A DNA stretch of 64,000 nucleotides from Erysipelotrichaceae bacterium (lineage in GTDB: Bacteria > Bacillota_I > Bacilli_A > Erysipelotrichales > Erysipelotrichaceae), in NCBI GenBank assembly GCA_017512885.1, contig JAFWEP010000004.1, forward strand, positions 1 to 64,000. The letters are read 5' to 3'. This document shows, piece by piece, positions 1-64,000 of the stretch. The stretch's first letter is position 1. Each line of letters starts with the position of its first letter. Below the pieces are notes generated by a model. That model did no database searches. It saw only the letters and a list, made by a program, of their open reading frames with translations, and was not told the origin of the DNA. A program made the translations under genes and the position numbers.

Positions 1-303
1 AGCTGCTATGTATCCTTCGCCGTCAACGGTGACGACACTGTGATCGCTGCAGCTCCAGCTGACAGACTTATCTGTGCCGATAACGCTCAGGGAATGACCG
101 TCACCGACCGTCAGTTCCAGTTCGCTGTCGCTCAGGGAGATGCCTGAAGAAGATCCTTCTGACAGTGTTCCTTCTCCTTCCTCCACTACAGAAACAGGCG
201 TCTCCTCAGGCAGCAGACCATCCTCTGCCCTTACATTGACGCCTATCGAAGTCAGCATGATAAAAAGTGATAAGAAGATGCTCAGGATACGCTTGCCAGA
301 CAT
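1..303 (-). CDS. Secreted Ig-like (Big_2) protein, N-terminal part only
   Basis: The first 101 codons of a secreted protein; the rest is beyond the window edge. The start ATG at 303 has a GGGAGG site 7 bases upstream. Residues 1-26 form a signal peptide (Lys-Arg, hydrophobic core, cleavage predicted after VRA). A Glu/Ser-rich linker follows (about 27-53). From about residue 54 the sequence reads like the start of a bacterial Ig-like group 2 domain (LSDSELELTVGD, then VSWSCSDHSVVTVD). By position and architecture it probably belongs to the downstream array of surface proteins; whether it ends in the shared C-terminal module cannot be seen. Confidence 0.8.
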   Translation of the reverse strand, partial: MSGKRILSIFLSLFIMLTSIGVNVRAEDGLLPEETPVSVVEEGEGTLSEGSSSGISLSDSELELTVGDGHSLSVIGTDKSVSWSCSDHSVVTVDGEGYIAA

Positions 304-331
304 ATGATAACCTCCCGACGATATGCAGCGA

Positions 332-350
332 TACATTACGGAATAATGTA
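332..350. promoter_or_regulatory. Inverted repeat upstream of the partial secreted-protein gene
   Basis: A perfect 7-bp inverted repeat with a 5-bp spacer (TACATTA-CGGAA-TAATGTA) lies 29 bases upstream of the start at 303. On the minus strand a possible -35 (TTGGAA, 354-359) lies just upstream, so the repeat would fall between -35 and -10. It looks like a protein-binding operator; the binding factor is unknown. Confidence 0.35.
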
Positions 351-430
351 CGTTTCCAACACCACCATGATACCGTTTTCAAAGTAGTGCCGCAAGAAAA
401 GATACGCTTCAGAACGTACCTTTTTATAGT

Positions 431-460
431 ATTTGAAAGGCCTGCTTTCCAGCAGGCCTT
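431..460 (-). terminator. Rho-independent terminator of the 2391-aa protein gene
   Basis: A 10-bp perfect stem (AAGGCCTGCT / AGCAGGCCTT) with a TTCC loop lies 16 bases after the stop codon at 476. It is followed on the minus strand by a short, imperfect T tract. Confidence 0.7.
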
Positions 461-475
461 CAGGCACATCAGCCG

Positions 476-3400
476 TTATTTGACGGTAACGCTCTTCCAG
501 GAGCTGTACTGGCTCCAGGTCGTGCCACGGGATTTATTGGTCTTCTGACAACGGATACGGAAGACATAGGTCGTTCCGGAAGTGAGATCCTCGATCGTCT
601 GAGACGTTTCTTTGGTCTGCTCCGCTTTCTTCCAGGTCGCTCCATTGTCAACAGAGTACTGCACTTCATAGCCATGAGCTTCTACTTCTGCCCAGTTAAG
701 GGTCACCGTGCCTTTCTTCGAAGATGTTACCGAAGAGAAGACAGGCTGACGCAGTCTGTATAAAGGCAGACCGTAGGTATCATAGATCAGTTCGCCCTTC
801 TCGTTCTTTAAGGCTACCGAGTAGATATAGCCCCTGCCGTAGTTGCCTTTCACATCCGTATCGATGTACTTGCATTCCCTGCCTTCCATCTTTACGGAAG
901 AGGCATCTACCGTTGCGGCTTCCTTCCACTGACCGTTCTCCTTACGCATGATGATGTACTCTTTCGCTCCACTCTCAGGCAGCCAGCGAATATCCGCACC
1001 CTTGGCCGAGTTATAGACAGCTGTCAGCTTGATCTTCTGAACAGGAGCCTGATAGCCGACCTTAGCCCAGTCGGAATACTGAGAGTACGTTCTGCCGCGG
1101 TCCTTGTTGTCCTTGAAGCAACGCATACGGAAGGTAAGTCCAGCTGTATTGCCGAGTTCATCGATGGTCTGTTCCGGGCTCTTCGTTTCCGGAGCTTTCT
1201 TCCAGGTCTTGCCGCCGTCAGCGGAATACTGAACTTCATAACCATGCGCATCCAGTTTCTTCCAACTCAGACTGACCGAACCATCCCCGTTATCCTTAAC
1301 AGATTCGAATACCGGTTTATCCAGACGATACAGCGGCAGACCATAGGTATCATACTTCAGCTCTCCGTTCTCATCTTTAACAGCGACAGAATAGATGAAT
1401 CCATCACCGTAGGATCCGGCTACTTCCGTATCGACGAACTTATAGTTTCCGCCTTCTTTCTGCAGATCTGCAGCCTTCACGGCAGCGACCTGCTTCCATT
1501 CGCCCTTTTCTTTGCGCATGATGACGTACTCTTCAGCGCCTTCCAAAGGTTTGAAGCGCAGATCGGCACCGCGTGCAGAGTTATAGACGGCAGTCACTTC
1601 CGGAACTTTTGCCGGAGAGACGGTCTTCTCCCATTTCGCGGTGAGTTCGATATCGGCAGTAACTGCAGCGGAGAAGTCATAGCTTTCCTTGCCAGCATAC
1701 CAGCCCTGGAAGGTATAGCCTTCTCTGGACGGATCAGCAGGTCTATTGGCCTTTTCACCGTGTTTCACTTCAACGGAAGAGACCGTTTTGCCTTCGGACT
1801 TGAAGGTGACGGTATAGACATTGAGTTCCCACTTGGCGGTGAGCTCTACATCTTCTGTAACTGCAGAAGCGAAGTCATAGGCTTCTTCGCCGAGATACCA
1901 GCCCTGGAAGGAGTAGCCTTCCTTGGACGGATCGGCAGGCTTGGCAGCCTTCTCTGCGTAGTCGACCGTATCTTTCCTGTACTCTTCACCGTCAACAGTG
2001 TATGTAACGGTGAAGGTGTCGATCTCCCATTTTGCCGTTAACGTTACGTTATCACGTACCGCAGACGCAAAGTCGAAACTGTTTTCACGGTCGTACCAGC
2101 CAAGCAGATGATAACCTTCTTTCACCGGTGTTTCCGGACGGTCGACTTTCTGTCCTTCATCGATCGTAACAGTTCTGGTCTCCTCACCGTTTGCCGGATC
2201 GAAGGTGACTGTGACCTGTTTGATCCAGTTCAGTTCATAGACCGCATCTTTCGTAACCGTTTCCGCAACTGCCGGCGTCCACAGGTCTTCTTCGTTCAGA
2301 CGGTAACCCTCGCGTGTCGGAATATCCTGTTCCTTCGTAAAGGAAGGAGTTTCTTTACCGTACTCAACGATGGATCTCTCCAGTACATTACCCATACCGT
2401 CAGTATAGATAACGACTTTCTCATCACCCGCCCAGGTCGCTGCATAGACTGCATCGCCCTTAACGGTCTCCGCTACTTCCGGAGTCCAGCCGGTGAAGTG
2501 ATAGTTCTCCTTGACCGGATCTGCCGGTCTCGGAGTATCCTTGCCGTATTCTACCGTTTCCAGCAGATATTCTTCGTTATCGTCTACGACGTAACGGATC
2601 GTATACTTATTGACCGTGAACTGTGCATTCAGCTGGATATCCGCTGTTACGGCAGCAGAGAAGTCATAGGCTTTACCGTCTTTTTTCCAGGAAGCGAAGG
2701 TATGACCTTCCTTGATCGGATCCGTTGCCGGAGCAGCTGCCTTAGAGCCGTGTTCAACGGTCTCTTCGGCATACTTCTCTCCGTCAACGAGATAAGTGAC
2801 CGTGTACTTGTTGATATCCCACTTGGCGGTGAGTTCTACATTTTCTGTAACTGCTGCAGAGAAGTCGTAGGCTTCTTCACCAAGATACCAGCCCAGGAAG
2901 GAGTAGCCTTCCTTGGACGGATCGGCAGGCTTGGTGGCCTTTCGGCCGTCCGCAATGATCTGTTCTACGATCGCCGGAGCACCTCCGTCAACATTGAAAC
3001 TAACCGTATGGCTCTTGACCACTTCATACTTCCCGGCATAGTCGCCTTCTTCGAGCTTGACGCAGATATAGCCTTCTGCGAGTTCTTCTTCCTTTACTTC
3101 TTTAGAAGCGATGATACGTGCGTCTTCCGCCGGCTGAACGAAATCCTGAACGGCCTGGTTTCCTTCACCGTAAGCGTAGGAGGCGATGCCTTCCGCATTG
3201 TCGGAAAGGAAGATGCCGCCGGTGACACTGACTGCCGGTTCTCCGCCCGGATAGCCGCAGTTATCGATCAGTAAAGCGTCGCCGGTCGCATTGGCGCCGT
3301 TGCCGTTATAGCTGTAGTCTTTCTTCTCGCCGGTCGCGATCAGCGTACCGCCGGAGATGTTCAGAGTACCGGACTTCTGGTAAACGGCGGTAGGACCGCT

Positions 3401-6400
3401 GATCGTACCGGAAGTGATATTGACGGTGCCCTCATTGGGGTGATAGAGAGCGGGTGCGTTCTGAGAGGACAGTGTACCGCTGATGTTGAAGGTGTAGCCG
3501 CCCTTGCCTGCGCTGCCGTTGCCGGCCAAAGCGAAGCTGTTTTCAGCGCTCAGGGTGCCCTTCACATTGATGATCGCCGGACCGAAGGCTGCGGCCGGAG
3601 AGACCTTGCCTGTACCGTTGAGCGTCGCATCTTCTTCGATGTTCAGCGTACCGCCGTTCATCGTGAACAGCTGGCTCATGTTGCCCTTGGCGTCGACCGT
3701 ACCGTTCTTCACGGTGACTTCGCCGCCGTTCACCGTCAGGTAAGCGCCGTTCATGAGCAGGGTATGACCGCCGAGATCCAGGGTGAAGGAAGTGCCTTCT
3801 GCGACCGTGAGACGGTTGAAGATGCCCGGGGCTGTCGCATCCTTGTTTAAGAAGATCGTCTTGCCTTCGCTGCCCTTGACAGCGTCATAGGCCGAGTAGA
3901 GCGTCGTATAGCCGACACCGTCGACAGTATAGACAGCTTCATTGATCTTATAGGTCTTTTCGACACTGCCTTCCGTAAAGTTCTTCGCTGCGGAAGTGAG
4001 GATGACTCTGGCGGTGCCGATCGCTTCGTTGTCCGCATAGGTGAAGCTGTATTCTTCTTCCGGCAGGACGTAGCTGCCCAGCTTTGCCGTTACGGCAGGT
4101 TCATACTTATCGTTATTGCCGTAGATGTAGGAAGAGGGAGTAAGCGTGACCTTGACTTTGGAGAAGTCAGCCGGGTCCACGCTGAATTCATGAACGACTG
4201 TACCGTTTTCCGCGGTCCGGTAAGCACCAACGCCCTTCACGGTCGCGATGTAACTGCCGGCAGTGAGCGGCAGGCCGTTATCGCCTAAGGAAGCGTTACT
4301 GTCGCCTTCCTTCACGGAATAGGTAACGGTGTAGTCTTCTTCCGTTAAGACGGTGTCTTCACACTTAACGGTCAGTACCGGCTTCTGTTCGCTGCCGGTA
4401 AAGGTCAGTGCTTCGGAGGTAACGGTAAGGACGACCTCTTTTACCACTTCATAGACGCCATCACTGACTTCCCGGGAGATATAACCTTCTGCCGTAAAGT
4501 CCGTTGCTGTTCCTTCAGCCAGGTTGTTCATCGGGTCGAACTGATTGAAGGTGCCGCCCTTGACCGTAATGGAAGAAGGAGAATAGATGCCGCCCGGATA
4601 GGAAGCTTCGTTCATATCCAGGATGTTTAAGAGATACTTGAAGTTGCCGTTTTCGTCGTAGGTCTCGCCGGTATCCGCAACGGCGCTGAAGGTTCCGCCG
4701 AGGATCTCCAGTTCACCGCCGTAGTATTTCTTATTGCTGCCGGTGCCGCCGGAAGTACCGACCTGAATGGCCGAGGTCTTGCCGGTGTAGCTGCCGCCTT
4801 CGATGATGACCTTGGAAGGATATTCCCCGGCCAGATGACCGATGATCAGCGCATAGTCGCCGCCATAGGTGATGCCGCCGCTGCCGACGCTGTCTTTCAG
4901 GGTAACTGTACCGTAATCGATGCGCAGGGCATAGGCATTACTGCTCCTGCCGGTGAGGGTATGACCATTCAGATCGATGGTCAGGGTGAAATCGGCGATG
5001 CGCGGAGTGTTGCCGCCGAAATTGACCGTTTCCGTCACGTCACTCAATAAGGTGATCGTCTCGCCGCTCTGCGCTGCTTTGAAGGCTTCGCCCAGTGAAG
5101 CGTAATAAGTCTCACCGATCTTTGCGACCGGTTCCACGAAAGTAAGGGAGGCTTCCCCAGTCAGTTCCGGAGCGTCCTTGCGGGCGACCGTAAAGGTGAC
5201 CTTGCCGGACTTGAGCGGAGTGATCGTATAGCCATCTGCCGTTTCTGCTACAGTGGCAGATGTTTCATCATTGCTGGTGAGGATATATTCTTTCAGATCG
5301 ACAGCGACACCGTTGATCTTTAAGGAAGTCACGTTCTCCGCACCATCGGTCACCAGTTTCGACTTGTTGTCGGTCGTGAGGGCGACTTTCGGCGTTACGC
5401 TGATCACGGCCGTATCGTAGTTCTTGCCTTCATGGATCAGCGTGGCTTCGACCTCATAGGAAGCGAGGCTCGCTCCGTCACTTCTCTTTACACTGAAAGT
5501 AGCGATACCGGCCCCGTTCCAGCTGGTCTTGTCGACAAAGAGGACATCTTTCTTATCAAAGGAAAGCTCCCAGCCTGTCTTGTCTTCTGCCGTCAGGGCT
5601 TCTCCGTCGTCCCGGGTGACCGTGCCTTTTACCCTGGCAGTTCCGTCGCCGGCGACCGTATAGCTTTCCTTATCAAGGGAAGCAGTGTAGCTCGGACCGA
5701 TCTTCTTAACGATGCCTTCGACCAGTTCGTAATCTTCCGGCAGGATGATCTTCGTTTCAGCAGTTGCTGCCGCATCCCCTTCCCGCAGGTTCTGGATCTC
5801 TTTCACCGCGCTGCCGTCCGTGACAGTCACGGTGACCGGGTTCGTTGTAACAAATTTATCTTCGATGACGATCTTATCGATACTGCCGCCATTGACGGTG
5901 ATATCGCCTTTCGCTGTATCGATCGTTCCGACATGACCGCTGTTGACTGTGATCTGCTCATAACCGCTGAGCTTGTTCTTGCCGAAAGAAGTGATGGTCG
6001 TGATCTCCGCTCCGTCGACAACGATGGAGTTCCCGGCATTGCTTGTGGTTTTGACATTTGAAATGACGGTTCCCGCACCAAAAGTAACGGTAGCGTTCTT
6101 AGCATTATTCGAAAATGCTTTCGCAGTTACGTTTTCAAAGGTCACGTTTCCGGCTTTGATCTCTGCACCGTTGACGGTCGTATTGGAGACCGAGCACGGT
6201 TCAACGTAGCTCAGGATCAGACTTCCGCCGATGGTAAGACCGTCCAGCTCGGGAGCCGGCATAGGATAGTCAGCACTTCTGGCGCCAAAAGTAAGTGTAC
6301 CGCCAACATTCTTTACAGCAAAATCTTTAACGACGATAGGATTCGTTCCGGCCGCTGCTCCGCTGTTGGAGACAGAAAGACTGCTGTTGAAAACAGCATC

Positions 6401-7651
6401 GTTTCCCAGACTAACCTCAACAGACCCGGCCTTCACAGCTGCAGCATCATTGCCGGAAGTGAAACTGACGGCCTTATTGAAGGTGCCGCCGTTGATCGTA
6501 TCAGTCTTGGTCTCTCCTTCGACGGAACCATAGTTCTGTACTGTCAGAGTTGCGTCAAAAGTTCCGCCGTTAACGGTAAAGGAAGATCCTGCTTCCTGGA
6601 TACCACCGGCATTGAAGGAACTGGTAAAAGTACCGCCGTTGATCGTCATCTTGCCGAACGAGTCATTCTTGATTGCGGTATAGGAACCGCCGTCAAACGA
6701 ACCGCCATTGATGACCATCTCACTGTAAGCACCGCTCGTATTGTCTGCAGCGTTGTACCAGCCATTGGCGATCAGCGACTGCGTTGCAGTCGGATCGGTC
6801 TTTGTGAAGCTGCCGCCTTCGATCGTCAGTTTCGCACCATGGTTGGATACTGCGTAATTGCCGTTGGCAACGACAGAACCTTCTCCGGCAATGGTCAGAG
6901 TGCCCTCATTGAGGACCGTGACCCCGGAATCAGTGGTCAGGGTATGACCGTTCAGTTCCAGGCGGACATTTTTTCCGGCCGGGACTACGATCGCACCATT
7001 GTGGTCACCCAGCAGGACGATCGTCGTTTCAGCTTCACCGGCTGCAGCCAGCGCTTCTTCCAACGTTGCGTAGGAAGTATCACCGATGCCGGCCTGATAA
7101 ACAGCGTTATCTTCGCCGTTCTCATTCCGGACCGGCTCTTCTTCAGCAGGTCCTGTTTCTTCTGCCGCCTGTTCTTTTTCGGCAGATGCCGCTTCTTTTG
7201 TGGGCTCTTCTGCAGCAGGAGTTTCTTCCGTCCCTGCTGCCGTTTCTTTATCAGCAGGGGCAGTCTCCGCATCTTTTTCAGTCTCTTCGGGAACTGTCTC
7301 TCCTGAAGTCTCTTTGGCAGGAGCGCCCTCGCTCAGAGGAACTTCCTCCGTCGGGGTCTCTTCAACTGCAGCTTCTTCGTGCTCCGGTTCAGCAGGAACT
7401 TCCTCAGTCCCCGTCTCCTCAACGAATGCTGCTTCATCTTCAGAAGCCTCTGCCGGACCAGGAGTCTCTTCGGACAGTGATCCCGCCTCATCAGTATTCT
7501 TTTCTTCTGTTGTTTCTTCCGGTACGGTTTCCGTTCCGGATTCTGCCTGCACAGGTGTTTCTGTGACAGGTTCGTCAGCTCTGACGATGTTGACTGTTGC
7601 GCACTGCAGCAGCATCATCGTCGTCAGCAGGATGGACAGTAATTTTTTCAT
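476..7651 (-). CDS. Giant secreted beta-helix/Flg_new repeat surface protein with two C-terminal modules
   Basis: A 2391-residue secreted protein. I chose the ATG at 7651 because GGAGGT lies 7 bases upstream and a signal peptide starts there (MKKLLSILL, cleavage after VRA, residue 25). In order: an acidic Pro/Glu/Thr/Ala-rich stretch (26-185), probably an extended wall-spanning stalk; three parallel-beta-helix-like regions with GGTF and LNGHTL motifs (about 200-660, 860-1090, 1265-1510); a ligand-like insert with FTGSEQKP and SYIYGNND motifs (1100-1260); seven Listeria-Bacteroides (InlB B/Flg_new) repeats of the EGYSFxGWYxxxxxYDF type (about 1550-2012); and two copies of the locus-wide YNSAxGADIRW/Fn3 module (about 2015-2200 and 2207-2391). 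No LPXTG motif is present. It is probably an adhesin-type surface protein; the ligand is unknown. Confidence 0.92.
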   Translation of the reverse strand: MKKLLSILLTTMMLLQCATVNIVRADEPVTETPVQAESGTETVPEETTEEKNTDEAGSLSEETPGPAEASEDEAAFVEETGTEEVPAEPEHEEAAVEETPTEEVPLSEGAPAKETSGETVPEETEKDAETAPADKETAAGTEETPAAEEPTKEAASAEKEQAAEETGPAEEEPVRNENGEDNAVYQAGIGDTSYATLEEALAAAGEAETTIVLLGDHNGAIVVPAGKNVRLELNGHTLTTDSGVTVLNEGTLTIAGEGSVVANGNYAVSNHGAKLTIEGGSFTKTDPTATQSLIANGWYNAADNTSGAYSEMVINGGSFDGGSYTAIKNDSFGKMTINGGTFTSSFNAGGIQEAGSSFTVNGGTFDATLTVQNYGSVEGETKTDTINGGTFNKAVSFTSGNDAAAVKAGSVEVSLGNDAVFNSSLSVSNSGAAAGTNPIVVKDFAVKNVGGTLTFGARSADYPMPAPELDGLTIGGSLILSYVEPCSVSNTTVNGAEIKAGNVTFENVTAKAFSNNAKNATVTFGAGTVISNVKTTSNAGNSIVVDGAEITTITSFGKNKLSGYEQITVNSGHVGTIDTAKGDITVNGGSIDKIVIEDKFVTTNPVTVTVTDGSAVKEIQNLREGDAAATAETKIILPEDYELVEGIVKKIGPSYTASLDKESYTVAGDGTARVKGTVTRDDGEALTAEDKTGWELSFDKKDVLFVDKTSWNGAGIATFSVKRSDGASLASYEVEATLIHEGKNYDTAVISVTPKVALTTDNKSKLVTDGAENVTSLKINGVAVDLKEYILTSNDETSATVAETADGYTITPLKSGKVTFTVARKDAPELTGEASLTFVEPVAKIGETYYASLGEAFKAAQSGETITLLSDVTETVNFGGNTPRIADFTLTIDLNGHTLTGRSSNAYALRIDYGTVTLKDSVGSGGITYGGDYALIIGHLAGEYPSKVIIEGGSYTGKTSAIQVGTSGGTGSNKKYYGGELEILGGTFSAVADTGETYDENGNFKYLLNILDMNEASYPGGIYSPSSITVKGGTFNQFDPMNNLAEGTATDFTAEGYISREVSDGVYEVVKEVVLTVTSEALTFTGSEQKPVLTVKCEDTVLTEEDYTVTYSVKEGDSNASLGDNGLPLTAGSYIATVKGVGAYRTAENGTVVHEFSVDPADFSKVKVTLTPSSYIYGNNDKYEPAVTAKLGSYVLPEEEYSFTYADNEAIGTARVILTSAAKNFTEGSVEKTYKINEAVYTVDGVGYTTLYSAYDAVKGSEGKTIFLNKDATAPGIFNRLTVAEGTSFTLDLGGHTLLMNGAYLTVNGGEVTVKNGTVDAKGNMSQLFTMNGGTLNIEEDATLNGTGKVSPAAAFGPAIINVKGTLSAENSFALAGNGSAGKGGYTFNISGTLSSQNAPALYHPNEGTVNITSGTISGPTAVYQKSGTLNISGGTLIATGEKKDYSYNGNGANATGDALLIDNCGYPGGEPAVSVTGGIFLSDNAEGIASYAYGEGNQAVQDFVQPAEDARIIASKEVKEEELAEGYICVKLEEGDYAGKYEVVKSHTVSFNVDGGAPAIVEQIIADGRKATKPADPSKEGYSFLGWYLGEEAYDFSAAVTENVELTAKWDINKYTVTYLVDGEKYAEETVEHGSKAAAPATDPIKEGHTFASWKKDGKAYDFSAAVTADIQLNAQFTVNKYTIRYVVDDNEEYLLETVEYGKDTPRPADPVKENYHFTGWTPEVAETVKGDAVYAATWAGDEKVVIYTDGMGNVLERSIVEYGKETPSFTKEQDIPTREGYRLNEEDLWTPAVAETVTKDAVYELNWIKQVTVTFDPANGEETRTVTIDEGQKVDRPETPVKEGYHLLGWYDRENSFDFASAVRDNVTLTAKWEIDTFTVTYTVDGEEYRKDTVDYAEKAAKPADPSKEGYSFQGWYLGEEAYDFASAVTEDVELTAKWELNVYTVTFKSEGKTVSSVEVKHGEKANRPADPSREGYTFQGWYAGKESYDFSAAVTADIELTAKWEKTVSPAKVPEVTAVYNSARGADLRFKPLEGAEEYVIMRKEKGEWKQVAAVKAADLQKEGGNYKFVDTEVAGSYGDGFIYSVAVKDENGELKYDTYGLPLYRLDKPVFESVKDNGDGSVSLSWKKLDAHGYEVQYSADGGKTWKKAPETKSPEQTIDELGNTAGLTFRMRCFKDNKDRGRTYSQYSDWAKVGYQAPVQKIKLTAVYNSAKGADIRWLPESGAKEYIIMRKENGQWKEAATVDASSVKMEGRECKYIDTDVKGNYGRGYIYSVALKNEKGELIYDTYGLPLYRLRQPVFSSVTSSKKGTVTLNWAEVEAHGYEVQYSVDNGATWKKAEQTKETSQTIEDLTSGTTYVFRIRCQKTNKSRGTTWSQYSSWKSVTVK

Positions 7652-7688
7652 CTGCATACCTCCATGACATATATCCAATATGGGCAGC

Positions 7689-7716
7689 AAAAAAGGTCAA
7701 TCTATCTGACTTGACC
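7689..7716 (-). promoter_or_regulatory. Stem-loop with T tract in the 5' leader (possible attenuator)
   Basis: In the roughly 108-base leader between the promoter at 7766-7794 and the start at 7651, the minus strand holds GGTCAA ... TTGACC arms. The stem can extend by two pairs past a one-base bulge, with loop AGATA, and six T residues follow. It resembles a weak intrinsic terminator inside a leader, so attenuation is possible. I do not recognise a riboswitch fold. Confidence 0.35.
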
Positions 7717-7765
7717 GTTGGTGCTTATTCACTTAAAAACGAAATATACCCCCATATGCACATCT

Positions 7766-7794
7766 ATGATAGCGCATACACTTCAAAAATACAA
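7766..7794 (-). promoter_or_regulatory. Predicted sigma-A promoter of the giant surface protein gene
   Basis: On the minus strand a -35 box TTGTAT (7789-7794) and a -10 box TATCAT (7766-7771) are separated by exactly 17 bases. The predicted transcription start near 7759 gives a leader of about 108 bases. Confidence 0.55.
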
Positions 7795-7829
7795 AAGTTT
7801 ATTTGTAATGTTGAATTTATTTTGGTAAT

Positions 7830-7857
7830 TAGAAAAGGCCTGCTTTGCAGCAGGCCC
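7830..7857 (-). terminator. Terminator of the 488-aa Big_2 protein gene
   Basis: GGCCTGCT / AGCAGGCC stem with a TTGC loop, followed by TTTTC on the minus strand, 21 bases after the stop at 7878. The stem is nearly the same as the one at 437-460, which suggests duplicated 3' ends. Confidence 0.7.
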
Positions 7858-7877
7858 ATGGGGCAGCCATTCAATTG

Positions 7878-9344
7878 CTATTTGACAGTAACGTTCTTCC
7901 AGGGACTGTAGGGGCTCCAGGTCGTACCGCGGTCCTTGTTGGTCTTCTGACAGCGGATACGGAAGACATATTTCTTGCCGGAAGTAAGTCCGCTGATCGT
8001 CTGTGTGATCGTGGAACCGTCTTTGATCTGCGTAGCTTTGGTCCAGTGGGCTCCGTTATCCAGAGAGTACTGGACCTCGTAACCATGACAGTTCTCCTTC
8101 GTCCAGACTACGACCGCTTTGCCGCTCTGCGTAGAAGTGACCTTGGTGATCGTCGGTGCTCTCAGACGGTAGAGAGCCAGACCCTTGGTATCATAAGCTC
8201 CTTCGACCGATCCCTTCTTGGCGGCAACGGAGTAGATATATCCTTCTCCGTATTTGTCTCTGATCGTCTCATCGAAGATCTTGTAGTAACCGTTCTCTTT
8301 TTCCAGAGAAGCGGCGGAAACAGTCTTGACTTTCTCCCAGGTGCCTTTGTATTTGCGCCAGAGGATGTAGGAATCTGCACCGGTCACGCCCTGGAAGCGG
8401 ACATCCGCACCCTTGGCCGAGTTGTAGATATTGATGAGTTTCGGCTTGTTCAGTTTGACGGTGATCGTACAGGTGGCTGTCTTATTGCCGACCGTTGCAG
8501 TGATCTTGGTGGTGCCGGGATTCTTGGCGGTGATCTTGCCGTTAGCGTCTACCGTCGCAACGCTCGTATTGGAAGACTTCCAGGTCACATTCCTAGCCGA
8601 AGCATCTGCCGGGGTCAGGGTCACCGCCAGACTGGAAGTATTGCCGGCATAGATGGAATGTGTGGACTTGGAGAGTTTGATGCCGGTCAGGGCTGTGTAC
8701 TGATATTGATGGCCCAGAGTCGCTTCCTCAATGTAATCCATGTTGAAGATGTCATCGTAGGACATCAACCAGACATCATAGGTCCCGCTGGGCGCATTCT
8801 TGGCCGCCAAAGCACCAGCCAGATCATAACTGTAACTGTCGATCAGCTTGCTGGTATCATTATCGAGATAGGATTTGCCGTTGTAGTGTGCAGAGATCGC
8901 TTTCTTCGAATAACCGAAATCCGTATTCCAGCGGGCGATACCGTTCTCATCGACATAGAAGCTCGGTTTCGTCAGAGAATAAGTGATCCTGCCGAAATTG
9001 CCGTCATAGATACAGCCTCCCGGATTGGTGCCTTCCCAGTCTTCCGCACACTCATCGATCCAGACCGTGTATATACCGTCCGGTGCATTCTTCCCGGTCA
9101 ATGCGCCCTTCAGATCAAAAGAGAGATCAGAGGGTATCACATCATCCAGGTAGAAGGTCTTCGATGCCGTATTCTGTGCCGAGATCGCATAGGTCACGGA
9201 ACTGCTGCCGGGCCAGTACAGGATCCCATCGCTGTCGACATAAGGTCCTGCTGCCTGTACCTGATGGGCAGAACTGCAGAAAGGCAGTACTGCCATCATC
9301 AGCAGTACACTCAGCAATACTGTCAGGAATGATCTTCTTTTCAT
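7878..9344 (-). CDS. Secreted Big_2 protein with one shared C-terminal module (paralogue A)
   Basis: A 488-residue secreted protein. The ATG at 9344 follows AGGAGG at ideal spacing and begins a signal peptide (MKRRSFLTVLLSVLLMMAV...). Residues about 30-215 hold two related ~90-residue repeats marked by SFDLKGAL / SYDLAGALAAKNAP and GTYDVWL; I do not recognise this domain. A Big_2 Ig-like domain spans about 218-297 (TLTPADASARNVTWKSSN, SVATVDANGKITAKN). The shared YNSAKGADVRF/Fn3 module occupies about 300-488 and ends in WSPYSPWKNVTVK. The next gene upstream is a close tandem paralogue with nearly the same layout and flanks. It is probably a surface-bound, non-enzymatic protein. Confidence 0.92.
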   Translation of the reverse strand: MKRRSFLTVLLSVLLMMAVLPFCSSAHQVQAAGPYVDSDGILYWPGSSSVTYAISAQNTASKTFYLDDVIPSDLSFDLKGALTGKNAPDGIYTVWIDECAEDWEGTNPGGCIYDGNFGRITYSLTKPSFYVDENGIARWNTDFGYSKKAISAHYNGKSYLDNDTSKLIDSYSYDLAGALAAKNAPSGTYDVWLMSYDDIFNMDYIEEATLGHQYQYTALTGIKLSKSTHSIYAGNTSSLAVTLTPADASARNVTWKSSNTSVATVDANGKITAKNPGTTKITATVGNKTATCTITVKLNKPKLINIYNSAKGADVRFQGVTGADSYILWRKYKGTWEKVKTVSAASLEKENGYYKIFDETIRDKYGEGYIYSVAAKKGSVEGAYDTKGLALYRLRAPTITKVTSTQSGKAVVVWTKENCHGYEVQYSLDNGAHWTKATQIKDGSTITQTISGLTSGKKYVFRIRCQKTNKDRGTTWSPYSPWKNVTVK

Positions 9345-9410
9345 GGCACTTCCTCCTGGCGACTCCAAAAAGAGGGAATCTCTCCATATTCAGTTTATTG
9401 GTTCCGTCAT

Positions 9411-9440
9411 GAAAAAAGACCCGTTGAATGACGGGTCTTT
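9411..9440 (-). terminator. Terminator of paralogue B
   Basis: A perfect 10-bp stem (AAAGACCCGT / ACGGGTCTTT) with a 6-base loop begins 4 bases past the stop at 9444 and runs into TTTTTTC on the minus strand. Confidence 0.85.
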
Positions 9441-9443
9441 ATA

Positions 9444-10940
9444 CTACTTCACATTGACGCTCTTCCAAGGGCTGTAGGGGCTCCAGGTCGTACCGCGGTC
9501 CTTGTTGGTCTTCTGGCATCTTATGCGGAAGACATACTTCTTGCCGGAAGTGAGACCGCTGATGATCTGTACCGTGCTGCTGCCGTCTTTGACCTGTGTC
9601 GCTTTGGTCCAGTGTGCCCCGTTATCGGAAGAGTACTGTACTTCATAGCCCTGGCAGGCCTCCTGGGTCCAGCTGATGACTGCTTTGCCGGACTGGGTGG
9701 AAGTGACGCTGAGGATCGTCGGTGCTCTCAGACGGTAGAGAGGCAGGCCTTTGGTATCAAATTCACTGCGGTGGCTTCCCTTGCAGGCAACGACGGAGTA
9801 GATATATCCTTCCCCGTATTTGTCCCGGATCGTTTCATCGAAGATCTTGTAGTAACCACCTTCCTTCTGCAGAGAGGAGACCGATACCGGGTTTCCGACC
9901 GGTGCCCAGACACCCTTGTATTTGCGCATGACCAGATACGAATCTGCTCCGGTGACCGTCTGGAAGCGGATATCGGCACCCTTGGCCGAGTTATAGATAT
10001 TGATCAGTTTCGGCTTGTTCAGGGTAACGGTTACGGTACATTTGGCAGACTTGCTGCCGATCGCCGCCGTGATCGTGGCAGTGCCCGGACCTTTGGCCGT
10101 GATCTTGCCGTTGGCGTCAACAGTGGCTACGTTCTTGTTGTTGGAACTCCAATATACGATGCGGGCAGATGCGTTCGTAGGTTTGATCGTCGCAGTAAGC
10201 GTTGCCGTATTCCCTGCTTTCAATGAGAGACTGGTCTTGCTGAGGGAGATGCCGGTCAAAGCCGTATATTGATACTTCGGTCTCAGCGTTGCTTCCTGCA
10301 CATATTCAATTCCCTGACCATCAAAAGTTTCCTGTCCGCTCATCAGCCAGACATCATAGGTTCCGGTAGGCGCATTCTTGGCTGCCAGAGCACCGGCCAG
10401 GTCATAACTGTAGCTGTCCAGAAGTTTGCCGGTATCATCATCAAGATAGAACTTGCCGTTGTAATGTGCAGAGATCGCTTTCTCCGAATAACCGAAGTCC
10501 TCATTCCAGCGGGCGATGCCCTGCGCATCGACATAGAAGTCTGGGGGATAGTCATAATAGACTGTACCGAGGGTACCGTCGTATATACAGCCTCCCGGGT
10601 TGATGCCTTCCCAGTCATCCTGACAGCGGGTGATCCAGACTTTGTAAGTCCCTTCCGGAGCTTCGGCTTTTGTCAAAGCCCCCAGCAGGTCAAAAGAACC
10701 GCCGACGGTCGTACCTTCGGCATGTTCGTCCACGTAGATCTTCCCGCTCTTCGTATCCTGAGCGGTGACATTGAATCCACCACCGAGATCCGCAAACGGC
10801 CAGACCAGATAGCCGTTTCCGTTGACCTCCGGTCCATCCGGACTGCCGGCCTGTACCTGATAGGCCGGACTGCAGAAAGGCAGTACTGCCATCATCAGCA
10901 GTACACTCATTAAGACTGTCAGAAATGATCTTCTTTTCAT
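9444..10940 (-). CDS. Secreted Big_2 protein with one shared C-terminal module (paralogue B)
   Basis: A 498-residue tandem paralogue of the gene at 7878-9344, with near-identical signal peptide, N-terminal repeats (SFDLLGAL, SYDLAGALAAKNAPTGTYDVWLM), Big_2 domain (SLKAGNTATLTATIKPTNAS, VATVDANGKITAKGPGT) and final module (YNSAKGADIRF ... WSPYSPWKSVNVK). The ATG at 10940 follows AGGAGG. The upstream flanks of both genes are also alike (same bases around 9361-9400 and 10957-10998, plus matching terminators), so the duplication included regulatory DNA. The first N-terminal repeat has diverged most, which may reflect a change in ligand. Confidence 0.92.
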   Translation of the reverse strand: MKRRSFLTVLMSVLLMMAVLPFCSPAYQVQAGSPDGPEVNGNGYLVWPFADLGGGFNVTAQDTKSGKIYVDEHAEGTTVGGSFDLLGALTKAEAPEGTYKVWITRCQDDWEGINPGGCIYDGTLGTVYYDYPPDFYVDAQGIARWNEDFGYSEKAISAHYNGKFYLDDDTGKLLDSYSYDLAGALAAKNAPTGTYDVWLMSGQETFDGQGIEYVQEATLRPKYQYTALTGISLSKTSLSLKAGNTATLTATIKPTNASARIVYWSSNNKNVATVDANGKITAKGPGTATITAAIGSKSAKCTVTVTLNKPKLINIYNSAKGADIRFQTVTGADSYLVMRKYKGVWAPVGNPVSVSSLQKEGGYYKIFDETIRDKYGEGYIYSVVACKGSHRSEFDTKGLPLYRLRAPTILSVTSTQSGKAVISWTQEACQGYEVQYSSDNGAHWTKATQVKDGSSTVQIISGLTSGKKYVFRIRCQKTNKDRGTTWSPYSPWKSVNVK

Positions 10941-11005
10941 GGTATTTCCTCCTGGTGACTCCAAAAAGAGGGAATCTCTCCATCTTCAGTTTATTGGTTC
11001 CGCTG

Positions 11006-11036
11006 CAGAAAAAGACCCGTCATTCAACGGGTCTTT
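11006..11036 (-). terminator. Terminator of the 597-aa two-module protein gene
   Basis: A perfect 10-bp stem (AAAGACCCGT / ACGGGTCTTT) starts 3 bases after the stop at 11040 and continues into TTTTTC on the minus strand. It copies the hairpin at 9411-9440 with the loop reversed. Confidence 0.85.
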
Positions 11037-11039
11037 CCA

Positions 11040-12833
11040 TCATTTTACTGTTACGCTCTTCCAGGCGCTGTAGGGGGACCATACCGTTCCCCGGTCTCCG
11101 TTGGTCTTCTGACACCTTACCCGGAAGGTATACTTGATGCCGGGCATCAGGTCATAGAGTTCCTCGGAAGTCGCTGTCGTCTTCGATAGTATGCCCCAAT
11201 GTGCCCCGTTATCCGTCGAAGTCTGCAGTTCATAACCCTGACAGACTTCATCGCTCCAGGTGACCGTGACCTTACCGCTGCCGTTAGCCGTTATGCTCCG
11301 GATCGTCGGTGCTTTCAGGCGATAGAAGGCCAGACCGAGCTTGTCATAATAGAGAACACCGTTCTTGTCTTTGACAGCGACCGAGTAGATATAGCCCTTG
11401 CCGTATCTCTCCTTCACGGTCTGATCGATATACTTATAGTTTCCGTTTTCTTTTGTAAGAGAAGAAGCTTTCAGAGTCGTGACCTGACTCCAGATCCCAT
11501 TCTCCTTGCGCATCAGGACATATTCTTCAAATCCATCCAGCGGCTGCCAGCGGACATCGGCCCCGTTGGCAGAGTTATAGATCGCGACCAGTTTCGGAGC
11601 CTTGTACTGCAATGTGGTCAGTTTCTTCCAGGGACTGTAAGCCGAGAAGACCTTTCCGCGGCTGGGATTCTCCTTGTAGCTGCGTAAACGGAAGTAGACA
11701 TTTCCGCTGCCGGGCAGACCGGTCACAGTCTTCTTGTTGTCGGATGTCAGTCCTGCCGTCTTCCAGGTACTTCCGCCATCGGTGGAATACTGCAGTTCAT
11801 AGCCCTGCGCATCGCTCATCTTCGGCCAGGTCACCAGTGCGGAGGTGCTGCTCTGTTTGACAGCCGAAGTGATCTCCGGTTTACGTAAACGGTAGAAAGG
11901 AATGCCCTTGCTGTCATAGATCCAATTTTCTTTCTTGTCCATCAGTGCTACAGAATAGATGTAGCCTTTCCCATAATTTTCTTTGACAGCAGTATCGATG
12001 TATTTGTAGTTGCCGCCTTCCTTGACCAGATCCGTCAGGTATACCGTTGTGACCACCGACCAGTTTCCGTTTTCCTTGCGCAGGATCAGATACTGTTCGC
12101 CCTCGTAGCCGCTGGGGGCCTTGAAACGGATATCCGCTCCTTCGGTCGCATTGTAGACCGTTACGACCGGAGGTGCCGGGATCTTTTCAAAGTAAGCGAT
12201 GATCATACGGTCCATCTCCAGCCTGATGCCGAACTCATCGTTAGTAATGTGATCGAACTTGGTGTGAAAATCCGGATCGTAGAAATAGTTCAGCCGGTAG
12301 CCGGCAGCAGGAATGGCCTGAATGGCCACGATCGAGTGCCGGGGGAAACGGTTATCTGCATTGCTGGGGAAATTATATGGCATCGGACTGTATACGTATA
12401 CGGAGCCCGCTTCTTTGATATTCACATCGGTTAAGACCCGATGATAACTAAGATCAAAATCATAGTGGTAATCATCCCCGTAAGGATCTATATAGTCACA
12501 GGCATCATAGTTCGCCGGAACATTGCTGCAGGAACGGACACTGAGGTACAGTCTCTGTCCTACCTCGATTTCACCTTTCTCATAGAGTTGATAAAGATTC
12601 CACCAGGTATAATAACTGTTGGCAGTCGGCGGGAGGATATCCTCTTTCAGGGTACGGGGCCCGTTCTCGATTTTGACCGCATAAGCTTTCGCGCCCTCAG
12701 GGATCTCATCCCCCCAGTAGATGTCCCCTTCGCTCGTCATCTCGCCCCAGGAATCTGCCTTTACCGTCTTCCCGGATAACGGCAGCAGCAAGAATACGCT
12801 CAGTAACACGATCAGTAAAGACCTCTTTTTCAT
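11040..12833 (-). CDS. Secreted protein with two shared C-terminal modules
   Basis: A 597-residue secreted protein starting at the ATG at 12833 (GGGAGG 8 bases upstream). A signal peptide (MKKRSLLIVLLSVFLLL, cleavage near VKA) is followed by a ~200-residue N-terminal region that I do not recognise. It contains WGDEIPEGAKAYAVKI and a C-terminal stretch like a bacterial repeat domain (VAIQAIPAAGYRLNYFYD ... MIIAYFEK). Residues about 217-400 and 408-597 are two copies of the shared module (YNATEGADIRF and YNSANGADVRW), the second ending in WSPYSAWKSVTVK. There is no catalytic motif and no sortase signal. It is probably a surface-bound binding protein. Confidence 0.9.
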   Translation of the reverse strand: MKKRSLLIVLLSVFLLLPLSGKTVKADSWGEMTSEGDIYWGDEIPEGAKAYAVKIENGPRTLKEDILPPTANSYYTWWNLYQLYEKGEIEVGQRLYLSVRSCSNVPANYDACDYIDPYGDDYHYDFDLSYHRVLTDVNIKEAGSVYVYSPMPYNFPSNADNRFPRHSIVAIQAIPAAGYRLNYFYDPDFHTKFDHITNDEFGIRLEMDRMIIAYFEKIPAPPVVTVYNATEGADIRFKAPSGYEGEQYLILRKENGNWSVVTTVYLTDLVKEGGNYKYIDTAVKENYGKGYIYSVALMDKKENWIYDSKGIPFYRLRKPEITSAVKQSSTSALVTWPKMSDAQGYELQYSTDGGSTWKTAGLTSDNKKTVTGLPGSGNVYFRLRSYKENPSRGKVFSAYSPWKKLTTLQYKAPKLVAIYNSANGADVRWQPLDGFEEYVLMRKENGIWSQVTTLKASSLTKENGNYKYIDQTVKERYGKGYIYSVAVKDKNGVLYYDKLGLAFYRLKAPTIRSITANGSGKVTVTWSDEVCQGYELQTSTDNGAHWGILSKTTATSEELYDLMPGIKYTFRVRCQKTNGDRGTVWSPYSAWKSVTVK

Positions 12834-12890
12834 GTTGTTGCCTCCCTTGATGGTCATCAAAACCGCCAGGACCATCCTTCATTCATTTTC

Positions 12891-12927
12891 ATAGTAAAAG
12901 ATCCTTGATCATCTTTGACCCGTCAAA
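12891..12927 (-). promoter_or_regulatory. Inverted repeat TTTGACCCGTCAAA with -10-like box, copy 1
   Basis: The near-palindrome TTTGAC-CC-GTCAAA (12914-12927) lies upstream of the gene starting at 12833. A TACTAT -10-like box (12891-12896, minus strand) lies exactly 24 bases from the TTGACG half. The same layout recurs at 18025-18061, and the flanking AAGAAGGGA is also shared. It is probably an operator overlapping the -35 region. Confidence 0.45.
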
Positions 12928-12939
12928 AGAAGGGACTTG

Positions 12940-12963
12940 AAAGGACAGCTGCAGCTGTCCTTT
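12940..12963 (-). terminator. Hairpin after the BspA-repeat protein gene
   Basis: A perfect 24-bp palindrome, with 12-bp arms AAAGGACAGCTG / CAGCTGTCCTTT, lies 8 bases past the stop at 12972. The T tract behind it on the minus strand is weak, so termination may be partial. Confidence 0.6.
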
Positions 12964-12971
12964 CACATCGT

Positions 12972-15900
12972 TTACTTTACTGTCACTTTCCCCCAGGCAC
13001 TGTAGGAGCTCCAGACCGTACCACGGGAAGCATTGGTCTTCTGGCATCTTACCCGGAAGACATATTTCACTCCCGGAGTAAGACCGGTAATTTCTTTGGA
13101 AGTGGCTGTGGTCTGCGGATGGATGCCCCAGTGTTCGCCGTTATCGGTCGATACCTGCAGCTCATAACCCTGGCAGACTTCATCGCTCCAGGTGACCGTA
13201 GCCTTGCCTCCTCCGTCTGCTGTGACGCTCAGGATCGTCGGGGCTTTCAGACGATAGAAGGCTAAACCTTTGGTGTCGTAGAGAAGCTCGTTCTTCTCGT
13301 TCCTTACCGCCACCGAGTAGATATAACCGGCACCGTATTCCTCCTTAACAGCGATATCGATGAACTTGTAGTTGCCTCCGGCTTTGGTCAGAGAAGAAGC
13401 AGATACTTCAGCGATCTCATGCCAGACGCCCTTCTCCTTTCGCATGATGACATAACCGTCAACGCCGGACTGAGGCTTCCAGCGGATATCCGCACCGTTG
13501 GCAGAGTTGTAGACGTTGACCAGGGTAGGCTTGCTGAAGGAAGAATTGTGCGTTCCGACCTTGGCCCAGTCGGAGTACTGGCTCCAGGTAGTGCCTCTGT
13601 CCTTATTGGTCTTCTGGGTACGTAAACGGAAGACATAGGTCTTAGAAGCAAGGTCGAGACCATTGACCGTTGTATTCAGTTCCTTGGTCTCTGGTACCTT
13701 TGTCCAGTTCTTGCCGTTGTCGGAAGAGTACTGCAGTTCATAACCCTGGCAGTCTTCTTCTTTCCAGGTGACATAGACAGAGGTATTGGACTTCTTTTCG
13801 ACGGTCAGGATCAGCGGTTTGTTCAGACGGTAGAGAGCGAGACCTTTGGTGTCATAGACCAGTTCGCCCTTGCTGTTCTTTATCGCTACCGAATAGATGT
13901 AGCCGCTGCCGTAGTTTTCTTTGATCTCCGTATCGATATACTTGTAGTTTCCGCCGTCTTTGGTCAGGGAAGAGGCAGATACCGTCTTGATCGCCGCCCA
14001 GGTGCCTTCCTTGCGCATGATGACATACTCGCTGACACCGTCCATCGGCTGCCAGCGGATATCGGCACCGTTCGAGGAGTTGTAGATATTGACCAGGACC
14101 GGTTTTGTGGGTTGCGGCGCTTCCGTGACCGTTACCGTGCAGGTCGCGATCTTCCCGCCGTCCTTGGTAGTAGCGGAGATCGTAGCGCTGCCGGCTTTCA
14201 GAGCCGTGACTTTGCCGTTGCTGTCAACGGTGGCTACGGAAACATTGGAGGATTTCCATACAACAGCTTTATTGTCAGCATTGGAAGGAGTGACCGTAGC
14301 TTTCAGGGTCTCGCTTTTGCCGACCTCTAAAGACAGGGTGGTCCTGTTGAGGGTGATGCCGGTGACAGGGACCGGTTTGGTGTATTTGTAAGTCACGGTA
14401 TTGCTGAGCTCGGAGAGCGTGATCCAATCGGTATTATATGCATAGAGATTGAAATGATATGTTCCTTCCGGCACTCCTCCTGTCGTGAGGAGTTCTTTGA
14501 GATCGGTCGGCATCGAATAGACGGTCTTTCCTGTGTAAATATCTGCGCCGTTGTCGTACATGATATACCAGAATGCAGGCGGATTGCCTTCGTCATCGAT
14601 CAGTTCACTGGCAGTTAAGAGATCCCCCTCGACTGCGATCGTGATCTCCTGCTTTGTGAAACGTCCCGGTTTCTTGCTGGAATAGACCATCTCACTGCGG
14701 GCCCAATCCACACGTAACGCTTCAACACCGATATAGTACAGAGTGTCCTTGTATTCCATCCGGGAGGTCATATCATAGTAATTCTCTCCATAGCCTGTAG
14801 ACGTCCAGGTAATAAAATTGTCGTCATTCTCATAGAAGAAGACATTGTACTGGAAGTCTTTTTCTGTCATTCCGGCAGGAGGCGTGATATCCCATCTGAC
14901 AGTAAATCCATCCCAGCGGACATTGTAGGGCGTCGGGGAGAGGCTGTCGTTCACGTAATGATAGACGATCTCACCCTGCGCCACCTCGTGACCCCGTGCG
15001 TCTTCAGCGATCACCGTGATCGTATAGTCACCGGTCCGGAAGCCGGAACTGTGCAGCCCATTCCGGATATCATAGTAGCCATCGTAGGCGCCGGCTCCGA
15101 CATAATGAACACCGTCATCGTACTGGACATGATAATACGTGGCTCCCGGGAACAGATCCCAGTGCAGGATACCCTCCTCATCGATCCGAAGATTATGAAT
15201 CTTCGTATCGATCAGACGGAAAGGAATGCGGACATTCAGATAAGATGTACTGCCGTCAGCGATATATCCATCTTCCTCATCGCCATTCACATACAGCGTA
15301 AACGTGCCCCCTTCAGTCTCGTTATAAGGGAATAGATAGTCATTGTCTTCGATCATCAGCGACAGGACAAGATAATAGGTGTTCCCTCCTTCAAAAGTCC
15401 CATCGAAGGAATCCCCATTTTCCAAAGCCCAGGCCATATCATCCAGAGAATAGCGGCCGTTAGATTCCGGAAGATCTATCTCCCCATAAGGATAATCACC
15501 CTCATTCATACCATCTGTGATCTCCGGGAAAGTCACGTAGATCGGATCGACCGCATCCTTCCATTTGGCATACAGGGTCATATTTTCATTTACCGCATAG
15601 GAATAACTAATCTCGTTCGTTCCTTCCGGATCGAAACACCATCCTTCAAAGACTTTGCTGACGACTCCCGTAGGATAGTACTGATCGATATCGATATCTC
15701 CCAGACGCTGTCCCTTGTTTATCTGAACAGAATGGATCATCATCACTTCCGGATCTGTCACCCCGTTCAGATCGAACAGGATCAAAGCCCGGTCTGCACC
15801 GGCAGGATCATATTGATAGTACCCCACCCATGTTTCCGAGAGTTCTTCGCCTCCTTCATTCAGCGCTGTCAGGATGACCGTGATCTCTCCCGGAGACATT

Positions 15901-17963
15901 TCATACATCGCACAGTATTCCCAGAGGTCGATGCTGAGCGTATCCGCCGGAACAACTCCGCCATGGAAATCGCCGGATGAAGGATCCCCAATCCCGACCC
16001 CGACGGAGTACCACACCGCTCCGGAATACTCTTCCCATTGCAGCTCATCACCGGAGATAGAAGCCGCGGGCAATACCGGACGTGTCCAGGTACCAGCCCA
16101 TTCTTCGGCATGTTCGGCATATCCTTCGGTGAGGGCATAAGCATCCAGGAATAAGGTCCCATCCGTCCAGGTCCCGGCCGGCAGTGCAGCACCGTTCAGC
16201 TCCGCGATATCTTTTGAAAGAACGATGTTGTTCAAAGAGGTGTCACGGAACATATTGCCGAAATAGATGCCGTTCTGTGCATTCCATTTGCCGAGATCAA
16301 GAGAAGTCAGCGCTTTGCAACCCTCGAACATGCTGCTGAAATTCTGGATACCGGAGACATCCCAGTCGGAGACATCGATGGCATTCAGCTTTTCGCAGCC
16401 CTGGAACATGCTTTGCAGACCGTAATTCGCAACTTTTGATACATCGAAACCGGAGACATCCAGTGTTGTCAGATTCTTACAGTTCGAGAACATACTGTAG
16501 ATCAACGTAACCTTGGAAGTGTCAAAACCGGAGACGTCCAGAGAAGTCAAACTCTCACAGCTTCCGAACATGGTGCTCATGGATTCAACATTGGAAGTAT
16601 AAAAGTTCGAGACGTCCAATTGTGTTAAGTTTTTGCAGTCATAGAACATATCCTGCATCGTTCCGACTTTCGAGGTATCGAAAGTACTGACGATCTCCAC
16701 ACTGCTGTCGGTAAGAGACTCACAGAAGCCGTACATGGCAGACATGTTTCCGACTTTAGAGGTCTTGAAGTTCTCCCCGTAATAGATGTTCTGCAGATTT
16801 TCACAGATATAGAACATCTGGCTCATAGTCGTGACATTGCGAGTATCGAAACAAGAGATATCGAGCCACTCCATACTGCTGCACTCCCGGAAGAGCCCGC
16901 TCATGCTGGTAACGCCCGATGTATCGATCGACGAGAAGCTAAGTCCGCCAAGCGAGATGCAGCCTTCAAAAGCCTGAGCCATATAGTTTAATGCCGATGT
17001 CGTCTGGAACCCGCTCATATCGAGATATCCCAGGCTGCTGCATTCGTAGAACATACGGCCCATGTCCGTTAAGTTCTCCCAGATCCCGCTGACACTTACA
17101 TCCTGCAGGCTGGTGCAGCCTTCAAACATGGAACGAGAACTCGTAACATTATTGAAATCAAAACCTATCGAACTGAAACTGGCAAGGTTCGAACAGTCTT
17201 TGAACCAGTTCTGCGTGGATTTCGGAGCGATCGTATAACTGTAAGCAGAATAGACCCAGGCATCGGTGATGTCATTCTTGTAGGACTCCCAGGGAAGTGC
17301 GTTCGGATCGGTATCCTCTACCCCTGTAAAGACCCGGATATTATTCATCGTATTTCCATCGGTATCTTCAACCTGGCTATACTGGCGATCATTTTCGTAT
17401 ATCGTATTGCTTCGGAAAAAGAAGAGATTACCGTCTTCGTTCAGCCCGGCATAGGCGTAGTCTTCGCCGCTCCTGACCTCTTCCGTCTTCAGCATAGGCA
17501 CAGCCAAAGGTGCTGCCGCCGGCAGTTCTTCCTTCGTTTCTTCTATAACAGTCTCCTCTGTTTCTGCAGGAAGTTCTGCCTCTGCAGGAACTTCAATGAC
17601 CGTCTCGGTCTCTTCCGCCACTTCTGCAGCAGGTTCCTCAGAGGGAACCGGGACCTCTTCTACGACGATCTCCGGAACAGGAGTCTCTGTTGTTTCTGTT
17701 TCTACAGGAAGTTCTTCTTCCTGCTTCTCTTCGGCAAGAGCTGATCCTTCCGTTACTTCGATAACAGGATCTTCCGGCTCTTCCTGAAGAGTGACTTCGA
17801 TCGTTTCCTCAGCTTCCGTGACTTCCGGGGCCTCCCCTTCCTTCACTTCCGTGGTTTCTGCTGTTTCGCCTTCATCCGCTCTGACATCTGTGCGGAAGAC
17901 GGCTCCTGACAGCAACATCGCCACGGCGATCAGTACGATAAACAGCTTCTTCAAATGATCCAT
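12972..17963 (-). CDS. BspA-like (DUF285) repeat surface protein with Big_2 and two shared modules
   Basis: A 1663-residue secreted protein. The ATG at 17963 follows AAGGAG. In order: signal peptide to residue 29 (VRA); an acidic Glu/Thr/Val/Pro stalk (30-155); a run of about 13 BspA-type DUF285 repeats (about 224-590) with the signature MFxxCxxLTxLDVSxFDTSKV; a Flg_new-like unit (about 724-807); a long stretch of Ig/Fn3-like folds with GDYTITVIAEDARG and TTGGVPEGTYHFNLYAYN; a Big_2 domain (about 1191-1281); and two shared modules (about 1284-1470 and 1473-1663) ending in WSSYSAWGKVTVK. BspA-type repeats are known from adhesins that bind host proteins or other bacteria, which makes an adhesin role likely. 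It has its own hairpin-rich leader. Confidence 0.92.
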   Translation of the reverse strand: MDHLKKLFIVLIAVAMLLSGAVFRTDVRADEGETAETTEVKEGEAPEVTEAEETIEVTLQEEPEDPVIEVTEGSALAEEKQEEELPVETETTETPVPEIVVEEVPVPSEEPAAEVAEETETVIEVPAEAELPAETEETVIEETKEELPAAAPLAVPMLKTEEVRSGEDYAYAGLNEDGNLFFFRSNTIYENDRQYSQVEDTDGNTMNNIRVFTGVEDTDPNALPWESYKNDITDAWVYSAYSYTIAPKSTQNWFKDCSNLASFSSIGFDFNNVTSSRSMFEGCTSLQDVSVSGIWENLTDMGRMFYECSSLGYLDMSGFQTTSALNYMAQAFEGCISLGGLSFSSIDTSGVTSMSGLFRECSSMEWLDISCFDTRNVTTMSQMFYICENLQNIYYGENFKTSKVGNMSAMYGFCESLTDSSVEIVSTFDTSKVGTMQDMFYDCKNLTQLDVSNFYTSNVESMSTMFGSCESLTSLDVSGFDTSKVTLIYSMFSNCKNLTTLDVSGFDVSKVANYGLQSMFQGCEKLNAIDVSDWDVSGIQNFSSMFEGCKALTSLDLGKWNAQNGIYFGNMFRDTSLNNIVLSKDIAELNGAALPAGTWTDGTLFLDAYALTEGYAEHAEEWAGTWTRPVLPAASISGDELQWEEYSGAVWYSVGVGIGDPSSGDFHGGVVPADTLSIDLWEYCAMYEMSPGEITVILTALNEGGEELSETWVGYYQYDPAGADRALILFDLNGVTDPEVMMIHSVQINKGQRLGDIDIDQYYPTGVVSKVFEGWCFDPEGTNEISYSYAVNENMTLYAKWKDAVDPIYVTFPEITDGMNEGDYPYGEIDLPESNGRYSLDDMAWALENGDSFDGTFEGGNTYYLVLSLMIEDNDYLFPYNETEGGTFTLYVNGDEEDGYIADGSTSYLNVRIPFRLIDTKIHNLRIDEEGILHWDLFPGATYYHVQYDDGVHYVGAGAYDGYYDIRNGLHSSGFRTGDYTITVIAEDARGHEVAQGEIVYHYVNDSLSPTPYNVRWDGFTVRWDITPPAGMTEKDFQYNVFFYENDDNFITWTSTGYGENYYDMTSRMEYKDTLYYIGVEALRVDWARSEMVYSSKKPGRFTKQEITIAVEGDLLTASELIDDEGNPPAFWYIMYDNGADIYTGKTVYSMPTDLKELLTTGGVPEGTYHFNLYAYNTDWITLSELSNTVTYKYTKPVPVTGITLNRTTLSLEVGKSETLKATVTPSNADNKAVVWKSSNVSVATVDSNGKVTALKAGSATISATTKDGGKIATCTVTVTEAPQPTKPVLVNIYNSSNGADIRWQPMDGVSEYVIMRKEGTWAAIKTVSASSLTKDGGNYKYIDTEIKENYGSGYIYSVAIKNSKGELVYDTKGLALYRLNKPLILTVEKKSNTSVYVTWKEEDCQGYELQYSSDNGKNWTKVPETKELNTTVNGLDLASKTYVFRLRTQKTNKDRGTTWSQYSDWAKVGTHNSSFSKPTLVNVYNSANGADIRWKPQSGVDGYVIMRKEKGVWHEIAEVSASSLTKAGGNYKFIDIAVKEEYGAGYIYSVAVRNEKNELLYDTKGLAFYRLKAPTILSVTADGGGKATVTWSDEVCQGYELQVSTDNGEHWGIHPQTTATSKEITGLTPGVKYVFRVRCQKTNASRGTVWSSYSAWGKVTVK

Positions 17964-17989
17964 AGGATGCTCCTTCCTGAACGTCCCCC

Positions 17990-18022
17990 TTAAACAAAAA
18001 CTGCAGAGATCGTTCTCTGCAG
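17990..18022 (-). terminator. Strong hairpin terminator between the GH25 and BspA-repeat genes
   Basis: A perfect 9-bp stem (CTGCAGAGA / TCTCTGCAG) with loop TCGT is followed by TTTTTGTTT on the minus strand. It ends the GH25 transcript (stop at 18071). It also lies downstream of the putative promoter at 18025-18061, so it may act as an attenuator for the gene starting at 17963. Confidence 0.8.
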
Positions 18023-18024
18023 TC

Positions 18025-18061
18025 ATTGTAGAAAGAATTCGTTTGGATTTGACCCGTCAAA
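18025..18061 (-). promoter_or_regulatory. Inverted repeat TTTGACCCGTCAAA with -10-like box, copy 2
   Basis: The same TTTGAC-CC-GTCAAA element as at 12914-12927, here at 18048-18061. A TACAAT box (18025-18030, minus strand) lies at the same 24-base distance from TTGACG. With a 17-base spacer the -35 would be GTCAAA, one arm of the repeat, so a bound regulator would contact the -35 region. Confidence 0.5.
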
Positions 18062-18070
18062 AGAAGGGAT

Positions 18071-19864
18071 CTATTCCGCCCAGGCGCTCCTCCAGGCACT
18101 GTAGGGACTCCAGGTCGTTCCGCGGTCCTTATTGGTCTTCTGACAGCGGACCCGGAAGATGTATTTCGTACCGGGGATCAGACCCGAGATCGTCTTTGCC
18201 GTACGATCGGTCTGGGCGCATTTGATCCAGGTCTTTCCTTCATCCGGCGAGTACTGCAGTTCATAGCCCTGGCATTTCTCTTCGCTCCAGCGAACTTCTA
18301 CTGCGTCTCTGCCGACCGAATAGGCCGAGGTGATCTTGGGAGCCTGCAGACGGTAGAAAGCCAGTCCTTTCGTATCATAGGCCGAAACGGATTCTCCCCG
18401 TTTGGCGGCTACGGAATAAATATAACCTTTGCCGTAACGATCCTTCACGGTCATATCGATATACTTGTAGTTGCTGCCTTCATTCTTGAGAGAAGAGACC
18501 GGCAGGACGGCTACAGAACTCCAGACGCCGTTCTCCTTACGCATCAGCAGGTATTCGTCTACCCCGTCCTGCGGTTTCCAGCGGATATCCGCTCCGTAAG
18601 CTGAGTTGTAGACAGCGACCAGTTTCGGCTTACTGAGGAGAGTATTGTTCTGGTACTGGTCATAGGCATAGAGATAAGATTCGCTGAGAGGATGAACGAT
18701 CTGTTTTCCGGCCAGCTGGTCCCAGTTCTCCCGGGTCCCGTAGAAGATATTCAGATCCAGTTTCAGCCGGTAACCGTTCAGGCGGCCCTGATCGGTGTAC
18801 TGCCACATCGTGTAGTTCGGCCAGTACTTGGCATAGGGGGCCGGTCCGGCAGCACTGAGGTCGTAGTTGTAGTTGGCATAGCGGTTGTTGTAGCGGGCGA
18901 TCCAGAGCTTGTAGCCGGCATTGGCGACGGAAGACCAGTCATAATCATTGGCCGTGGACTTGCTCATGTAGATCATCGGCTTTACCCCGGTCTTGGAATA
19001 GATATAATCCAGCCAGGTCTTGGCCCAGTTGACGTCCCACATATTCTCAGCTTCCCAGTCCAGGACCGGAATGCCCTGATGGAAGTACTGTTTGGTATGC
19101 TGGTAGAAGTATTCGGCATCTTCATAAGGAGTATTGATCGGCCGGGCAAAGTGGTAGAAACCGACTTTCTTGCCCAGATTCTGAGCCCAGGTAAAGTTCC
19201 TTACGAAACTGGCATCGGTGACCCCGGCTCCTTCCGTCGCCTTGACGATCACGAAATCGCAGTCGATCGCGGCCAGGTTCAGATCATTCTGGTAATTGCT
19301 GATGTCGATGCCCTTCAGGGTCTGACTGCGGTCAGTGTTCAGCAGCGGTTTCATCTCCTCGATGGTAGCTGTTGCCGTACCGTTCACGACATTGTAGGTC
19401 TTTTTCGTAGTCTCGTAATAAACGGTACCGTTATAGCTGCGGTCGATCTTTCCGTCTTTGATGTAGTACAGTTTTCCGTTCGGCTCATAAAGCACGAGCC
19501 CTTCATAGGATGTATTGACGATACCCTTCTGCAGGTACCACCAGGTGCCGGTATGGGTATCCTGGAAGAGACCGCTGTAAGTGCGGTCGATCAGACCTTT
19601 CGAGACATAGTAGTACTTCTTGTTGGTAGAATAAAGGACGACGCCGTTATAGTTCTTTTCCCAGCGTCCCTTTACGATGTAGTACCAGGCATCATCAGAC
19701 TTGTTATGGTAGAGATCTGTAAAGGAAGTATCCTTTTTCCCATTGGCATAAAGATACTTTTCGCCGTTTTCCGTTCGCAGTTCATAGGTCGTGCTTTCTG
19801 CCCTGACCGGCAGGACCGGACAGAGAAGACAGAGGAAAAGCAGTACCAACAATCCCTTTTTCAT
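18071..19864 (-). CDS. Secreted GH25 lysozyme with glycan-binding-like repeats and shared C-terminal module
   Basis: A 597-residue secreted peptidoglycan hydrolase (GH25, N-acetylmuramidase type). The signal peptide ends at VRA (residue 22). Residues about 24-175 hold aromatic repeats (WYYIVKGRWEKNYNG, YYVSKGLIDRTYSG, WWYLQKGIVNTSYEG, YYIKDGKIDRSYNG) resembling wall-binding repeats. The GH25 barrel spans about 188-390: LKGIDISNYQ carries the first catalytic-site Asp, VLDWEAEN carries the D269-W-E271 motif, and WQYTDQGRLNG closes the domain. The shared module occupies about 413-597 and ends in WSPYSAWRSAWAE, a divergent tail. There is no clear Shine-Dalgarno, and a TATTAT box lies 6 bases before the ATG. 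The module's link to a wall enzyme suggests that it helps retain proteins at the cell wall. Confidence 0.95.
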   Translation of the reverse strand: MKKGLLVLLFLCLLCPVLPVRAESTTYELRTENGEKYLYANGKKDTSFTDLYHNKSDDAWYYIVKGRWEKNYNGVVLYSTNKKYYYVSKGLIDRTYSGLFQDTHTGTWWYLQKGIVNTSYEGLVLYEPNGKLYYIKDGKIDRSYNGTVYYETTKKTYNVVNGTATATIEEMKPLLNTDRSQTLKGIDISNYQNDLNLAAIDCDFVIVKATEGAGVTDASFVRNFTWAQNLGKKVGFYHFARPINTPYEDAEYFYQHTKQYFHQGIPVLDWEAENMWDVNWAKTWLDYIYSKTGVKPMIYMSKSTANDYDWSSVANAGYKLWIARYNNRYANYNYDLSAAGPAPYAKYWPNYTMWQYTDQGRLNGYRLKLDLNIFYGTRENWDQLAGKQIVHPLSESYLYAYDQYQNNTLLSKPKLVAVYNSAYGADIRWKPQDGVDEYLLMRKENGVWSSVAVLPVSSLKNEGSNYKYIDMTVKDRYGKGYIYSVAAKRGESVSAYDTKGLAFYRLQAPKITSAYSVGRDAVEVRWSEEKCQGYELQYSPDEGKTWIKCAQTDRTAKTISGLIPGTKYIFRVRCQKTNKDRGTTWSPYSAWRSAWAE

Positions 19865-19929
19865 GGCTTCATAATATCATGGAACGATGATAGGAGAAAG
19901 AAAATATCGAACGTTTTCACAAAGTTTAT

Positions 19930-19956
19930 ACAAAAAGACGGCATTTCTGCCGTCTT
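19930..19956 (-). terminator. Terminator of the DUF4352/Big_2 protein gene
   Basis: A 9-bp stem (AAGACGGCA / TGCCGTCTT) with a 4-base loop, followed on the minus strand by TTTTTG, 16 bases after the stop at 19972. Confidence 0.85.
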
Positions 19957-19971
19957 CAGCATTCCCAGAGC

Positions 19972-21756
19972 TTACTTCACCACGCACTTCTTCCAGGCAC
20001 TGTACTGGCTCCAGGTACGTCCCCGGTCCTTGTTGGTCTTCTGACAGCGGATACGGAAGACGTAGGTCGTGCCTTTCTTCAGTCCGTCGATCTTCTGAGA
20101 GACGACCGTACCCGGAGTGACTTCTTTCGCTTTCTTCCAGTTCGAACCGTTATTATCGGAATACTGTACTTCATAGCCCTGACAGTTCTCCTTGGTCCAC
20201 TTCACTTCGACGACACCGTTTCCTTTGGCGGTGACGGAAGTGATGGTGGGCTGTTTCAGACGGTAGAGAGGAAGACCGCGTTTATCGTAAAGGGGAGTAC
20301 CGCTGCTGTCTTTGGCAACGGCGACCGAGTAGATATATCCCTGTCCGTAGTTCAACGCTACAGAGGTATCGATGTATTTGTAGTTTCCGCCTTCCTTGGT
20401 CAATGAAGAAGCGGATACAGCAGCAGCCACTGACCAGACACCATTCAGTTTGCGCATGATGTAGTAGGTCTTGACACCGTTCTGCGGTACCCAGCGAATA
20501 TCCGCACCCTTGGCGGAATTGTAGATCGCGACCAGTTTCGGAGCGACCGGAACATAGACCGTACAGGAAGCACTCTTCCCGGAACCATCCTTCGCCATAG
20601 CGGTGATCGTTGCCACGCCTCCGGCTTTCGCCGTCACGAGGCCGCTGCTGCTGACAGTGGCTACCGAGGTATCGGAAGACTTCCAGGTCACATTCTTGTT
20701 GGTGGCATTCGTCGGGGTAACAGTCGCTTTCAAAGTCGTCGTTTTGCCGACATTCAGATAAACAGAAGATTGGTTCAGGGTAACTTTTGTCACATTGACC
20801 GGCAGAGTCCCGTTGCCGACCGCAAGTTTATAGAGCGCATGAACGAAGTCACCGTTATTGTTCATACCCTCAAAGAATACAAATACATATTTCGAACTCC
20901 TGGGGATCGAGAAACACACACGTCCGCTTCCGGTCTTGTTCAGGGAGACCGGTTCGCTGTTGATCCAGTGTTCGCAGTTATACAGGAACTCTCCGGCATT
21001 TCCAAATTCGTCATAGACCTCAATGGGACTCATGGTCAGTTTCCCGCCGTCTTCCTTGAATCCGATATTCTTATAGGTAAAATCGATCTGAACCGCCTTT
21101 TCTCCCTTCAGGATATCCTCCGCCAGGCTGGAACAGCTGCTGTGATCTTTCACCGAAGTGACTTTCACTTCCCAGTTTCCGTTCTCTTTCCAGGTCTGGT
21201 TCAGGGTGTATTGGTATTCGTTATCTCCGTTGATATGGCTGCTGTTCCAGGCAAACTTGGGCGCAGAACTGCCGATATTGACCTTAAAGACGGCTTCCCG
21301 CAGAACATCGTTACTGTCATATTCCGAGAAATGCAGCGTGATCGAAGTACTGTTCTTCGGCAGAACATACCCTAAGACCATATTCGTCACGGAACCGGTC
21401 ATGGAAAGCTCATGACCGACCGTCGAATGCGGGCAGCCCCAGCCGTCTGCCAGGTCGCCATACTGGTCATAGACCTCGTTCGGTATCAGATACAGAGGAT
21501 AACCGTTCTTTCTGGCATAACCCAGATCTTTTACCTGCACCGTGACCAGTACATACTGTTCGCCGTATGCCGTTTCTTCCATGCAACGGTAGTGTTTCTG
21601 AACGTTGGTGACTTTGACTTCCCAGTTCCCGTCTACCTTCCAGGCCTGATTCAGACCATAAGTCACAGCTGCCTGCACCGTAACAGGGATCAGCGTCAAT
21701 AATAAACACCCTGCCAGAAGCAGACTGCAGAGGAGCTTTTTACCCGAATGCTTCAT
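19972..21756 (-). CDS. Secreted protein with two DUF4352-like domains, Big_2 and the shared module
   Basis: A 594-residue secreted protein. The ATG at 21756 has AAGGAGGT at ideal distance. The signal peptide ends near VQA (residue 29). Residues about 31-165 and 170-315 are two related domains that both begin LNQxWKxxGNWEVKVTxVxxH and look like DUF4352-type immunoglobulin-like domains. A Big_2 domain (about 322-400) contains NVTWKSSDTSVATVSSSG. The shared module (about 405-594) has YNSAKGADIRW, YGQGYIYSVA and the end WSQYSAWKKCVVK. LLLAGC resembles a lipobox, but the hydrophobic core continues past the Cys, so signal peptidase I cleavage is more likely. Function is unknown beyond probable surface binding. 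Confidence 0.9.
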   Translation of the reverse strand: MKHSGKKLLCSLLLAGCLLLTLIPVTVQAAVTYGLNQAWKVDGNWEVKVTNVQKHYRCMEETAYGEQYVLVTVQVKDLGYARKNGYPLYLIPNEVYDQYGDLADGWGCPHSTVGHELSMTGSVTNMVLGYVLPKNSTSITLHFSEYDSNDVLREAVFKVNIGSSAPKFAWNSSHINGDNEYQYTLNQTWKENGNWEVKVTSVKDHSSCSSLAEDILKGEKAVQIDFTYKNIGFKEDGGKLTMSPIEVYDEFGNAGEFLYNCEHWINSEPVSLNKTGSGRVCFSIPRSSKYVFVFFEGMNNNGDFVHALYKLAVGNGTLPVNVTKVTLNQSSVYLNVGKTTTLKATVTPTNATNKNVTWKSSDTSVATVSSSGLVTAKAGGVATITAMAKDGSGKSASCTVYVPVAPKLVAIYNSAKGADIRWVPQNGVKTYYIMRKLNGVWSVAAAVSASSLTKEGGNYKYIDTSVALNYGQGYIYSVAVAKDSSGTPLYDKRGLPLYRLKQPTITSVTAKGNGVVEVKWTKENCQGYEVQYSDNNGSNWKKAKEVTPGTVVSQKIDGLKKGTTYVFRIRCQKTNKDRGRTWSQYSAWKKCVVK

Positions 21757-21819
21757 GAAGACCTCCTTCGTGATATCACAGAGATACCTTTCCATCATTA
21801 CTATAGCTTTTTCGGCAGA

Positions 21820-21847
21820 AGAAAAGACCCTCCAAAAGTCGGGTCTT
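21820..21847 (-). terminator. Terminator of the DUF4422 transferase gene
   Basis: The AAGACCC / GGGTCTT stem overlaps the TAA stop codon at 21846-21848 and is followed by TTTTCTT on the minus strand. It separates the polysaccharide genes from the secreted-protein array. Confidence 0.75.
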
Positions 21848-22631
21848 AGAAACTCTTCTTATACTTCTTCTTCAGGAACCGGGCGCTCAGGAAAGCGCTG
21901 ATCTTCTTCAGCCAGGGCTCCCTGCCCAGATAGACATAGGGAAGCTCCCGGATCTCCTCTTTTTTCAATACACCTTCCTGCAGCTGCTGATCCAGCCAGA
22001 CATTGAAGAGTCTCTCGGCAACTCTGCCGATGTAGCGCAGTTCAAAGGGAGTCATGGATGTACTGTCCACTCTTTGATCCAGTTCAAAGAGGATCGGGAA
22101 CAGCCATGCGCAGTAGCTGTCTGTGAGTCCTTTCTCTCCCACCATCATGTTGAACATATAGCCGGAAGTCTCCTTCATGACCCTGTCGAAGGAAGGGAGA
22201 TATTCCGGATACTTTTCTGCGATGATCTCCCGGGCAATATCCAGATGCCTGCCGTCAAAGGTATGGGCATAGTGCGAGTAGAGGGATTCGATATAGTAGT
22301 GCCGCTTCTTCGGCAGCAGCAGTCTGTACTGCTTCAGCAGTTCTTCGGCCTGCTGCAGGGTCAGCACCTCCTGCAGGCTGTCCCCTCCCTTCAGAGAGAG
22401 ATAGCGACGATAGTGGACCAGACCGAGATGCTCGCTCCGCAGATGCTTCCAGCCATAATAAAGAGCTGTCAGTTCACAGAACTTCGGGTTCAGGATACTG
22501 ATATTGTCCCCTTCGTCATCGGTGCAGGGCAGGAAGTGTTCGTTAGCGGCGGCATGGACCTGAATCGGCAGATAGAGATCATCTTCCGGCAGTTCACAGG
22601 GCTTATGCACAGCGATCAGGATCTTGATCAT
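21846..22631 (-). CDS. DUF4422 family glycosyltransferase
   Basis: A 261-residue protein of the DUF4422 family, which occurs in capsule and exopolysaccharide clusters and is regarded as a glycosyltransferase. Characteristic parts are IKILIAVHKPCELPEDDLYLP at the N-terminus, DDEGDNISILNPKFCELTALYYGWKH (about 38-63) and GLVHYRRYLS (about 70-79). It has no membrane segment and probably works on the cytoplasmic side, extending a lipid-linked sugar. Its ATG overlaps the stop of the priming transferase by four bases (ATGA), so the two are co-translated, and it may add the second sugar. Confidence 0.85.
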   Translation of the reverse strand: MIKILIAVHKPCELPEDDLYLPIQVHAAANEHFLPCTDDEGDNISILNPKFCELTALYYGWKHLRSEHLGLVHYRRYLSLKGGDSLQEVLTLQQAEELLKQYRLLLPKKRHYYIESLYSHYAHTFDGRHLDIAREIIAEKYPEYLPSFDRVMKETSGYMFNMMVGEKGLTDSYCAWLFPILFELDQRVDSTSMTPFELRYIGRVAERLFNVWLDQQLQEGVLKKEEIRELPYVYLGREPWLKKISAFLSARFLKKKYKKSF

Positions 22632-24028
22632 TTCTGTTTCCCGACTTTCTCGGAATTGATGATGCCGCCGAAGATGGTCCGCATCACGATCGCAAAGTCC
22701 AGCTGAATGCTCCAGTGTTCGATATACCAGATATCATATTCGATCCGTTTCTTGATGGAAGTATTTCCCCGGTAACCGTTGACCTGAGCCCAGCCGGTGA
22801 TGCCCGGACGGACCAGATGCCGGATCATGTAGAGCGGGATCTCTTCCTTGAACTGATCGACATAGTAAGGAACTTCCGGACGGGGACCGATCAGGGACAT
22901 ATCGCCTTTCAGGACATTGAAGAACTGCGGCAGTTCATCGATGCTGAACTTGCGGATGAAGGAACCGAAACGGGTCTTGCGGCTGTCGCGGTCCTGCGAC
23001 CAGCCGGTCGTTTCCGTATCGTTGACTTTCATCGAACGGAACTTGTACATGGTGAAGAGCTTCTTGTTGCGGCCGACCCGCTGCTGTTTAAAGATGATCG
23101 GTCCGGGACCGCCGGTCAGTTTGATGCCGATCGCCGTCAGCAGCATCACCGGACTGGTGAGGATGATCAGGATCAGCGAAAAGATGATATCCGTCGTCCG
23201 TTTCATGAAACCGTTCAGCGGATCATCAAAGGGTGTGGCATGGACCGAGAACAGTTTGACGTCATCGATCTCTTCCACCACCGGATGTGCCGGCAGGTAA
23301 TCGTTGTAGAAAGGAATGACCGAGATCTTGGTGCCCTGCTTCTCGGTAGCCGCGATGATCTGTTTCATGAACTTGGTCTCATGTGGTTCCAGAGCTACGA
23401 CCAGTTCATCGACTTCGTTCTTTTCCAGGATCTGGGGCAGATCCTCATAGGAACCGAGGTTGGTGCCCAAGCCTTCTTTGCGGCGCTTGCTGACGTAACC
23501 GTCGATCTGATAGCCGAAAGCCGGATTCTTGCGGATCGACTCGATATACTGCCGGGCCAGATGCCCGTTGCCGACGACCACCACGTGTTTCAGGTTCCTG
23601 CCGCTGGTGCGGAAATGATAGAGGACCTTCTTGACGACTAGTCTCTTCAGGATCAGCAGGAAACTGGAGATCAGGAAGTAGAAGACATAGGTCAGTCGGG
23701 AGAAGACCCCGGCTTTGGTGAAGTACTGAAAGCTGGTGAATAAGACGATACCGATCAGGTTCAGACGCAGGATCTGCGCCGCTTCGTCACGCAGCCGTCT
23801 CTTCCGCACACTGGCATAGACGCCGGAGATGTAGAAAATGGCCAGAGCCAGCGCCGAATATACCAGAAACATGCCCCGATAGCGCGGCAGCCAGGCCCGC
23901 TGCAGGGACATGCTGGTCTGAAGCACACCAAAACGCAGCCAGGAAGCGATGAAGTACGATACATACAACAATACGCCATCCAGCAGGATATTGATCAGAT
24001 TGAGGATCGGTTGGTTACGCTTGATCAT
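22628..24028 (-). CDS. Undecaprenyl-phosphate sugar phosphotransferase (priming enzyme)
   Basis: A 466-residue polyprenyl glycosylphosphotransferase (WbaP/WcaJ/CpsE type) that starts repeat-unit synthesis by moving a sugar-1-phosphate from a UDP-sugar to undecaprenyl phosphate at the membrane. The N-terminal 130 residues hold four to five membrane segments. A nucleotide-binding-like region follows (VVVGNGHLARQYIE, about 150-165). The Bac_transf domain (about 270-460) shows FKQQRVGRNKKLFTMYKFRSM, FSIDELPQFFNVLKGDMS, LIGPRPE, and RPGITGWAQVNGYRG. The donor sugar cannot be read from the sequence. There is no Shine-Dalgarno, and TATACT lies 8 bases before the ATG. Confidence 0.93.
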   Translation of the reverse strand: MIKRNQPILNLINILLDGVLLYVSYFIASWLRFGVLQTSMSLQRAWLPRYRGMFLVYSALALAIFYISGVYASVRKRRLRDEAAQILRLNLIGIVLFTSFQYFTKAGVFSRLTYVFYFLISSFLLILKRLVVKKVLYHFRTSGRNLKHVVVVGNGHLARQYIESIRKNPAFGYQIDGYVSKRRKEGLGTNLGSYEDLPQILEKNEVDELVVALEPHETKFMKQIIAATEKQGTKISVIPFYNDYLPAHPVVEEIDDVKLFSVHATPFDDPLNGFMKRTTDIIFSLILIILTSPVMLLTAIGIKLTGGPGPIIFKQQRVGRNKKLFTMYKFRSMKVNDTETTGWSQDRDSRKTRFGSFIRKFSIDELPQFFNVLKGDMSLIGPRPEVPYYVDQFKEEIPLYMIRHLVRPGITGWAQVNGYRGNTSIKKRIEYDIWYIEHWSIQLDFAIVMRTIFGGIINSEKVGKQK

Positions 24029-24036
24029 GTGAATTC

Positions 24037-24065
24037 AGTATACTCGATTCCCGCATGTTTTCACA
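24037..24065 (-). promoter_or_regulatory. Predicted promoter of the priming transferase, leaderless type
   Basis: -10 TATACT (24037-24042) and a weak -35 TGTGAA (24060-24065), 17 bases apart on the minus strand. The -10 ends 8 bases before the ATG at 24028, so transcription should begin within a few bases of the start codon. Confidence 0.45.
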
Positions 24066-24136
24066 TATAGCACGCTTAACAAAAGCACGAGATTTCGATC
24101 TCAATAGAAATGTACTTTTCTTTGTTATCCATATGT

Positions 24137-25804
24137 TCAACGATCCGCTTTTTGATCAATAAGTTTATATTTTGCGTATTTTCCTCCATACATCAGTTCA
24201 AGCTTATTTTCTTTTTGAAGCTGTTTAATCACCAAATATGCCTGTGCAGGGGATACGCTCAATAGATCGATAACGTTTTGTTTTGTGATGATCCCGTTCT
24301 GCATTTCAGCAAGTTTTAAGACCAGTTCCGGGTATCTGACATCGTCGATCCCCGTTTGACGAACGTATTGAACCGACCCATCTGTCTCCTGATAAACTCT
24401 TTTTCCCAAAACAAATGACCTGTTTTTTCCATTCCCTGTAGCTTCTAACAAGCCTTGTTCCGTCATCCTCTCAACCGCAGAGCGCACCTTCGTATCACTA
24501 AGATTTGTTACTTGTACGATCCTTTCGAGGCTGCATCTTCTCTCGCTATTCAGAAGGGAGAGTATCATCAATGCATAGATCGATAAAGGTTTTCCCTGTC
24601 GGTCCTGTTCTTCGGCGATAAATCGGGCAAACGGGAGATCTGCTTTTGCTCTCTGAATAAACAGTTTCACTGTTCGGCTCGTTGATTCCGAATAGTCGGG
24701 CCATGGTCTGCCAAATACGATAGATCCCTCAAAGATCCTGTCAATACCACGGCCGGTCCTTTCTGCCAGCCCGATCCTTTTCATAGCATCTGCCAGAGCA
24801 GGGTTTCTTCCATGCGGTTCTACTGTCAGAAGGTTTTTGAGATTCACACCATCGATGAAGCCTCCAGGATTACTGATCGTCAGTCCTTCATCATCGATCA
24901 ACACGCGAACACTTCCCAACATGGTGTAATCGCGATGGCAGAATGCATTAACGACACCTTCCCGAAATGCCGATCGATCGAATTCCGGTATCGGGATCCG
25001 AAACAATCCGTATTCCATTTCTCTTTCCGGATTCCAAGCGTTCAGGTACATCTCATATTCTTCAAGCAGCTGCAACAGAGGTTTAGGGCTTTCTTCATTC
25101 ATACGCACGGCTGTTCCTTCCAATACCTGAAAAGACGATCGCGCTGTCGGTATCAGTTCTCTGATACGCTCTTCTTTTCCCATCAGAAGCATTCCCGCTA
25201 CTGTAGGAACGTATTTTCCTCCTGCATCCGTTACGATACGAAGAGCGACATCCAGCTCATCATCAGGAAGTGAAAGCAGCGCTTTTTCTCCTCCCTGCCT
25301 GCTTTGAATGATCTTTCTCAATCTGGCTCTCTGATTTGCATCCAGGTCATCTAATGTTGATCCGGCCAGGGGCTGGGCTGAAAAATCCAGCATGCTGAGT
25401 TCTGATAATCTGGAAGGGATCTCGTAAGGATACATCGGTACCACTTCAGGAGTTCCGTCAAGTTTTAAACGCCTTCGCAGGATCTTTCCGGATAATGTAG
25501 ATACGACTCCTCGGCTTCTGGGTATTTCGATCCTTAAAACATCCTTCTCATCGGTAACTATTTCTGCTCTTACAGACACCGGCGGTACCGTACTGTTCGC
25601 TATTAATGCCGTGACTCCGACAGCATCTTTATGTTTTTCACTGACACCTGAGACGGTTCCGTCATCTTCAACGCCTAAATACAGGGTTCCTCCGGAAGCA
25701 TTAGCCATTCCAACGACTTCTTCTATCAGATAGTGATCAGAATATGGTGGAATATCTCTTTTGAATTCGATCTCAAGTGACTCATTATTTGGTATCGTTC
25801 TCAT
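24137..25804 (-). CDS. AlbA_2 (Schlafen-type) ATP-binding protein with C-terminal winged helices
   Basis: A 555-residue member of the AlbA_2/'RecG-like helicase-related' family of putative regulators. The N-terminus (about 5-130) has the AlbA_2 signature ESLEIEFKRD and ANASGGTLYLGVEDDGTVSGV. The middle contains GVVNAFCHRDYTMLGSVRVLIDDEGLTISNPGGF, typical of the GHKL-like HATPase_c_4 region, and GLAERTGRGIDRIFE. The C-terminus (about 415-545) contains two winged-helix-like segments. I prefer the ATG at 25804 because AGAGGTG precedes it; the upstream ATG at 25831 has no ribosome-binding site. It follows the primase-helicase gene and lies beneath a repeat-rich control region, which suggests autoregulation. 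DNA-binding or nucleic-acid-cleaving roles are known in the wider family. Confidence 0.85.
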   Translation of the reverse strand: MRTIPNNESLEIEFKRDIPPYSDHYLIEEVVGMANASGGTLYLGVEDDGTVSGVSEKHKDAVGVTALIANSTVPPVSVRAEIVTDEKDVLRIEIPRSRGVVSTLSGKILRRRLKLDGTPEVVPMYPYEIPSRLSELSMLDFSAQPLAGSTLDDLDANQRARLRKIIQSRQGGEKALLSLPDDELDVALRIVTDAGGKYVPTVAGMLLMGKEERIRELIPTARSSFQVLEGTAVRMNEESPKPLLQLLEEYEMYLNAWNPEREMEYGLFRIPIPEFDRSAFREGVVNAFCHRDYTMLGSVRVLIDDEGLTISNPGGFIDGVNLKNLLTVEPHGRNPALADAMKRIGLAERTGRGIDRIFEGSIVFGRPWPDYSESTSRTVKLFIQRAKADLPFARFIAEEQDRQGKPLSIYALMILSLLNSERRCSLERIVQVTNLSDTKVRSAVERMTEQGLLEATGNGKNRSFVLGKRVYQETDGSVQYVRQTGIDDVRYPELVLKLAEMQNGIITKQNVIDLLSVSPAQAYLVIKQLQKENKLELMYGGKYAKYKLIDQKADR

Positions 25805-25832
25805 TCTTTGTACACCTCTAAGCAGTTTCATT

Positions 25833-25942
25833 TTAACACATTTAATAGTTTTAATTGAATTAAATTACATATATTAGTTAAAAATGAATTAAAATTGAAT
25901 TAAAACTGTGTTAAACACGAATAATCATCTTTTAACACAGTT
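25833..25942. promoter_or_regulatory. AT-rich control region with repeated TTAACACA and TTGAATTAAA motifs
   Basis: The gap between the helicase stop (25966) and the AlbA_2 start holds TTAACACA on the plus strand at 25833-25840 and 25932-25939 and its complement at 25907-25914. Two of these form a perfect 12-bp inverted repeat (25904-25915 / 25931-25942, 15-base spacer). T/ATGAATTAAA occurs at 25855, 25884 and 25895. The inverted repeat could be an operator, a weak terminator for the helicase, or both. Confidence 0.5.
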
Positions 25943-25965
25943 CAAATCATGAATATGTGAGCCGG

Positions 25966-27195
25966 TCATTTAAAGTCTTTTGCCGAAACAGTCTGTTGCG
26001 TTACTGTCTCTGCCAATTCCATCGCAACTTCAGGACTCTTGATACGGATCAGGTTATCCCATACATCCACTTTCCCAAGAAGGTTCATCCCTCCATACCA
26101 AACGATGCTTCTATCGATCAAGGCAAAATGTTCCGATAATGATTCCACAGTGATAACGCTGATACCGTTTTTCTTCATCAGCATGATCATCTCATCAGAG
26201 GCATCGCTTGCCATCCATAAGCTCGATCCCGGAGCCTGCGTGATCACCGTGATCCGAAGCCCGGAATCAAGCCCTTCATGTATGACCTCGAGGAAACGTC
26301 CGATCTTCGGATAGCACAGATCCAGGCTGCAGATAACGATCTCCTCACCTGCTTCCAGAAGATCCTGCTCAAAAACCCCTTGGTAATCCTGCGCGTCAAA
26401 GATCGCTTGCGTATTTTGCTTTTCTGTGTTCAATTCTGACAAAACACGGTAACCTATCCGCTTATAGGTCTTCAGCCGATGCTTATACTGATTGGCAAAG
26501 AAGCGGATATGGTGGTCGACATAGTCGTAGATGATCACGTCTTTCTTGCCGGGATACTGCCGGTCCAGTCTCCCTAGATACTGTAGCAGTCTTCCGTCAA
26601 AGCGCAAAGGTGCTGCCAGCAGCAAAGTATCCAGACGAGGAAAATCGAATCCTTCTCCGACTTTCTGTCCAGTAGCGATCAGTATCACGCTCTGACTGTC
26701 ATCTATCTTCTGCAACTTATCACGAACTTCCCAGTTCTCTTTTACTGTTTGGTCACCGTATATCAGATAAACGTTTTCTGCTTTTCCCTGCAGTTGCTCA
26801 TGCAGGTGTTTTGCGTGCGTCTTCAGCCTCGTCAGGATCAATACTGCCCTGTTTTTCTTTACGGCTTCCTCAGCATCCTGTAGAAGCATCTGATTGCGCA
26901 TTTCATCTTTTGCAGCAAGTTCGTAGGCGTCATTTATATCCAGCTCTTCTTGATGAAAACATGTCAGACGGGTAAAACGCGGGAGAACAAAATATCTGAA
27001 ATCACTGTCTTTCATCTTTTCAGAAACGGTGTAACGATGACGAATAGGTCCCAACAGCATATACAGGATCTTTTCCAGGTGATCACTGCGTACCGGGGTT
27101 GCCGAAACACCAAACACGTATTTGGATCTTACTCTCTGCAGGACCCGCTGTGCCTGTGATGACGCACCATGATGGCACTCATCCATGATGACCAT
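25966..27195 (-). CDS. TOTE-type primase-helicase, C-terminal part (helicase motifs II-VI and PLD-like domain), frameshifted off
   Basis: A 409-codon open frame continuing the gene at 27179-28915 after a one-base frame change. It begins at Walker B (VIMDECHHG), then GVSATPVRSD (motif III), an SF2 C-terminal lobe with LILTRLKTHA and TGQKVGEGFDFPRLDTLLLAAP, and motif VI in QYLGRLDRQYPG. From about residue 270 a phospholipase-D-like domain follows (VICSLDLCYPKIGRFLEV ... EHFALIDRSIVWYGGMNLLG). This degenerate HxK-type motif is seen in PLD-like domains attached to such helicases. The first ATG (27195) has no convincing ribosome-binding site. Alone this part lacks the ATP-binding loop, so it is useful only if the frame is restored. 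Confidence 0.8.
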   Translation of the reverse strand: MVIMDECHHGASSQAQRVLQRVRSKYVFGVSATPVRSDHLEKILYMLLGPIRHRYTVSEKMKDSDFRYFVLPRFTRLTCFHQEELDINDAYELAAKDEMRNQMLLQDAEEAVKKNRAVLILTRLKTHAKHLHEQLQGKAENVYLIYGDQTVKENWEVRDKLQKIDDSQSVILIATGQKVGEGFDFPRLDTLLLAAPLRFDGRLLQYLGRLDRQYPGKKDVIIYDYVDHHIRFFANQYKHRLKTYKRIGYRVLSELNTEKQNTQAIFDAQDYQGVFEQDLLEAGEEIVICSLDLCYPKIGRFLEVIHEGLDSGLRITVITQAPGSSLWMASDASDEMIMLMKKNGISVITVESLSEHFALIDRSIVWYGGMNLLGKVDVWDNLIRIKSPEVAMELAETVTQQTVSAKDFK

Positions 27196-28915
27196 GCCGT
27201 ATTGACTGAAACTTTTCCGGCAGTTCTTCTGACTGCAAAGAACCGATCATGGCAATATCAACGATTCCGGTCGTTTTATCGCTCCCGGCATGAAAAGTAC
27301 CTATCAGGCTTATTCTGGTTTTCTTGCGACCGGTCTTTGTCTGATAAACAGGTAGTGGCTCATCGAATAAAAGGAATCGTTCCAGCTCTCTGATCCACTG
27401 GGGGATCAGATCAGTTTTATCCAGAAGGATCAACGTGCTGACTTTCCGCTCGGCGATCAGATAGCTGCAGACCACAGTTTTTCCGAACGCAGTGGCTGCT
27501 TCCAGAATGCCATTTTCATACTGCAGAAGTTTTTCACCTGCGATCTCCTGCTTTTCCCGCAGTGTTCCGCAGAATTGTACTTTCAATGGACGTCCCGGAG
27601 CCCTTTCATCCCTGACTTCCAATGGTATACTGGCTTCTTTGCACTTATCAGACAGTCTTTCAAACAGACCTCGTGGTATCTGGACGTACCCATCTATATC
27701 TCTGCCTAGATAGATCGAGCGAAAAGTATTGTAGTTAGATCGACCGGAATGAAGGTTTCGATAATATTGCGGATTATCAAATGCCGCCAGACTGCGGATC
27801 TGATTTGCCAGCCTCGGTTTGGTATTCAGAACATCAACATAGATCCCATCCGCCAAAACGATATGCAGCGTCTCTTCAACATCTTCTTTGTGAAAAGACT
27901 GTTCTCTGCGCCAGGGCATCGGCCGGTCGTTCAGAGGCATCATCCCGACCAGAACCGTTTTCCCTGTCAGTTCATACGTCCAGTTCTGAATCTTTCTTTC
28001 GATCTCTTCTCTGGTCAGGCGTTTTGTTTCCAGCAGCGCTTTCATCTGATCTAGATAAGCATTCCCATGCTCATCCACAAACGCTGTATTTCCTTTCTGC
28101 AAGGCCCTTCCCTGCAATGGCAAGGCGATCAGATTCCCCAGCCTGTCGCTGCTGTCCTGCGAAGGATACATACGGTCATAAAAATGAAAAGAAGTCAGGT
28201 GTACTGATTCAGCTCCTTTTCCCAACAGTAGCTCTCCAAACTGCCGTGCCAGATAAGCCGGGACTGATTCCTTGAAAAAGATCCATATGTGTGCTCCTTT
28301 ACCGGATCGGGATCTTTCGGTAAGCAGAGGAATATGCTCCTCATGGCAGATGCTTTGAAGCGATCTGACTTCTTTTTTCCAAAGATCATCAGGATTCGCG
28401 TAATCATTGACCTCTGAACCTCTTTCGTGATCATCAAAGTCAAAAACCAGAAAACGGCAAGTACCATCCTCTAAAAGCGGATACAGACCGATCGCATCCG
28501 CACCGTCTTCGCGTTCTCCGAGCAAATGATTCTTGATAACACGCAGAGAAAGCGGCCGCCATTTTTGAAACGGGCAGTCTGAACAGTTCTGTTTTCCTTT
28601 TTGTTTCGGGCAGTTTTCTGACCAACGATTCGCGCATTGAGGATAATATCCCCCTTTGGTACCTCTGCGTGCATAAACATCTTTTCTGCCCCGGAACATC
28701 ATAAAGAACTGTCTGGCAGTATTATCATCTATTAGAACAGGTTCGATTCGTCCGCCCTGATCAGGATCGTACTCATTATCTGCCTGTTCCCTTTCTTCAC
28801 CGACTTCAAAATGAACTTCTCTTCCATTAAGAAGCTGCCGTAATTTCCGATTTTCTTCTTCCAGATCGCGGATCCTCTTCCGCAGTGTTTCAAGGGTGTT
28901 TTTCCCGGTTTCCAT
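27179..28915 (-). CDS. TOTE-type archaeo-eukaryotic primase/SF2 helicase, N-terminal part (frameshifted)
   Basis: A 578-codon frame holding the first part of a ~980-residue enzyme. An N-terminal coiled coil (residues 4-30) is followed by a Cys-rich segment (YPQCANRW, NCPKQKGKQNCSDCPFQKW, about 85-115). The archaeo-eukaryotic primase domain follows (about 60-300), with FLVFDFDDHE (about 153-162) and TERSRSGKGAHIWIFF (about 203-218). Helicase Walker A is AATAFGKT (about 475-485). After PEKF the frame runs into a stop at 27179. Removing one T from the TTT at 27209-27211 gives PEKFSQYGMVIMDECHHG, the expected helicase continuation. This is the primase-helicase architecture described for TOTE conflict systems. 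CATAAT lies 8 bases before the ATG and no Shine-Dalgarno is seen. Confidence 0.85.
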   Translation of the reverse strand: METGKNTLETLRKRIRDLEEENRKLRQLLNGREVHFEVGEEREQADNEYDPDQGGRIEPVLIDDNTARQFFMMFRGRKDVYARRGTKGGYYPQCANRWSENCPKQKGKQNCSDCPFQKWRPLSLRVIKNHLLGEREDGADAIGLYPLLEDGTCRFLVFDFDDHERGSEVNDYANPDDLWKKEVRSLQSICHEEHIPLLTERSRSGKGAHIWIFFKESVPAYLARQFGELLLGKGAESVHLTSFHFYDRMYPSQDSSDRLGNLIALPLQGRALQKGNTAFVDEHGNAYLDQMKALLETKRLTREEIERKIQNWTYELTGKTVLVGMMPLNDRPMPWRREQSFHKEDVEETLHIVLADGIYVDVLNTKPRLANQIRSLAAFDNPQYYRNLHSGRSNYNTFRSIYLGRDIDGYVQIPRGLFERLSDKCKEASIPLEVRDERAPGRPLKVQFCGTLREKQEIAGEKLLQYENGILEAATAFGKTVVCSYLIAERKVSTLILLDKTDLIPQWIRELERFLLFDEPLPVYQTKTGRKKTRISLIGTFHAGSDKTTGIVDIAMIGSLQSEELPEKFQSIRHGHHG

Positions 28916-28923
28916 CAGTAACG

Positions 28924-28953
28924 ATTATGATCAGACTCAGTGAGTTCCTTCAA
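28924..28953 (-). promoter_or_regulatory. Predicted promoter of the primase-helicase gene, leaderless type
   Basis: -35 TTGAAG (28948-28953) and -10 CATAAT (28924-28929) with an 18-base spacer on the minus strand. The -10 ends 8 bases before the ATG at 28915. It overlaps the 3' end of the GT4 gene, so the helicase can be transcribed separately from the polysaccharide operon. Confidence 0.5.
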
Positions 28954-30076
28954 ACTCCCCGTACAGTTCCTTCATGATCTGCGGATTGGGATAGTGATAA
29001 TCCAGAAGTTTCTTCTTGTATTCCTGCAGGACAGCCTTCTTTCCTTTCAGCTGTTTCAGTGCTTCCGTAAAGGCTTCTTCGCTGTTTTCGATGACCCAGC
29101 CGGTCTCTTCCTGCAGCAGCTGTTCCTTCACTCCGGCGACTTCACAGGCCAGTACCGGAGTATCCGAGACCAGGGATTCGATGGTGATCGTGGGATAGCC
29201 TTCGTAAAGCGAAGGCAGGACGAAGAGGTCAGCTTTGCGGATCAGGGGATAGGGGTTGCCCATCATACCGGTCCAGGTGATGAGATCTTCGACGCCCTTC
29301 TCTTTGGCTAAGGCGTGGATCTCCTCATGCAGCTCCCCGTCACCGATGACCGTCAGATCGCAGAAGTCCTTCACTTCGGCATAAGCCCTGATCAGCCTGT
29401 CCAGACCCTTCTGGGGATGGAACCTCGCCACACAGACCAGATCGATCTTTTCCGGATCCGCCGGCTTCGTTTCTTCGGCCAGACTCATAGCGCGGATGCG
29501 CTCCTCATCTATCAGGTTGTGGATGACGGTGATACGCTCGGCAGCGAAGAGTTCGGCGTAAGAAGCCTTTACTGTTTCGGAACAGGCGATGTTCTGATCG
29601 ATATGTTTTAAGGCTTCTTTGACCAGCTCCATGTGGTGGCTGCTGTAGTTGTGCTGCTTGTAGTCGACCTGCACCCAGTTCAGCTTGCGGTCGCTGTCGC
29701 CGTAAGCGGTGAAGATGGTGCAGAAGCCTTCCTTGGCCGAGAACTCGATATCGTAGTGATCCTGCAGGATCTTCTTTCTCTCTTTGGCGATCTTCCCTTT
29801 GATGAGTCCTGTCTTCATGTAGAAGAGCAGGCGCAGCTTATGGAAGAGATCTTTGCCCCTGCATTGCGATAAAGGCAGATCAATGGTATCGAAGAACTCG
29901 GTACCGCCCAGTACTCTTATGCCTTCCGGAACTTCCGGGAGGAGCTCCCCTCTCTTATGCAGCACCAAAAGATCGACCTCGTACTTCGTACGGTCGATAT
30001 TCTTCAAGAGCGTATTCAGGATGCGGGCAACACCGCCCATCGTCATCTCATCATTGACAAACAGTATCTTTTTCAT
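28937..30076 (-). CDS. Glycosyltransferase family 4
   Basis: A 379-residue retaining GT-B glycosyltransferase. The N-terminal lobe starts MKKILFVNDEMTMGGVARILNTLL, with the acceptor-site Gly-Gly loop. The C-terminal Glycos_transf_1 domain (about 195-360) carries CVARFHPQKGLDRLIRAYAEV, the donor-binding ADLFVLPSLYEGYPTITIES (E-x7-E type) and PVLACEVAGVKEQL. It is the last gene of the 12-kb operon that starts at 41264, 9 bases after the preceding GT2. It would add one sugar of the repeat unit on the cytoplasmic side; donor and acceptor are unknown. Confidence 0.92.
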   Translation of the reverse strand: MKKILFVNDEMTMGGVARILNTLLKNIDRTKYEVDLLVLHKRGELLPEVPEGIRVLGGTEFFDTIDLPLSQCRGKDLFHKLRLLFYMKTGLIKGKIAKERKKILQDHYDIEFSAKEGFCTIFTAYGDSDRKLNWVQVDYKQHNYSSHHMELVKEALKHIDQNIACSETVKASYAELFAAERITVIHNLIDEERIRAMSLAEETKPADPEKIDLVCVARFHPQKGLDRLIRAYAEVKDFCDLTVIGDGELHEEIHALAKEKGVEDLITWTGMMGNPYPLIRKADLFVLPSLYEGYPTITIESLVSDTPVLACEVAGVKEQLLQEETGWVIENSEEAFTEALKQLKGKKAVLQEYKKKLLDYHYPNPQIMKELYGEFEGTH

Positions 30077-30085
30077 GGGACATCC

Positions 30086-31018
30086 TCAGTAGATAAGATT
30101 CAGCAGTGCGGCTCTCTTCGTCTTCAGCAGATAAAAGACCAGCCGCTGCTTCCAGCTGTACTCTCTCTTCTTCGTCTCTTCGTACCAGTTCGGGAAAGCC
30201 CTGTCCAGTTCAGCAGCATTGCGCAGGAAGAAGGTCTGCCGCATGGCCTTGTCTTCGATCTCCCGGATGCGCAGAGTCGTCATGATCAGACCGTTGTCCA
30301 GATAGAGATCAGCCATATCTTCTGCTTTTAGCCCCAGGGTATCGCGGATGATCTTCAGCGACTTGTAGAGGTCGAAGATCCTTTCATCGGCGCTGTGGCT
30401 GATCGAACCGCTGCGCTGCATGTAGTTGTAGAGCGGTTCAGCAAGGTAGGAGATGCTTCCGGCTTCGGCCATCCAGACCGGCACCGAGGCCAGATCCTCG
30501 TACCAGATGCCCTTGACGAAACGTTTGTCTTTCAGGAAGGAAGCCCGATAGAGCTTGTTGTTGGCAGAGTTGTTCCAGAAAAGGATGCCCTTGTCCTCGG
30601 CAAAAGAGGAAAGAGCCTTCTTTCCGCCGGCGGAGACTTCTCTGCGTCCGTCTTCATAGACATACAGCAGATCGAAGCAGCAGATATCGCTGCCGTCCTT
30701 CTCGATCTGTTTCACGGTCTTCTCCAGCAGGGTCGGATCGATCGTATCGTCGGAATCCAGGAAGAAGATATACTCTCCCTTTACCCGCTCGAGACCGTAG
30801 TTGCGGGCATCGGAGAGCCCGCCGTTCGGCTTGTCCAGGAAGAGGAAGCGTTCGTCATCACCGACCGCCTCTCTGGCAACCGCGATACTGTTGTCCTTAG
30901 TGCCGTCATTGACGATCAGACACTCAAAGTCCGGAAAAGTCTGTGCCTTTACGGAAAGGACACAGTTGCGGATATACTTTTCGACACCATATACAGGTAC
31001 TACGATACTAACTTTCAT
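30086..31018 (-). CDS. Glycosyltransferase family 2 (310 aa)
   Basis: An inverting GT-A enzyme. The start VSIVVPVYGVEKYIRNCVLSV, the nucleotide-binding NDGTKDNS (about 37-44) and the metal-binding FFLDSDDTID (about 89-98) are clear. GIWYEDLASVPVWM (about 170-183) is the acceptor-site region usual in capsule GT2 enzymes. Its start overlaps the end of the preceding GT2 by 11 bases. The C-terminus (about 230-310) is basic and may sit on the membrane. Sugar specificity cannot be assigned. Confidence 0.92.
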   Translation of the reverse strand: MKVSIVVPVYGVEKYIRNCVLSVKAQTFPDFECLIVNDGTKDNSIAVAREAVGDDERFLFLDKPNGGLSDARNYGLERVKGEYIFFLDSDDTIDPTLLEKTVKQIEKDGSDICCFDLLYVYEDGRREVSAGGKKALSSFAEDKGILFWNNSANNKLYRASFLKDKRFVKGIWYEDLASVPVWMAEAGSISYLAEPLYNYMQRSGSISHSADERIFDLYKSLKIIRDTLGLKAEDMADLYLDNGLIMTTLRIREIEDKAMRQTFFLRNAAELDRAFPNWYEETKKREYSWKQRLVFYLLKTKRAALLNLIY

Positions 31019-32012
31019 AGCGTTCCCTCATCAGTTTCTTTAACCAGCGGTCGTATATCTTTTTCGAAAAGAGCGGCTGCAGCAGCAGTTTGTCTTTGGC
31101 GACGGCGACCTTTCCCTCCCGGGAATAACGGTCCAGGAGCGGAACGATGCGCCGGCGGTGCGGAAGGAGCCTTCGGAAGATGCGGTAGAAGTCTTCTCCC
31201 AGTTTCTTTGTTTCTTCTTTCGACAGAGCGGAGTTTCCCAGTTCATAGAACAGCACTTTACTGTTCTCAAAGACCGTGAAATAGAAGCTGTCATTGACTT
31301 CCATCTTCTCTGCCTGCTCCAGCATATGTTCGAATACGGTGATATGCTGCGTGATGAACTTCCGGATATCGGCGCTCATCGAGTTCCCTTCCCGCTCTTT
31401 CAGATAGTAAGCCAGCGGATCGGGGATATAGGAGACCGTCTTTGCCTGAGCTAAAGCCAGCAGGTAGAGCTCACAGTCGGTGTAGCTGACCTGGTGGGCA
31501 AAGCGGAGATCCTTCAGTAATCCTTTGCGGAACAGTTTCCCATGCGGTGCCGGGACGATCTCAGCGGCCGGCAGGAGATCGGGGGAGCGATAGATCCGGG
31601 CTTCCTGAAACTCTTCCGGAAACATCGAATCATACGTCGTCGTTCCGTCAGCGGTGACTTCGTAGCGTCCGGAGATCACGATATCGGCATCCGTACGGAC
31701 CTGTTCGTTATAGGCCTTCTCCAGACATTCCGGAGAGAGCCAGTCATCGGAATCACAGATCATGAGGAAGTCGCCCCGGCTTTCGGCAATGCCTCTTTCC
31801 TGTACGCTGCCGTAACCGCCGTTCTCTTTCTCGATGATACGGAAATGAGGATCCTTTCCGATCACTTCCCGGGCGACAGCCATACTGTTGTCCTTCGTTC
31901 CGTCATTGATCAGCAGACATTCGTAATCGGTGAAGGTCTGAGCTTTGACGGACTGCAGGCAGCGGGCGATATACTTCTCTACGTTGTAGACCGGTACGAT
32001 GACGCTGATCAT
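31008..32012 (-). CDS. Glycosyltransferase family 2 (334 aa)
   Basis: A GT2 enzyme with VYNVEKYIARCLQSVKAQTF, NDGTKDNS and MICDSDDWLSPE (DxD site, about 90-99). The NGGYGSVQERGIAESRGD loop resembles that of the large GT2/beta-propeller protein at 48365 rather than the NGGLSDARN loop of its neighbours. HQVSYTDCELYLLALA replaces the usual WYEDxA motif. These two traits suggest a separate acceptor class shared by the two proteins. It overlaps the upstream gene by four bases. Confidence 0.92.
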   Translation of the reverse strand: MISVIVPVYNVEKYIARCLQSVKAQTFTDYECLLINDGTKDNSMAVAREVIGKDPHFRIIEKENGGYGSVQERGIAESRGDFLMICDSDDWLSPECLEKAYNEQVRTDADIVISGRYEVTADGTTTYDSMFPEEFQEARIYRSPDLLPAAEIVPAPHGKLFRKGLLKDLRFAHQVSYTDCELYLLALAQAKTVSYIPDPLAYYLKEREGNSMSADIRKFITQHITVFEHMLEQAEKMEVNDSFYFTVFENSKVLFYELGNSALSKEETKKLGEDFYRIFRRLLPHRRRIVPLLDRYSREGKVAVAKDKLLLQPLFSKKIYDRWLKKLMRERYES

Positions 32013-32962
32013 GCCTTCCCCTTCAGCAGCAGATACATCTTCAACAGGAACGGATGGAAATAGAGGAAGTCATGTTTGTAGCGTTTCAGTTCGTATTTCG
32101 AATGCAGATCGCCGAAGGTCTTGCGCAGGTAAGCGCTGCTCTCCTGCAGGAAACGGTCGCGGACCTCCTTCCCGCCGAAACGGACGGCGATCTTCATGAC
32201 GTCGACGATGTTGATGATGGAGAGGGCCTTCAGTTCTTCTTTGTAGAGCTCATAGGTGCCCTTCTCCCGGTGATAGGAAAGGATCAGATCGGTCATCTGC
32301 AGGATCGAGAAGGAACCTTCATCAAAACAGTCGGTGCAGTTGCCGGCTCTGCCGATCGTGTAGTCGATCAGCGACTCGCCGATAAAGGCGATACGCTGCA
32401 CGTCCGCCAGCATCCGGAACACCATTCCGTGATCCTCGAACTTCCCTTCCGGGAAGGTATGTCCGTATTCCGTGAACAGTTCCCGTCTGTAGATCTTGTC
32501 CCAGGCGCAGCTTTCGATCTGCATCAGCACTTCCGGGTGCTCACGCAGGGAGAGCGCTCCGCTCTCCTTCGGGATCGCATCCTTCAGACGGCGGCCATTG
32601 CTGTCGACATAGGTCAGACCAAAGGCCACGATATCGCTCTGCGTCTCGCTGATCTTCCGATAAGCCTTTTCGATGCACTCCCGATGATAGGCATCATCCG
32701 CATCCAGAAACATGATATAGTCGCCCTTGGCCTGTTTCAGACCCAGATCGCGGGCGGCTGCCGGTCCCCGGTTGTCCTGCGTATAGACATGGAAACGGGG
32801 GTCATTCGTGTAAGACTCTGCGATCTGCAGAGTACGGTCGCTGCTGCCGTCATCGATCACGATGGCTTCAAGATCCGAGAAGGTCTGTCCGCACAGGCTG
32901 TTCAGACACCTTTCCAGATAGGCATCAACGTTATATGCCGGAATGATGATGCTTACTTTCAT
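32009..32962 (-). CDS. Glycosyltransferase family 2 (317 aa)
   Basis: A GT2 enzyme with SIIIPAYNVDAYLERCLNSL, DDGSSDRT, and MFLDADDAYHRE (about 89-100). KFEDHGMVFRMLADVQRIAF holds the acidic acceptor-side residues. The C-terminus ends in a short hydrophobic/basic segment (FHPFLLKMYLLLKGKA), perhaps a membrane contact. Four-base overlaps on both sides place it inside the operon. Confidence 0.92.
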   Translation of the reverse strand: MKVSIIIPAYNVDAYLERCLNSLCGQTFSDLEAIVIDDGSSDRTLQIAESYTNDPRFHVYTQDNRGPAAARDLGLKQAKGDYIMFLDADDAYHRECIEKAYRKISETQSDIVAFGLTYVDSNGRRLKDAIPKESGALSLREHPEVLMQIESCAWDKIYRRELFTEYGHTFPEGKFEDHGMVFRMLADVQRIAFIGESLIDYTIGRAGNCTDCFDEGSFSILQMTDLILSYHREKGTYELYKEELKALSIINIVDVMKIAVRFGGKEVRDRFLQESSAYLRKTFGDLHSKYELKRYKHDFLYFHPFLLKMYLLLKGKA

Positions 32963-33927
32963 TTTGTCAGATACCAGTGCCAGAATCCTTTCGTCAATGA
33001 GTTATTTGTCTGCAGGAAGAGCTGATTCTTCCGGTTGAAGGTGGAGATATAGGGGTTCTTCCGGTAGTCCGGGAATTCTTTTCTGACGAAAGTGAAGGCT
33101 TTCTCCATGAGTTCCCGATAGTGGTCCGTGCGCAGGAAACGGAAAGCGCCGTAGATCAGGAAGTGTTCGATATAGAGATATTCCAGTTCCTGCCGGAACG
33201 GAGCGTAAAGTCCTTTCTCCTTGAAGGAAGCAGTCACTCTTTCAAATACCGTGAAGATATCGTTCATCTTCTCATTATAGGAAGAGCCCATGATGGAAGA
33301 GGAACGCTGCCGGTAGTGGACGCCCAGTACCGGACAGTGACCGGGACTCTTGCAGGCAGCGAAATAGGCCAGGGTGACCGGGATATCCTCGTACCACAGT
33401 CCTTCCGGATAGCGCAGCTGCAGTTCTTCGAAGAGGTCTCTGCGGTAGAGCTTGTTCCAGGAGAAGAGCGGTGACAGGAACAGACTCTTCTGAACGCTGT
33501 CATTGACCCTGTTCAGACCGGGCTGGCGCATCGGCGCCCGGGAACCGTCTTCCCAGAAGTATTCCAGATCGGCCACGACCAGGTCATGACCGTGCTCTTC
33601 CGCAAAAGAGACGATCTTTCCGTAATAATCCTTCTCGACATAGTCATCGCTGTCCAGGAAGGCCAGATACTTTCCCCTTGCCTGCGGCAGGGCAAAGTTG
33701 CGGGCGCTGGAGAGCCCTCCGTTCTCTTTCTTCAGAGGAAGGAAGAGGGTGGGATAACGCTGCACATAGCGGTCGATGATATCCTGCGAATGATCTTTAG
33801 TGCCATCGTTGACGACCAGGATCTCCATCTCTTTCAGCGTCTGAGACGCCAAAGAACCCAGACATTCGTCCAGGTAATCCTCTACGTTATAAACAGGTAC
33901 GATGACACTTAAGATCGGATCGCTCAT
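32959..33927 (-). CDS. Glycosyltransferase family 2 (322 aa)
   Basis: A GT2 enzyme starting MSDPILSVIVPVYNVEDYLDECL. NDGTKDHSQDI and AFLDSDDYVEKD (DxD) are present, as is GLWYEDIPVTLAYFAACKSPGH. I use the ATG at 33927; a longer reading from a TTG at 33933 overlaps the rmlB stop and has no better ribosome-binding site. The gene begins 2 bases after rmlB, consistent with translational coupling. Confidence 0.92.
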   Translation of the reverse strand: MSDPILSVIVPVYNVEDYLDECLGSLASQTLKEMEILVVNDGTKDHSQDIIDRYVQRYPTLFLPLKKENGGLSSARNFALPQARGKYLAFLDSDDYVEKDYYGKIVSFAEEHGHDLVVADLEYFWEDGSRAPMRQPGLNRVNDSVQKSLFLSPLFSWNKLYRRDLFEELQLRYPEGLWYEDIPVTLAYFAACKSPGHCPVLGVHYRQRSSSIMGSSYNEKMNDIFTVFERVTASFKEKGLYAPFRQELEYLYIEHFLIYGAFRFLRTDHYRELMEKAFTFVRKEFPDYRKNPYISTFNRKNQLFLQTNNSLTKGFWHWYLTK

Positions 33928-33929
33928 AG

Positions 33930-34949
33930 TCAACGGTTTCCGTACATCTTTTCGTAATACTGCATGTAGTCACCGCTGGTGATCTCTTCGACCCAGCCGC
34001 GGTGCTGCTGGTACCACTCGATGGTCTCTTTGATGCCGGTATCGAAGGTGTACTGCGGCTGCCAGCCTAACTCGCTTTCGAGCTTCTTGGGATCGATCGC
34101 ATAGCGTAGATCATGACCCTTGCGGTCGGTGACATAGGTGATCAGGCTCTCGTCCTTGCCCAGCTGCTTCAGGATGGTCTTCACCACTTCGATATTGGCC
34201 CGTTCGTTGTGGCCGCCGACATTGTAGACTTCTCCTGTTCTGCCGTTACGCATGATCAGATCGATGGCTCTGCAGTGATCGGAGACATGCAGCCAGTCTC
34301 TGACGTTGAGACCTTTGCCGTAGACCGGCAAGGGGATGTCATGTTCCGCATTGTGGATCATCAAAGGAATGAGCTTCTCCGGGAACTGGTAGGGACCGTA
34401 GTTGTTGGAGCAGCGGGAGATGGTGGTATCGAGACCGTAGGTGCGGTGATAGGCTCCGACTAAAAGGTCGGCAGAAGCCTTGGAAGAAGAATAGGGACTG
34501 GAAGTATGCAGAGGGGTCTCTTCAGTGAAGAAGAGATCTTTCCGCTCTAAAGGCAGATCGCCGTAGACTTCGTCAGTAGAGACCTGATGGAATCTCTTTA
34601 CACCGTACTTCAGCGAGGCATCCATCAGTACCGAAGTACCGATGATGTTGGTCTGCAAGAAGATCTCGGGATCTTCAATGGAACGGTCGACATGGCTCTC
34701 TGCCGCAAAGTTGACGACAAGGTCGAACCTCTCCTTTTCAAAGAGAGAATAGATCGCTTCCCTGTCGCGGATATCCATCTTCACGAAAGAGAACTGTCGG
34801 TTGTCCTTGCAGCCATCGAGATTCTTCAGGTTGCCGGCATAGGTCAGAAGATCAAGGGCAACGATCTGATCCTCCGGATGATCCGCTAACTGCTGATAGA
34901 CGAAATTGGAGCCGATAAAACCGGCAGCTCCGGTCACTAAGATCTTCAT
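33930..34949 (-). CDS. rmlB: dTDP-glucose 4,6-dehydratase
   Basis: A 339-residue extended short-chain dehydrogenase that converts dTDP-D-glucose to dTDP-4-keto-6-deoxy-D-glucose. The NAD-binding ILVTGAAGFIGSNFVYQ is at the N-terminus. VNFAAESHVDRSIEDPEIF, the TDEVYGDL motif (catalytic Asp-Glu next to the Thr) and YSSSKASAD (Tyr-x3-Lys) are intact, followed by RCSNNYGPYQFPEKLIPL. The length is typical. It abuts rmlA with no gap. With no RmlC or RmlD in the window, its product more likely goes to the aminotransferase at 40131-41264. Confidence 0.96.
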   Translation of the reverse strand: MKILVTGAAGFIGSNFVYQQLADHPEDQIVALDLLTYAGNLKNLDGCKDNRQFSFVKMDIRDREAIYSLFEKERFDLVVNFAAESHVDRSIEDPEIFLQTNIIGTSVLMDASLKYGVKRFHQVSTDEVYGDLPLERKDLFFTEETPLHTSSPYSSSKASADLLVGAYHRTYGLDTTISRCSNNYGPYQFPEKLIPLMIHNAEHDIPLPVYGKGLNVRDWLHVSDHCRAIDLIMRNGRTGEVYNVGGHNERANIEVVKTILKQLGKDESLITYVTDRKGHDLRYAIDPKKLESELGWQPQYTFDTGIKETIEWYQQHRGWVEEITSGDYMQYYEKMYGNR

Positions 34950-35840
34950 TTAACCCTCCACCTTGGAATAGTATTCGTTATTGGCGACACGCAGCAGGTG
35001 TTCACCATAGGATGTCTTCTTATATTCTTCTGCCGCTTTCAGCAGAGCTTCCTTGTCGATCCAGCCGTTCTTGTAGGCGATCTCTTCGGGAATGGAGATC
35101 TTGATGCCCAGGATCTCCTCCACGGTACGGACATAGTTGGATGCATCATTCAGCGACTTGGTCGTACCGGTATCGAGCCAGGCAAAACCGCGTCCGAAGA
35201 GCTCACAGTCCAGTTCTCCCTTTTCCAGGTAGAGCTTGTTGAGGTCGGTGATCTCATACTCACCTCTGGGAGAAGGTCTCAGACTCTTCGCATATTCGAC
35301 GACCTTGCTGTCGTAGAAGTAGAGGCCGACGGCGGCATAGTTGGACTTGGGATGTTCCGGCTTTTCTTCCAGAGAGAGGACCTTGCCGTCCTTATCGAAC
35401 TCGATGACGCCGTATCTTTCCGGATCACGGACGAACTGACCGAAGATGGTCGCGCCCTTCTCCTTCTTCTTCGCTTTGCGCAGCAGCTTGGTGAAACCGT
35501 TGCCGTAGAAGATGTTGTCGCCCAGGACCAGGCAGGCGCTGTCCCCGTTCAGGAACTCTTCGCCCAGTACGAAAGCCTGCGCCAGACCGTTGGGCACTTC
35601 CTGCACCTTATAAGAGAAGCTCATGCCAAACTGCGACCCGTCGCCCAGCAGCATCTGAAACTTCGGAGTATCTTCCGGCGTGGAGATGATCAGCACTTCC
35701 CGGATCTCCGCCAGCATCAGCGTGCTTAAGGGATAGTAGATCATCGGCTTATCATAGATCGGGATCAGCTGTTTGGAGATCGCTTTGGTCATCGGATAGA
35801 GCCTTGTCCCGCTCCCTCCGGCTAAGATAATACCTTTCAT
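34950..35840 (-). CDS. rmlA: Glucose-1-phosphate thymidylyltransferase
   Basis: A 296-residue nucleotidyltransferase that makes dTDP-glucose from dTTP and glucose-1-phosphate. The signature [20 protein letters not shown] and [15 protein letters not shown] are at the N-terminus. LGDNIFYG (metal site), GVIEFD and EYEITDLN follow as in short-form RmlA. It directly precedes rmlB (adjacent codons) and directly follows a HAD phosphatase gene, all in one operon. Confidence 0.96.
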
Positions 35841-36410
35841 CTATCTTCTCCCTTCCGGCCAGGGGATGACCTGACCATCTTTGATCAACCAGGCTTTTTC
35901 TGCCAGTTTCGCTAACGGGGCATCCGAGAAAGAATCACTGTAGAAGTTCTCGATCTGCGGTTCCAGGATCAGTTCCTTCAGTCTTCTGACTTTCTCTTCC
36001 CCGTGACAGTTCAGTCCGTCATACGTACCGTTCTTCTTATCTACCCGGGAAGCCATCCAGGTCTTTATGCCTAAACGTGCACAGGCTTCGCCGATGTCAA
36101 ATTCCGGAGAAGCCGAGATGATGATGTCATCCTCTCTTTGCTGATCATAGTACCAGGGGTAGATCTTCTCGATATGGCTGTCCCAGAAGATCTTCACCTC
36201 GCTGTCAAGATCCGGCACCTGTTTCAGGGCCCGGTAAAAGTTCTGCTTCATCTGGGTCTTGCTGCAGAGATGCAGCAGATAGGACAGGCCGGCAGCGGCT
36301 GTCCTCGGCAGGTTCAGCAGCATCTTCGGATGTCTCGGGATCAGCCACAGGAAGAGGTCGATCGAAGAATCCCCGTCATAGATCGTTTTGTCGAAGTCGT
36401 ATACGTTCAT
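35841..36410 (-). CDS. HAD-IB family phosphatase
   Basis: A 189-residue HAD-superfamily hydrolase. Motif I is DFDKTIYDGDSS (nucleophile and acid Asp, residues about 4-8), motif II lies in IIISASPEF (Ser about 100) and the motif III/IV region in NFYSDSFSDAPLAKLAEKAWLI (about 157-178). The subfamily includes phosphoserine- and sugar-phosphate-type phosphatases, and a membrane-proximal or lipid-linked sugar phosphate substrate is possible here. It lies between a YfhO-type membrane protein and rmlA with short spacing, which ties it to polysaccharide synthesis, but the substrate is not assignable. Confidence 0.85.
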   Translation of the reverse strand: MNVYDFDKTIYDGDSSIDLFLWLIPRHPKMLLNLPRTAAAGLSYLLHLCSKTQMKQNFYRALKQVPDLDSEVKIFWDSHIEKIYPWYYDQQREDDIIISASPEFDIGEACARLGIKTWMASRVDKKNGTYDGLNCHGEEKVRRLKELILEPQIENFYSDSFSDAPLAKLAEKAWLIKDGQVIPWPEGRR

Positions 36411-36422
36411 AACTTATTTATT

Positions 36423-38642
36423 CTAACACAGCTCACTGTTTTTCTTCCGCTTATGCGTGCAGAACGCCAGCAACGCCAGAGCACAGAAACCGGCGGCGCT
36501 TACCAGCAGTCCCGGCTTCAGTCCCGGTGTTCCGTAATAGAAGGACAGGGTATGATCTCCGCCTTCCAGAATGACGCCCAGGAAGCCGCCCTGCACATTC
36601 AGCGTCGTCAGTCTCTCTCCGTTCTCATCGATCACGTTCCAGCCGCTGCTGTAGGGGACCGTTACCAGCAGGACTGTTTTGCCCGGAACGGATACCGTTC
36701 CCTGCAGATACTGACCGTTATATTCCGTGACCTGCAGCTGAGCTTTTTCCGCCGGAGCGATGCCTTCCAGCAGTCCCGCATCTTTCTCGGAAACATAGAG
36801 CGTACCGTTCCAGTCGGGATCTTCCGGAAGCGAGTCAGTGATAACGAAATGGTTATAGGTGTGAGCGAATTCATTCGCATCATTCAAACGATAGACATGG
36901 ATGTCATCAAGGTCGTAGGCATAACTGAAGTCCCCTGCCGGCAGTTCCTTCTCATCGAATACCCCGTAGTACTTACACCCCAGCATGGCCAGCACTTCCG
37001 GATCGTTCAGATCGATCAGCCAGTTCTCGATGCCGTTGGCTGTGACGAAGGGCGTCAGCACTGTCTCATAGGTCGAGCTGTAGGTGGATACAGAGGCATA
37101 ACGGTAACGCAGTCCGGTATTGAGGTTCAGGGTGCTGAAAGGATCGATATCCTCCGGCGGGATATGCAGACGGTAGAAACGGCTGTCATCCTGCTCCCGG
37201 TAGTAGGCGAGATACTCTTCGTTCAGTCCGACCTCCTCCTGCCCGTAGGCATAATAAGGCGGCAGCAGCCCGGCCGCAAAGAAGACAGCCGAGATCAGGA
37301 CGCTGAGGACATATTTCTTCTTTCCCTGCATCACGAAGAGAGCGGCGATGCAGAGCAGTGCCAATGCGAAGTAAGGCAGATAGCCAAAACTCTTCCGCAG
37401 CAGAGAGATCAGAACAGACAATACCGCAAAGAAGACCAGCAGTACGGTGATCTCTCTATGCATCTTCCTTTCTTCATAGCGTTCCCAGACATAAGCCAGG
37501 ACGACCGCATCGAAGAAGATCAGCAGGAAAGACCAGCGGAAGGTCGGTTCGCTGAGACCGTGCACGATCATGTTCAGCGGCTTGAACAGCAGAAAGACGC
37601 TCAGGATGAGCCTTCCCCACAGGAAAGCTTTCTTCTCCTCTGCCGTGCCTTCCCGGAAGATCCGCCAGTAAAGCAGCGGCAGACAGGCACACAGGAAGGA
37701 ACTGAATTCATTGCCGAAATGCAGATCGGTGTAGAACGGATAAGGCGGCCGGTCGCTGCGGTAGTTGAACGGCGGCAGGAAGTGACCGTAGAGCCAGGCC
37801 AGCAGACTGTTTGGATTCCAGAAGAGACCGTTGCTGTTCATCTCTCCGACCCGCGTATTGGAACGCAGATAGAGGATCAAAGGCAGCAGGGCAAAGCCGC
37901 AGAGAGCGATGCCGCAGAGATAACTGCCGATCAGCGGCAGAGCATCCTTCAGTCTCTCACCCAGTTTCTTCCTGCCCTGCAGGTATTCCGAGAACAGGAA
38001 ATAGAGGACCAGGAACAGTGAGGTCGAAAACATCAGTTCGTAGTTCTGTAAGAACAGTACTGCCGTGATCAGGGCAAAGCCGATCAGTTTTCCTTTGCGG
38101 ATATATCTCTCACAGAAATAAAACAGCAGAGGCAGCAGGGCATAGAACCTCATGAACATGTACGATCCGCAGAAGATCCCGGCAAAACCGGATAGGGCGT
38201 AGAGCAGCGAGACGCTGACCCGTACTTCCTTCTTCTGAATGCCGAACTCGGCCAGATACAGGCGCATGGTGATCCCGGAAAGCACGAGGCAGAGCAGAGT
38301 CTCGAAAGCCAGGAAACGGTCGACATCGATGCCGCCCTTGTGCAGCACAAAGTACGGCAGGGCGATGAAGTCACCCACACAGTACATCAGTTTGGTGACA
38401 AAGAAATCCGTTCCCAGGAAGTCATTCCAGGAATAGACGGCCGGAATGCGCTGTTCCACGCAGTCCCTGACGATGCGGTACCATTCCCGGTAGAAGATAT
38501 TGAACTGAAACTGCTGATCGTTATACCAGATGAAGCTCTTGCCGTTCAGAAAGGTCGGAAAGAAACACAAAAAAGACAGGCCTGCCAGTACGAGGATGAT
38601 CAATAGATATTCGGCTGCTCTGTCTTTTCTTTCGTTTTTCAT
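36423..38642 (-). CDS. YfhO-family multi-spanning membrane protein
   Basis: A 739-residue integral membrane protein with about 12-13 hydrophobic segments. The N-terminal loop contains FIWYNDQQFQFNIFYREWYR and YSWNDFLGTDFF. A large extracytoplasmic portion (about 480-700) ends in SFYYGTPGLKPG before a last membrane segment. The YfhO family (GT-C fold) is associated in Firmicutes with glycosylation of lipoteichoic acid or surface polymers using lipid-linked sugars. It shares this layout with the gene at 61502-63775. The four-base overlap with the next upstream gene supports co-expression. Confidence 0.88.
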   Translation of the reverse strand: MKNERKDRAAEYLLIILVLAGLSFLCFFPTFLNGKSFIWYNDQQFQFNIFYREWYRIVRDCVEQRIPAVYSWNDFLGTDFFVTKLMYCVGDFIALPYFVLHKGGIDVDRFLAFETLLCLVLSGITMRLYLAEFGIQKKEVRVSVSLLYALSGFAGIFCGSYMFMRFYALLPLLFYFCERYIRKGKLIGFALITAVLFLQNYELMFSTSLFLVLYFLFSEYLQGRKKLGERLKDALPLIGSYLCGIALCGFALLPLILYLRSNTRVGEMNSNGLFWNPNSLLAWLYGHFLPPFNYRSDRPPYPFYTDLHFGNEFSSFLCACLPLLYWRIFREGTAEEKKAFLWGRLILSVFLLFKPLNMIVHGLSEPTFRWSFLLIFFDAVVLAYVWERYEERKMHREITVLLVFFAVLSVLISLLRKSFGYLPYFALALLCIAALFVMQGKKKYVLSVLISAVFFAAGLLPPYYAYGQEEVGLNEEYLAYYREQDDSRFYRLHIPPEDIDPFSTLNLNTGLRYRYASVSTYSSTYETVLTPFVTANGIENWLIDLNDPEVLAMLGCKYYGVFDEKELPAGDFSYAYDLDDIHVYRLNDANEFAHTYNHFVITDSLPEDPDWNGTLYVSEKDAGLLEGIAPAEKAQLQVTEYNGQYLQGTVSVPGKTVLLVTVPYSSGWNVIDENGERLTTLNVQGGFLGVILEGGDHTLSFYYGTPGLKPGLLVSAAGFCALALLAFCTHKRKKNSELC

Positions 38643-40129
38643 TCGCTGTCCTTGAAGTAGAAGATGATCTTATCGGCATCCTGCGGAAGCTGATAATACT
38701 CTTTGAAGGTCTCTAAGTGATAGGTATCATCCGGTTCGATATCTCCGCCGTGTACGGTAAAGACCGGGAAACGGGGGATCCAGGCTTCCTTGTCTTCGGG
38801 ATGTTCGCGGTAATACTGCAGGATCTCGGTCCTTTCCCGATAGGTCTCTCCGACCAGACGGTACTTGCTGAGGTATTCATGGGTGCGGTCGCCGATGATG
38901 ACCGTGAACAATACCAGCAGGAGCAGCGCCGTCCACTTCGGCAGATCCACGCTGTCCAGCAATAAAGCTGCTGTAACTAACAGGAAGTATACGGTATAGA
39001 GGGCAGACCGCGATCCGTAGATCGGCGAGTACAGCATCACCACTCCGCAGAGTCCGGCCAGACCCAGCAGGAAGACGACCTTATCCCGGAAGATGCCTTC
39101 CTCGAAACTGGCGAAGAAGGTCAGGAAAGTACAGACCGTATAGACCGGCCAGAAGATCATCGAATAGAGGCTTCCGCCGTCAGTAAAGGGATTCTCCCCC
39201 TTGAAGAGCACGAAGGAGAAGACCGTAAAGACGGCCAGAGCCTGCACCAGCAGCAGAGGAAGCCGGATCGCCAACGATCTCTTCCGCTTCAGCAATAATA
39301 CCGTGCTGCAGCAGACCGCAAAGAGACCGATGGCGTAATTGTTGTTGATGAAGGTCATCTGCAGGAAGTTCGGATATGCGGAAGCGATCTTCTCAAAGAG
39401 CGACATATTCGCCCAGACCGCACTGTCTCTCGCTGCCCGGGCTGCTGCACCCGGCGATAAACGCAGGATCACGAAAGCGACGGTGATCACCGCAAAGTTC
39501 AGCAGGAAATAGGGAAAGATCCGGCGGTGCAGACAGTACGTATAGATGCAGAGTACCACCGTCCCGGCCAGCATCGCTGCGGCGATATTCTCCATCATCA
39601 GTCCGGTCACGAAGAGAGCCAGATTGGAGAGCAGGGCCAATACCTTCGTCGTCCGCGAAGGATAATCCTCGCGGATCAGCCCGTCTGCCGCACAGAGATA
39701 CAGCATGGACAGCGCCAGAGGAATGACGTAGGTCTCCCCCATCAGCCAGGAGTAGGTCTCCATACGCAGATTGTCATCCACACTCAGCATCCCCGCCAAT
39801 AATAACAGTGCACACAGGAACCAGTGATTCCGGCTCTGGGTCAGGCGGTTCATAGCCAGATAGATCCCTGCGAAGCACAAGGGATTGACGATGTTCCAGA
39901 CCCACTTGTTCGGTGCAGCCAGAAAGCCCCAGAGCTCACTGAAGATCCGTCCCGACCAGGTCATATAAAAACCTTTGACCAGTTCCAGGGGATGACCGCT
40001 CATCCCGTTCAGGGCATAGCCCCAGTCATCACCGGCCAGAGGTGTCTGATAAGTCATGTAGGCAAAGAGGAGGAGCACGAAAGCGCTGAGTGCCAGGATG
40101 ACTGTCCTCTTCGTAAAGAATCGTGTCAT
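38639..40129 (-). CDS. DUF6056-like GT-C-type membrane protein
   Basis: A 496-residue membrane protein with about 12 hydrophobic segments. The early loop TPLAGDDWGYALNG, with an Asp-Asp pair after the first segment, followed by WSGRIFSELWGF, matches the DUF6056 type of GT-C-like proteins in polysaccharide loci. A short soluble tail (about 430-496) contains YREHPEDKEAWIPRFP. It starts one base after the aminotransferase stop. It may transfer a side-branch sugar from a polyprenyl-phosphate donor outside the membrane; this is inferred from fold type and context only. Confidence 0.8.
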   Translation of the reverse strand: MTRFFTKRTVILALSAFVLLLFAYMTYQTPLAGDDWGYALNGMSGHPLELVKGFYMTWSGRIFSELWGFLAAPNKWVWNIVNPLCFAGIYLAMNRLTQSRNHWFLCALLLLAGMLSVDDNLRMETYSWLMGETYVIPLALSMLYLCAADGLIREDYPSRTTKVLALLSNLALFVTGLMMENIAAAMLAGTVVLCIYTYCLHRRIFPYFLLNFAVITVAFVILRLSPGAAARAARDSAVWANMSLFEKIASAYPNFLQMTFINNNYAIGLFAVCCSTVLLLKRKRSLAIRLPLLLVQALAVFTVFSFVLFKGENPFTDGGSLYSMIFWPVYTVCTFLTFFASFEEGIFRDKVVFLLGLAGLCGVVMLYSPIYGSRSALYTVYFLLVTAALLLDSVDLPKWTALLLLVLFTVIIGDRTHEYLSKYRLVGETYRERTEILQYYREHPEDKEAWIPRFPVFTVHGGDIEPDDTYHLETFKEYYQLPQDADKIIFYFKDSE

Positions 40130-40130
40130 G

Positions 40131-41264
40131 TTAAGCCCTTCCGTAGAATTCCTTCACGGTCTTCACGACAGTATCGAGATCCTCTGTCGTAAGCCCGTAG
40201 TAAAGCGGCAGTCTCAACAGACGGCTGCTGTCTTTGGTGGTATAGACATCTTCTCCGCAGAAACGGCCGTAGCGTTTCCCGGCCTTGGAGGCATGCAGGG
40301 GCTGGTAATGGAAGACAGCCTGAATGCCTCTCTCTTTTAAGAAGAGACGCAGAGCTTCCCTTTCCTCGTTGTCCTTGCACTTTACATAGAAGATATGTCC
40401 GTTATGGTCGCAATACTCCGGCACTTCCAAGAGATCGATCCGGCCTTCTTCTTCCAGAGGACGCAGTCCTTCATAGTAACGCTGCCAGCTCTTCAGCCGG
40501 TCAGCCTTGATCTCATCCATCATCAAAAGCTGCGGATAGAGGTAGGCACACTGCAGATCGCTGGGCAGGTAGGAAGAACCCTTCTCGACCCAGGTATAAG
40601 CAGAGACCATGCCTCTTTCGAAATCATAGCTGTCGGTGCCGGAATCACGCATATGGTAGGCTCTTTCGATCATCTCGGGGTTGTTGACGGAGATGCCGCC
40701 GCCTTCGCCCATGTTGTAGTTCTTGGTGGCATGGAAGGAGAAACAGCCGACATCTCCGATGGTGCCGAGGTATCTTCCTTTATAGGTGGCATTCAATGCC
40801 TGAGCAGCATCTTCGATCACATAGAGACCGTGTTTCTTTGCGATGGCGCAGGTCGTATCCATCTCGCAGCCTACGGCCGCATAATGAACGACCATGATCG
40901 CTTTCGTCTTTTCGGTGATCGCTGCTTCGATCTTCGTCTCATCGATATTCATCGTATCCGGACGGATGTCGACAAAGACCGGTCTTCCGCCGAACTGTAC
41001 GGAAGAAGCAGCTGAAGTAGAGAAAGTATAGGACGGAACGATCATCTCATCGTCCGGTCCGATCCCGCACAGCATGCAGGCCAATTCCAGAGCTGCCGTT
41101 CCGGAAGGGGCTAAAAAGAACTTCTTTGAACCGATCTTCTTTTCGATCAGTTCCTCACACTTCTTGGCAAAGGGACCGTCTCCGGCCAAAGCCCGGCTCT
41201 CGATCGCTTCCTGTATATATCTCTCCGTATCCGGAGCCTTCATGGGTATATTAAAACGGATCAT
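40131..41264 (-). CDS. dTDP-4-keto-6-deoxy-hexose aminotransferase (WecE/RffA-like)
   Basis: A 377-residue PLP-dependent DegT/DnrJ/EryC1 aminotransferase. The start FNIPMKAPDTERYIQEAIES, APSGTAALELACMLCGIGPDDEMI, VIEDAAQALNATYKGRYLGTIGD and the PLP lysine in FSFHATKNYNMGEGG, followed by YHMRDSGTDSYDF, match the RffA/WecE type, which makes dTDP-4-amino-4,6-dideoxy-D-galactose from RmlB product using glutamate. No N-acetyltransferase (WecD type) is visible, so the sugar may stay a free amine. It is first in the operon, with AAGGAG at ideal spacing and a strong promoter. Confidence 0.93.
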   Translation of the reverse strand: MIRFNIPMKAPDTERYIQEAIESRALAGDGPFAKKCEELIEKKIGSKKFFLAPSGTAALELACMLCGIGPDDEMIVPSYTFSTSAASSVQFGGRPVFVDIRPDTMNIDETKIEAAITEKTKAIMVVHYAAVGCEMDTTCAIAKKHGLYVIEDAAQALNATYKGRYLGTIGDVGCFSFHATKNYNMGEGGGISVNNPEMIERAYHMRDSGTDSYDFERGMVSAYTWVEKGSSYLPSDLQCAYLYPQLLMMDEIKADRLKSWQRYYEGLRPLEEEGRIDLLEVPEYCDHNGHIFYVKCKDNEEREALRLFLKERGIQAVFHYQPLHASKAGKRYGRFCGEDVYTTKDSSRLLRLPLYYGLTTEDLDTVVKTVKEFYGRA

Positions 41265-41288
41265 CGATTACTCCTTGTTTATAAGGAC

Positions 41289-41317
41289 ATTATACCTTTT
41301 CAGGGATAAGGGTTCAA
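41289..41317 (-). promoter_or_regulatory. Strong predicted promoter of the main polysaccharide operon
   Basis: -35 TTGAAC (41312-41317) and consensus -10 TATAAT (41289-41294), 17 bases apart on the minus strand. The leader is about 18 bases and contains AAGGAG. It should drive the genes from the aminotransferase to the GT4 (41264 down to 28937), whose spacings are all under 15 bases. Confidence 0.7.
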
Positions 41318-41351
41318 ACTGTCATAAATGCTTTTAGAATGTGTATTTCTA

Positions 41352-41403
41352 TTGTAAAGATTCTCGTTCTATAGTATATTAATATTACTCTTCAGGTAAT
41401 ATT
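41352..41403 (+). promoter_or_regulatory. higBA promoter and operator
   Basis: -35 TTGTAA (41352-41357) and -10 TATATT (41375-41380) are 17 bases apart. A perfect 8-bp inverted repeat AATATTAC-N7-GTAATATT (41381-41388 / 41396-41403) covers the expected transcription start. This is the usual place for autorepression by a HigA-type antitoxin. Confidence 0.6.
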
Positions 41404-41416
41404 TTTTGAGGATGCA

Positions 41417-41785
41417 TTGAAGCTCAGCTACGCATCAGAAAAACTGAAAAATATCTGTACAGATCTCGCAGCCGCAAAACGCTATTTCGGCGGTGATCCC
41501 GTTCTTGGCAACAGTCTGAGGATCAGGATCAACTTTCTTGAGGGCGCAGGTTGTCTGCAGGATGTGATCTGCCTCCCCTCCCTGCATTTTCACAATTTAC
41601 GCAGGTATAAGAGGGATCTGTCCGGTCTGTTTGCGATCGATGTCAAAAGCCGCAAGGAGCCCTGGCGGATCATCCTTCAGCCGTTGGATGATGAAGACAA
41701 GCCCTATGATCCCTGCATCATCGAAAAGATCGCAGGGGCAACAACACATATCATGATCAAGGAGGTCAGTAACCATTATGAGTAA
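41417..41785 (+). CDS. higB: HigB/RelE-family toxin of a type II toxin-antitoxin pair
   Basis: A 122-residue protein of the RelE/HigB 'killer protein' fold, a ribosome-dependent mRNA endonuclease in known members. MKLSYASEKLKNICTDLAAAKRYFG matches the family's N-terminus; the C-terminal part (TTHIMIKEVSNHYE) is near the expected last strand. The start is TTG at 41417 after GAGGA; the ATG five bases earlier stops at once. The stop overlaps the antitoxin start by eight bases. It is on the opposite strand from the flanking polysaccharide operons, as if inserted between them. Confidence 0.85.
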   Translation: MKLSYASEKLKNICTDLAAAKRYFGGDPVLGNSLRIRINFLEGAGCLQDVICLPSLHFHNLRRYKRDLSGLFAIDVKSRKEPWRIILQPLDDEDKPYDPCIIEKIAGATTHIMIKEVSNHYE

Positions 41786-42845
41786 TTTGATCGAATACAA
41801 TAATAAGCTTGCCATCCACCCCGGTTACTACATCGAAGAACTCATTGAAGAACTTGGTATCAGTCAGGAAGACTACGCGAAGAAACTGGGTACGACTCCC
41901 AAGAATCTGAGCATCCTCCTGCGCGGCGAACAAAGCCTCTCCGCAGACATGGCCATGAAGATTTCCCGTCTGACCGGTACCAGTATCAAACTCTGGACCA
42001 ATCTGCAGAGCGCCTATGATGCGGCCATGGCGGAGATCCGTTCCGAACAGGAAACAGATAAAGAGAAGGGGGTCCTGAAGTCGCTCGATTATCGCTTTTT
42101 CCGCGATCATTTCCGGCTGCCTTCCCTCCCCCACGATACTTCCGGTCAGGTCACGGAGATCCGGAAATTCCTCGATCTCGCCTCTCTGACGATCCTGGAA
42201 AAACCGGATCTGACCGTATCTTTCCGAAAGAAAAAAGATCAGTCCCAAACAGACCTGATCCGGACGAATGCCATGGTCATGATCGGAATGAACGAGACAC
42301 TTAAGACCAAGGCGCCGCCCTATCGGCGGGCCCGTTTCAAGGAAGCTGTGCAGCAGGCAGCCGAACTTACCAAAGATCACCGCGATCTTCTCCCGCAGCT
42401 GACGAACATCTTCCGGGAATCCGGTGTTATCCTGGTCATCCTGCCGAATATGCCCGGCTGCAGGATGAACGGTGCTTCCCGACGGGTAGGCGACAAGGTC
42501 ATGCTGGTGGTCACAGAACGCAGACTCTCTGCCGATACGTTCTGGTTCACGCTTTTTCATGAAGCCGGCCATATCCTGAAAAGTGATTTCGGTCTTTCGT
42601 CCGGAGATGCAAAAGAAGAAGCAGCCGACAGCTTTGCACAGCAGCTGCTGATCCCGGAAGAGAAATATCAGGAATTCGTCTCCCGCAGACAGTTCACACG
42701 CTCCGCTGTAGAGACATTTGCTGAAGAGATCCGGCGCATCCCGGAGATCGTACTGGGAAGACTGCAGTATGACGGTCTTGTCTCTTACAAAGACCCCGCC
42801 TTTGAAGACCTGCGTCACAGATATAAAACAGATCCGGTCATCTGA
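41778..42845 (+). CDS. higA: HigA-type antitoxin fused to an ImmA/IrrE (M78) protease domain
   Basis: A 355-residue protein. Residues about 8-75 form an XRE helix-turn-helix of the HigA addiction type (HPGYYIEELIEELGISQEDYAKKLG, NLSILLRGEQSLSADMAMKI). From about 180 an M78 metallopeptidase-like domain follows, with the zinc motif FTLFHEAGHIL (about 257-267) and the downstream EEAADSFAQQLLIP (second-shell Glu/Asp). Simple HigA proteins are about 100 residues, so the protease domain is an addition. It could cleave the antitoxin or another regulator under stress; no data here show this. It ends at a bidirectional terminator. Confidence 0.85.
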   Translation: MSNLIEYNNKLAIHPGYYIEELIEELGISQEDYAKKLGTTPKNLSILLRGEQSLSADMAMKISRLTGTSIKLWTNLQSAYDAAMAEIRSEQETDKEKGVLKSLDYRFFRDHFRLPSLPHDTSGQVTEIRKFLDLASLTILEKPDLTVSFRKKKDQSQTDLIRTNAMVMIGMNETLKTKAPPYRRARFKEAVQQAAELTKDHRDLLPQLTNIFRESGVILVILPNMPGCRMNGASRRVGDKVMLVVTERRLSADTFWFTLFHEAGHILKSDFGLSSGDAKEEAADSFAQQLLIPEEKYQEFVSRRQFTRSAVETFAEEIRRIPEIVLGRLQYDGLVSYKDPAFEDLRHRYKTDPVI

Positions 42846-42858
42846 GACCGGATCTTTA
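42828..42858. terminator. Bidirectional terminator between higA and the 311-aa GT2
   Basis: A perfect 9-bp stem (GATCCGGTC / GACCGGATC) with a 6-base loop overlaps the higA stop. TTTATTT follows on the plus strand, and on the minus strand TGTTTTAT follows the stem. It serves convergent genes. Confidence 0.8.
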
Positions 42859-43791
42859 TTTCTTATTCCTTCTTTCTGCTTCTTCCCAGCCCAGCACATC
42901 CAGTTCGTGCTCTCTCTTCTCTACATTGCGCTCATGGTCCAGGATCAGCCCCAGCATCAGACTGAGGAAAGCCAGGACACAGAGGGAACTGGCCAGGATC
43001 GCACTCGGCACCTTTGAGACATAGGAGGTGGCGATGAATTCCGTGATGACCGGGATCCCTGTCAGCAGGCCCAGGATCAGGAAGACCAATGAGAAGAAAG
43101 AGAAGAACAGTAAGGGACGGTAGTCCTTCCAGAGGTCAAAGAGCTTGACCAGGACCTTGAAACCGTCTTTAAACGTTGACAGTTTGGAAGAGGATCCTTC
43201 CGGACGGTCCCGGTAGGTGATCGGGACATTGGCGATATGGTAACGGTAGACCAGGGCGGTGATCGTCAGTTCCGTCTCGATCTCAAAACCCGGAGACATG
43301 ACTGCAATGGTCTTGACGAAGCGTTTCGAGAATGCCCGGTAACCGGTCATGATGTCCTGGATATCGTTGTCGAAGAGACGGTTGATCAGACCTCTGACCA
43401 GATTATTGCCCAGGTTATGGAAACCGCGCTTATTCTCGGCATAATATGTACCGTTCGATAAACGGTCCCCGATGACCATGTCTGCTCCCTCTTCCACTTC
43501 CTTGATCAGTCCATGGACTTCTTCCGCCGGATAGGTATCATCCCCGTCGACCATCACATAGCAGTCAGCATCGATCTCCCGGAACATCGTCCGGACCACG
43601 TTGCCCTTGCCCTGCTGGGTCTCTTTGCGCACGATCGCCCCGGCCTTTAAAGCCAGTTCTCCCGTCCTGTCTTTGGAGTTGTTGTCGTAGACATAGATGT
43701 CCGCCTCCGGAAGCTGCTGCCGAAAATCACTGACGACTTTTTCGACAGTCAGTTCCTCGTTGTAACAGGGGATCAGTACGGCAACTTTCAT
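42856..43791 (-). CDS. DPM1/ArnC-like glycosyltransferase family 2 with C-terminal membrane hairpin
   Basis: A 311-residue polyprenyl-phosphate sugar synthase-like GT2. The start VAVLIPCYNEELTVEKVV, DNNSKDRT, VMVDGDDTYPAEE (about 80-92) and MTGYRAFSKRFVKT (about 147-160) match the dolichyl-phosphate-mannose-synthase-like group. Two membrane segments lie at about 225-290. Such enzymes load a sugar on undecaprenyl phosphate, which GT-C enzymes then use outside the cell. The three to four large GT-C-type membrane proteins in this window are candidate users. Its ATG overlaps the upstream stop by four bases. Confidence 0.9.
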   Translation of the reverse strand: MKVAVLIPCYNEELTVEKVVSDFRQQLPEADIYVYDNNSKDRTGELALKAGAIVRKETQQGKGNVVRTMFREIDADCYVMVDGDDTYPAEEVHGLIKEVEEGADMVIGDRLSNGTYYAENKRGFHNLGNNLVRGLINRLFDNDIQDIMTGYRAFSKRFVKTIAVMSPGFEIETELTITALVYRYHIANVPITYRDRPEGSSSKLSTFKDGFKVLVKLFDLWKDYRPLLFFSFFSLVFLILGLLTGIPVITEFIATSYVSKVPSAILASSLCVLAFLSLMLGLILDHERNVEKREHELDVLGWEEAERRNKK

Positions 43792-45842
43792 TGTTCGGCT
43801 CCTTGGAAGTGGTAGAGACGGAAGGTCTCGTTCTCATAGACTCTTTCCGAACACTTCGCTACTTCTATATCATAATCCGGATTGTTATGGAAGTTAATGA
43901 TCAGATAATCGGCATCGAAGCGGTTCAGATACATGCAGGCACTGGAAAAGTCCGTTTCCGGATAACTGACGTAGCCGTCATGGTCTCTGGCCTGCTGGAA
44001 GAATTCTTCGGTCAGACGGTCCTGGGCATACCAGTATTCCCGGGTCGTGAACAGCTGCCAGACCTCCGGTTCAAAGGTGCGTAATCCGTTCGCATGGCTG
44101 ATGATCTTCCACTGGTCTTCCTTCTTCTGTCCGTCGATCTCTTTCTGCAGTGCACGGATCGCCTGCAGTTCATCGTTGGTGATCTTGTATTTGGGGAGGA
44201 CCTCCTGATGGAGGACATAACCGTATTCGCCGGAATATTCGTTGATCAGCGATACTCCGTGCGTATACACCAGCATGTATGCCACGAATACCGCCGAGCC
44301 GACCGTGACCCACTTCCGGTCGAAACGTTCCAGTACCAGAGCCAGGAAGAGACATTCGGTCAGCGGATTGAAGACGACGTCAAAGGTACGGTAATAGACA
44401 TTGGAAGCGATCAGCTTGGCAATCGCAATGGTCGTAAAGGGATTTAAGAAGATCACGAAGAGGATCAGGAAGAGTTTCTTCAGGTAGGAGATGCCCTTGT
44501 CTTCTCTCTTATCCGTGAACAGCAGGATGACTCCCGCCCAGCGCAGGATATTGACCAGGTTCTGACTCTTCCCGGTATAGAGGAAGAAGAAGTCCTTGAT
44601 CATATCGTAATTCTGGTGATTGTCGAAGTAGGAGGCGTAGGCATATTCGTAGTTGGGATTGAAAGCGAAGTAGTAGATCGCTCCGCCCACGGCCATCAGC
44701 ACAAACATGCCCCACAGGAAGACCTTCTCGCTCCTCTGATAGAGGAAGCCTTCGATCCTGTCCGTCACCTTCAGCAATCCCGTAGTATTGCGCAGGCTGT
44801 AATACAGTGCAGCCAATACCAGTCCCACCCAGAACAGCGGGATGTTGTCCCTGCTGAAGCAGGAGAGGGCATAGACCAATAAGGGGAAGACGAAGTCCGC
44901 CATCTCCCGGATCGCATTGCGGCGCTTGTTCTGGAAGAGGATCACCATCAGCGCATAGTAGACCGCAAAGGAGATGAAGAGATAGGAAGAAGAGAAGGAA
45001 AGACCGGCAAAGCTGACGATGACCGAGAGCTTCTTGAAGTCGATGTTCTCTTCCTTAAAGTAACGGATCAGGCAGTAGATCAGGGCACAGGTGGTGATGG
45101 TCCGGAAGGTATTGCCGTAGAAACTGTAGGCCACCCGCCAGTAGAAGAAGTTCTCATAGAAGAGTCCAAAGGTCAGTACGATCGCTTCTTTCTTCTTCTC
45201 CAGACCAAAGTAATGAACGAAGTCCACCAGCAGCATCGAGCTCATCAGGGAATAGAGGATCCCCAATCCCCAGGTCTCGATGACGATGTTGTCGAGATTC
45301 ATCGCACTGCCCTGCAGGTAATGGCTGCAGTTGATCAGCCAGGCGGCATAGGAACCGAAGTGGTAGTAACCCTGGAAAAGGTAGATCGTATCCCATTCCT
45401 GTCCGACCTTGCCGGTCCAGATATTGAAGAGGTTGATCTGCGGAGCATTGATGTTCTGGGACATGTAGTTGAGGTACATCTGGGCATCGGAATAGGTGAT
45501 GTCGCAGCCGCAGCGCCAGAATACCGCCACGAAGACGATGAGTGCTCCCAGCACCCATAATACCTTCTTCTGCAGGAATTCCTCCGCGATCTCTCTGGTA
45601 TGGCCCAGGGCATAGCCGATACCGACTAAGAGGACCAGCGAGATCATCAGATGTTCATAGTGGGCGGGCAGGTTGAAGTACATCGCCGGGTAACAGACTA
45701 GCTGCACCAGGGTCATCAGCAGAAAGAAGCCGAAAGGCGTCACGAAGTCTTCGTGACGGAAGTGCAGTTTCCTGTTCAGCCAGACTCCGTAAGAGGCGGA
45801 GACCAGCACGATCAGCAGGATAAAGAGCCCCAGATAGATCAT
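43788..45842 (-). CDS. Large polytopic membrane protein of the polysaccharide locus (DUF6077-like)
   Basis: A 684-residue membrane protein with about 14 hydrophobic segments. A conserved-looking loop lies at about 110-150 (CGCDITYSDAQMYLNYMSQNI, NLFNIWTGKVGQEWDT). The soluble tail (about 570-684) contains VWQLFTTREYWYAQDR and YLIINFHNNPDYDIEVAKC. The layout resembles GT-C-type or DUF6077 proteins found in surface polymer loci; I do not recognise a defined activity. Four-base overlaps with both neighbours link it to the adjacent GT2 enzymes. Confidence 0.8.
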   Translation of the reverse strand: MIYLGLFILLIVLVSASYGVWLNRKLHFRHEDFVTPFGFFLLMTLVQLVCYPAMYFNLPAHYEHLMISLVLLVGIGYALGHTREIAEEFLQKKVLWVLGALIVFVAVFWRCGCDITYSDAQMYLNYMSQNINAPQINLFNIWTGKVGQEWDTIYLFQGYYHFGSYAAWLINCSHYLQGSAMNLDNIVIETWGLGILYSLMSSMLLVDFVHYFGLEKKKEAIVLTFGLFYENFFYWRVAYSFYGNTFRTITTCALIYCLIRYFKEENIDFKKLSVIVSFAGLSFSSSYLFISFAVYYALMVILFQNKRRNAIREMADFVFPLLVYALSCFSRDNIPLFWVGLVLAALYYSLRNTTGLLKVTDRIEGFLYQRSEKVFLWGMFVLMAVGGAIYYFAFNPNYEYAYASYFDNHQNYDMIKDFFFLYTGKSQNLVNILRWAGVILLFTDKREDKGISYLKKLFLILFVIFLNPFTTIAIAKLIASNVYYRTFDVVFNPLTECLFLALVLERFDRKWVTVGSAVFVAYMLVYTHGVSLINEYSGEYGYVLHQEVLPKYKITNDELQAIRALQKEIDGQKKEDQWKIISHANGLRTFEPEVWQLFTTREYWYAQDRLTEEFFQQARDHDGYVSYPETDFSSACMYLNRFDADYLIINFHNNPDYDIEVAKCSERVYENETFRLYHFQGAEQ

Positions 45843-46813
45843 TTCATCACCCCGATCTTATAGAGCAGCGGGAAGATCTGCGCATTGAGGAAATAGAGCG
45901 GACGGGAAAGATGCCGGAAGTAGAGGTTCTTCTTCCCCGGCTTCTTCAGGTAAGGATTCTTCCGGTAATCCGGATAGTGGGTGGTCAGGAAGTCATAGCC
46001 CCGGTGCAGGGTCTCTTCCTTCAGTTTCTTATCTTCGATACGGACAGCCCGCAGATAGGAATTGCCCAGGAAGAAACGGATGAAGAGATACTCGATCTCA
46101 TCCCGGTACTCTTCATACTGTCCTTTCTCCTGATAGTATTCCTTGATCCCTTCAAAGACCCGGATCATATCGTTGATATGGATATCGAAGGTATGAGTGA
46201 TCGAACCGCTGCGCTGAAGATAGTTGACCGATACTTCCGGCAGGTAAGAGATATGATCCATGTACAGCACCAGTCGGTACAGCAGAGAAGCATCCTCATA
46301 CTTCAGCCCGTCCGGGAAACGGATCTCCGTCTTGCGGAACCATTCCGTCCGGTAGATCTTGTTCCAGAGGGTGGCAAACATCTTCTCCAGCAGTTCATGT
46401 TTATTGGTATAACCGGTATCGGAAGCCGGTCTCGTCGACCCGTCTTCATAGACCCACAGGAAATCGGAGAAGCCGATATCGCTCCCCTCTTCCTTCATCT
46501 TCTTCAGCAGTTTCTCATAGACTTCCGGTTCTACGGTATCGTCCGCATCCAGGAAGGTAAAATATTCCGTCTCTACCCGGTCGACCGCATAATTGCGGGC
46601 ACTGGCGATCCCTTCGTTGGCCTTGGAGAACCAGCTCAGTTCTGCGTGCTCTTCGTTGGCTTTCTTCAGGATCGCGATCGTACCGTCGGTCGAACCGTCA
46701 TCCACGACCATGATGCGCACCGGCAGAGTGACCGCAAACAGCGAATCCAGACACTTCTGCAGATCTCTTTCCCCGTTATAGACCGGGACGATGACTGTCA
46801 GTTCTCTATTCAT
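45839..46813 (-). CDS. Glycosyltransferase family 2 (324 aa)
   Basis: A GT2 enzyme with NRELTVIVPVYNGERDLQKCL, DDGSTDGT, FTFLDADDTVEPEVY (DxD) and GLKYEDASLLYRLVLYMDHISYL. The ATG at 46813 follows GGAGG at 7 bases; the frame stays open upstream to an ATG at 46843, but that lies inside the polymerase gene without a ribosome-binding site. LQRSGSITHTFDIHINDM also occurs in the GT2 at 30086, hinting at a similar acceptor. Confidence 0.92.
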   Translation of the reverse strand: MNRELTVIVPVYNGERDLQKCLDSLFAVTLPVRIMVVDDGSTDGTIAILKKANEEHAELSWFSKANEGIASARNYAVDRVETEYFTFLDADDTVEPEVYEKLLKKMKEEGSDIGFSDFLWVYEDGSTRPASDTGYTNKHELLEKMFATLWNKIYRTEWFRKTEIRFPDGLKYEDASLLYRLVLYMDHISYLPEVSVNYLQRSGSITHTFDIHINDMIRVFEGIKEYYQEKGQYEEYRDEIEYLFIRFFLGNSYLRAVRIEDKKLKEETLHRGYDFLTTHYPDYRKNPYLKKPGKKNLYFRHLSRPLYFLNAQIFPLLYKIGVMK

Positions 46814-48368
46814 GACGCAGCCTCCGGTACAGCGTCCCGGCATAGAGCGCCATGACCAGGGACGCTGTCAGTTCATCCAGCACATGGCCGCTGATATAGG
46901 AAGCCAACAGACCGATGCAGAAAGCCATCAGCAGGATCACATTCAGGTAATTCCACTGTTTCTTCTTATAACCCAGTAACAGCAGGATCCCCAGTCCGGC
47001 TGTGATCAGCAGCCAGGGCGCCATCAGAAAGAGGAAACCGATGAGACCGTACTGGTAGTACTGCATCTTCAGGTCCTGCTCGATAACGATACCGCCCCGC
47101 ATGAACGTACCGTAACCCATGCCCAGCAGCTTCTGCTGCGTCGGCAGCGGATCGAACTTGTAGCGGGTAAAGATATTCTCGATCTGCCTTCCGCTGACCC
47201 TTTCTTCCAGATCATAGTCGAACATCAGATCGACCCAGAACTGCGGATCATGGTGGTAGTCATACCATTCGGTATAGTAGATCGGCGGGGTGACCCCGAT
47301 CAGGAAGAGATTGTCTTCAAAGACATAGGTATAGAAGTCATACCATTCCTTGGAATACTTGACGAGACCTTCGCCGGCCCTCTTGACACTCTCCCGGCCG
47401 CTCTTGCGGTCATTTTCGTGTACGACCAGATAACCGTAGTCCATCGCATCGATCTGCTGGTTCTGGTAAGCCGGACCGAAGGGGATGATCGCTCCGCAGG
47501 CAACGGTCATCACCAGTAAGAAGATCAGATAGCTCTTCCGGATCTTTTCGTACTTCAGCACGAAGAGGATGATGTAGATCACGAAGAGCGCTGCCGGCAC
47601 CAGCACCGTACCGTAGGTAGCGACTCTCGTGGAAAGGATGATCATCGAGAGAGAATGGACGGCGATCAAAGAACCCAGAGCGATCTTCTCGTTCTTCTTC
47701 TCGCTGCGTATGAAGAAATAGTAAAGCAATGGCAGGGTGATGATCAGCAAGACCCCGATGGTGTTTCCCTCTTCAAAGAAGAACTTGGAGGCATACTTGC
47801 GGGGATGGAATTCGTTGTCGTTAAAAGGCAGAGAGAACCAGCTGAAGAAGTTGGCGATGGTATAGCCCTGATAGGTGGAACGTCCGAAGACGAAAAGGTT
47901 GGAAAGGAAGATCGGTACTGCTGTCAGACAGGACAGACTGACCGTGATCTTCTTCAGGACCTCTTCCCCATATCCCTGCAGGGCAAAGACATAGACATAT
48001 ACTAACGGCAGCAGTAAGGCCAGAGTATAGACGATCTCATCCTTGAGCAGGAAGACGAAGTTGTCCGGCAGGAAGAGCTGATACTGCAGCTCATTGGCCT
48101 GTCTGCAGTGCAGCAGGAAATAGATGCCGAACAGTACGGCATAAGGGATGAAGCACAGTAAAACTCTCTTCTTGCGCTGTTCGAAGCAGAGGAAAGTCAG
48201 GATCACCAGCAGAGGCAAAACGATCAGATCGATCAGGGTCGTCAGTCTCGGCAGCGGCCAGCTCTCCGGCAGCAGATAGTCCAGTTCGATGACCGGATGC
48301 AGGATGAGCAGGACCGTGGTCAGTACGCAGAGGAACTGTTTCGTCTTTTCATTCTTCAGAAAACTCAT
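46806..48368 (-). CDS. O-antigen ligase/polymerase-like membrane protein (candidate Wzy)
   Basis: A 520-residue membrane protein with about 11-12 hydrophobic segments and a large extracytoplasmic loop (about 300-410; KSGRESVKRAGEGLVKYSKEWYDF, GVTPPIYYTEWYDYHHDP). The order of segments plus this loop fits the Wzy/WaaL O-antigen ligase family, and it is the only such protein in the window. It is therefore the candidate polymerase joining lipid-linked repeat units outside the membrane. The N-terminal VLLILHPVIELDYLLPESW is typical of the O-antigen ligase group in Firmicutes. Confidence 0.8.
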   Translation of the reverse strand: MSFLKNEKTKQFLCVLTTVLLILHPVIELDYLLPESWPLPRLTTLIDLIVLPLLVILTFLCFEQRKKRVLLCFIPYAVLFGIYFLLHCRQANELQYQLFLPDNFVFLLKDEIVYTLALLLPLVYVYVFALQGYGEEVLKKITVSLSCLTAVPIFLSNLFVFGRSTYQGYTIANFFSWFSLPFNDNEFHPRKYASKFFFEEGNTIGVLLIITLPLLYYFFIRSEKKNEKIALGSLIAVHSLSMIILSTRVATYGTVLVPAALFVIYIILFVLKYEKIRKSYLIFLLVMTVACGAIIPFGPAYQNQQIDAMDYGYLVVHENDRKSGRESVKRAGEGLVKYSKEWYDFYTYVFEDNLFLIGVTPPIYYTEWYDYHHDPQFWVDLMFDYDLEERVSGRQIENIFTRYKFDPLPTQQKLLGMGYGTFMRGGIVIEQDLKMQYYQYGLIGFLFLMAPWLLITAGLGILLLLGYKKKQWNYLNVILLMAFCIGLLASYISGHVLDELTASLVMALYAGTLYRRLRHE

Positions 48369-50605
48369 GAACGTTCCTCCTCGATCAGTTCCGACAGATC
48401 CAGATGATAGGTCCGGCGCTGTTCTTCCCTGCAGACCGAATCAAAGGTCAGGCTCTTTCCCTCTTTGTCAAAGCGGGGATGGAGATCACAGCGGCGGTCG
48501 TCCTGATATTTCTTGCCGCTGTAGAACTCGCCCAGCTTCGTCACGCTGTGCTTCTGCACATCGATGAGGTAGAGCTTGCTGCGGCAGGTATAGTCCGGAT
48601 AGGTATCGGTCACGATATAGCGTTCGTTATAGACGGTGGGATGACCGTCATCGACCAGAGCGGGATCGTCAAAGACGGTCTCTTTTCCTTCAAGATCGAT
48701 AAAGGCATAGCCGTCCTTCCCGTCTTTCCGGCGCAGATAACCGAAGACCTTCTCGCTGCCGACCCAGGCCATATGGCTGACCATATCCTGATCCGCCAGG
48801 AGATGCAGTTCTTTCGTAGCGATATCAACACACAACAAGCGGGTATATTTCTTCTTTCCCACATACCAGCGATGCAGGAAGATCGCTCTCTTTGAATCCG
48901 GTGAGATATCGATATGGTTCACTTTATGGACCGCGCCCTGCATATCTTCCCGGGGACAGAAAGCGGCGATCTCTGCCAGAGTCAGCCAGAGCTGCGCTTC
49001 GTCCTTCTCAAGATCCACATACCAGATGCCGTCTTCTTCGTTGGCCGGCAGATCCTGATACGGCAGGTTGAAGTAACCGTAGTCTTTTCTCAGTTTCGCC
49101 AGACGGGAGAAGTTCAGGCTCAGACCGAAGGTCTTATCCTTGGACAGGGAATAGACCGGGAAGCAGTATTCCCGACACTCTCCGGTAAGGATGTTGACGG
49201 CTTTGCTGCGGAAAGCCCTGCCGTCAAAGAAGTTGTGCAGGATATGCGTCTCATCCACCCAGGCGGCCATACTGCCCTGCTGCCAGTTCCAGGTCGTGGT
49301 CTCCGAGACCTTCTTCCCGTCGACCAGGAGATCGACCTTCTGGTCATAGGAAAGGCTCGTCGAGTTCACCCGATGCAGCAGAGAATGTCCGTAAGCGACA
49401 CAGGGTTTGTCATAGTAACCGAAGAAATTGACCCCTTCATCGATCAGAGCTTCGCATTTCACCTGCGGATGCAGGATCATCCGTTCATCATTGCGGGCAT
49501 ACCAGTACTTGGCATGGAAGTGATAGACTCCGTAAAGCCTGCTTAAAGCGGCATTGTTCAGCACGAAGTTCTTGACTGACTGCTTCAGGGAACCATAGAG
49601 ACGCTTATGATACAGCGAACGGTAGGTCTTCTGCGAAGAAGCCGGATCCAGCAGCTTCGCCTTCTGGGCCTTCATCCGGGAAGTATCCTGCTGGTATTCC
49701 TCGTTCTTCTTTAAGATCGCTTCCTTATGCGGCAGTAATTCCTGCAAATAGGTATAGATCAGTTCGTACTTCTCTTCCTTCAGCTTCTCATCGCCCTTGA
49801 TCTGATCGACCTTGTAGTAGATGGAATAGAAGGCTTCAAAGAGACGGTACCAGAAGATCTCACTGCCCTCCGGGCACTGTTCCGCAATACTCTTGAAGAC
49901 CGTGACCCAGGCATCGATGATGGTGGGTTTCAGGTCCGTACGGGTATTGCCGGCCCGGTTGATCAGATAATAGGAAAGCGGCTCTGCACAGTACACGACC
50001 GAGTTCACCCGGCTCAGGGTATAGAAGTAGAGCAGGTTGTCGGTATAGGAGACCTTGTGCGGGAAGGTGATCTCACTGACCAGTTCCCGTTTGTAGAGCT
50101 TGGCATGAGGAGAAGGTTCCAGGAAGTAGAAACGTTCGAATCCCTTCTCTTCTTTCCGATAGACTCTTCCGTCCTCGATGGCTCCGAATTCCGGGTTGAA
50201 GGAAGGATCATATTTCACTTCCTCGCTGTCGTCATAGACCAGGTTCTTGGCTCCGACGACGAGATCCGCTCCGCTCTCTTCCTTCAGTTTCATCAGTGTC
50301 GATAAGGCATGGGGAGCGAGGTAGTCATCCGGATCGCAGATCAGGACATAGTCGGCATCGCTTTCCCGGAAGCCCAGTTCCAGTACGGAACCGTAGCCGC
50401 CGTTCTCCTTTCGGATGCCTTTGATGACAGCGGGATACTTCTGCTGGTACTCATCGATGATGACCTGTTCATTGGCCGGGGAACCGTCATTGATGACCAG
50501 TACGTCATAATCGTCATAATCCTGGATCACTAAAGAATCCAGGCATTTGCGGATATATTTCTCTACGTTGTAGGTGGGTACGATGACCGAGATCTTGTTT
50601 TTCAT
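48365..50605 (-). CDS. Glycosyltransferase family 2 fused to a beta-propeller-like domain
   Basis: A 746-residue two-part protein. Residues 1-330 form a GT2 domain (KISVIVPTYNVEKYIRKCL, NDGSPANEQVI, VLICDPDDYLAPHALS, SYTDNLLYFYTLSRV). After a linker, about 360-745 reads as a WD40/YWTD-like propeller with repeated strands: MAAWVDETHILHNF, DISPDSKRAIFLHRWYVG, MAWVGSEKVFGYLRRKDG, HPRFDKEGKSLTFDSV. GYYDKPCVAYGHSLLHRV begins it. Such a domain might hold the growing glycan or a partner. I start at ATG 50605; a TTG at 50647 would lie within the promoter. It heads an operon of overlapping genes down to 42856. Confidence 0.9.
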   Translation of the reverse strand: MKNKISVIVPTYNVEKYIRKCLDSLVIQDYDDYDVLVINDGSPANEQVIIDEYQQKYPAVIKGIRKENGGYGSVLELGFRESDADYVLICDPDDYLAPHALSTLMKLKEESGADLVVGAKNLVYDDSEEVKYDPSFNPEFGAIEDGRVYRKEEKGFERFYFLEPSPHAKLYKRELVSEITFPHKVSYTDNLLYFYTLSRVNSVVYCAEPLSYYLINRAGNTRTDLKPTIIDAWVTVFKSIAEQCPEGSEIFWYRLFEAFYSIYYKVDQIKGDEKLKEEKYELIYTYLQELLPHKEAILKKNEEYQQDTSRMKAQKAKLLDPASSQKTYRSLYHKRLYGSLKQSVKNFVLNNAALSRLYGVYHFHAKYWYARNDERMILHPQVKCEALIDEGVNFFGYYDKPCVAYGHSLLHRVNSTSLSYDQKVDLLVDGKKVSETTTWNWQQGSMAAWVDETHILHNFFDGRAFRSKAVNILTGECREYCFPVYSLSKDKTFGLSLNFSRLAKLRKDYGYFNLPYQDLPANEEDGIWYVDLEKDEAQLWLTLAEIAAFCPREDMQGAVHKVNHIDISPDSKRAIFLHRWYVGKKKYTRLLCVDIATKELHLLADQDMVSHMAWVGSEKVFGYLRRKDGKDGYAFIDLEGKETVFDDPALVDDGHPTVYNERYIVTDTYPDYTCRSKLYLIDVQKHSVTKLGEFYSGKKYQDDRRCDLHPRFDKEGKSLTFDSVCREEQRRTYHLDLSELIEEERS

Positions 50606-50617
50606 ATCTAATTCTTT

Positions 50618-50647
50618 ATTGTACTTGAAAAGGAGGGCAATGGACAA
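50618..50647 (-). promoter_or_regulatory. Predicted promoter of the second polysaccharide operon, near-leaderless
   Basis: -35 TTGTCC (50642-50647) and -10 TACAAT (50618-50623), 18 bases apart on the minus strand. Twelve bases separate the -10 from the ATG at 50605, giving a leader of about five bases. Confidence 0.5.
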
Positions 50648-51529
50648 TCAGCTCAGGGGGAAATCCTGCCGGACCTGCTGCAGGAAACGTTCCGCCAGAG
50701 GTGTTAATGTCTGATATTTCTTATAGACCAGATAGAGCCTTGTCGTCAGTTTCGGGACGAGCGGTACGAAGCACATTCCGCTTTCTTTCGAAGTATCGAC
50801 CAGATGATCGAAGGTCAGCAGGTACCCCAGACCTTCTCCGGCAAAGACCGAACCGTTGTAGGACAGACGGAAGGAACCTTCTAACTGCAGCTTCTCCCAG
50901 TCCTTCCCGGCCCAGTCTTTGATCTCGCCGTACCAGCTCTGTTCCGATGCGAATAAGGGCAATCCGAAGAGATCCTTCACGGACAGTTCCTTTTTCTCCG
51001 CCAGCGGATCCCCCTGCTTCATCACCACCCCCCAGACATCATCTTCCGGGAAGGGGATCGCTTCTACTCTCTGCAGGTCCGGAACTTCCGCCAGCACCGC
51101 AAAGTCCAATAGTCCCTTATCCAGTTTCTCCAATACCTGTTCGCTGTCGCCGCTGGTGATATGGTAGCGCAGTGCAGGATAACGCTGCTTCAGCCGGTAG
51201 ATCTCCCGGGCCAGATAACGGATCTGATACGATTCGGCCAGACCGAAATAAAGATCCCCGCCCTGAATATCATCCAGCGAGACGAATTCCTTCTCGATCT
51301 TGTCGGCCATACTGACCAGATCTTCCGCCCGGTCCCGCAGCAAAGTCCCTTCTTCCGTCAGCTGGATACTGAAGCTGTGACGGGTGAACAGTTTCTTCCC
51401 CAGTTCCTCCTCCAAAGAGCGTAACGCCTTGGACAGGGTCGGCTGGGTGACATGCAGGCTCTCCGCAGCCCGGGTCATATTCTCTTCCCGGGCGACCGCC
51501 AGGAAGTAACGCAAGGTCCGTATCTCCAT
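50648..51529 (-). CDS. LysR-family transcriptional regulator
   Basis: A 293-residue LysR-type regulator. The N-terminal winged helix (EIRTLRYFLAVAREENMTRAAESLHVTQPTLSKALRSLE) is intact. The C-terminal effector-binding domain (about 90-290) contains DLYFGLAESYQIRYLAREIY and LLTFDHLVDTSKESGMCFVPL. It is divergent from the cyclophilin-like gene at 51629, with a LysR-type dyad between them, so it probably controls that gene and itself. Its stop lies 42 bases before the start of the polysaccharide operon; read-through is possible but that operon has its own promoter. Confidence 0.93.
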   Translation of the reverse strand: MEIRTLRYFLAVAREENMTRAAESLHVTQPTLSKALRSLEEELGKKLFTRHSFSIQLTEEGTLLRDRAEDLVSMADKIEKEFVSLDDIQGGDLYFGLAESYQIRYLAREIYRLKQRYPALRYHITSGDSEQVLEKLDKGLLDFAVLAEVPDLQRVEAIPFPEDDVWGVVMKQGDPLAEKKELSVKDLFGLPLFASEQSWYGEIKDWAGKDWEKLQLEGSFRLSYNGSVFAGEGLGYLLTFDHLVDTSKESGMCFVPLVPKLTTRLYLVYKKYQTLTPLAERFLQQVRQDFPLS

Positions 51530-51541
51530 TCTCTCTCCTGT

Positions 51542-51558
51542 TATTCCTTATAGGAATA
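51542..51558. promoter_or_regulatory. LysR-type operator (T-N11-A dyad)
   Basis: The 17-bp perfect dyad TATTCC-TTATA-GGAATA contains the T-N11-A pattern of LysR binding sites. It lies 13 bases upstream of the LysR start and about 70 bases before the divergent gene. Confidence 0.6.
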
Positions 51559-51628
51559 TCACGATATAAATTATAACTATTCGCGGCTTCTCCTGTAAAC
51601 CGTTAGGATGAAGACAGAGGAAATGAAG

Positions 51629-51973
51629 ATGGAACTCAAGATCGGAGAGACCCCCGTTACTGTTGAATGGGAAGACAATGAATCTGTAGCGGCATTGGCA
51701 GCACTCTGCGCCGATGAGCCCCTGACCCTGCAGCTGTCCATGTACGGCGGCTTTGAACAGGTCGGACCGATCGGCCAGCGCCTGCCCAGTCAGGTTGTAC
51801 AGACTGTCACCCAGTCCGGCGACATCGTCCTCTACAGCAGCAGTCAGATCGTGATCTTCTACGGCTCCAACAGCTGGCCCTACACCCGTCTCGGTCACAT
51901 CACCGACAAGAGCGGAGAGGAACTGAAAGACCTTCTCAGCAACGGAGACATCACCGTCACCTTCAGCAGATAA
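51629..51973 (+). CDS. Cyclophilin-like fold protein
   Basis: A 114-residue small protein of the cyclophilin-like fold family (PF18050 type). MELKIGETPVTVEWEDNES, PLTLQLSMYGGFEQVGPIGQRLP, PSQVVQTVTQSGDIVLYSSSQIVIFYG and NSWPYTRLGHI match the conserved core. These proteins have a beta-barrel resembling cyclophilin but no proven isomerase activity. The ATG at 51629 has AGAGG 8 bases upstream; an ATG at 51608 is in frame but without a ribosome-binding site. Control by the divergent LysR regulator is likely. Confidence 0.85.
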   Translation: MELKIGETPVTVEWEDNESVAALAALCADEPLTLQLSMYGGFEQVGPIGQRLPSQVVQTVTQSGDIVLYSSSQIVIFYGSNSWPYTRLGHITDKSGEELKDLLSNGDITVTFSR

Positions 51974-51978
51974 GAAAA

Positions 51979-52039
51979 CAGACAGGGCTTTGCCTGTCTG
52001 CCTGTACCCGGACTGCAGATGCAGTCCTTTTATTTTTTA
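51979..52039 (+). terminator. Double hairpin terminator after the cyclophilin-like gene
   Basis: Two hairpins in tandem: CAGACAGG/CCTGTCTG (about 51979-52000), then GGACTGCA/TGCAGTCC (52010-52027) followed by TTTTATTTTTTATT on the plus strand. The second is a canonical terminator and overlaps the 3' end of the convergent larC. Confidence 0.75.
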
Positions 52040-53241
52040 TTCAGGGAAGCCAGTACTTCTCTTAAGGAGACCCCCTTCTCCCGGGCGATACGCGAGAGAT
52101 CTTCATATTCATATTTGGCTTTCTGAACACCGTAACCGCTGGCATGTTTGATCTGGACTTCGCCGTATTCGCAGAGGTCCTTGCTGAACCAGCACTCCAG
52201 GATGTAACGATCCTTCCGGCTCTCGCGGACACCCAGGGTAGTGGTATCACGGAAGAGGACCTTCAGGATCTGCTCCCGGTCTTCTTCTTTACAGAGCACG
52301 GTAAACAGGAGGCCCGGACGCCCCTTCTTCATGCCGATGGCAGTCGTGAAGGCATCGAGCGCCCCATTCTCCATCAGAGCATTCAGGGCATAGCCGGCTT
52401 CTTCACCGGTCATATCATCCACGTTGCAGGAAAGCTCGATGACTTCGTCATTCCGGCCTGCCGTTTCTCCCAGGAAGACCCGAACGCAGTTGGCCTGCGG
52501 GAAATCCTTCCTGCCCATGCCGTAGCCGATCTTCTCTACGGTAAAAGCCGGCATATTCGTAAATTCGGAGGCGAAATGCTTCAGCAGGGCTGCTCCGGTC
52601 GGCGTGCAGAGCTCGCCGTTGATATTCTCTTTGCTGTAGATCGGGATACCCTGCAGGATCAGAGCGGTAGCCGGAGCCGGTACCGGCAGGATGCCGTGGG
52701 CACACTTGACTGTTCCCTTGCCGACATGGATCGGCGAGACGACGATCTTGTCGACCGCCAGTTTCTCCAGCAAATAACAGACAGCCGTAATGTCTGCAAC
52801 CGCATCCATCGTGCCGACTTCATGGAAGTGGATATTCTCGACAGCGACACCGTGGACCTGACTCTCCGCTTCAGCGATCAGCTGATAGACCGCCATCACA
52901 TCCTTCTTTACCTTCTCACTGACATGGATATGGTCATTGACGATATGGCAGATGCCGTGCAGACTGCTGTGACTGTGGTGATGGTGTTCATGGGCATGTT
53001 CATGGTCATGATGATGCTCATGCATGTGTTCGTCTTCTTCTTTGTCGTCGACATAGACATGCATATGCGTACCGTTGATACCGCACTTGCTGGAGGTCTC
53101 CGCTTCAAAGCGGACATGCGGGATCTCTAAGCCATTCAGTTCTTTCAGGACCGCTTCTCTGTCTTCAAACAGTTCCAGCAGGGCTGCTGTCAGCATATCC
53201 CCGGCTGCACCCATCTCACAGGAAATATACAATACTCTCAT
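52030..53241 (-). CDS. larC: LarC, nickel-pincer cofactor biosynthesis nickel insertase
   Basis: A 403-residue LarC, the CTP-dependent enzyme that inserts nickel in the pincer cofactor of lactate racemase. LYISCEMGAAGDMLTAALLEL at the N-terminus, ENIHFHEVGTMDAVADITA, HGILPVPAPATALIL and CNVDDMTGEEAGYAL are family signatures. Residues about 66-100 are a His/Glu/Asp-rich insert that may store nickel. In some lactobacilli the protein is made by a programmed frameshift (LarC1/LarC2), while here the frame is continuous. GGAAGGAG precedes the ATG. No larA, larB or larE is present in the window, so partners must be elsewhere. Confidence 0.95.
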   Translation of the reverse strand: MRVLYISCEMGAAGDMLTAALLELFEDREAVLKELNGLEIPHVRFEAETSSKCGINGTHMHVYVDDKEEDEHMHEHHHDHEHAHEHHHHSHSSLHGICHIVNDHIHVSEKVKKDVMAVYQLIAEAESQVHGVAVENIHFHEVGTMDAVADITAVCYLLEKLAVDKIVVSPIHVGKGTVKCAHGILPVPAPATALILQGIPIYSKENINGELCTPTGAALLKHFASEFTNMPAFTVEKIGYGMGRKDFPQANCVRVFLGETAGRNDEVIELSCNVDDMTGEEAGYALNALMENGALDAFTTAIGMKKGRPGLLFTVLCKEEDREQILKVLFRDTTTLGVRESRKDRYILECWFSKDLCEYGEVQIKHASGYGVQKAKYEYEDLSRIAREKGVSLREVLASLNKK

Positions 53242-53353
53242 CTTTTCTCCTTCCGGCTCCGTGCTCAGAGCTGTCTGTCTTCCTGACAGAACATCAACAG
53301 TTACATTGTATACGAGATAGTTGTTGAAGGGATGAAAACTGCATGTCTAGCAG

Positions 53354-53375
53354 AACTATCATTGCAATGATAGTT
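53354..53375. repeat. Perfect 22-bp palindrome
   Basis: The two 11-bp arms (AACTATCATTG and its exact complement) meet without a spacer between larC and the AT-rich island. It may be a regulator-binding site or an island boundary element. Immediate neighbours are AT-rich. Confidence 0.5.
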
Positions 53376-53405
53376 AAAAGAAAGAGTATCCCTTTCAGGA
53401 TACTC
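53376..53405 (-). terminator. Terminator of the island's last gene
   Basis: An 8-bp stem (GAGTATCC / GGATACTC) with a 6-base loop, followed on the minus strand by TTTCTTTT, 26 bases after the stop at 53432. Confidence 0.7.
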
Positions 53406-53431
53406 AGGATGCTGAATTTACAGTTTTCGAA

Positions 53432-53785
53432 TTAATATGGAAAATCTGGCGAAATAGAGTACTTAATACCGCATGAATCAAACTCACTTTTTATTTCAGC
53501 GATATCTGCAGCTCTACCTTCGGCAATAACAGTAGGTGAAGAGTTCAAGCATTGAATGACTTGAACATAATTCTTTCCCGTGATCCTGGAAACTGTTTTT
53601 AAAGTACGTTTATCTGCACGATTTCCTGCCTCAATTGTGACCGTATAGATGTTCTCATCTTCATACATTGGTTCAATATATGTTGTAACAATACTGTAAT
53701 CGCAATGTGAGCATCGAACCCCGGTAGATGAGCCTTCAGTAAAAGGTATAAGATCTTGATTGCATATTGGACACTTATCGACCAT
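53432..53785 (-). CDS. Small zinc-ribbon plus L7/L12-like protein, probable immunity protein
   Basis: A 117-residue protein. Two Cys pairs (CPICNQD and CSHCDYS, residues 5-8 and 25-28) form a zinc ribbon. Residues about 60-112 resemble the ribosomal L7/L12 C-terminal fold (LKTVSRITGKNYVQVIQCL, then IKSEFDSCGIKYSI). The gene overlaps the end of the toxin-like gene by 11 bases and is the last in its operon. Toxin-then-immunity order and tight overlap are usual in polymorphic toxin cassettes, so I infer an immunity role. Direct homologues are not recalled. Confidence 0.7.
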   Translation of the reverse strand: MVDKCPICNQDLIPFTEGSSTGVRCSHCDYSIVTTYIEPMYEDENIYTVTIEAGNRADKRTLKTVSRITGKNYVQVIQCLNSSPTVIAEGRAADIAEIKSEFDSCGIKYSISPDFPY

Positions 53786-54266
53786 TTTTATTACCTCCTG
53801 GTTTGTATTCGATAAATTCTCCTAAATCGTTTCGATTGGGCTTTCCGTCTTTACTCTTCCCTGCTACAAAATGGGATCCCTTATCATCGGCCCATAAATA
53901 CTTATTTGGAGCCCATACCGAAACGTTCAGTTTATTTGCTAAGTTCTGCGCAAAACTTGAAGAAGAGATCCCGGTATTGCATGCCAGAAGTCTTATAGGC
54001 TTTCCTTTCTTATAGCCAGACATCTGCAGAATCAATTTTGCCGTCGTACGAGAATTGATCCTTATGGTTTTTCCGTTATGTTCAAACTGAACATATGTGG
54101 GAGTCCCATGCGCAATAAGATCAAATTTACCATCCGGATCAATATCTTTTCTTTTCCTGATATTTTTCAGGAACAACTCAGAAGCACCCATAAAGGAAGC
54201 GTCACCAGCAATGTATTCGGAACTTCCTTTTGTCTTTCCAAATCCTCCATGCTTCCCTGCACCCAT
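53775..54266 (-). CDS. Orphan caspase-like (His-Cys) polymorphic toxin domain
   Basis: A 163-residue protein with the two core motifs of caspase/CHAT/DUF4347-like folds: a strand ending in FDLIAHGTP (catalytic His, about 50-58) and IRLLACNTGISSSSFAQNLAN (catalytic Cys, about 91-111), then VSVWAPNKYLWADD. Similar domains are found at the C-termini of Rhs and other polymorphic toxins. Here no delivery region is attached and there is no signal peptide; the N-terminus (GAGKHGGFGKTKGSSEYIAGDAS) looks like a cut from a longer toxin. The ATG at 54266 overlaps the previous stop (TGATG) and has AAGGAG at 8 bases. Confidence 0.75.
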   Translation of the reverse strand: MGAGKHGGFGKTKGSSEYIAGDASFMGASELFLKNIRKRKDIDPDGKFDLIAHGTPTYVQFEHNGKTIRINSRTTAKLILQMSGYKKGKPIRLLACNTGISSSSFAQNLANKLNVSVWAPNKYLWADDKGSHFVAGKSKDGKPNRNDLGEFIEYKPGGNKNGR

Positions 54267-54931
54267 CAGCATTTCTCCTTCCGGTGAGCAATAGCATATT
54301 CACTATCAAACCGATGAAGTCGAATGCCTAAGTCTAAGAATTTCTGGAAATCTTTCTCCTTTGCTGTTCCATATATAATGATATCAGTAGGATGAAGCCT
54401 TTTGACTACAACATCGAGTCCCTGAAGCATATATTGCCTATCGATGCGATTCTTCATGGTACCGTGCGTCCCAATAGAAATTACACAGTTTTTCGGGACT
54501 CCATCACAGCAAACCCAATACGTTCTTTCGTCTCCATATCGGATATTTGCTATAATATTTACGCCCTCTCTTTGCAGCCAGTGACCGATAGCCCTGCTTC
54601 TATAGATATTCCATATCTGCATAGCCAACGGCATATCACGATATAGGCTGAAATCTGGGAGAATTACACCATTAAACTTTTTGAGGATCGGGAGATATCT
54701 TCGCGGATTTCTCCAGATTCTTTCAAAAGACGCATCATCTTCATAGAAATGAATCCACTGATTGTAATCATCCCTATGCAACGCTTTTGAGAAGGTGATC
54801 AATTTGTTCGGTACCTTAGAAGTGGGCAGTAAAGCAGGAAATTCATATTTCCCGGCGTATTCGGCCTCAGATACCATAAATGCATTAAAAACATCTTTGC
54901 ACGAACTACGCATGCAGTTAACTTTTTCCAT
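54266..54931 (-). CDS. DUF4417 protein
   Basis: A 221-residue DUF4417 family protein, common in phages and mobile elements; the function is unknown. Family features are KLITFSKALHRDDYNQWIHFYEDD, FNGVILPDFSLYRDMPLAMQIWNIYRSRAIGHWLQREG, IANIRYGDERTYWVCCDGVP and CVISIGTHGTMKNRIDRQY. It is upstream of and coupled to the toxin-like gene (TGATG junction). AT-rich codon use differs from the flanking polysaccharide genes, in keeping with transfer. Confidence 0.85.
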   Translation of the reverse strand: MEKVNCMRSSCKDVFNAFMVSEAEYAGKYEFPALLPTSKVPNKLITFSKALHRDDYNQWIHFYEDDASFERIWRNPRRYLPILKKFNGVILPDFSLYRDMPLAMQIWNIYRSRAIGHWLQREGVNIIANIRYGDERTYWVCCDGVPKNCVISIGTHGTMKNRIDRQYMLQGLDVVVKRLHPTDIIIYGTAKEKDFQKFLDLGIRLHRFDSEYAIAHRKEKC

Positions 54932-55079
54932 GAAAACACATTCTCCTTTCCTGGGGTCTTACCCGCACTTGAAAAAAGTTTCGGAATGTGTCATCATTTT
55001 TTTGCCAGTGGGTGATAACACATCCATTAAATGCTCCTGTAAATTGCGCCAACAATTTACAGGATTTTTTTCGTTTCAT
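54918..55079 (-). CDS. Possible small protein (53 aa)
   Basis: A short frame between the ImmA/IrrE gene and the DUF4417 gene. The ATG at 55079 has GAGAGGT four bases upstream, and the frame (MKRKKSCKLLAQFTGAFNG..., ending HGKS) overlaps the first codons of the DUF4417 gene. It is basic and contains three Cys. It encloses an 11-bp-arm hairpin (55036-55063), so it may instead be non-coding regulatory DNA. Support is the ribosome-binding site and operon position only. Confidence 0.3.
   Translation of the reverse strand: MKRKKSCKLLAQFTGAFNGCVITHWQKNDDTFRNFFQVRVRPQERRMCFHGKS
55036..55071 (+). terminator. Terminator-like hairpin facing the plus strand
   Basis: A perfect 11-bp stem (CCTGTAAATTG / CAATTTACAGG), loop CGCCAA, then A and seven T residues on the plus strand. 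No plus-strand gene ends here, so an antisense or small RNA could be its source, or it is a relic of rearrangement. Confidence 0.5.
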
Positions 55080-55133
55080 TTTTACCTCTCTTTCTTTTAA
55101 AACAATTTTGATGGTGTCGATGTGAACTTGATA

Positions 55134-55829
55134 CTAGTGGCATCTTCTTCTGCTAATCCATGAATCACGCTCCTTTTGCATTTCCTCCTCTTCATCAAAG
55201 GAAGAATATTTATAGTATCCACTTGGCTTCAAAGAATTAATGAATGATCCAAACTTTAGGATGATCAGATCTTTATCTTTCTCTGCCGGATAAGTGTGCT
55301 TGTAATCAAACTGTCTGCACAGTGTTTCTATACGTTTTTCAGCTGCGTCATTCGAGACTTTAAAGCGTTCCTGCAGGAAAGATGCCGAAATGTCTAATTG
55401 ATACCGTTCAACCAACTCCCAGATAATCTGGTCCGGCATTAGTAACTGCGCCGCAAAGAAGTTCGCTTCTATTTCCTGTTTCTCATATAGTTCAGGACTG
55501 ATATTCTTGAAATCAAGATTATGATTAAGATAGAAATGCCCCATTTCGTGAACAATAGACCATACCATACGAGGCGGATATGCAAGCTCATCATAGAAAA
55601 TGATATATTTGCCTCCCATTTCTACAATCAGCGCGTCATCACTGCCTAAATCAGGCACAGCGATCCCATATTTTCTTCTCGTAGTGCGATATTTCCTCAA
55701 GGCAATATCTGTCTCTTCTCTGAGGTACTTTCTTACATCAAAAGGAATTGTTTCAATGGTGTGTGATTGGATCAAGATATCATTCGCCATACAATATGCA
55801 GTTTTGAAGTCAGGTTTGAATTCTTCCAT
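55134..55829 (-). CDS. ImmA/IrrE family metallopeptidase (M78)
   Basis: A 231-residue zinc metallopeptidase of the ImmA type. The motif WSIVHEMGHFYLNH (His-Glu-x2-His, about 140-153) is followed by EIEANFFAAQLLMP (about 170-183). In ICE and phage systems ImmA cleaves the neighbouring XRE repressor to release element genes. Here it lies 6 bases after an XRE gene, with its ribosome-binding site GAGGAA inside that gene's end. The C-terminal tail (about 195-231) is charged. Together they look like the control pair of a mobile element. Confidence 0.92.
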   Translation of the reverse strand: MEEFKPDFKTAYCMANDILIQSHTIETIPFDVRKYLREETDIALRKYRTTRRKYGIAVPDLGSDDALIVEMGGKYIIFYDELAYPPRMVWSIVHEMGHFYLNHNLDFKNISPELYEKQEIEANFFAAQLLMPDQIIWELVERYQLDISASFLQERFKVSNDAAEKRIETLCRQFDYKHTYPAEKDKDLIILKFGSFINSLKPSGYYKYSSFDEEEEMQKERDSWISRRRCH

Positions 55830-55835
55830 AAATAC

Positions 55836-56186
55836 TTATTCCTCGTCATCGTTGAAGATATCTTCAAAAACATTGCTAAGAATATTCTTTGCTTTCTCTA
55901 GTTGTTCTTCGTTCAGTTCTCTCAGGTTTCTCTGTAAAAAATGCAGTGTTTTGCTTTCTGCCGGGTTCTTGCCGTCCATAGTATCGTTCCCAAGAAGATA
56001 ATCCGTAGATACATTGAAATATTTTGATAGCTGAACAAGTACTTCATCTCTGGGAACTACACCATTGTTTTCCCACATGCTTATTCTGCTCTTTGTAATC
56101 CCGAGGATAGAAGCAAGTTTGTCCATTGACAATCCCTTTTCAGTTCTAAGCTTTTTCACTCTGTTTCCAAAAGTTCTATTTGCCAT
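55836..56186 (-). CDS. XRE-family repressor of the island
   Basis: A 116-residue HTH_3 regulator: ANRTFGNRVKKLRTEKGLSMDKLASILGITKSRISMWENNG gives the complete helix-turn-helix, followed by VSTDYLLGND, the usual end of the domain. A short C-terminal helix (about 85-116) may be the dimer or ImmA-sensitive part. I use the ATG at 56186; a TTG at 56222 lies inside the operator repeats. It is first in the island operon and probably represses its own promoter. Confidence 0.92.
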   Translation of the reverse strand: MANRTFGNRVKKLRTEKGLSMDKLASILGITKSRISMWENNGVVPRDEVLVQLSKYFNVSTDYLLGNDTMDGKNPAESKTLHFLQRNLRELNEEQLEKAKNILSNVFEDIFNDDEE

Positions 56187-56204
56187 ACTTCTCTCTACAT
56201 CTCC

Positions 56205-56254
56205 TTTTATTGTACTATGCAATTTTATTGTACTATAGAATCACACGATGTCAA
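56205..56254 (-). promoter_or_regulatory. XRE promoter with two direct operator repeats
   Basis: On the minus strand -35 TTGACA (56249-56254) and -10 TACAAT (56227-56232) are 16 bases apart. The 14-bp motif ATAGTACAATAAAA occurs twice, at 56223-56236 and 56205-56218, with an 18-bp period; one copy covers the -10. This fits repressor binding. Confidence 0.65.
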
Positions 56255-56455
56255 CTCATATGCCGGTTCAAATCTGGTAATCGGCAAAAAGCAGATTTAT
56301 GCTTTGTTCTCAACAATTAAAAGTTGACTCACTTCCGCCAATATACTCCTTTGGATTCAAGGGCTCTTCTTTGTTATATCCGTTGCCACCCTGTTACTGC
56401 TTTGTAGAAGGAAAACAATTCAGTGCTGTTTTACACATTTAAAGCGAATCTCCGC

Positions 56456-56483
56456 ACAAAAAAGAAACCTGTTATAGGTTTCT
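56456..56483 (-). terminator. Terminator of the MATE transporter gene
   Basis: An 8-bp stem (AGAAACCT / AGGTTTCT) with loop GTTAT touches the stop codon at 56482 and runs into TTTTTTG on the minus strand. Confidence 0.85.
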
Positions 56484-57846
56484 ACGATGTCAGATTCACT
56501 GCCCAGGCTTCTTTTCTCACCAGATGCTGAGCGATCAGTAATTTCAGTAAGTCTGTAAACTGTCCCATCAGACAGAGCCCGATATAGGGCATCGGAGTCA
56601 GATAGGTAACGATCGCTACCAACGGGATATTGACGGTCCACATGAAACCGGAGTCCATCATCAGCGTATGTTTCATATCGCCGCCGGCCCTCAGGATGAA
56701 ATAGCACTGAGTGGTAGCCATATAGTTCCAGAACATCAGACCCTGCACCCGCAGGAACAGGATCGCCACTTCCTGCGCATCCGGAGAGACATGACCGTAG
56801 AGGATCGGCACCAGGAAGGAAGAACCAAACAACATGCCTCCAAACACCACTGCCAGCAGGACACTGAAAGCCACCAGCTTGTAGGCATTGTCCTTGGCTT
56901 CTTCGATGCGGTCTGCGCCCAGAGGCGTAGAGACCAGTACGGTCGTGGCTGCCGCCATACCGCCGAAGAGGGTGAAGAAGAGATCGCCGATCGTACCGGA
57001 GATCGAGTAGCCGGAAAGGACTTCCGAGCCTCTGGTCCCGTAGAACTTGAAGAGGGTCGCCATACCCGATGACCATAGGAGTTCGTTGACCATCAGCGGA
57101 GCGGCCTTGGCCAGGATCTCCTTCGTCAGACGGGCAGAGATCTTCGTGATCGTAGAGAGCGGGAAAGAGAAGGGATAGGAATGGCTCTTCAGCGCCAGCA
57201 GGGCCAGCAACACTTCAATGATACGGGCGATCAGGGTCGCTAAAGCAGCACCGGCAACACCCATGGCCGGCAGCCCGAAAACACCGAAGATCAGCAGATA
57301 GTTGAGCACCGCATTGAGCGCTACCGAGATCGTCGAACAGCGTAACGGTACTTTCATCTCCCCTACCGAACGCATGGCCGAATAGATCGAGATCGACAGC
57401 GCGGAAGGCACGTAGGAGAAACAGACGATACGGATGTAGCGTAATCCTTCGGCGATGACCGCTTCGTCATTGGTAAAGAAACGCAGGATCGGCTGGCCTC
57501 CAAAGTACGCCAGCAGGGTGAACACAAAGGACAGCGAGAAGGTAAACAGCAGTTTGATCCGGAAAGATTCCTTCACCTTCTCATAGTTCCCGGCACCGTA
57601 ATACTGAGCAATGAAGACAGCGGCTGCCGAAGCGATGCCCAGGACACCGCAGTTGGCGACCATATAATAACGGTTGACTGCGGCGACACCGCTCAGGGCA
57701 TGATCGCCTAAGTAACCGACCATCAGATTATCGACCAGATTGACCGAGACCGAGATCAGCTGCTGCAGCATCAAAGGAACAGCGATCACCATGACCGCCT
57801 TCATGAAACGTCTGTCCTGTAAAGTATCCTTCAGTCTCTTCCACAT
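56482..57846 (-). CDS. MATE-family efflux transporter
   Basis: A 454-residue membrane protein with 12 hydrophobic segments and two internal repeats. The start VIAVPLMLQQLISVSVNLVDNLMVGYLGDHALSGVAAVNRYY and the repeat-two equivalent MVNELLWSSGMATLFKFYGTRG are typical of MATE (DinF/NorM-like) exporters, which move organic cations or drugs against H+ or Na+. TATAGT lies 8 bases before the ATG with an 18-base spacer to TTGTCT. It lies between the island and the epimerase gene and has its own terminator, so a role in polysaccharide export is not required. Confidence 0.93.
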   Translation of the reverse strand: MWKRLKDTLQDRRFMKAVMVIAVPLMLQQLISVSVNLVDNLMVGYLGDHALSGVAAVNRYYMVANCGVLGIASAAAVFIAQYYGAGNYEKVKESFRIKLLFTFSLSFVFTLLAYFGGQPILRFFTNDEAVIAEGLRYIRIVCFSYVPSALSISIYSAMRSVGEMKVPLRCSTISVALNAVLNYLLIFGVFGLPAMGVAGAALATLIARIIEVLLALLALKSHSYPFSFPLSTITKISARLTKEILAKAAPLMVNELLWSSGMATLFKFYGTRGSEVLSGYSISGTIGDLFFTLFGGMAAATTVLVSTPLGADRIEEAKDNAYKLVAFSVLLAVVFGGMLFGSSFLVPILYGHVSPDAQEVAILFLRVQGLMFWNYMATTQCYFILRAGGDMKHTLMMDSGFMWTVNIPLVAIVTYLTPMPYIGLCLMGQFTDLLKLLIAQHLVRKEAWAVNLTS

Positions 57847-57854
57847 ACCTGCCT

Positions 57855-57884
57855 ACTATATCCCATTTTCCTTCTTAAAGACAA
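57855..57884 (-). promoter_or_regulatory. Predicted promoter of the MATE gene, leaderless type
   Basis: -35 TTGTCT (57879-57884), 18-base spacer, -10 TATAGT (57855-57860) on the minus strand. Eight bases separate the -10 from the ATG at 57846, although AGGCAGG in this gap could double as a weak ribosome-binding site. Confidence 0.5.
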
Positions 57885-57901
57885 GTACCATGCAGTAAGA
57901 G

Positions 57902-57927
57902 AAAGGCCGTTCTGAAGCGGTCTTTCC
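57902..57927 (-). terminator. Terminator of the epimerase gene
   Basis: A hairpin just after the stop at 57928, AAAGACCGC pairing with CGGCCTTT (one wobble pair), ending in TTTCTC on the minus strand. The T tract is modest. Confidence 0.6.
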
Positions 57928-59013
57928 TCATTTCACTTTCTCTTTTTCGATCTGAGCCAGTACTTCCGTGACCGACAGGCTGTCCGTAGTATTGCCCAGG
58001 AGATCGATGATCCCGTCGTAACCGCCCTTGAACGGTCCGTATTCCTTGCGATACCATTCCACAAAGCGATGGATGCCTTCCTCGATCCTGACCTGCGGAT
58101 CATAGCCCAGGATTTCTTTGGCATGGGAGAAATCACTGTAGGTCCTCTCGACATCGCCCGGCTGCATCGGCAGCTGTTCGATGACCGGCTCGACACCGAC
58201 TTCCTTCCCGATCACCGCGATCAGGTCTTTCAGACTGATCGGATGGGAACCTCCCAGGTTGAAGATGTCATAGACTCCCTGATGGTCCTCCAGATAGTGC
58301 AGCGACAGCAAGGTCCCTTCCACGATATCATCCACATAGGTATAATCCCGGGAAGTACTGCCGTCTCCGAACATCGGGATCTTCTCCCCTTCCAGTAAAA
58401 GACGGGTGAACTTGTTGATGGCGAGGTCGGGGCGCTGACGCGGTCCGTAGACCGTGAAGTAACGCAGACAGTGGATATCCATGTCAAAGAGGGCATGGTA
58501 AGTATGACACAATACTTCTCCGGCCTTCTTCGTAGCGGCATAGGGGGAGATCGGTCTGTCGACCGGATCCTGTTCACTGAAGGGAACTTTCTGATTGTTG
58601 CCGTATACGGAAGACGAGGAGATGAAGACCAGTTTTTTGCAGTCATGCTGACGCATTGCTTCTAAGAGATTGGTCAGACCCAGGACATTGACTTCGACAT
58701 AGGTCCTCGGATCTTCGATCGACGGACGTACACCGGCCATGGCTGCCCAGGAGATGACCCCGTCAAAGGTATTCTCGGCAAAGATCTTGTCCAGCAGTTT
58801 TGCATCCCGCATATCGCCCCGGATCAGGGTGTACTTGCGGCCGTGCTCCTTGGCGATCGCCTTGACGATCCGGACGTTCTTTTCCTTTAAGGCCGGATCA
58901 TAGTAATCGTTGAAGTTGTCCAGGACGACCAAGTCATGGCCTTCCTTCAGTAAACGCTCGCTGGCAGTGGAACCGATGAAACCGGCTGCTCCGGTCAGGA
59001 AATATCTGCTCAT
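57928..59013 (-). CDS. NAD-dependent sugar epimerase, UDP-glucuronate 4-epimerase-like
   Basis: A 361-residue extended SDR enzyme. YFLTGAAGFIGSTASERLL (NAD site), LDNFNDYYDPALKEKNVR, WAAMAGVRPSIEDPRTYVEVNVLG, ISSSSVYG, YAATKKAGEV (Tyr-x3-Lys) and RYFTVYGPRQRPDLAINKFTRLL match the UDP-glucuronate 4-epimerase type, which makes UDP-galacturonate. The substrate remains an inference, as GalE-like relatives share the fold. The four-base overlap with the GT2 upstream makes it the third gene of the flippase operon and suggests an acidic sugar in the polymer. Confidence 0.9.
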   Translation of the reverse strand: MSRYFLTGAAGFIGSTASERLLKEGHDLVVLDNFNDYYDPALKEKNVRIVKAIAKEHGRKYTLIRGDMRDAKLLDKIFAENTFDGVISWAAMAGVRPSIEDPRTYVEVNVLGLTNLLEAMRQHDCKKLVFISSSSVYGNNQKVPFSEQDPVDRPISPYAATKKAGEVLCHTYHALFDMDIHCLRYFTVYGPRQRPDLAINKFTRLLLEGEKIPMFGDGSTSRDYTYVDDIVEGTLLSLHYLEDHQGVYDIFNLGGSHPISLKDLIAVIGKEVGVEPVIEQLPMQPGDVERTYSDFSHAKEILGYDPQVRIEEGIHRFVEWYRKEYGPFKGGYDGIIDLLGNTTDSLSVTEVLAQIEKEKVK

Positions 59014-59987
59014 ACTTTCAGTTCTCCTTTATGACGCTGAAATGTGTAATAGGCTTTGCAGAGGGCCTTGTTCAGATAGACCCTGTCGCCTCTCGCTTCA
59101 TTCGTTTTATACTTCTGCGGCAGACCGCCGAAGGTATCCTTGCGGAAATCGAAGACATCGGTGATGAAGTCTCTGACGAACTGCGCATCCGTCAGTTTCA
59201 TCGCTTTGCGCAAAGACTGCGTGAAGTTGACGGTGCAAAGATAATTCAGTTCTTCCTGATACCGTTCAAAGAGACCGTGTTCCTTATACCAGGCAACGAT
59301 CTCCTGACACATGGCCAGGATGTGCCGGATCTTGTTGTCGACCTGACGGGTGATGTTGTTGGGACGGTCGATCAGGTAGTTGTAGAGCGGCGTATCGATA
59401 TAGGTCACTTTCTTCGCCAGCGCCAGGAGTTTCGGAGTCGTGCCCAGATCCTGATGACGGTAGCCGAAGGGATATTCGATGTGGTTCTCGGTAAAGAGCG
59501 AAGTGCGGTAGAGCTTGTTCCAGGCGGCATTGGGCGTATAGGCCAGCAGTTCCGGCTTTTCCTTTAAAGAGTAGGTGCCCTTGAAGCGCAGCGGGATCAC
59601 TTCCGAAGTATCGTTCTCCAGATAATACTGCTTATAGGGAAAGACGACGATATCGCTGTCATTCTTTTTGATAGCCTGCAGGGACAGTTCGACCATCTGT
59701 TTCTCACAGAAATCATCTCCGTCGATCATCATCACATAAGGAGCGGTGACATACTTCAGACCGAAGTTGCGGGCATCGGAGAGACCGCCATTCTCCTTGT
59801 CGAGACGCAGGAAACGTTCATCGATGGAACAGAAACGGTCGATGACTGCGGCACTGTTGTCGGTAGAGCCGTCATTGACGCAGAGGATGCGGATATCCTT
59901 GAAGGTCTGCTCCTGCAAAGACTTCAGGTTCCGTTCCAGATAGTCCTGTACATTATAGATCGGAACGATGATATCGACTTCAGCCAT
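59010..59987 (-). CDS. Glycosyltransferase family 2 (325 aa)
   Basis: A GT2 enzyme: VDIIVPIYNVQDYLERNLKSL, NDGSTDNSAAV, MMIDGDDFCEKQ (metal site with Gly between the Asp residues) and GYRHQDLGTTPKLLALAKKV, an acceptor motif different from the WYEDxA type of the other GT2 enzymes. LIDRPNNITRQVDNKI follows. It lies between the flippase and the epimerase with four- and eight-base overlaps, so it may use the sugar made by that epimerase. Confidence 0.92.
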   Translation of the reverse strand: MAEVDIIVPIYNVQDYLERNLKSLQEQTFKDIRILCVNDGSTDNSAAVIDRFCSIDERFLRLDKENGGLSDARNFGLKYVTAPYVMMIDGDDFCEKQMVELSLQAIKKNDSDIVVFPYKQYYLENDTSEVIPLRFKGTYSLKEKPELLAYTPNAAWNKLYRTSLFTENHIEYPFGYRHQDLGTTPKLLALAKKVTYIDTPLYNYLIDRPNNITRQVDNKIRHILAMCQEIVAWYKEHGLFERYQEELNYLCTVNFTQSLRKAMKLTDAQFVRDFITDVFDFRKDTFGGLPQKYKTNEARGDRVYLNKALCKAYYTFQRHKGELKV

Positions 59988-61428
59988 GACGTTCCCTCAC
60001 TTTCCTTAATAACGAGGTGATCATTTCTTCCTTCAGCAGGATCAGCATCAATGCATAGACCGCCGCACCGAGAACTGCCTGCAGGATATTGGTGATCATG
60101 CGGGCGCCCAGCATCCTGCCGATCGCTGCGACGCAGACTGACATAGCCAAGGCGGCGAGCGTATACTTGCCGATCGCCTTGAGATCCGGCTTGATGTCCT
60201 GACGGACGAAGACATACTGCGTCATAGTCACTGTCAGTTCCGCCGCCAGCGAACCGAAGGCTGCACCGAGACCGCCCAGACGGGGGATCAGCAGGGCATT
60301 GCAGACAAAGTTCACGCAGGCTCCGGCAATGACCGAAGTGGAGTAGGCTTTCGTCCTTCCGGTCGGCACCAGATACTGAATGCCGAAGACGTTGGAGACC
60401 GAGATGAAGAGGATCAGCGGCGAAGAGAAACGTACCAGCTGCACGATGCGCGGCACGATCTCACTGGACTCCTTCAGATACCAGGGGAAGAAATAGGGGG
60501 AGACCGTGATCATCGCTGCCGTCATCGGTACGGCTAAAGCCATGGCGATGCGGAAGGTCTGATCGATGATATGCAGAGCTTCGCTCTTGCCTTCTTCGTG
60601 ATTGTAGAAGATGTTGGTGACCCGCGGCAGCATGACTGAACCGATCGCTGTCACGAAGTATAAGAAGATCTTGATGAAGCTCTGCGCGGTCTTGTACTGG
60701 TTGAGATCAGCCAGATCCCCGCCGATATACCCTAACATGGACTGATCGAGCAGGGTGTAGACATTGATGGCGATGGTCGGGATGAATAAGGCAACGGTAC
60801 CGCGGAAATGATGTTTGTAGGCATCGCTCAGCGAGATCCTCGATCTGTCGACATACTTCCCCAGCTGCATGAACATGATCGCCTGTCCCAGGATCTCCGC
60901 AAAGGAATTGATCAGGACGAACTTCCCCAGATCCTGCGGGGTCTTGACGAAGAGGAAGATGCAGGCGACGCCTAAGAGCTTGACCGCCGTATTGCGGATG
61001 GTGACTGAACCGAAGTCTTCGACTCCGTAGAAGAGCCAGGTGATATCGAAGGCAGAAGCGGCAATGGTAAAGAGATAGAGATAGTAGATGATCCGGCTCT
61101 CTTTGACCGTAAAGGTGATATACAGGGCATAGAGCACCGATACGACCGCCATGTTCAGGAGCTGCATCGTAAAGATCTCCCAGAAGGTCCGGGAGAGTTC
61201 CCGACGGTCATCTCTCACTTTCGCAGTCTGGCGGTTGCCGTAGACATTGACGCCCAGGATACCGAACAGGATGAACCAGCTGGCGATATTGCCGGCAAAG
61301 TCACTGATGCCCAGGACCGGTGATGTCAGATGAGCCAGGGTATAGGGGACCGTGACGAAAGGCAGCAGCAAGCGTACTAACTGGAAAAGGATATTGTAGA
61401 GATAGTTTTTAAAGAGTTTCCTGTCCAT
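59980..61428 (-). CDS. Wzx-type oligosaccharide flippase
   Basis: A 482-residue MOP-superfamily membrane protein with about 13-14 hydrophobic segments. LYNILFQLVRLLLPFVTVPYTLAHL at the N-terminus is typical of Gram-positive Wzx/CapF/RfbX flippases, as are LINSFAEILGQAIMFMQLGKYV, YKTAQSFIKIFLYFVTAIGSVMLPRVTNI and NVFGIQYLVPTGRTKAY. It would turn the lipid-linked repeat unit to the outer face before polymerisation by the Wzy-like protein at 46806. No Shine-Dalgarno is visible; TATAAT lies 10 bases before the ATG. Confidence 0.92.
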   Translation of the reverse strand: MDRKLFKNYLYNILFQLVRLLLPFVTVPYTLAHLTSPVLGISDFAGNIASWFILFGILGVNVYGNRQTAKVRDDRRELSRTFWEIFTMQLLNMAVVSVLYALYITFTVKESRIIYYLYLFTIAASAFDITWLFYGVEDFGSVTIRNTAVKLLGVACIFLFVKTPQDLGKFVLINSFAEILGQAIMFMQLGKYVDRSRISLSDAYKHHFRGTVALFIPTIAINVYTLLDQSMLGYIGGDLADLNQYKTAQSFIKIFLYFVTAIGSVMLPRVTNIFYNHEEGKSEALHIIDQTFRIAMALAVPMTAAMITVSPYFFPWYLKESSEIVPRIVQLVRFSSPLILFISVSNVFGIQYLVPTGRTKAYSTSVIAGACVNFVCNALLIPRLGGLGAAFGSLAAELTVTMTQYVFVRQDIKPDLKAIGKYTLAALAMSVCVAAIGRMLGARMITNILQAVLGAAVYALMLILLKEEMITSLLRKVRERHG

Positions 61429-61438
61429 GACTCAAGAT

Positions 61439-61444
61439 ATTATA
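61439..61444 (-). promoter_or_regulatory. -10 box of the flippase operon, near-leaderless
   Basis: Consensus TATAAT on the minus strand, 10 bases upstream of the ATG at 61428. No good -35 is visible at 16-18 bases. The divergent gene's -10 (TATGAT) lies 46 bases away. Confidence 0.45.
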
Positions 61445-61489
61445 CACCATCGCTTTGCCGCATCATAGGTCTCACTTTTTGCGATGTGT

Positions 61490-61495
61490 TATGAT
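61490..61495 (+). promoter_or_regulatory. -10 box of the YfhO-type gene, leaderless type
   Basis: TATGAT ends 6 bases before the ATG at 61502. The -35 is weak. There is no ribosome-binding site in front of either possible ATG (61484 or 61502). Confidence 0.35.
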
Positions 61496-61501
61496 TATCT
61501 C

Positions 61502-63775
61502 ATGAAGAAAATGATCCGCGAAGAAAAAAAGACTCTTCTTCTGTTGTTTATCCTGGTGACCGGTATCTCTCTTGTTTATTTTTCTCCCAGTCTCTTTTAC
61601 GGAGTCCCGCTGACTTACGGCACTGACATCAAACCGCAGTGGTTCGAGTTCTATACCGAGTTCCGCAATCTGATCCGTACCTTCCTCAGAGAACGGGAAC
61701 TGCCCTTCTATTCCTGGAACAGTTTCCTGGGCAATGATTTCTATTCCTCCAAGAGCTACTACGTGATGGGCGATCCCTACAACTATCTCAGTCTGCTGAT
61801 GGACGGCTCTTTCTTTGATATCGCCAGGGATCTGAGTTACCTGAAATTCCTGGTCGCTGCCTACGGTTTCTACTTCTTTTTAAGTGAACTGAATATCCGG
61901 CCGTATGCCAAACTATTGACCTCTCTGGCCTATGCCTTCAGCGGCTGGGCGGTCTTCTTCAGCGGTCAGCTCGTCTTCCTCTCTTTCTATTCCTTTATCC
62001 CTTACTACCTGCTGGGAATGGAACGGACGATGCAGAAGAAGAACGGGATCATCTTCATCCTCTCCTGTGCCCTGCTGTTCAGCACCAACTGGTATTTCTT
62101 CTATACCCTGACGGTCCTGACTCCCTTCTATTTCCTGTACCGCTACTTCCGGCATGATCTGCCGCTGAAGGAGCTTCCCTTCAGCATCCTGAAGCATATC
62201 CTGCTCTACCTCTCCGGGATCCTGATCACCGCCGTGATCTGGCTGCCGGGCATCCTCTATGCCCTGGCCAGCTCCCGCTATATCGCCCTCAGGGATCTGG
62301 GCATCCTGCCTCGTCTGCATTATCTGGTCACGACCTTCGTACCGAACTATCTTTATCTTTATAAGAATAATGTCTTCGAGACCGATGTCCACTACAGCCG
62401 GGAGATCGTCGGCTGGGCCGGCACTTCCCTGCTGATGATCATCCCGCAGTTCCTGAAGTTCTTCCGGAAGAAAGACAAATACCTGACTGTCCTCTTCTAC
62501 GGTCTGTTTCTGCTGATCGCCTTTATTCCGCAATTGGATTCGGCCATGCACGGCTTCGGCGATCCTTCCTTCCGCTGGACCTTCTTCCTGATCATCTTCG
62601 ATCTGATGATCGCTGCCGAGTGTCTGGACCGTTTCGAAGAAACGGACCGGAAGGCGCTCCTTGCCGCCTTTGCCGGCTATGTGCTCCTGTCAGGCGGATG
62701 TTTCCTGCTGGCTCTGAAGAGCCAGGATGCGGCGCTGTCTGATTATTCAGCACATTTCCTGCTCTGCGTAGTATTCTGCGCAGTAGCCTTGCTGGGAGTC
62801 CTGCTGCTGTACTTCCGCAGCCGGCGCGGCTTTGCGCTGCTGCTGGTGGCGGAGCTCTGCATCTCCGGATTCTTCTGCTACCGCAACGACATCCTCGATC
62901 TGCACAAGCAGGAGGAAGACTATGCCTATATCAGCAGTCTGACCACCGTGCTGCAGGATCAGCCGGGAGAGTTTGCAGAGAAACTGAGATCGCTCGCTCC
63001 GGAGAACCCTCAGGAATTCTACCGGGTCTATGTGCCTTATGACAGCGTCTACTGGTCCTTCTCGCACAACATGTCGCTCCTCTACGGCATCCGCGGTCTG
63101 ATGACCTACGATTCCACCTATGCCTACAGTTTCATCTCCATGTATCAGATGGAGCCCTGTGTCGCTTCCTACAATTCGGGCTGGATCTTCAACATCGAAG
63201 ACAATGAACTGATGAACTTCTTCAATACCAAGTATGCGGTCGTGACCGCTCAGGAAACGCTGGCCGACAACTGGGTATTGATCGATGATGATTTCCATTA
63301 TGGGCTGAAACTCTATGAGAATCAGGCATACCAGCCTTTGGGAAAGACCTACAATGCCCTGATGACGGAAGACGACTATAAGAACGGCCGGGATACCTCC
63401 CTCTTCAACACGCATGTCATCTGCAATTACTTCCACGATATCATCAGTGCTTCCCTGAGCGATCTGGACTGTCATCTCGAGAATATCGACGCCGCCCACA
63501 ACCATCTGTATGCGGAATACACGGCAGAAAAAAAGGGGTTCATGGTCATCGCGATCCCCTATGACCGCGGCTGGACCTTAAAGGTCGATGGACAGCCGAC
63601 GGAATTCTACAATGTGAACGGCGGGTTTATCGGCCTTCCCGTACAGGAAGGACACCATACCCTGACGATGGAGTTCGTTCCTTACGGATTCCAGGCCGGA
63701 GCCGCGCTGAGCGTGCTGGGCATGATCACGACGGCCGCTTACCTCTTCATCTCCCGTAAGTCGAAGACCGCATAG
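61502..63775 (+). CDS. YfhO-family multi-spanning membrane protein
   Basis: A 757-residue integral membrane protein with about 13 hydrophobic segments. The first external loop PLTYGTDIKPQWFEFYTEFRN ... PFYSWNSFLGNDFYSSKSYYV parallels that of the 739-residue protein at 36423. LDSAMHGFGDPSFRWTFFLIIFDLM and the soluble part (about 470-725) with MTYDSTYAYSFISMYQ and NGGFIGLPVQEGHHTLTMEF are also shared. It is a likely GT-C-type transferase decorating a surface polymer. It starts at ATG 61502 (MKKMIREEKK); an in-frame ATG at 61484 is possible. It is one of only four plus-strand genes and is divergent from the flippase operon. Confidence 0.88.
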   Translation: MKKMIREEKKTLLLLFILVTGISLVYFSPSLFYGVPLTYGTDIKPQWFEFYTEFRNLIRTFLRERELPFYSWNSFLGNDFYSSKSYYVMGDPYNYLSLLMDGSFFDIARDLSYLKFLVAAYGFYFFLSELNIRPYAKLLTSLAYAFSGWAVFFSGQLVFLSFYSFIPYYLLGMERTMQKKNGIIFILSCALLFSTNWYFFYTLTVLTPFYFLYRYFRHDLPLKELPFSILKHILLYLSGILITAVIWLPGILYALASSRYIALRDLGILPRLHYLVTTFVPNYLYLYKNNVFETDVHYSREIVGWAGTSLLMIIPQFLKFFRKKDKYLTVLFYGLFLLIAFIPQLDSAMHGFGDPSFRWTFFLIIFDLMIAAECLDRFEETDRKALLAAFAGYVLLSGGCFLLALKSQDAALSDYSAHFLLCVVFCAVALLGVLLLYFRSRRGFALLLVAELCISGFFCYRNDILDLHKQEEDYAYISSLTTVLQDQPGEFAEKLRSLAPENPQEFYRVYVPYDSVYWSFSHNMSLLYGIRGLMTYDSTYAYSFISMYQMEPCVASYNSGWIFNIEDNELMNFFNTKYAVVTAQETLADNWVLIDDDFHYGLKLYENQAYQPLGKTYNALMTEDDYKNGRDTSLFNTHVICNYFHDIISASLSDLDCHLENIDAAHNHLYAEYTAEKKGFMVIAIPYDRGWTLKVDGQPTEFYNVNGGFIGLPVQEGHHTLTMEFVPYGFQAGAALSVLGMITTAAYLFISRKSKTA

Positions 63776-64000
63776 GTATTGGTCGAATATTCCGTCTTCG
63801 GATAGCCGGCTTCCTCGATCATCTGCGCGAACGGGATGTAGTGATCATCGATCATTCCGCCCAGACCGTAATCGACGACCAGGATGTCATAAGCGCTTTC
63901 CTGTAAGAGACGTACGGTATCCGCATAGGGCGGTTCTTCATCGGGGCGGAAGTTGTCCCAGCCGTCCGTCGGGAAGAAGATCAGATACAGAGCATAGCTG
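63739..64000 (-). CDS. C-terminal end of an unidentified protein (partial)
   Basis: The last 86 codons of a minus-strand gene running in from the window edge. It reads ...YALYLIFFPTDGWDNF, ESAYDILVVDYGLGGMIDDHY and FAQMIEEAGYPKTEYSTNTYAVFDLREMKR, with the stop at 63739-63741. The hydrophobic start followed by a soluble tail resembles the end of a GT-C-type membrane protein, but this is too little to name a family. The final 37 bases overlap the 3' end of the plus-strand YfhO gene. Confidence 0.65.
   Translation of the reverse strand, partial: SYALYLIFFPTDGWDNFRPDEEPPYADTVRLLQESAYDILVVDYGLGGMIDDHYIPFAQMIEEAGYPKTEYSTNTYAVFDLREMKR

Follow-up and report, generated by a model that had tools for sequence, protein, structure and literature searches.

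An amplified, mostly C-terminal pair of fibronectin type III-like domains in secreted proteins of an Erysipelotrichaceae bacterium

A module of approximately 185 amino acids that is present in ten copies in seven secreted proteins encoded in the 64,000-nucleotide stretch of DNA analysed here (the window) is almost certainly a pair of tandem fibronectin type III (Fn3) domains. The module is a lineage-specific, amplified variant of an Fn3 pair that ends many secreted or surface proteins of this order; the undescribed surface-anchoring domain that the first-pass annotation had proposed from the sequence alone is not supported. The single likeliest role, with a probability of roughly 40%, is weak non-covalent binding that retains the attached proteins in the cell envelope; a purely structural cap is only slightly less likely.

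The module genes and their genomic setting

The seven module genes are consecutive on the minus strand (positions 476-21798), with intergenic gaps of 44-187 bp, and their products all appear, as judged by eye, to start with Sec-like signal peptides. Gene g1 (476-7690) encodes six Listeria-Bacteroides repeats (PF09479) followed by two module copies (1055-1603 and 479-1036). The paralogous genes g2 (7878-9368) and g3 (9444-10964) each combine a Big_2 domain (8466-8690 and 10032-10259, respectively) with a single module (7881-8447 and 9447-10016). Two copies are found in g4 (11040-12875; modules at 11613-12173 and 11043-11597) and another two in g5 (12972-18026; modules at 13551-14105 and 12975-13532), which also encodes DUF285/BspA-type repeats and a Big_2 domain (14133-14369). 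The product of g6 (18071-19864) consists of choline-binding-type repeats (best at 19442-19510), a GH25 muramidase domain (approximately 18773-19309) and one module (18080-18631), and that of g7 (19972-21798) of a Big_2 domain (20557-20793) and one module (19975-20541). In all seven proteins, as originally described, the last module copy is the end or nearly the end of the sequence, with an SVTVK-like strand as the tail. The copies are 40-81% identical to each other, and full copies in the genome match the module profile with E-values between 1e-74 and 1e-91, which excludes chance as the source of their likeness; the motifs quoted by the first-pass annotation, such as YNSAxGADIRW, are present. 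The N-terminal parts had been considered unrelated; the cargo is indeed varied, but g2 and g3 are paralogues and a Big_2 domain precedes the module in g2, g3, g5 and g7.

The ten copies are part of a larger set. The genome assembly (2.09 Mb in 50 contigs) encodes 16 module proteins with approximately 23 copies, including one that is interrupted (in C19d), and a profile search confines all of them to the contig of the window (C35) and to C19 and C15. The window also includes the start of an eighth module gene (C19f), with an ATG at position 303 and a signal peptide (1-303, minus strand), which runs on into contig C19; its product, a giant BspA/Big_2 protein of about 3.1 thousand amino acids, is cut by the contig end of the window and completed on C19. 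Contig C19, at its right end, overlaps exactly by 85 bp with the left end of the window (1-85), and one open frame crosses this overlap, so that 13 module genes are consecutive. An additional remnant on C15 (locus L009, 198-392), directly downstream of an MBOAT gene, comprises 64 residues of the second half of the module without the first half and is probably a degraded copy.

The 13 consecutive genes, all on the same strand, sit inside a surface-polysaccharide locus. Directly upstream of the array in the window, after a gap of 47 bp, a DUF4422 protein and a WbaP-type priming sugar transferase are encoded (21846-24028, minus strand), which form the near end of the polysaccharide locus that continues into the window with glycosyltransferases; on the other flank are genes for an ABC-2 polysaccharide exporter, its ATPase and family-2 glycosyltransferases. 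In the window, an insertion with TOTE conflict-system primase/helicase genes (PF22548, ResIII) and a Schlafen/AlbA_2 gene (24137-28915) separates the sugar transferase from the glycosyltransferases, and two YfhO-family membrane proteins are encoded in the polysaccharide region (36423-38642 and 61484-63775). The module genes of C15 are located upstream of genes for AMP-binding (DltA-like), MBOAT (DltB-like) and DltD-like proteins, the latter recognised by reading only. This Dlt-like cluster (L009, 393-9057) includes MBOAT genes and DltD-like proteins, two of each; one of the DltD-like proteins (5023-6405) ends in an Fn3-like stretch with a weak match to the first half of the module (full-sequence E-value 0.0018). 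No module was found in the viral contigs and plasmids searched. The variant of this species was not detected in three incomplete genomes of the same genus, and a search for the orthologous locus found no close WbaP match in the same-genus genomes, which are incomplete.

Fold of the module

The second half of the module, reported previously as Fn3-like, matches Pfam fn3 (PF00041) above the gathering cut-off in g1 and g3-g7, that is, in six of the seven genes, and falls just under it in g2 (23.7 against 25 bits). The first half matches no Pfam family, has no significant match among PDB sequences and shows no sequence homology to the second half in a profile comparison. The AlphaFold model of the module, built from a 19-row alignment, has a pLDDT of 91 and a pTM of 0.61, so the angle between the halves is uncertain. 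With Foldseek, the whole model, both halves included, aligns to solved tandem Fn3 pairs with E-values of about 1e-8. Modelled alone, the first half (pLDDT 93) matches Fn3 and other Ig-like domains, with TM-scores of 0.65-0.67 at best and E-values of only about 6e-3; the matches include the carbohydrate-binding CBM56 and beta-glucan-recognition domains. Judged by the alignment of the full model to tandem pairs, the predicted fold of the first half is Fn3 as well, and this first member of the pair is an unusual one.

Position, relatives and possible role

The position of the module is less fixed than it seemed from the window. Nothing is distal to the pair in 13 of the 16 proteins of this genome, whereas it is internal in C15b, C15c and C19d, where it is followed, respectively, by a serine-rich linker with a short cysteine-containing tail, by about 230 amino acids and by an NlpC/P60 domain. 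The tail of C15b (L009, 12725-14872), YHLYSGCRSLARSKN...CKNC, has no Pfam match. The idea that terminal copies form a class of their own was considered and rejected: on the module tree they are interspersed with internal ones, with five changes, albeit with the labels more clustered than shuffled ones. Thus, of the earlier picture of a shared module with secreted cargo and a fixed C-terminal position, the sharing and the secretion stand, and the position is mostly but not invariably C-terminal.

Relatives were detected in two scans. In a scan of named genomes, five loci were found in Blautia/Lachnospiraceae MAGs, four of them with a full module that is 38-43% identical to the g7 copy and ends 2-6 residues from the C-terminus. 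In an order-wide scan, 17 of 316 genomes, spread over 12 genera including the genus of the present bacterium, match the module with E-values below 1e-8; outside this genus, the matches span both halves in eight genera and cover only the second half in three. Genome G634 accounts for ten among the matches listed. Most of the relatives in the order end 2-13 residues after the Fn3 pair. The pair is, however, internal in L073, where BspA repeats, Big_2 and the pair are followed directly by canonical choline-binding repeats (PF19127, E-value 1e-21 for the protein), in L076 and L079, which have another C-terminal stretch beyond it, and in L082, a long series of Fn3 domains that is truncated by the locus; L076 is also a long multi-Fn3 chain. 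Accordingly, the expectation that profile hits would always be C-terminal fails both in this genome and among its relatives. Three proteins (L024, L080 and L086) end in the pair and contain an N-terminal hydrophobic segment that, by eye, resembles a membrane anchor, and two muramoyl amidases also end in it (L075, by Pfam, and L020, by reading). It is these apparently membrane-anchored, amidase and choline-repeat contexts, together with the repeats of g6, that identify the module as this lineage's variant of an Fn3 pair that is common at C-termini. The columns common to the module and its distant relatives are chiefly Fn3 core positions; the details of YNSAxGADIRW and YGxGYIYS are confined to this species and, in part, Blautia.

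The Fn3 pair could be a stable, non-catalytic ectodomain that binds an envelope component weakly and non-covalently, most likely a surface glycan or wall polymer, and would thereby retain its cargo, adhesin-like parts as well as wall enzymes, in the envelope, with avidity gained where copies are in tandem. Several observations are consistent with such retention. In 13 of the 16 proteins the pair is terminal. The genome has one sortase and no match to the LPXTG family, the array lies between the WbaP/glycosyltransferase genes and the polysaccharide exporter, and the third group of module genes is adjacent to Dlt-like genes. Furthermore, in the paralogue pair g7/C15a, purifying selection is stronger on the module than on the cargo, with a dN of 0.18 in the first half of the module versus 0.55 in the part preceding the module and a dS of about 2 in both. 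The similarly high dS also led to the rejection of gene conversion as the sole cause of conservation of this half; the lower dS of the second half in the same pair suggests some exchange there. A role of Fn3 domains in wall interaction has been proposed for Bacillus deacetylases (PMC4505593), and ligand binding by Fn3 domains has been reviewed (PMC7410926). On the other side, the lower dN may only mean that the domain is well packed and the cargo next to it diversifies; three proteins have the pair in an internal position; g6 has its own choline-type repeats, and anchors of known types coexist with the pair in the relatives, where L073 has choline-type repeats and L024, L080 and L086 have apparent membrane segments. 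The Blautia/Lachnospiraceae relatives, as judged from reading the open reading frames, adjoin ordinary housekeeping-type genes, with no polysaccharide locus seen nearby.

Alternatively, and this reading is tentative but has to be taken seriously, the pair might only cap or extend the proteins: without binding a specific ligand, it would stabilise the C-terminus, resist proteolysis and space domains. A linker function is the widespread view of Fn3 domains (PMC7410926), the pair comes after Big_2 repeats, which are likewise a stalk domain, in many of the proteins, relatives are found in apparent membrane proteins as well as in long multi-Fn3 chains, and internal and terminal copies form no separate classes. 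Nevertheless, a pure spacer fails to explain the 13 proteins in which nothing lies past the pair to be spaced from, and the stronger conservation of the module than of the cargo in g7/C15a, at similarly high dS, is not readily expected of it either.

An outward-facing adhesion or contact module, binding host proteins, partner proteins or other products of the array rather than the cell's own wall, seems unlikely. Fn3 folds are common protein-binding scaffolds, and the solved neighbours of the full model, namely fibronectin 9-10, Ihog, EpoR, gp130 and titin, include receptor pairs; the pair forms the distal tip of the three apparently membrane-anchored relatives, and the cargo includes BspA-type and Listeria-type repeats that are seen in adhesins. 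However, wall enzymes (GH25, NlpC/P60, Amidase_3) also carry the pair, and an outward ligand is not something that they require.

More improbable still is a narrower version of the retention reading, in which the pair of this species would be a lectin-like domain specific for the polysaccharide of the surrounding locus; if it were true, a single locus would encode the coat as well as the 13 proteins that it displays. A dedicated C-terminal sorting or anchoring signal, acting like LPXTG or a type IX C-terminal domain and thus the strongest form of the first-pass proposal, is very unlikely and largely refuted by the internal positions in three own proteins and four relatives. The known wall repeats, the apparently membrane-anchored relatives, the Fn3 fold and the lack of a sorting motif also speak against it; in its favour, the pair is terminal in 13 of the 16 own proteins and in most sampled relatives.

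Among the large modular proteins that many Gram-positive bacteria secrete without any recognised anchor, C-terminal Fn3 pairs are a recurrent feature. Should such pairs bind the envelope, a set of 'secreted' proteins would be reclassified as surface proteins. With approximately 23 copies, and with an array that lies within a polysaccharide locus, this genome lends itself to testing envelope binding.

Comparison with known wall-attachment systems

The module proteins lack the C-terminal combination of LPXTG, TM helix and charged tail that typifies sortase substrates, and the Pfam search of the genome found no member of the LPXTG family (PF00746). Over the module, there is no match to choline-binding, WxL, SLH, LysM, GW or CWB2 families (Pfam at E-values up to 10, NCBIfam up to 0.1). 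The first-pass annotation had named membership in a known anchoring family or frequent internal positions as findings against its proposal; internal copies were found, but no known wall-binding family covers the module. Its statement that wall-binding motifs are absent is borne out for LPXTG but not for g6, whose choline-binding-type repeats (PF21540, 30.3 bits against a cut-off of 27) lie outside the module. A literature search with partial coverage returned no paper that describes Fn3 pairs at the C-terminus as wall anchors, which is weak evidence.

Choline-binding and cell-wall-binding repeats (PF19127, PF01473, PF21540) similarly belong to wall-associated modular proteins with comparable cargo, but are unrelated in sequence to the Fn3 pair, co-occurring with it in L073 and forming separate repeats in g6. 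The WxL proteins on the surface of gut bacteria resemble the module proteins in being secreted, sharing a domain, in their case one with a presumed attachment to peptidoglycan (PMC9772566), and being encoded in surface-protein clusters; the module, however, has no WxL match in the Pfam scans at E-values up to 10 and has the Fn3 fold instead. In bacteria, Fn3 domains are treated as linkers or as binding modules, a question that is not settled (PMC4505593, PMC7410926), and for the Bacillus deacetylases spacing was offered as the alternative to wall interaction (PMC4505593). Compared with tandem pairs of PF00041, the module agrees in its second half and in the alignment of the full model to solved pairs, whereas its first half has extra residues and motifs of its own (YNSAxGADIRW, YGxGYIYS and YRL). 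A close parallel is with the C-terminal Fn3 pairs of the same order and of the Blautia/Lachnospiraceae MAGs (G634, G632, G672, G077 and G063; L013-L016), which share the two-domain order, the Fn3 core residues, similar cargo (BspA leucine-rich repeats, Big_2, amidase) and the mostly near-terminal location. These relatives differ from the module in sequence, moderately in Blautia and more strongly elsewhere, and the present genome is set apart by a conserved variant of its own that has been amplified to many copies.
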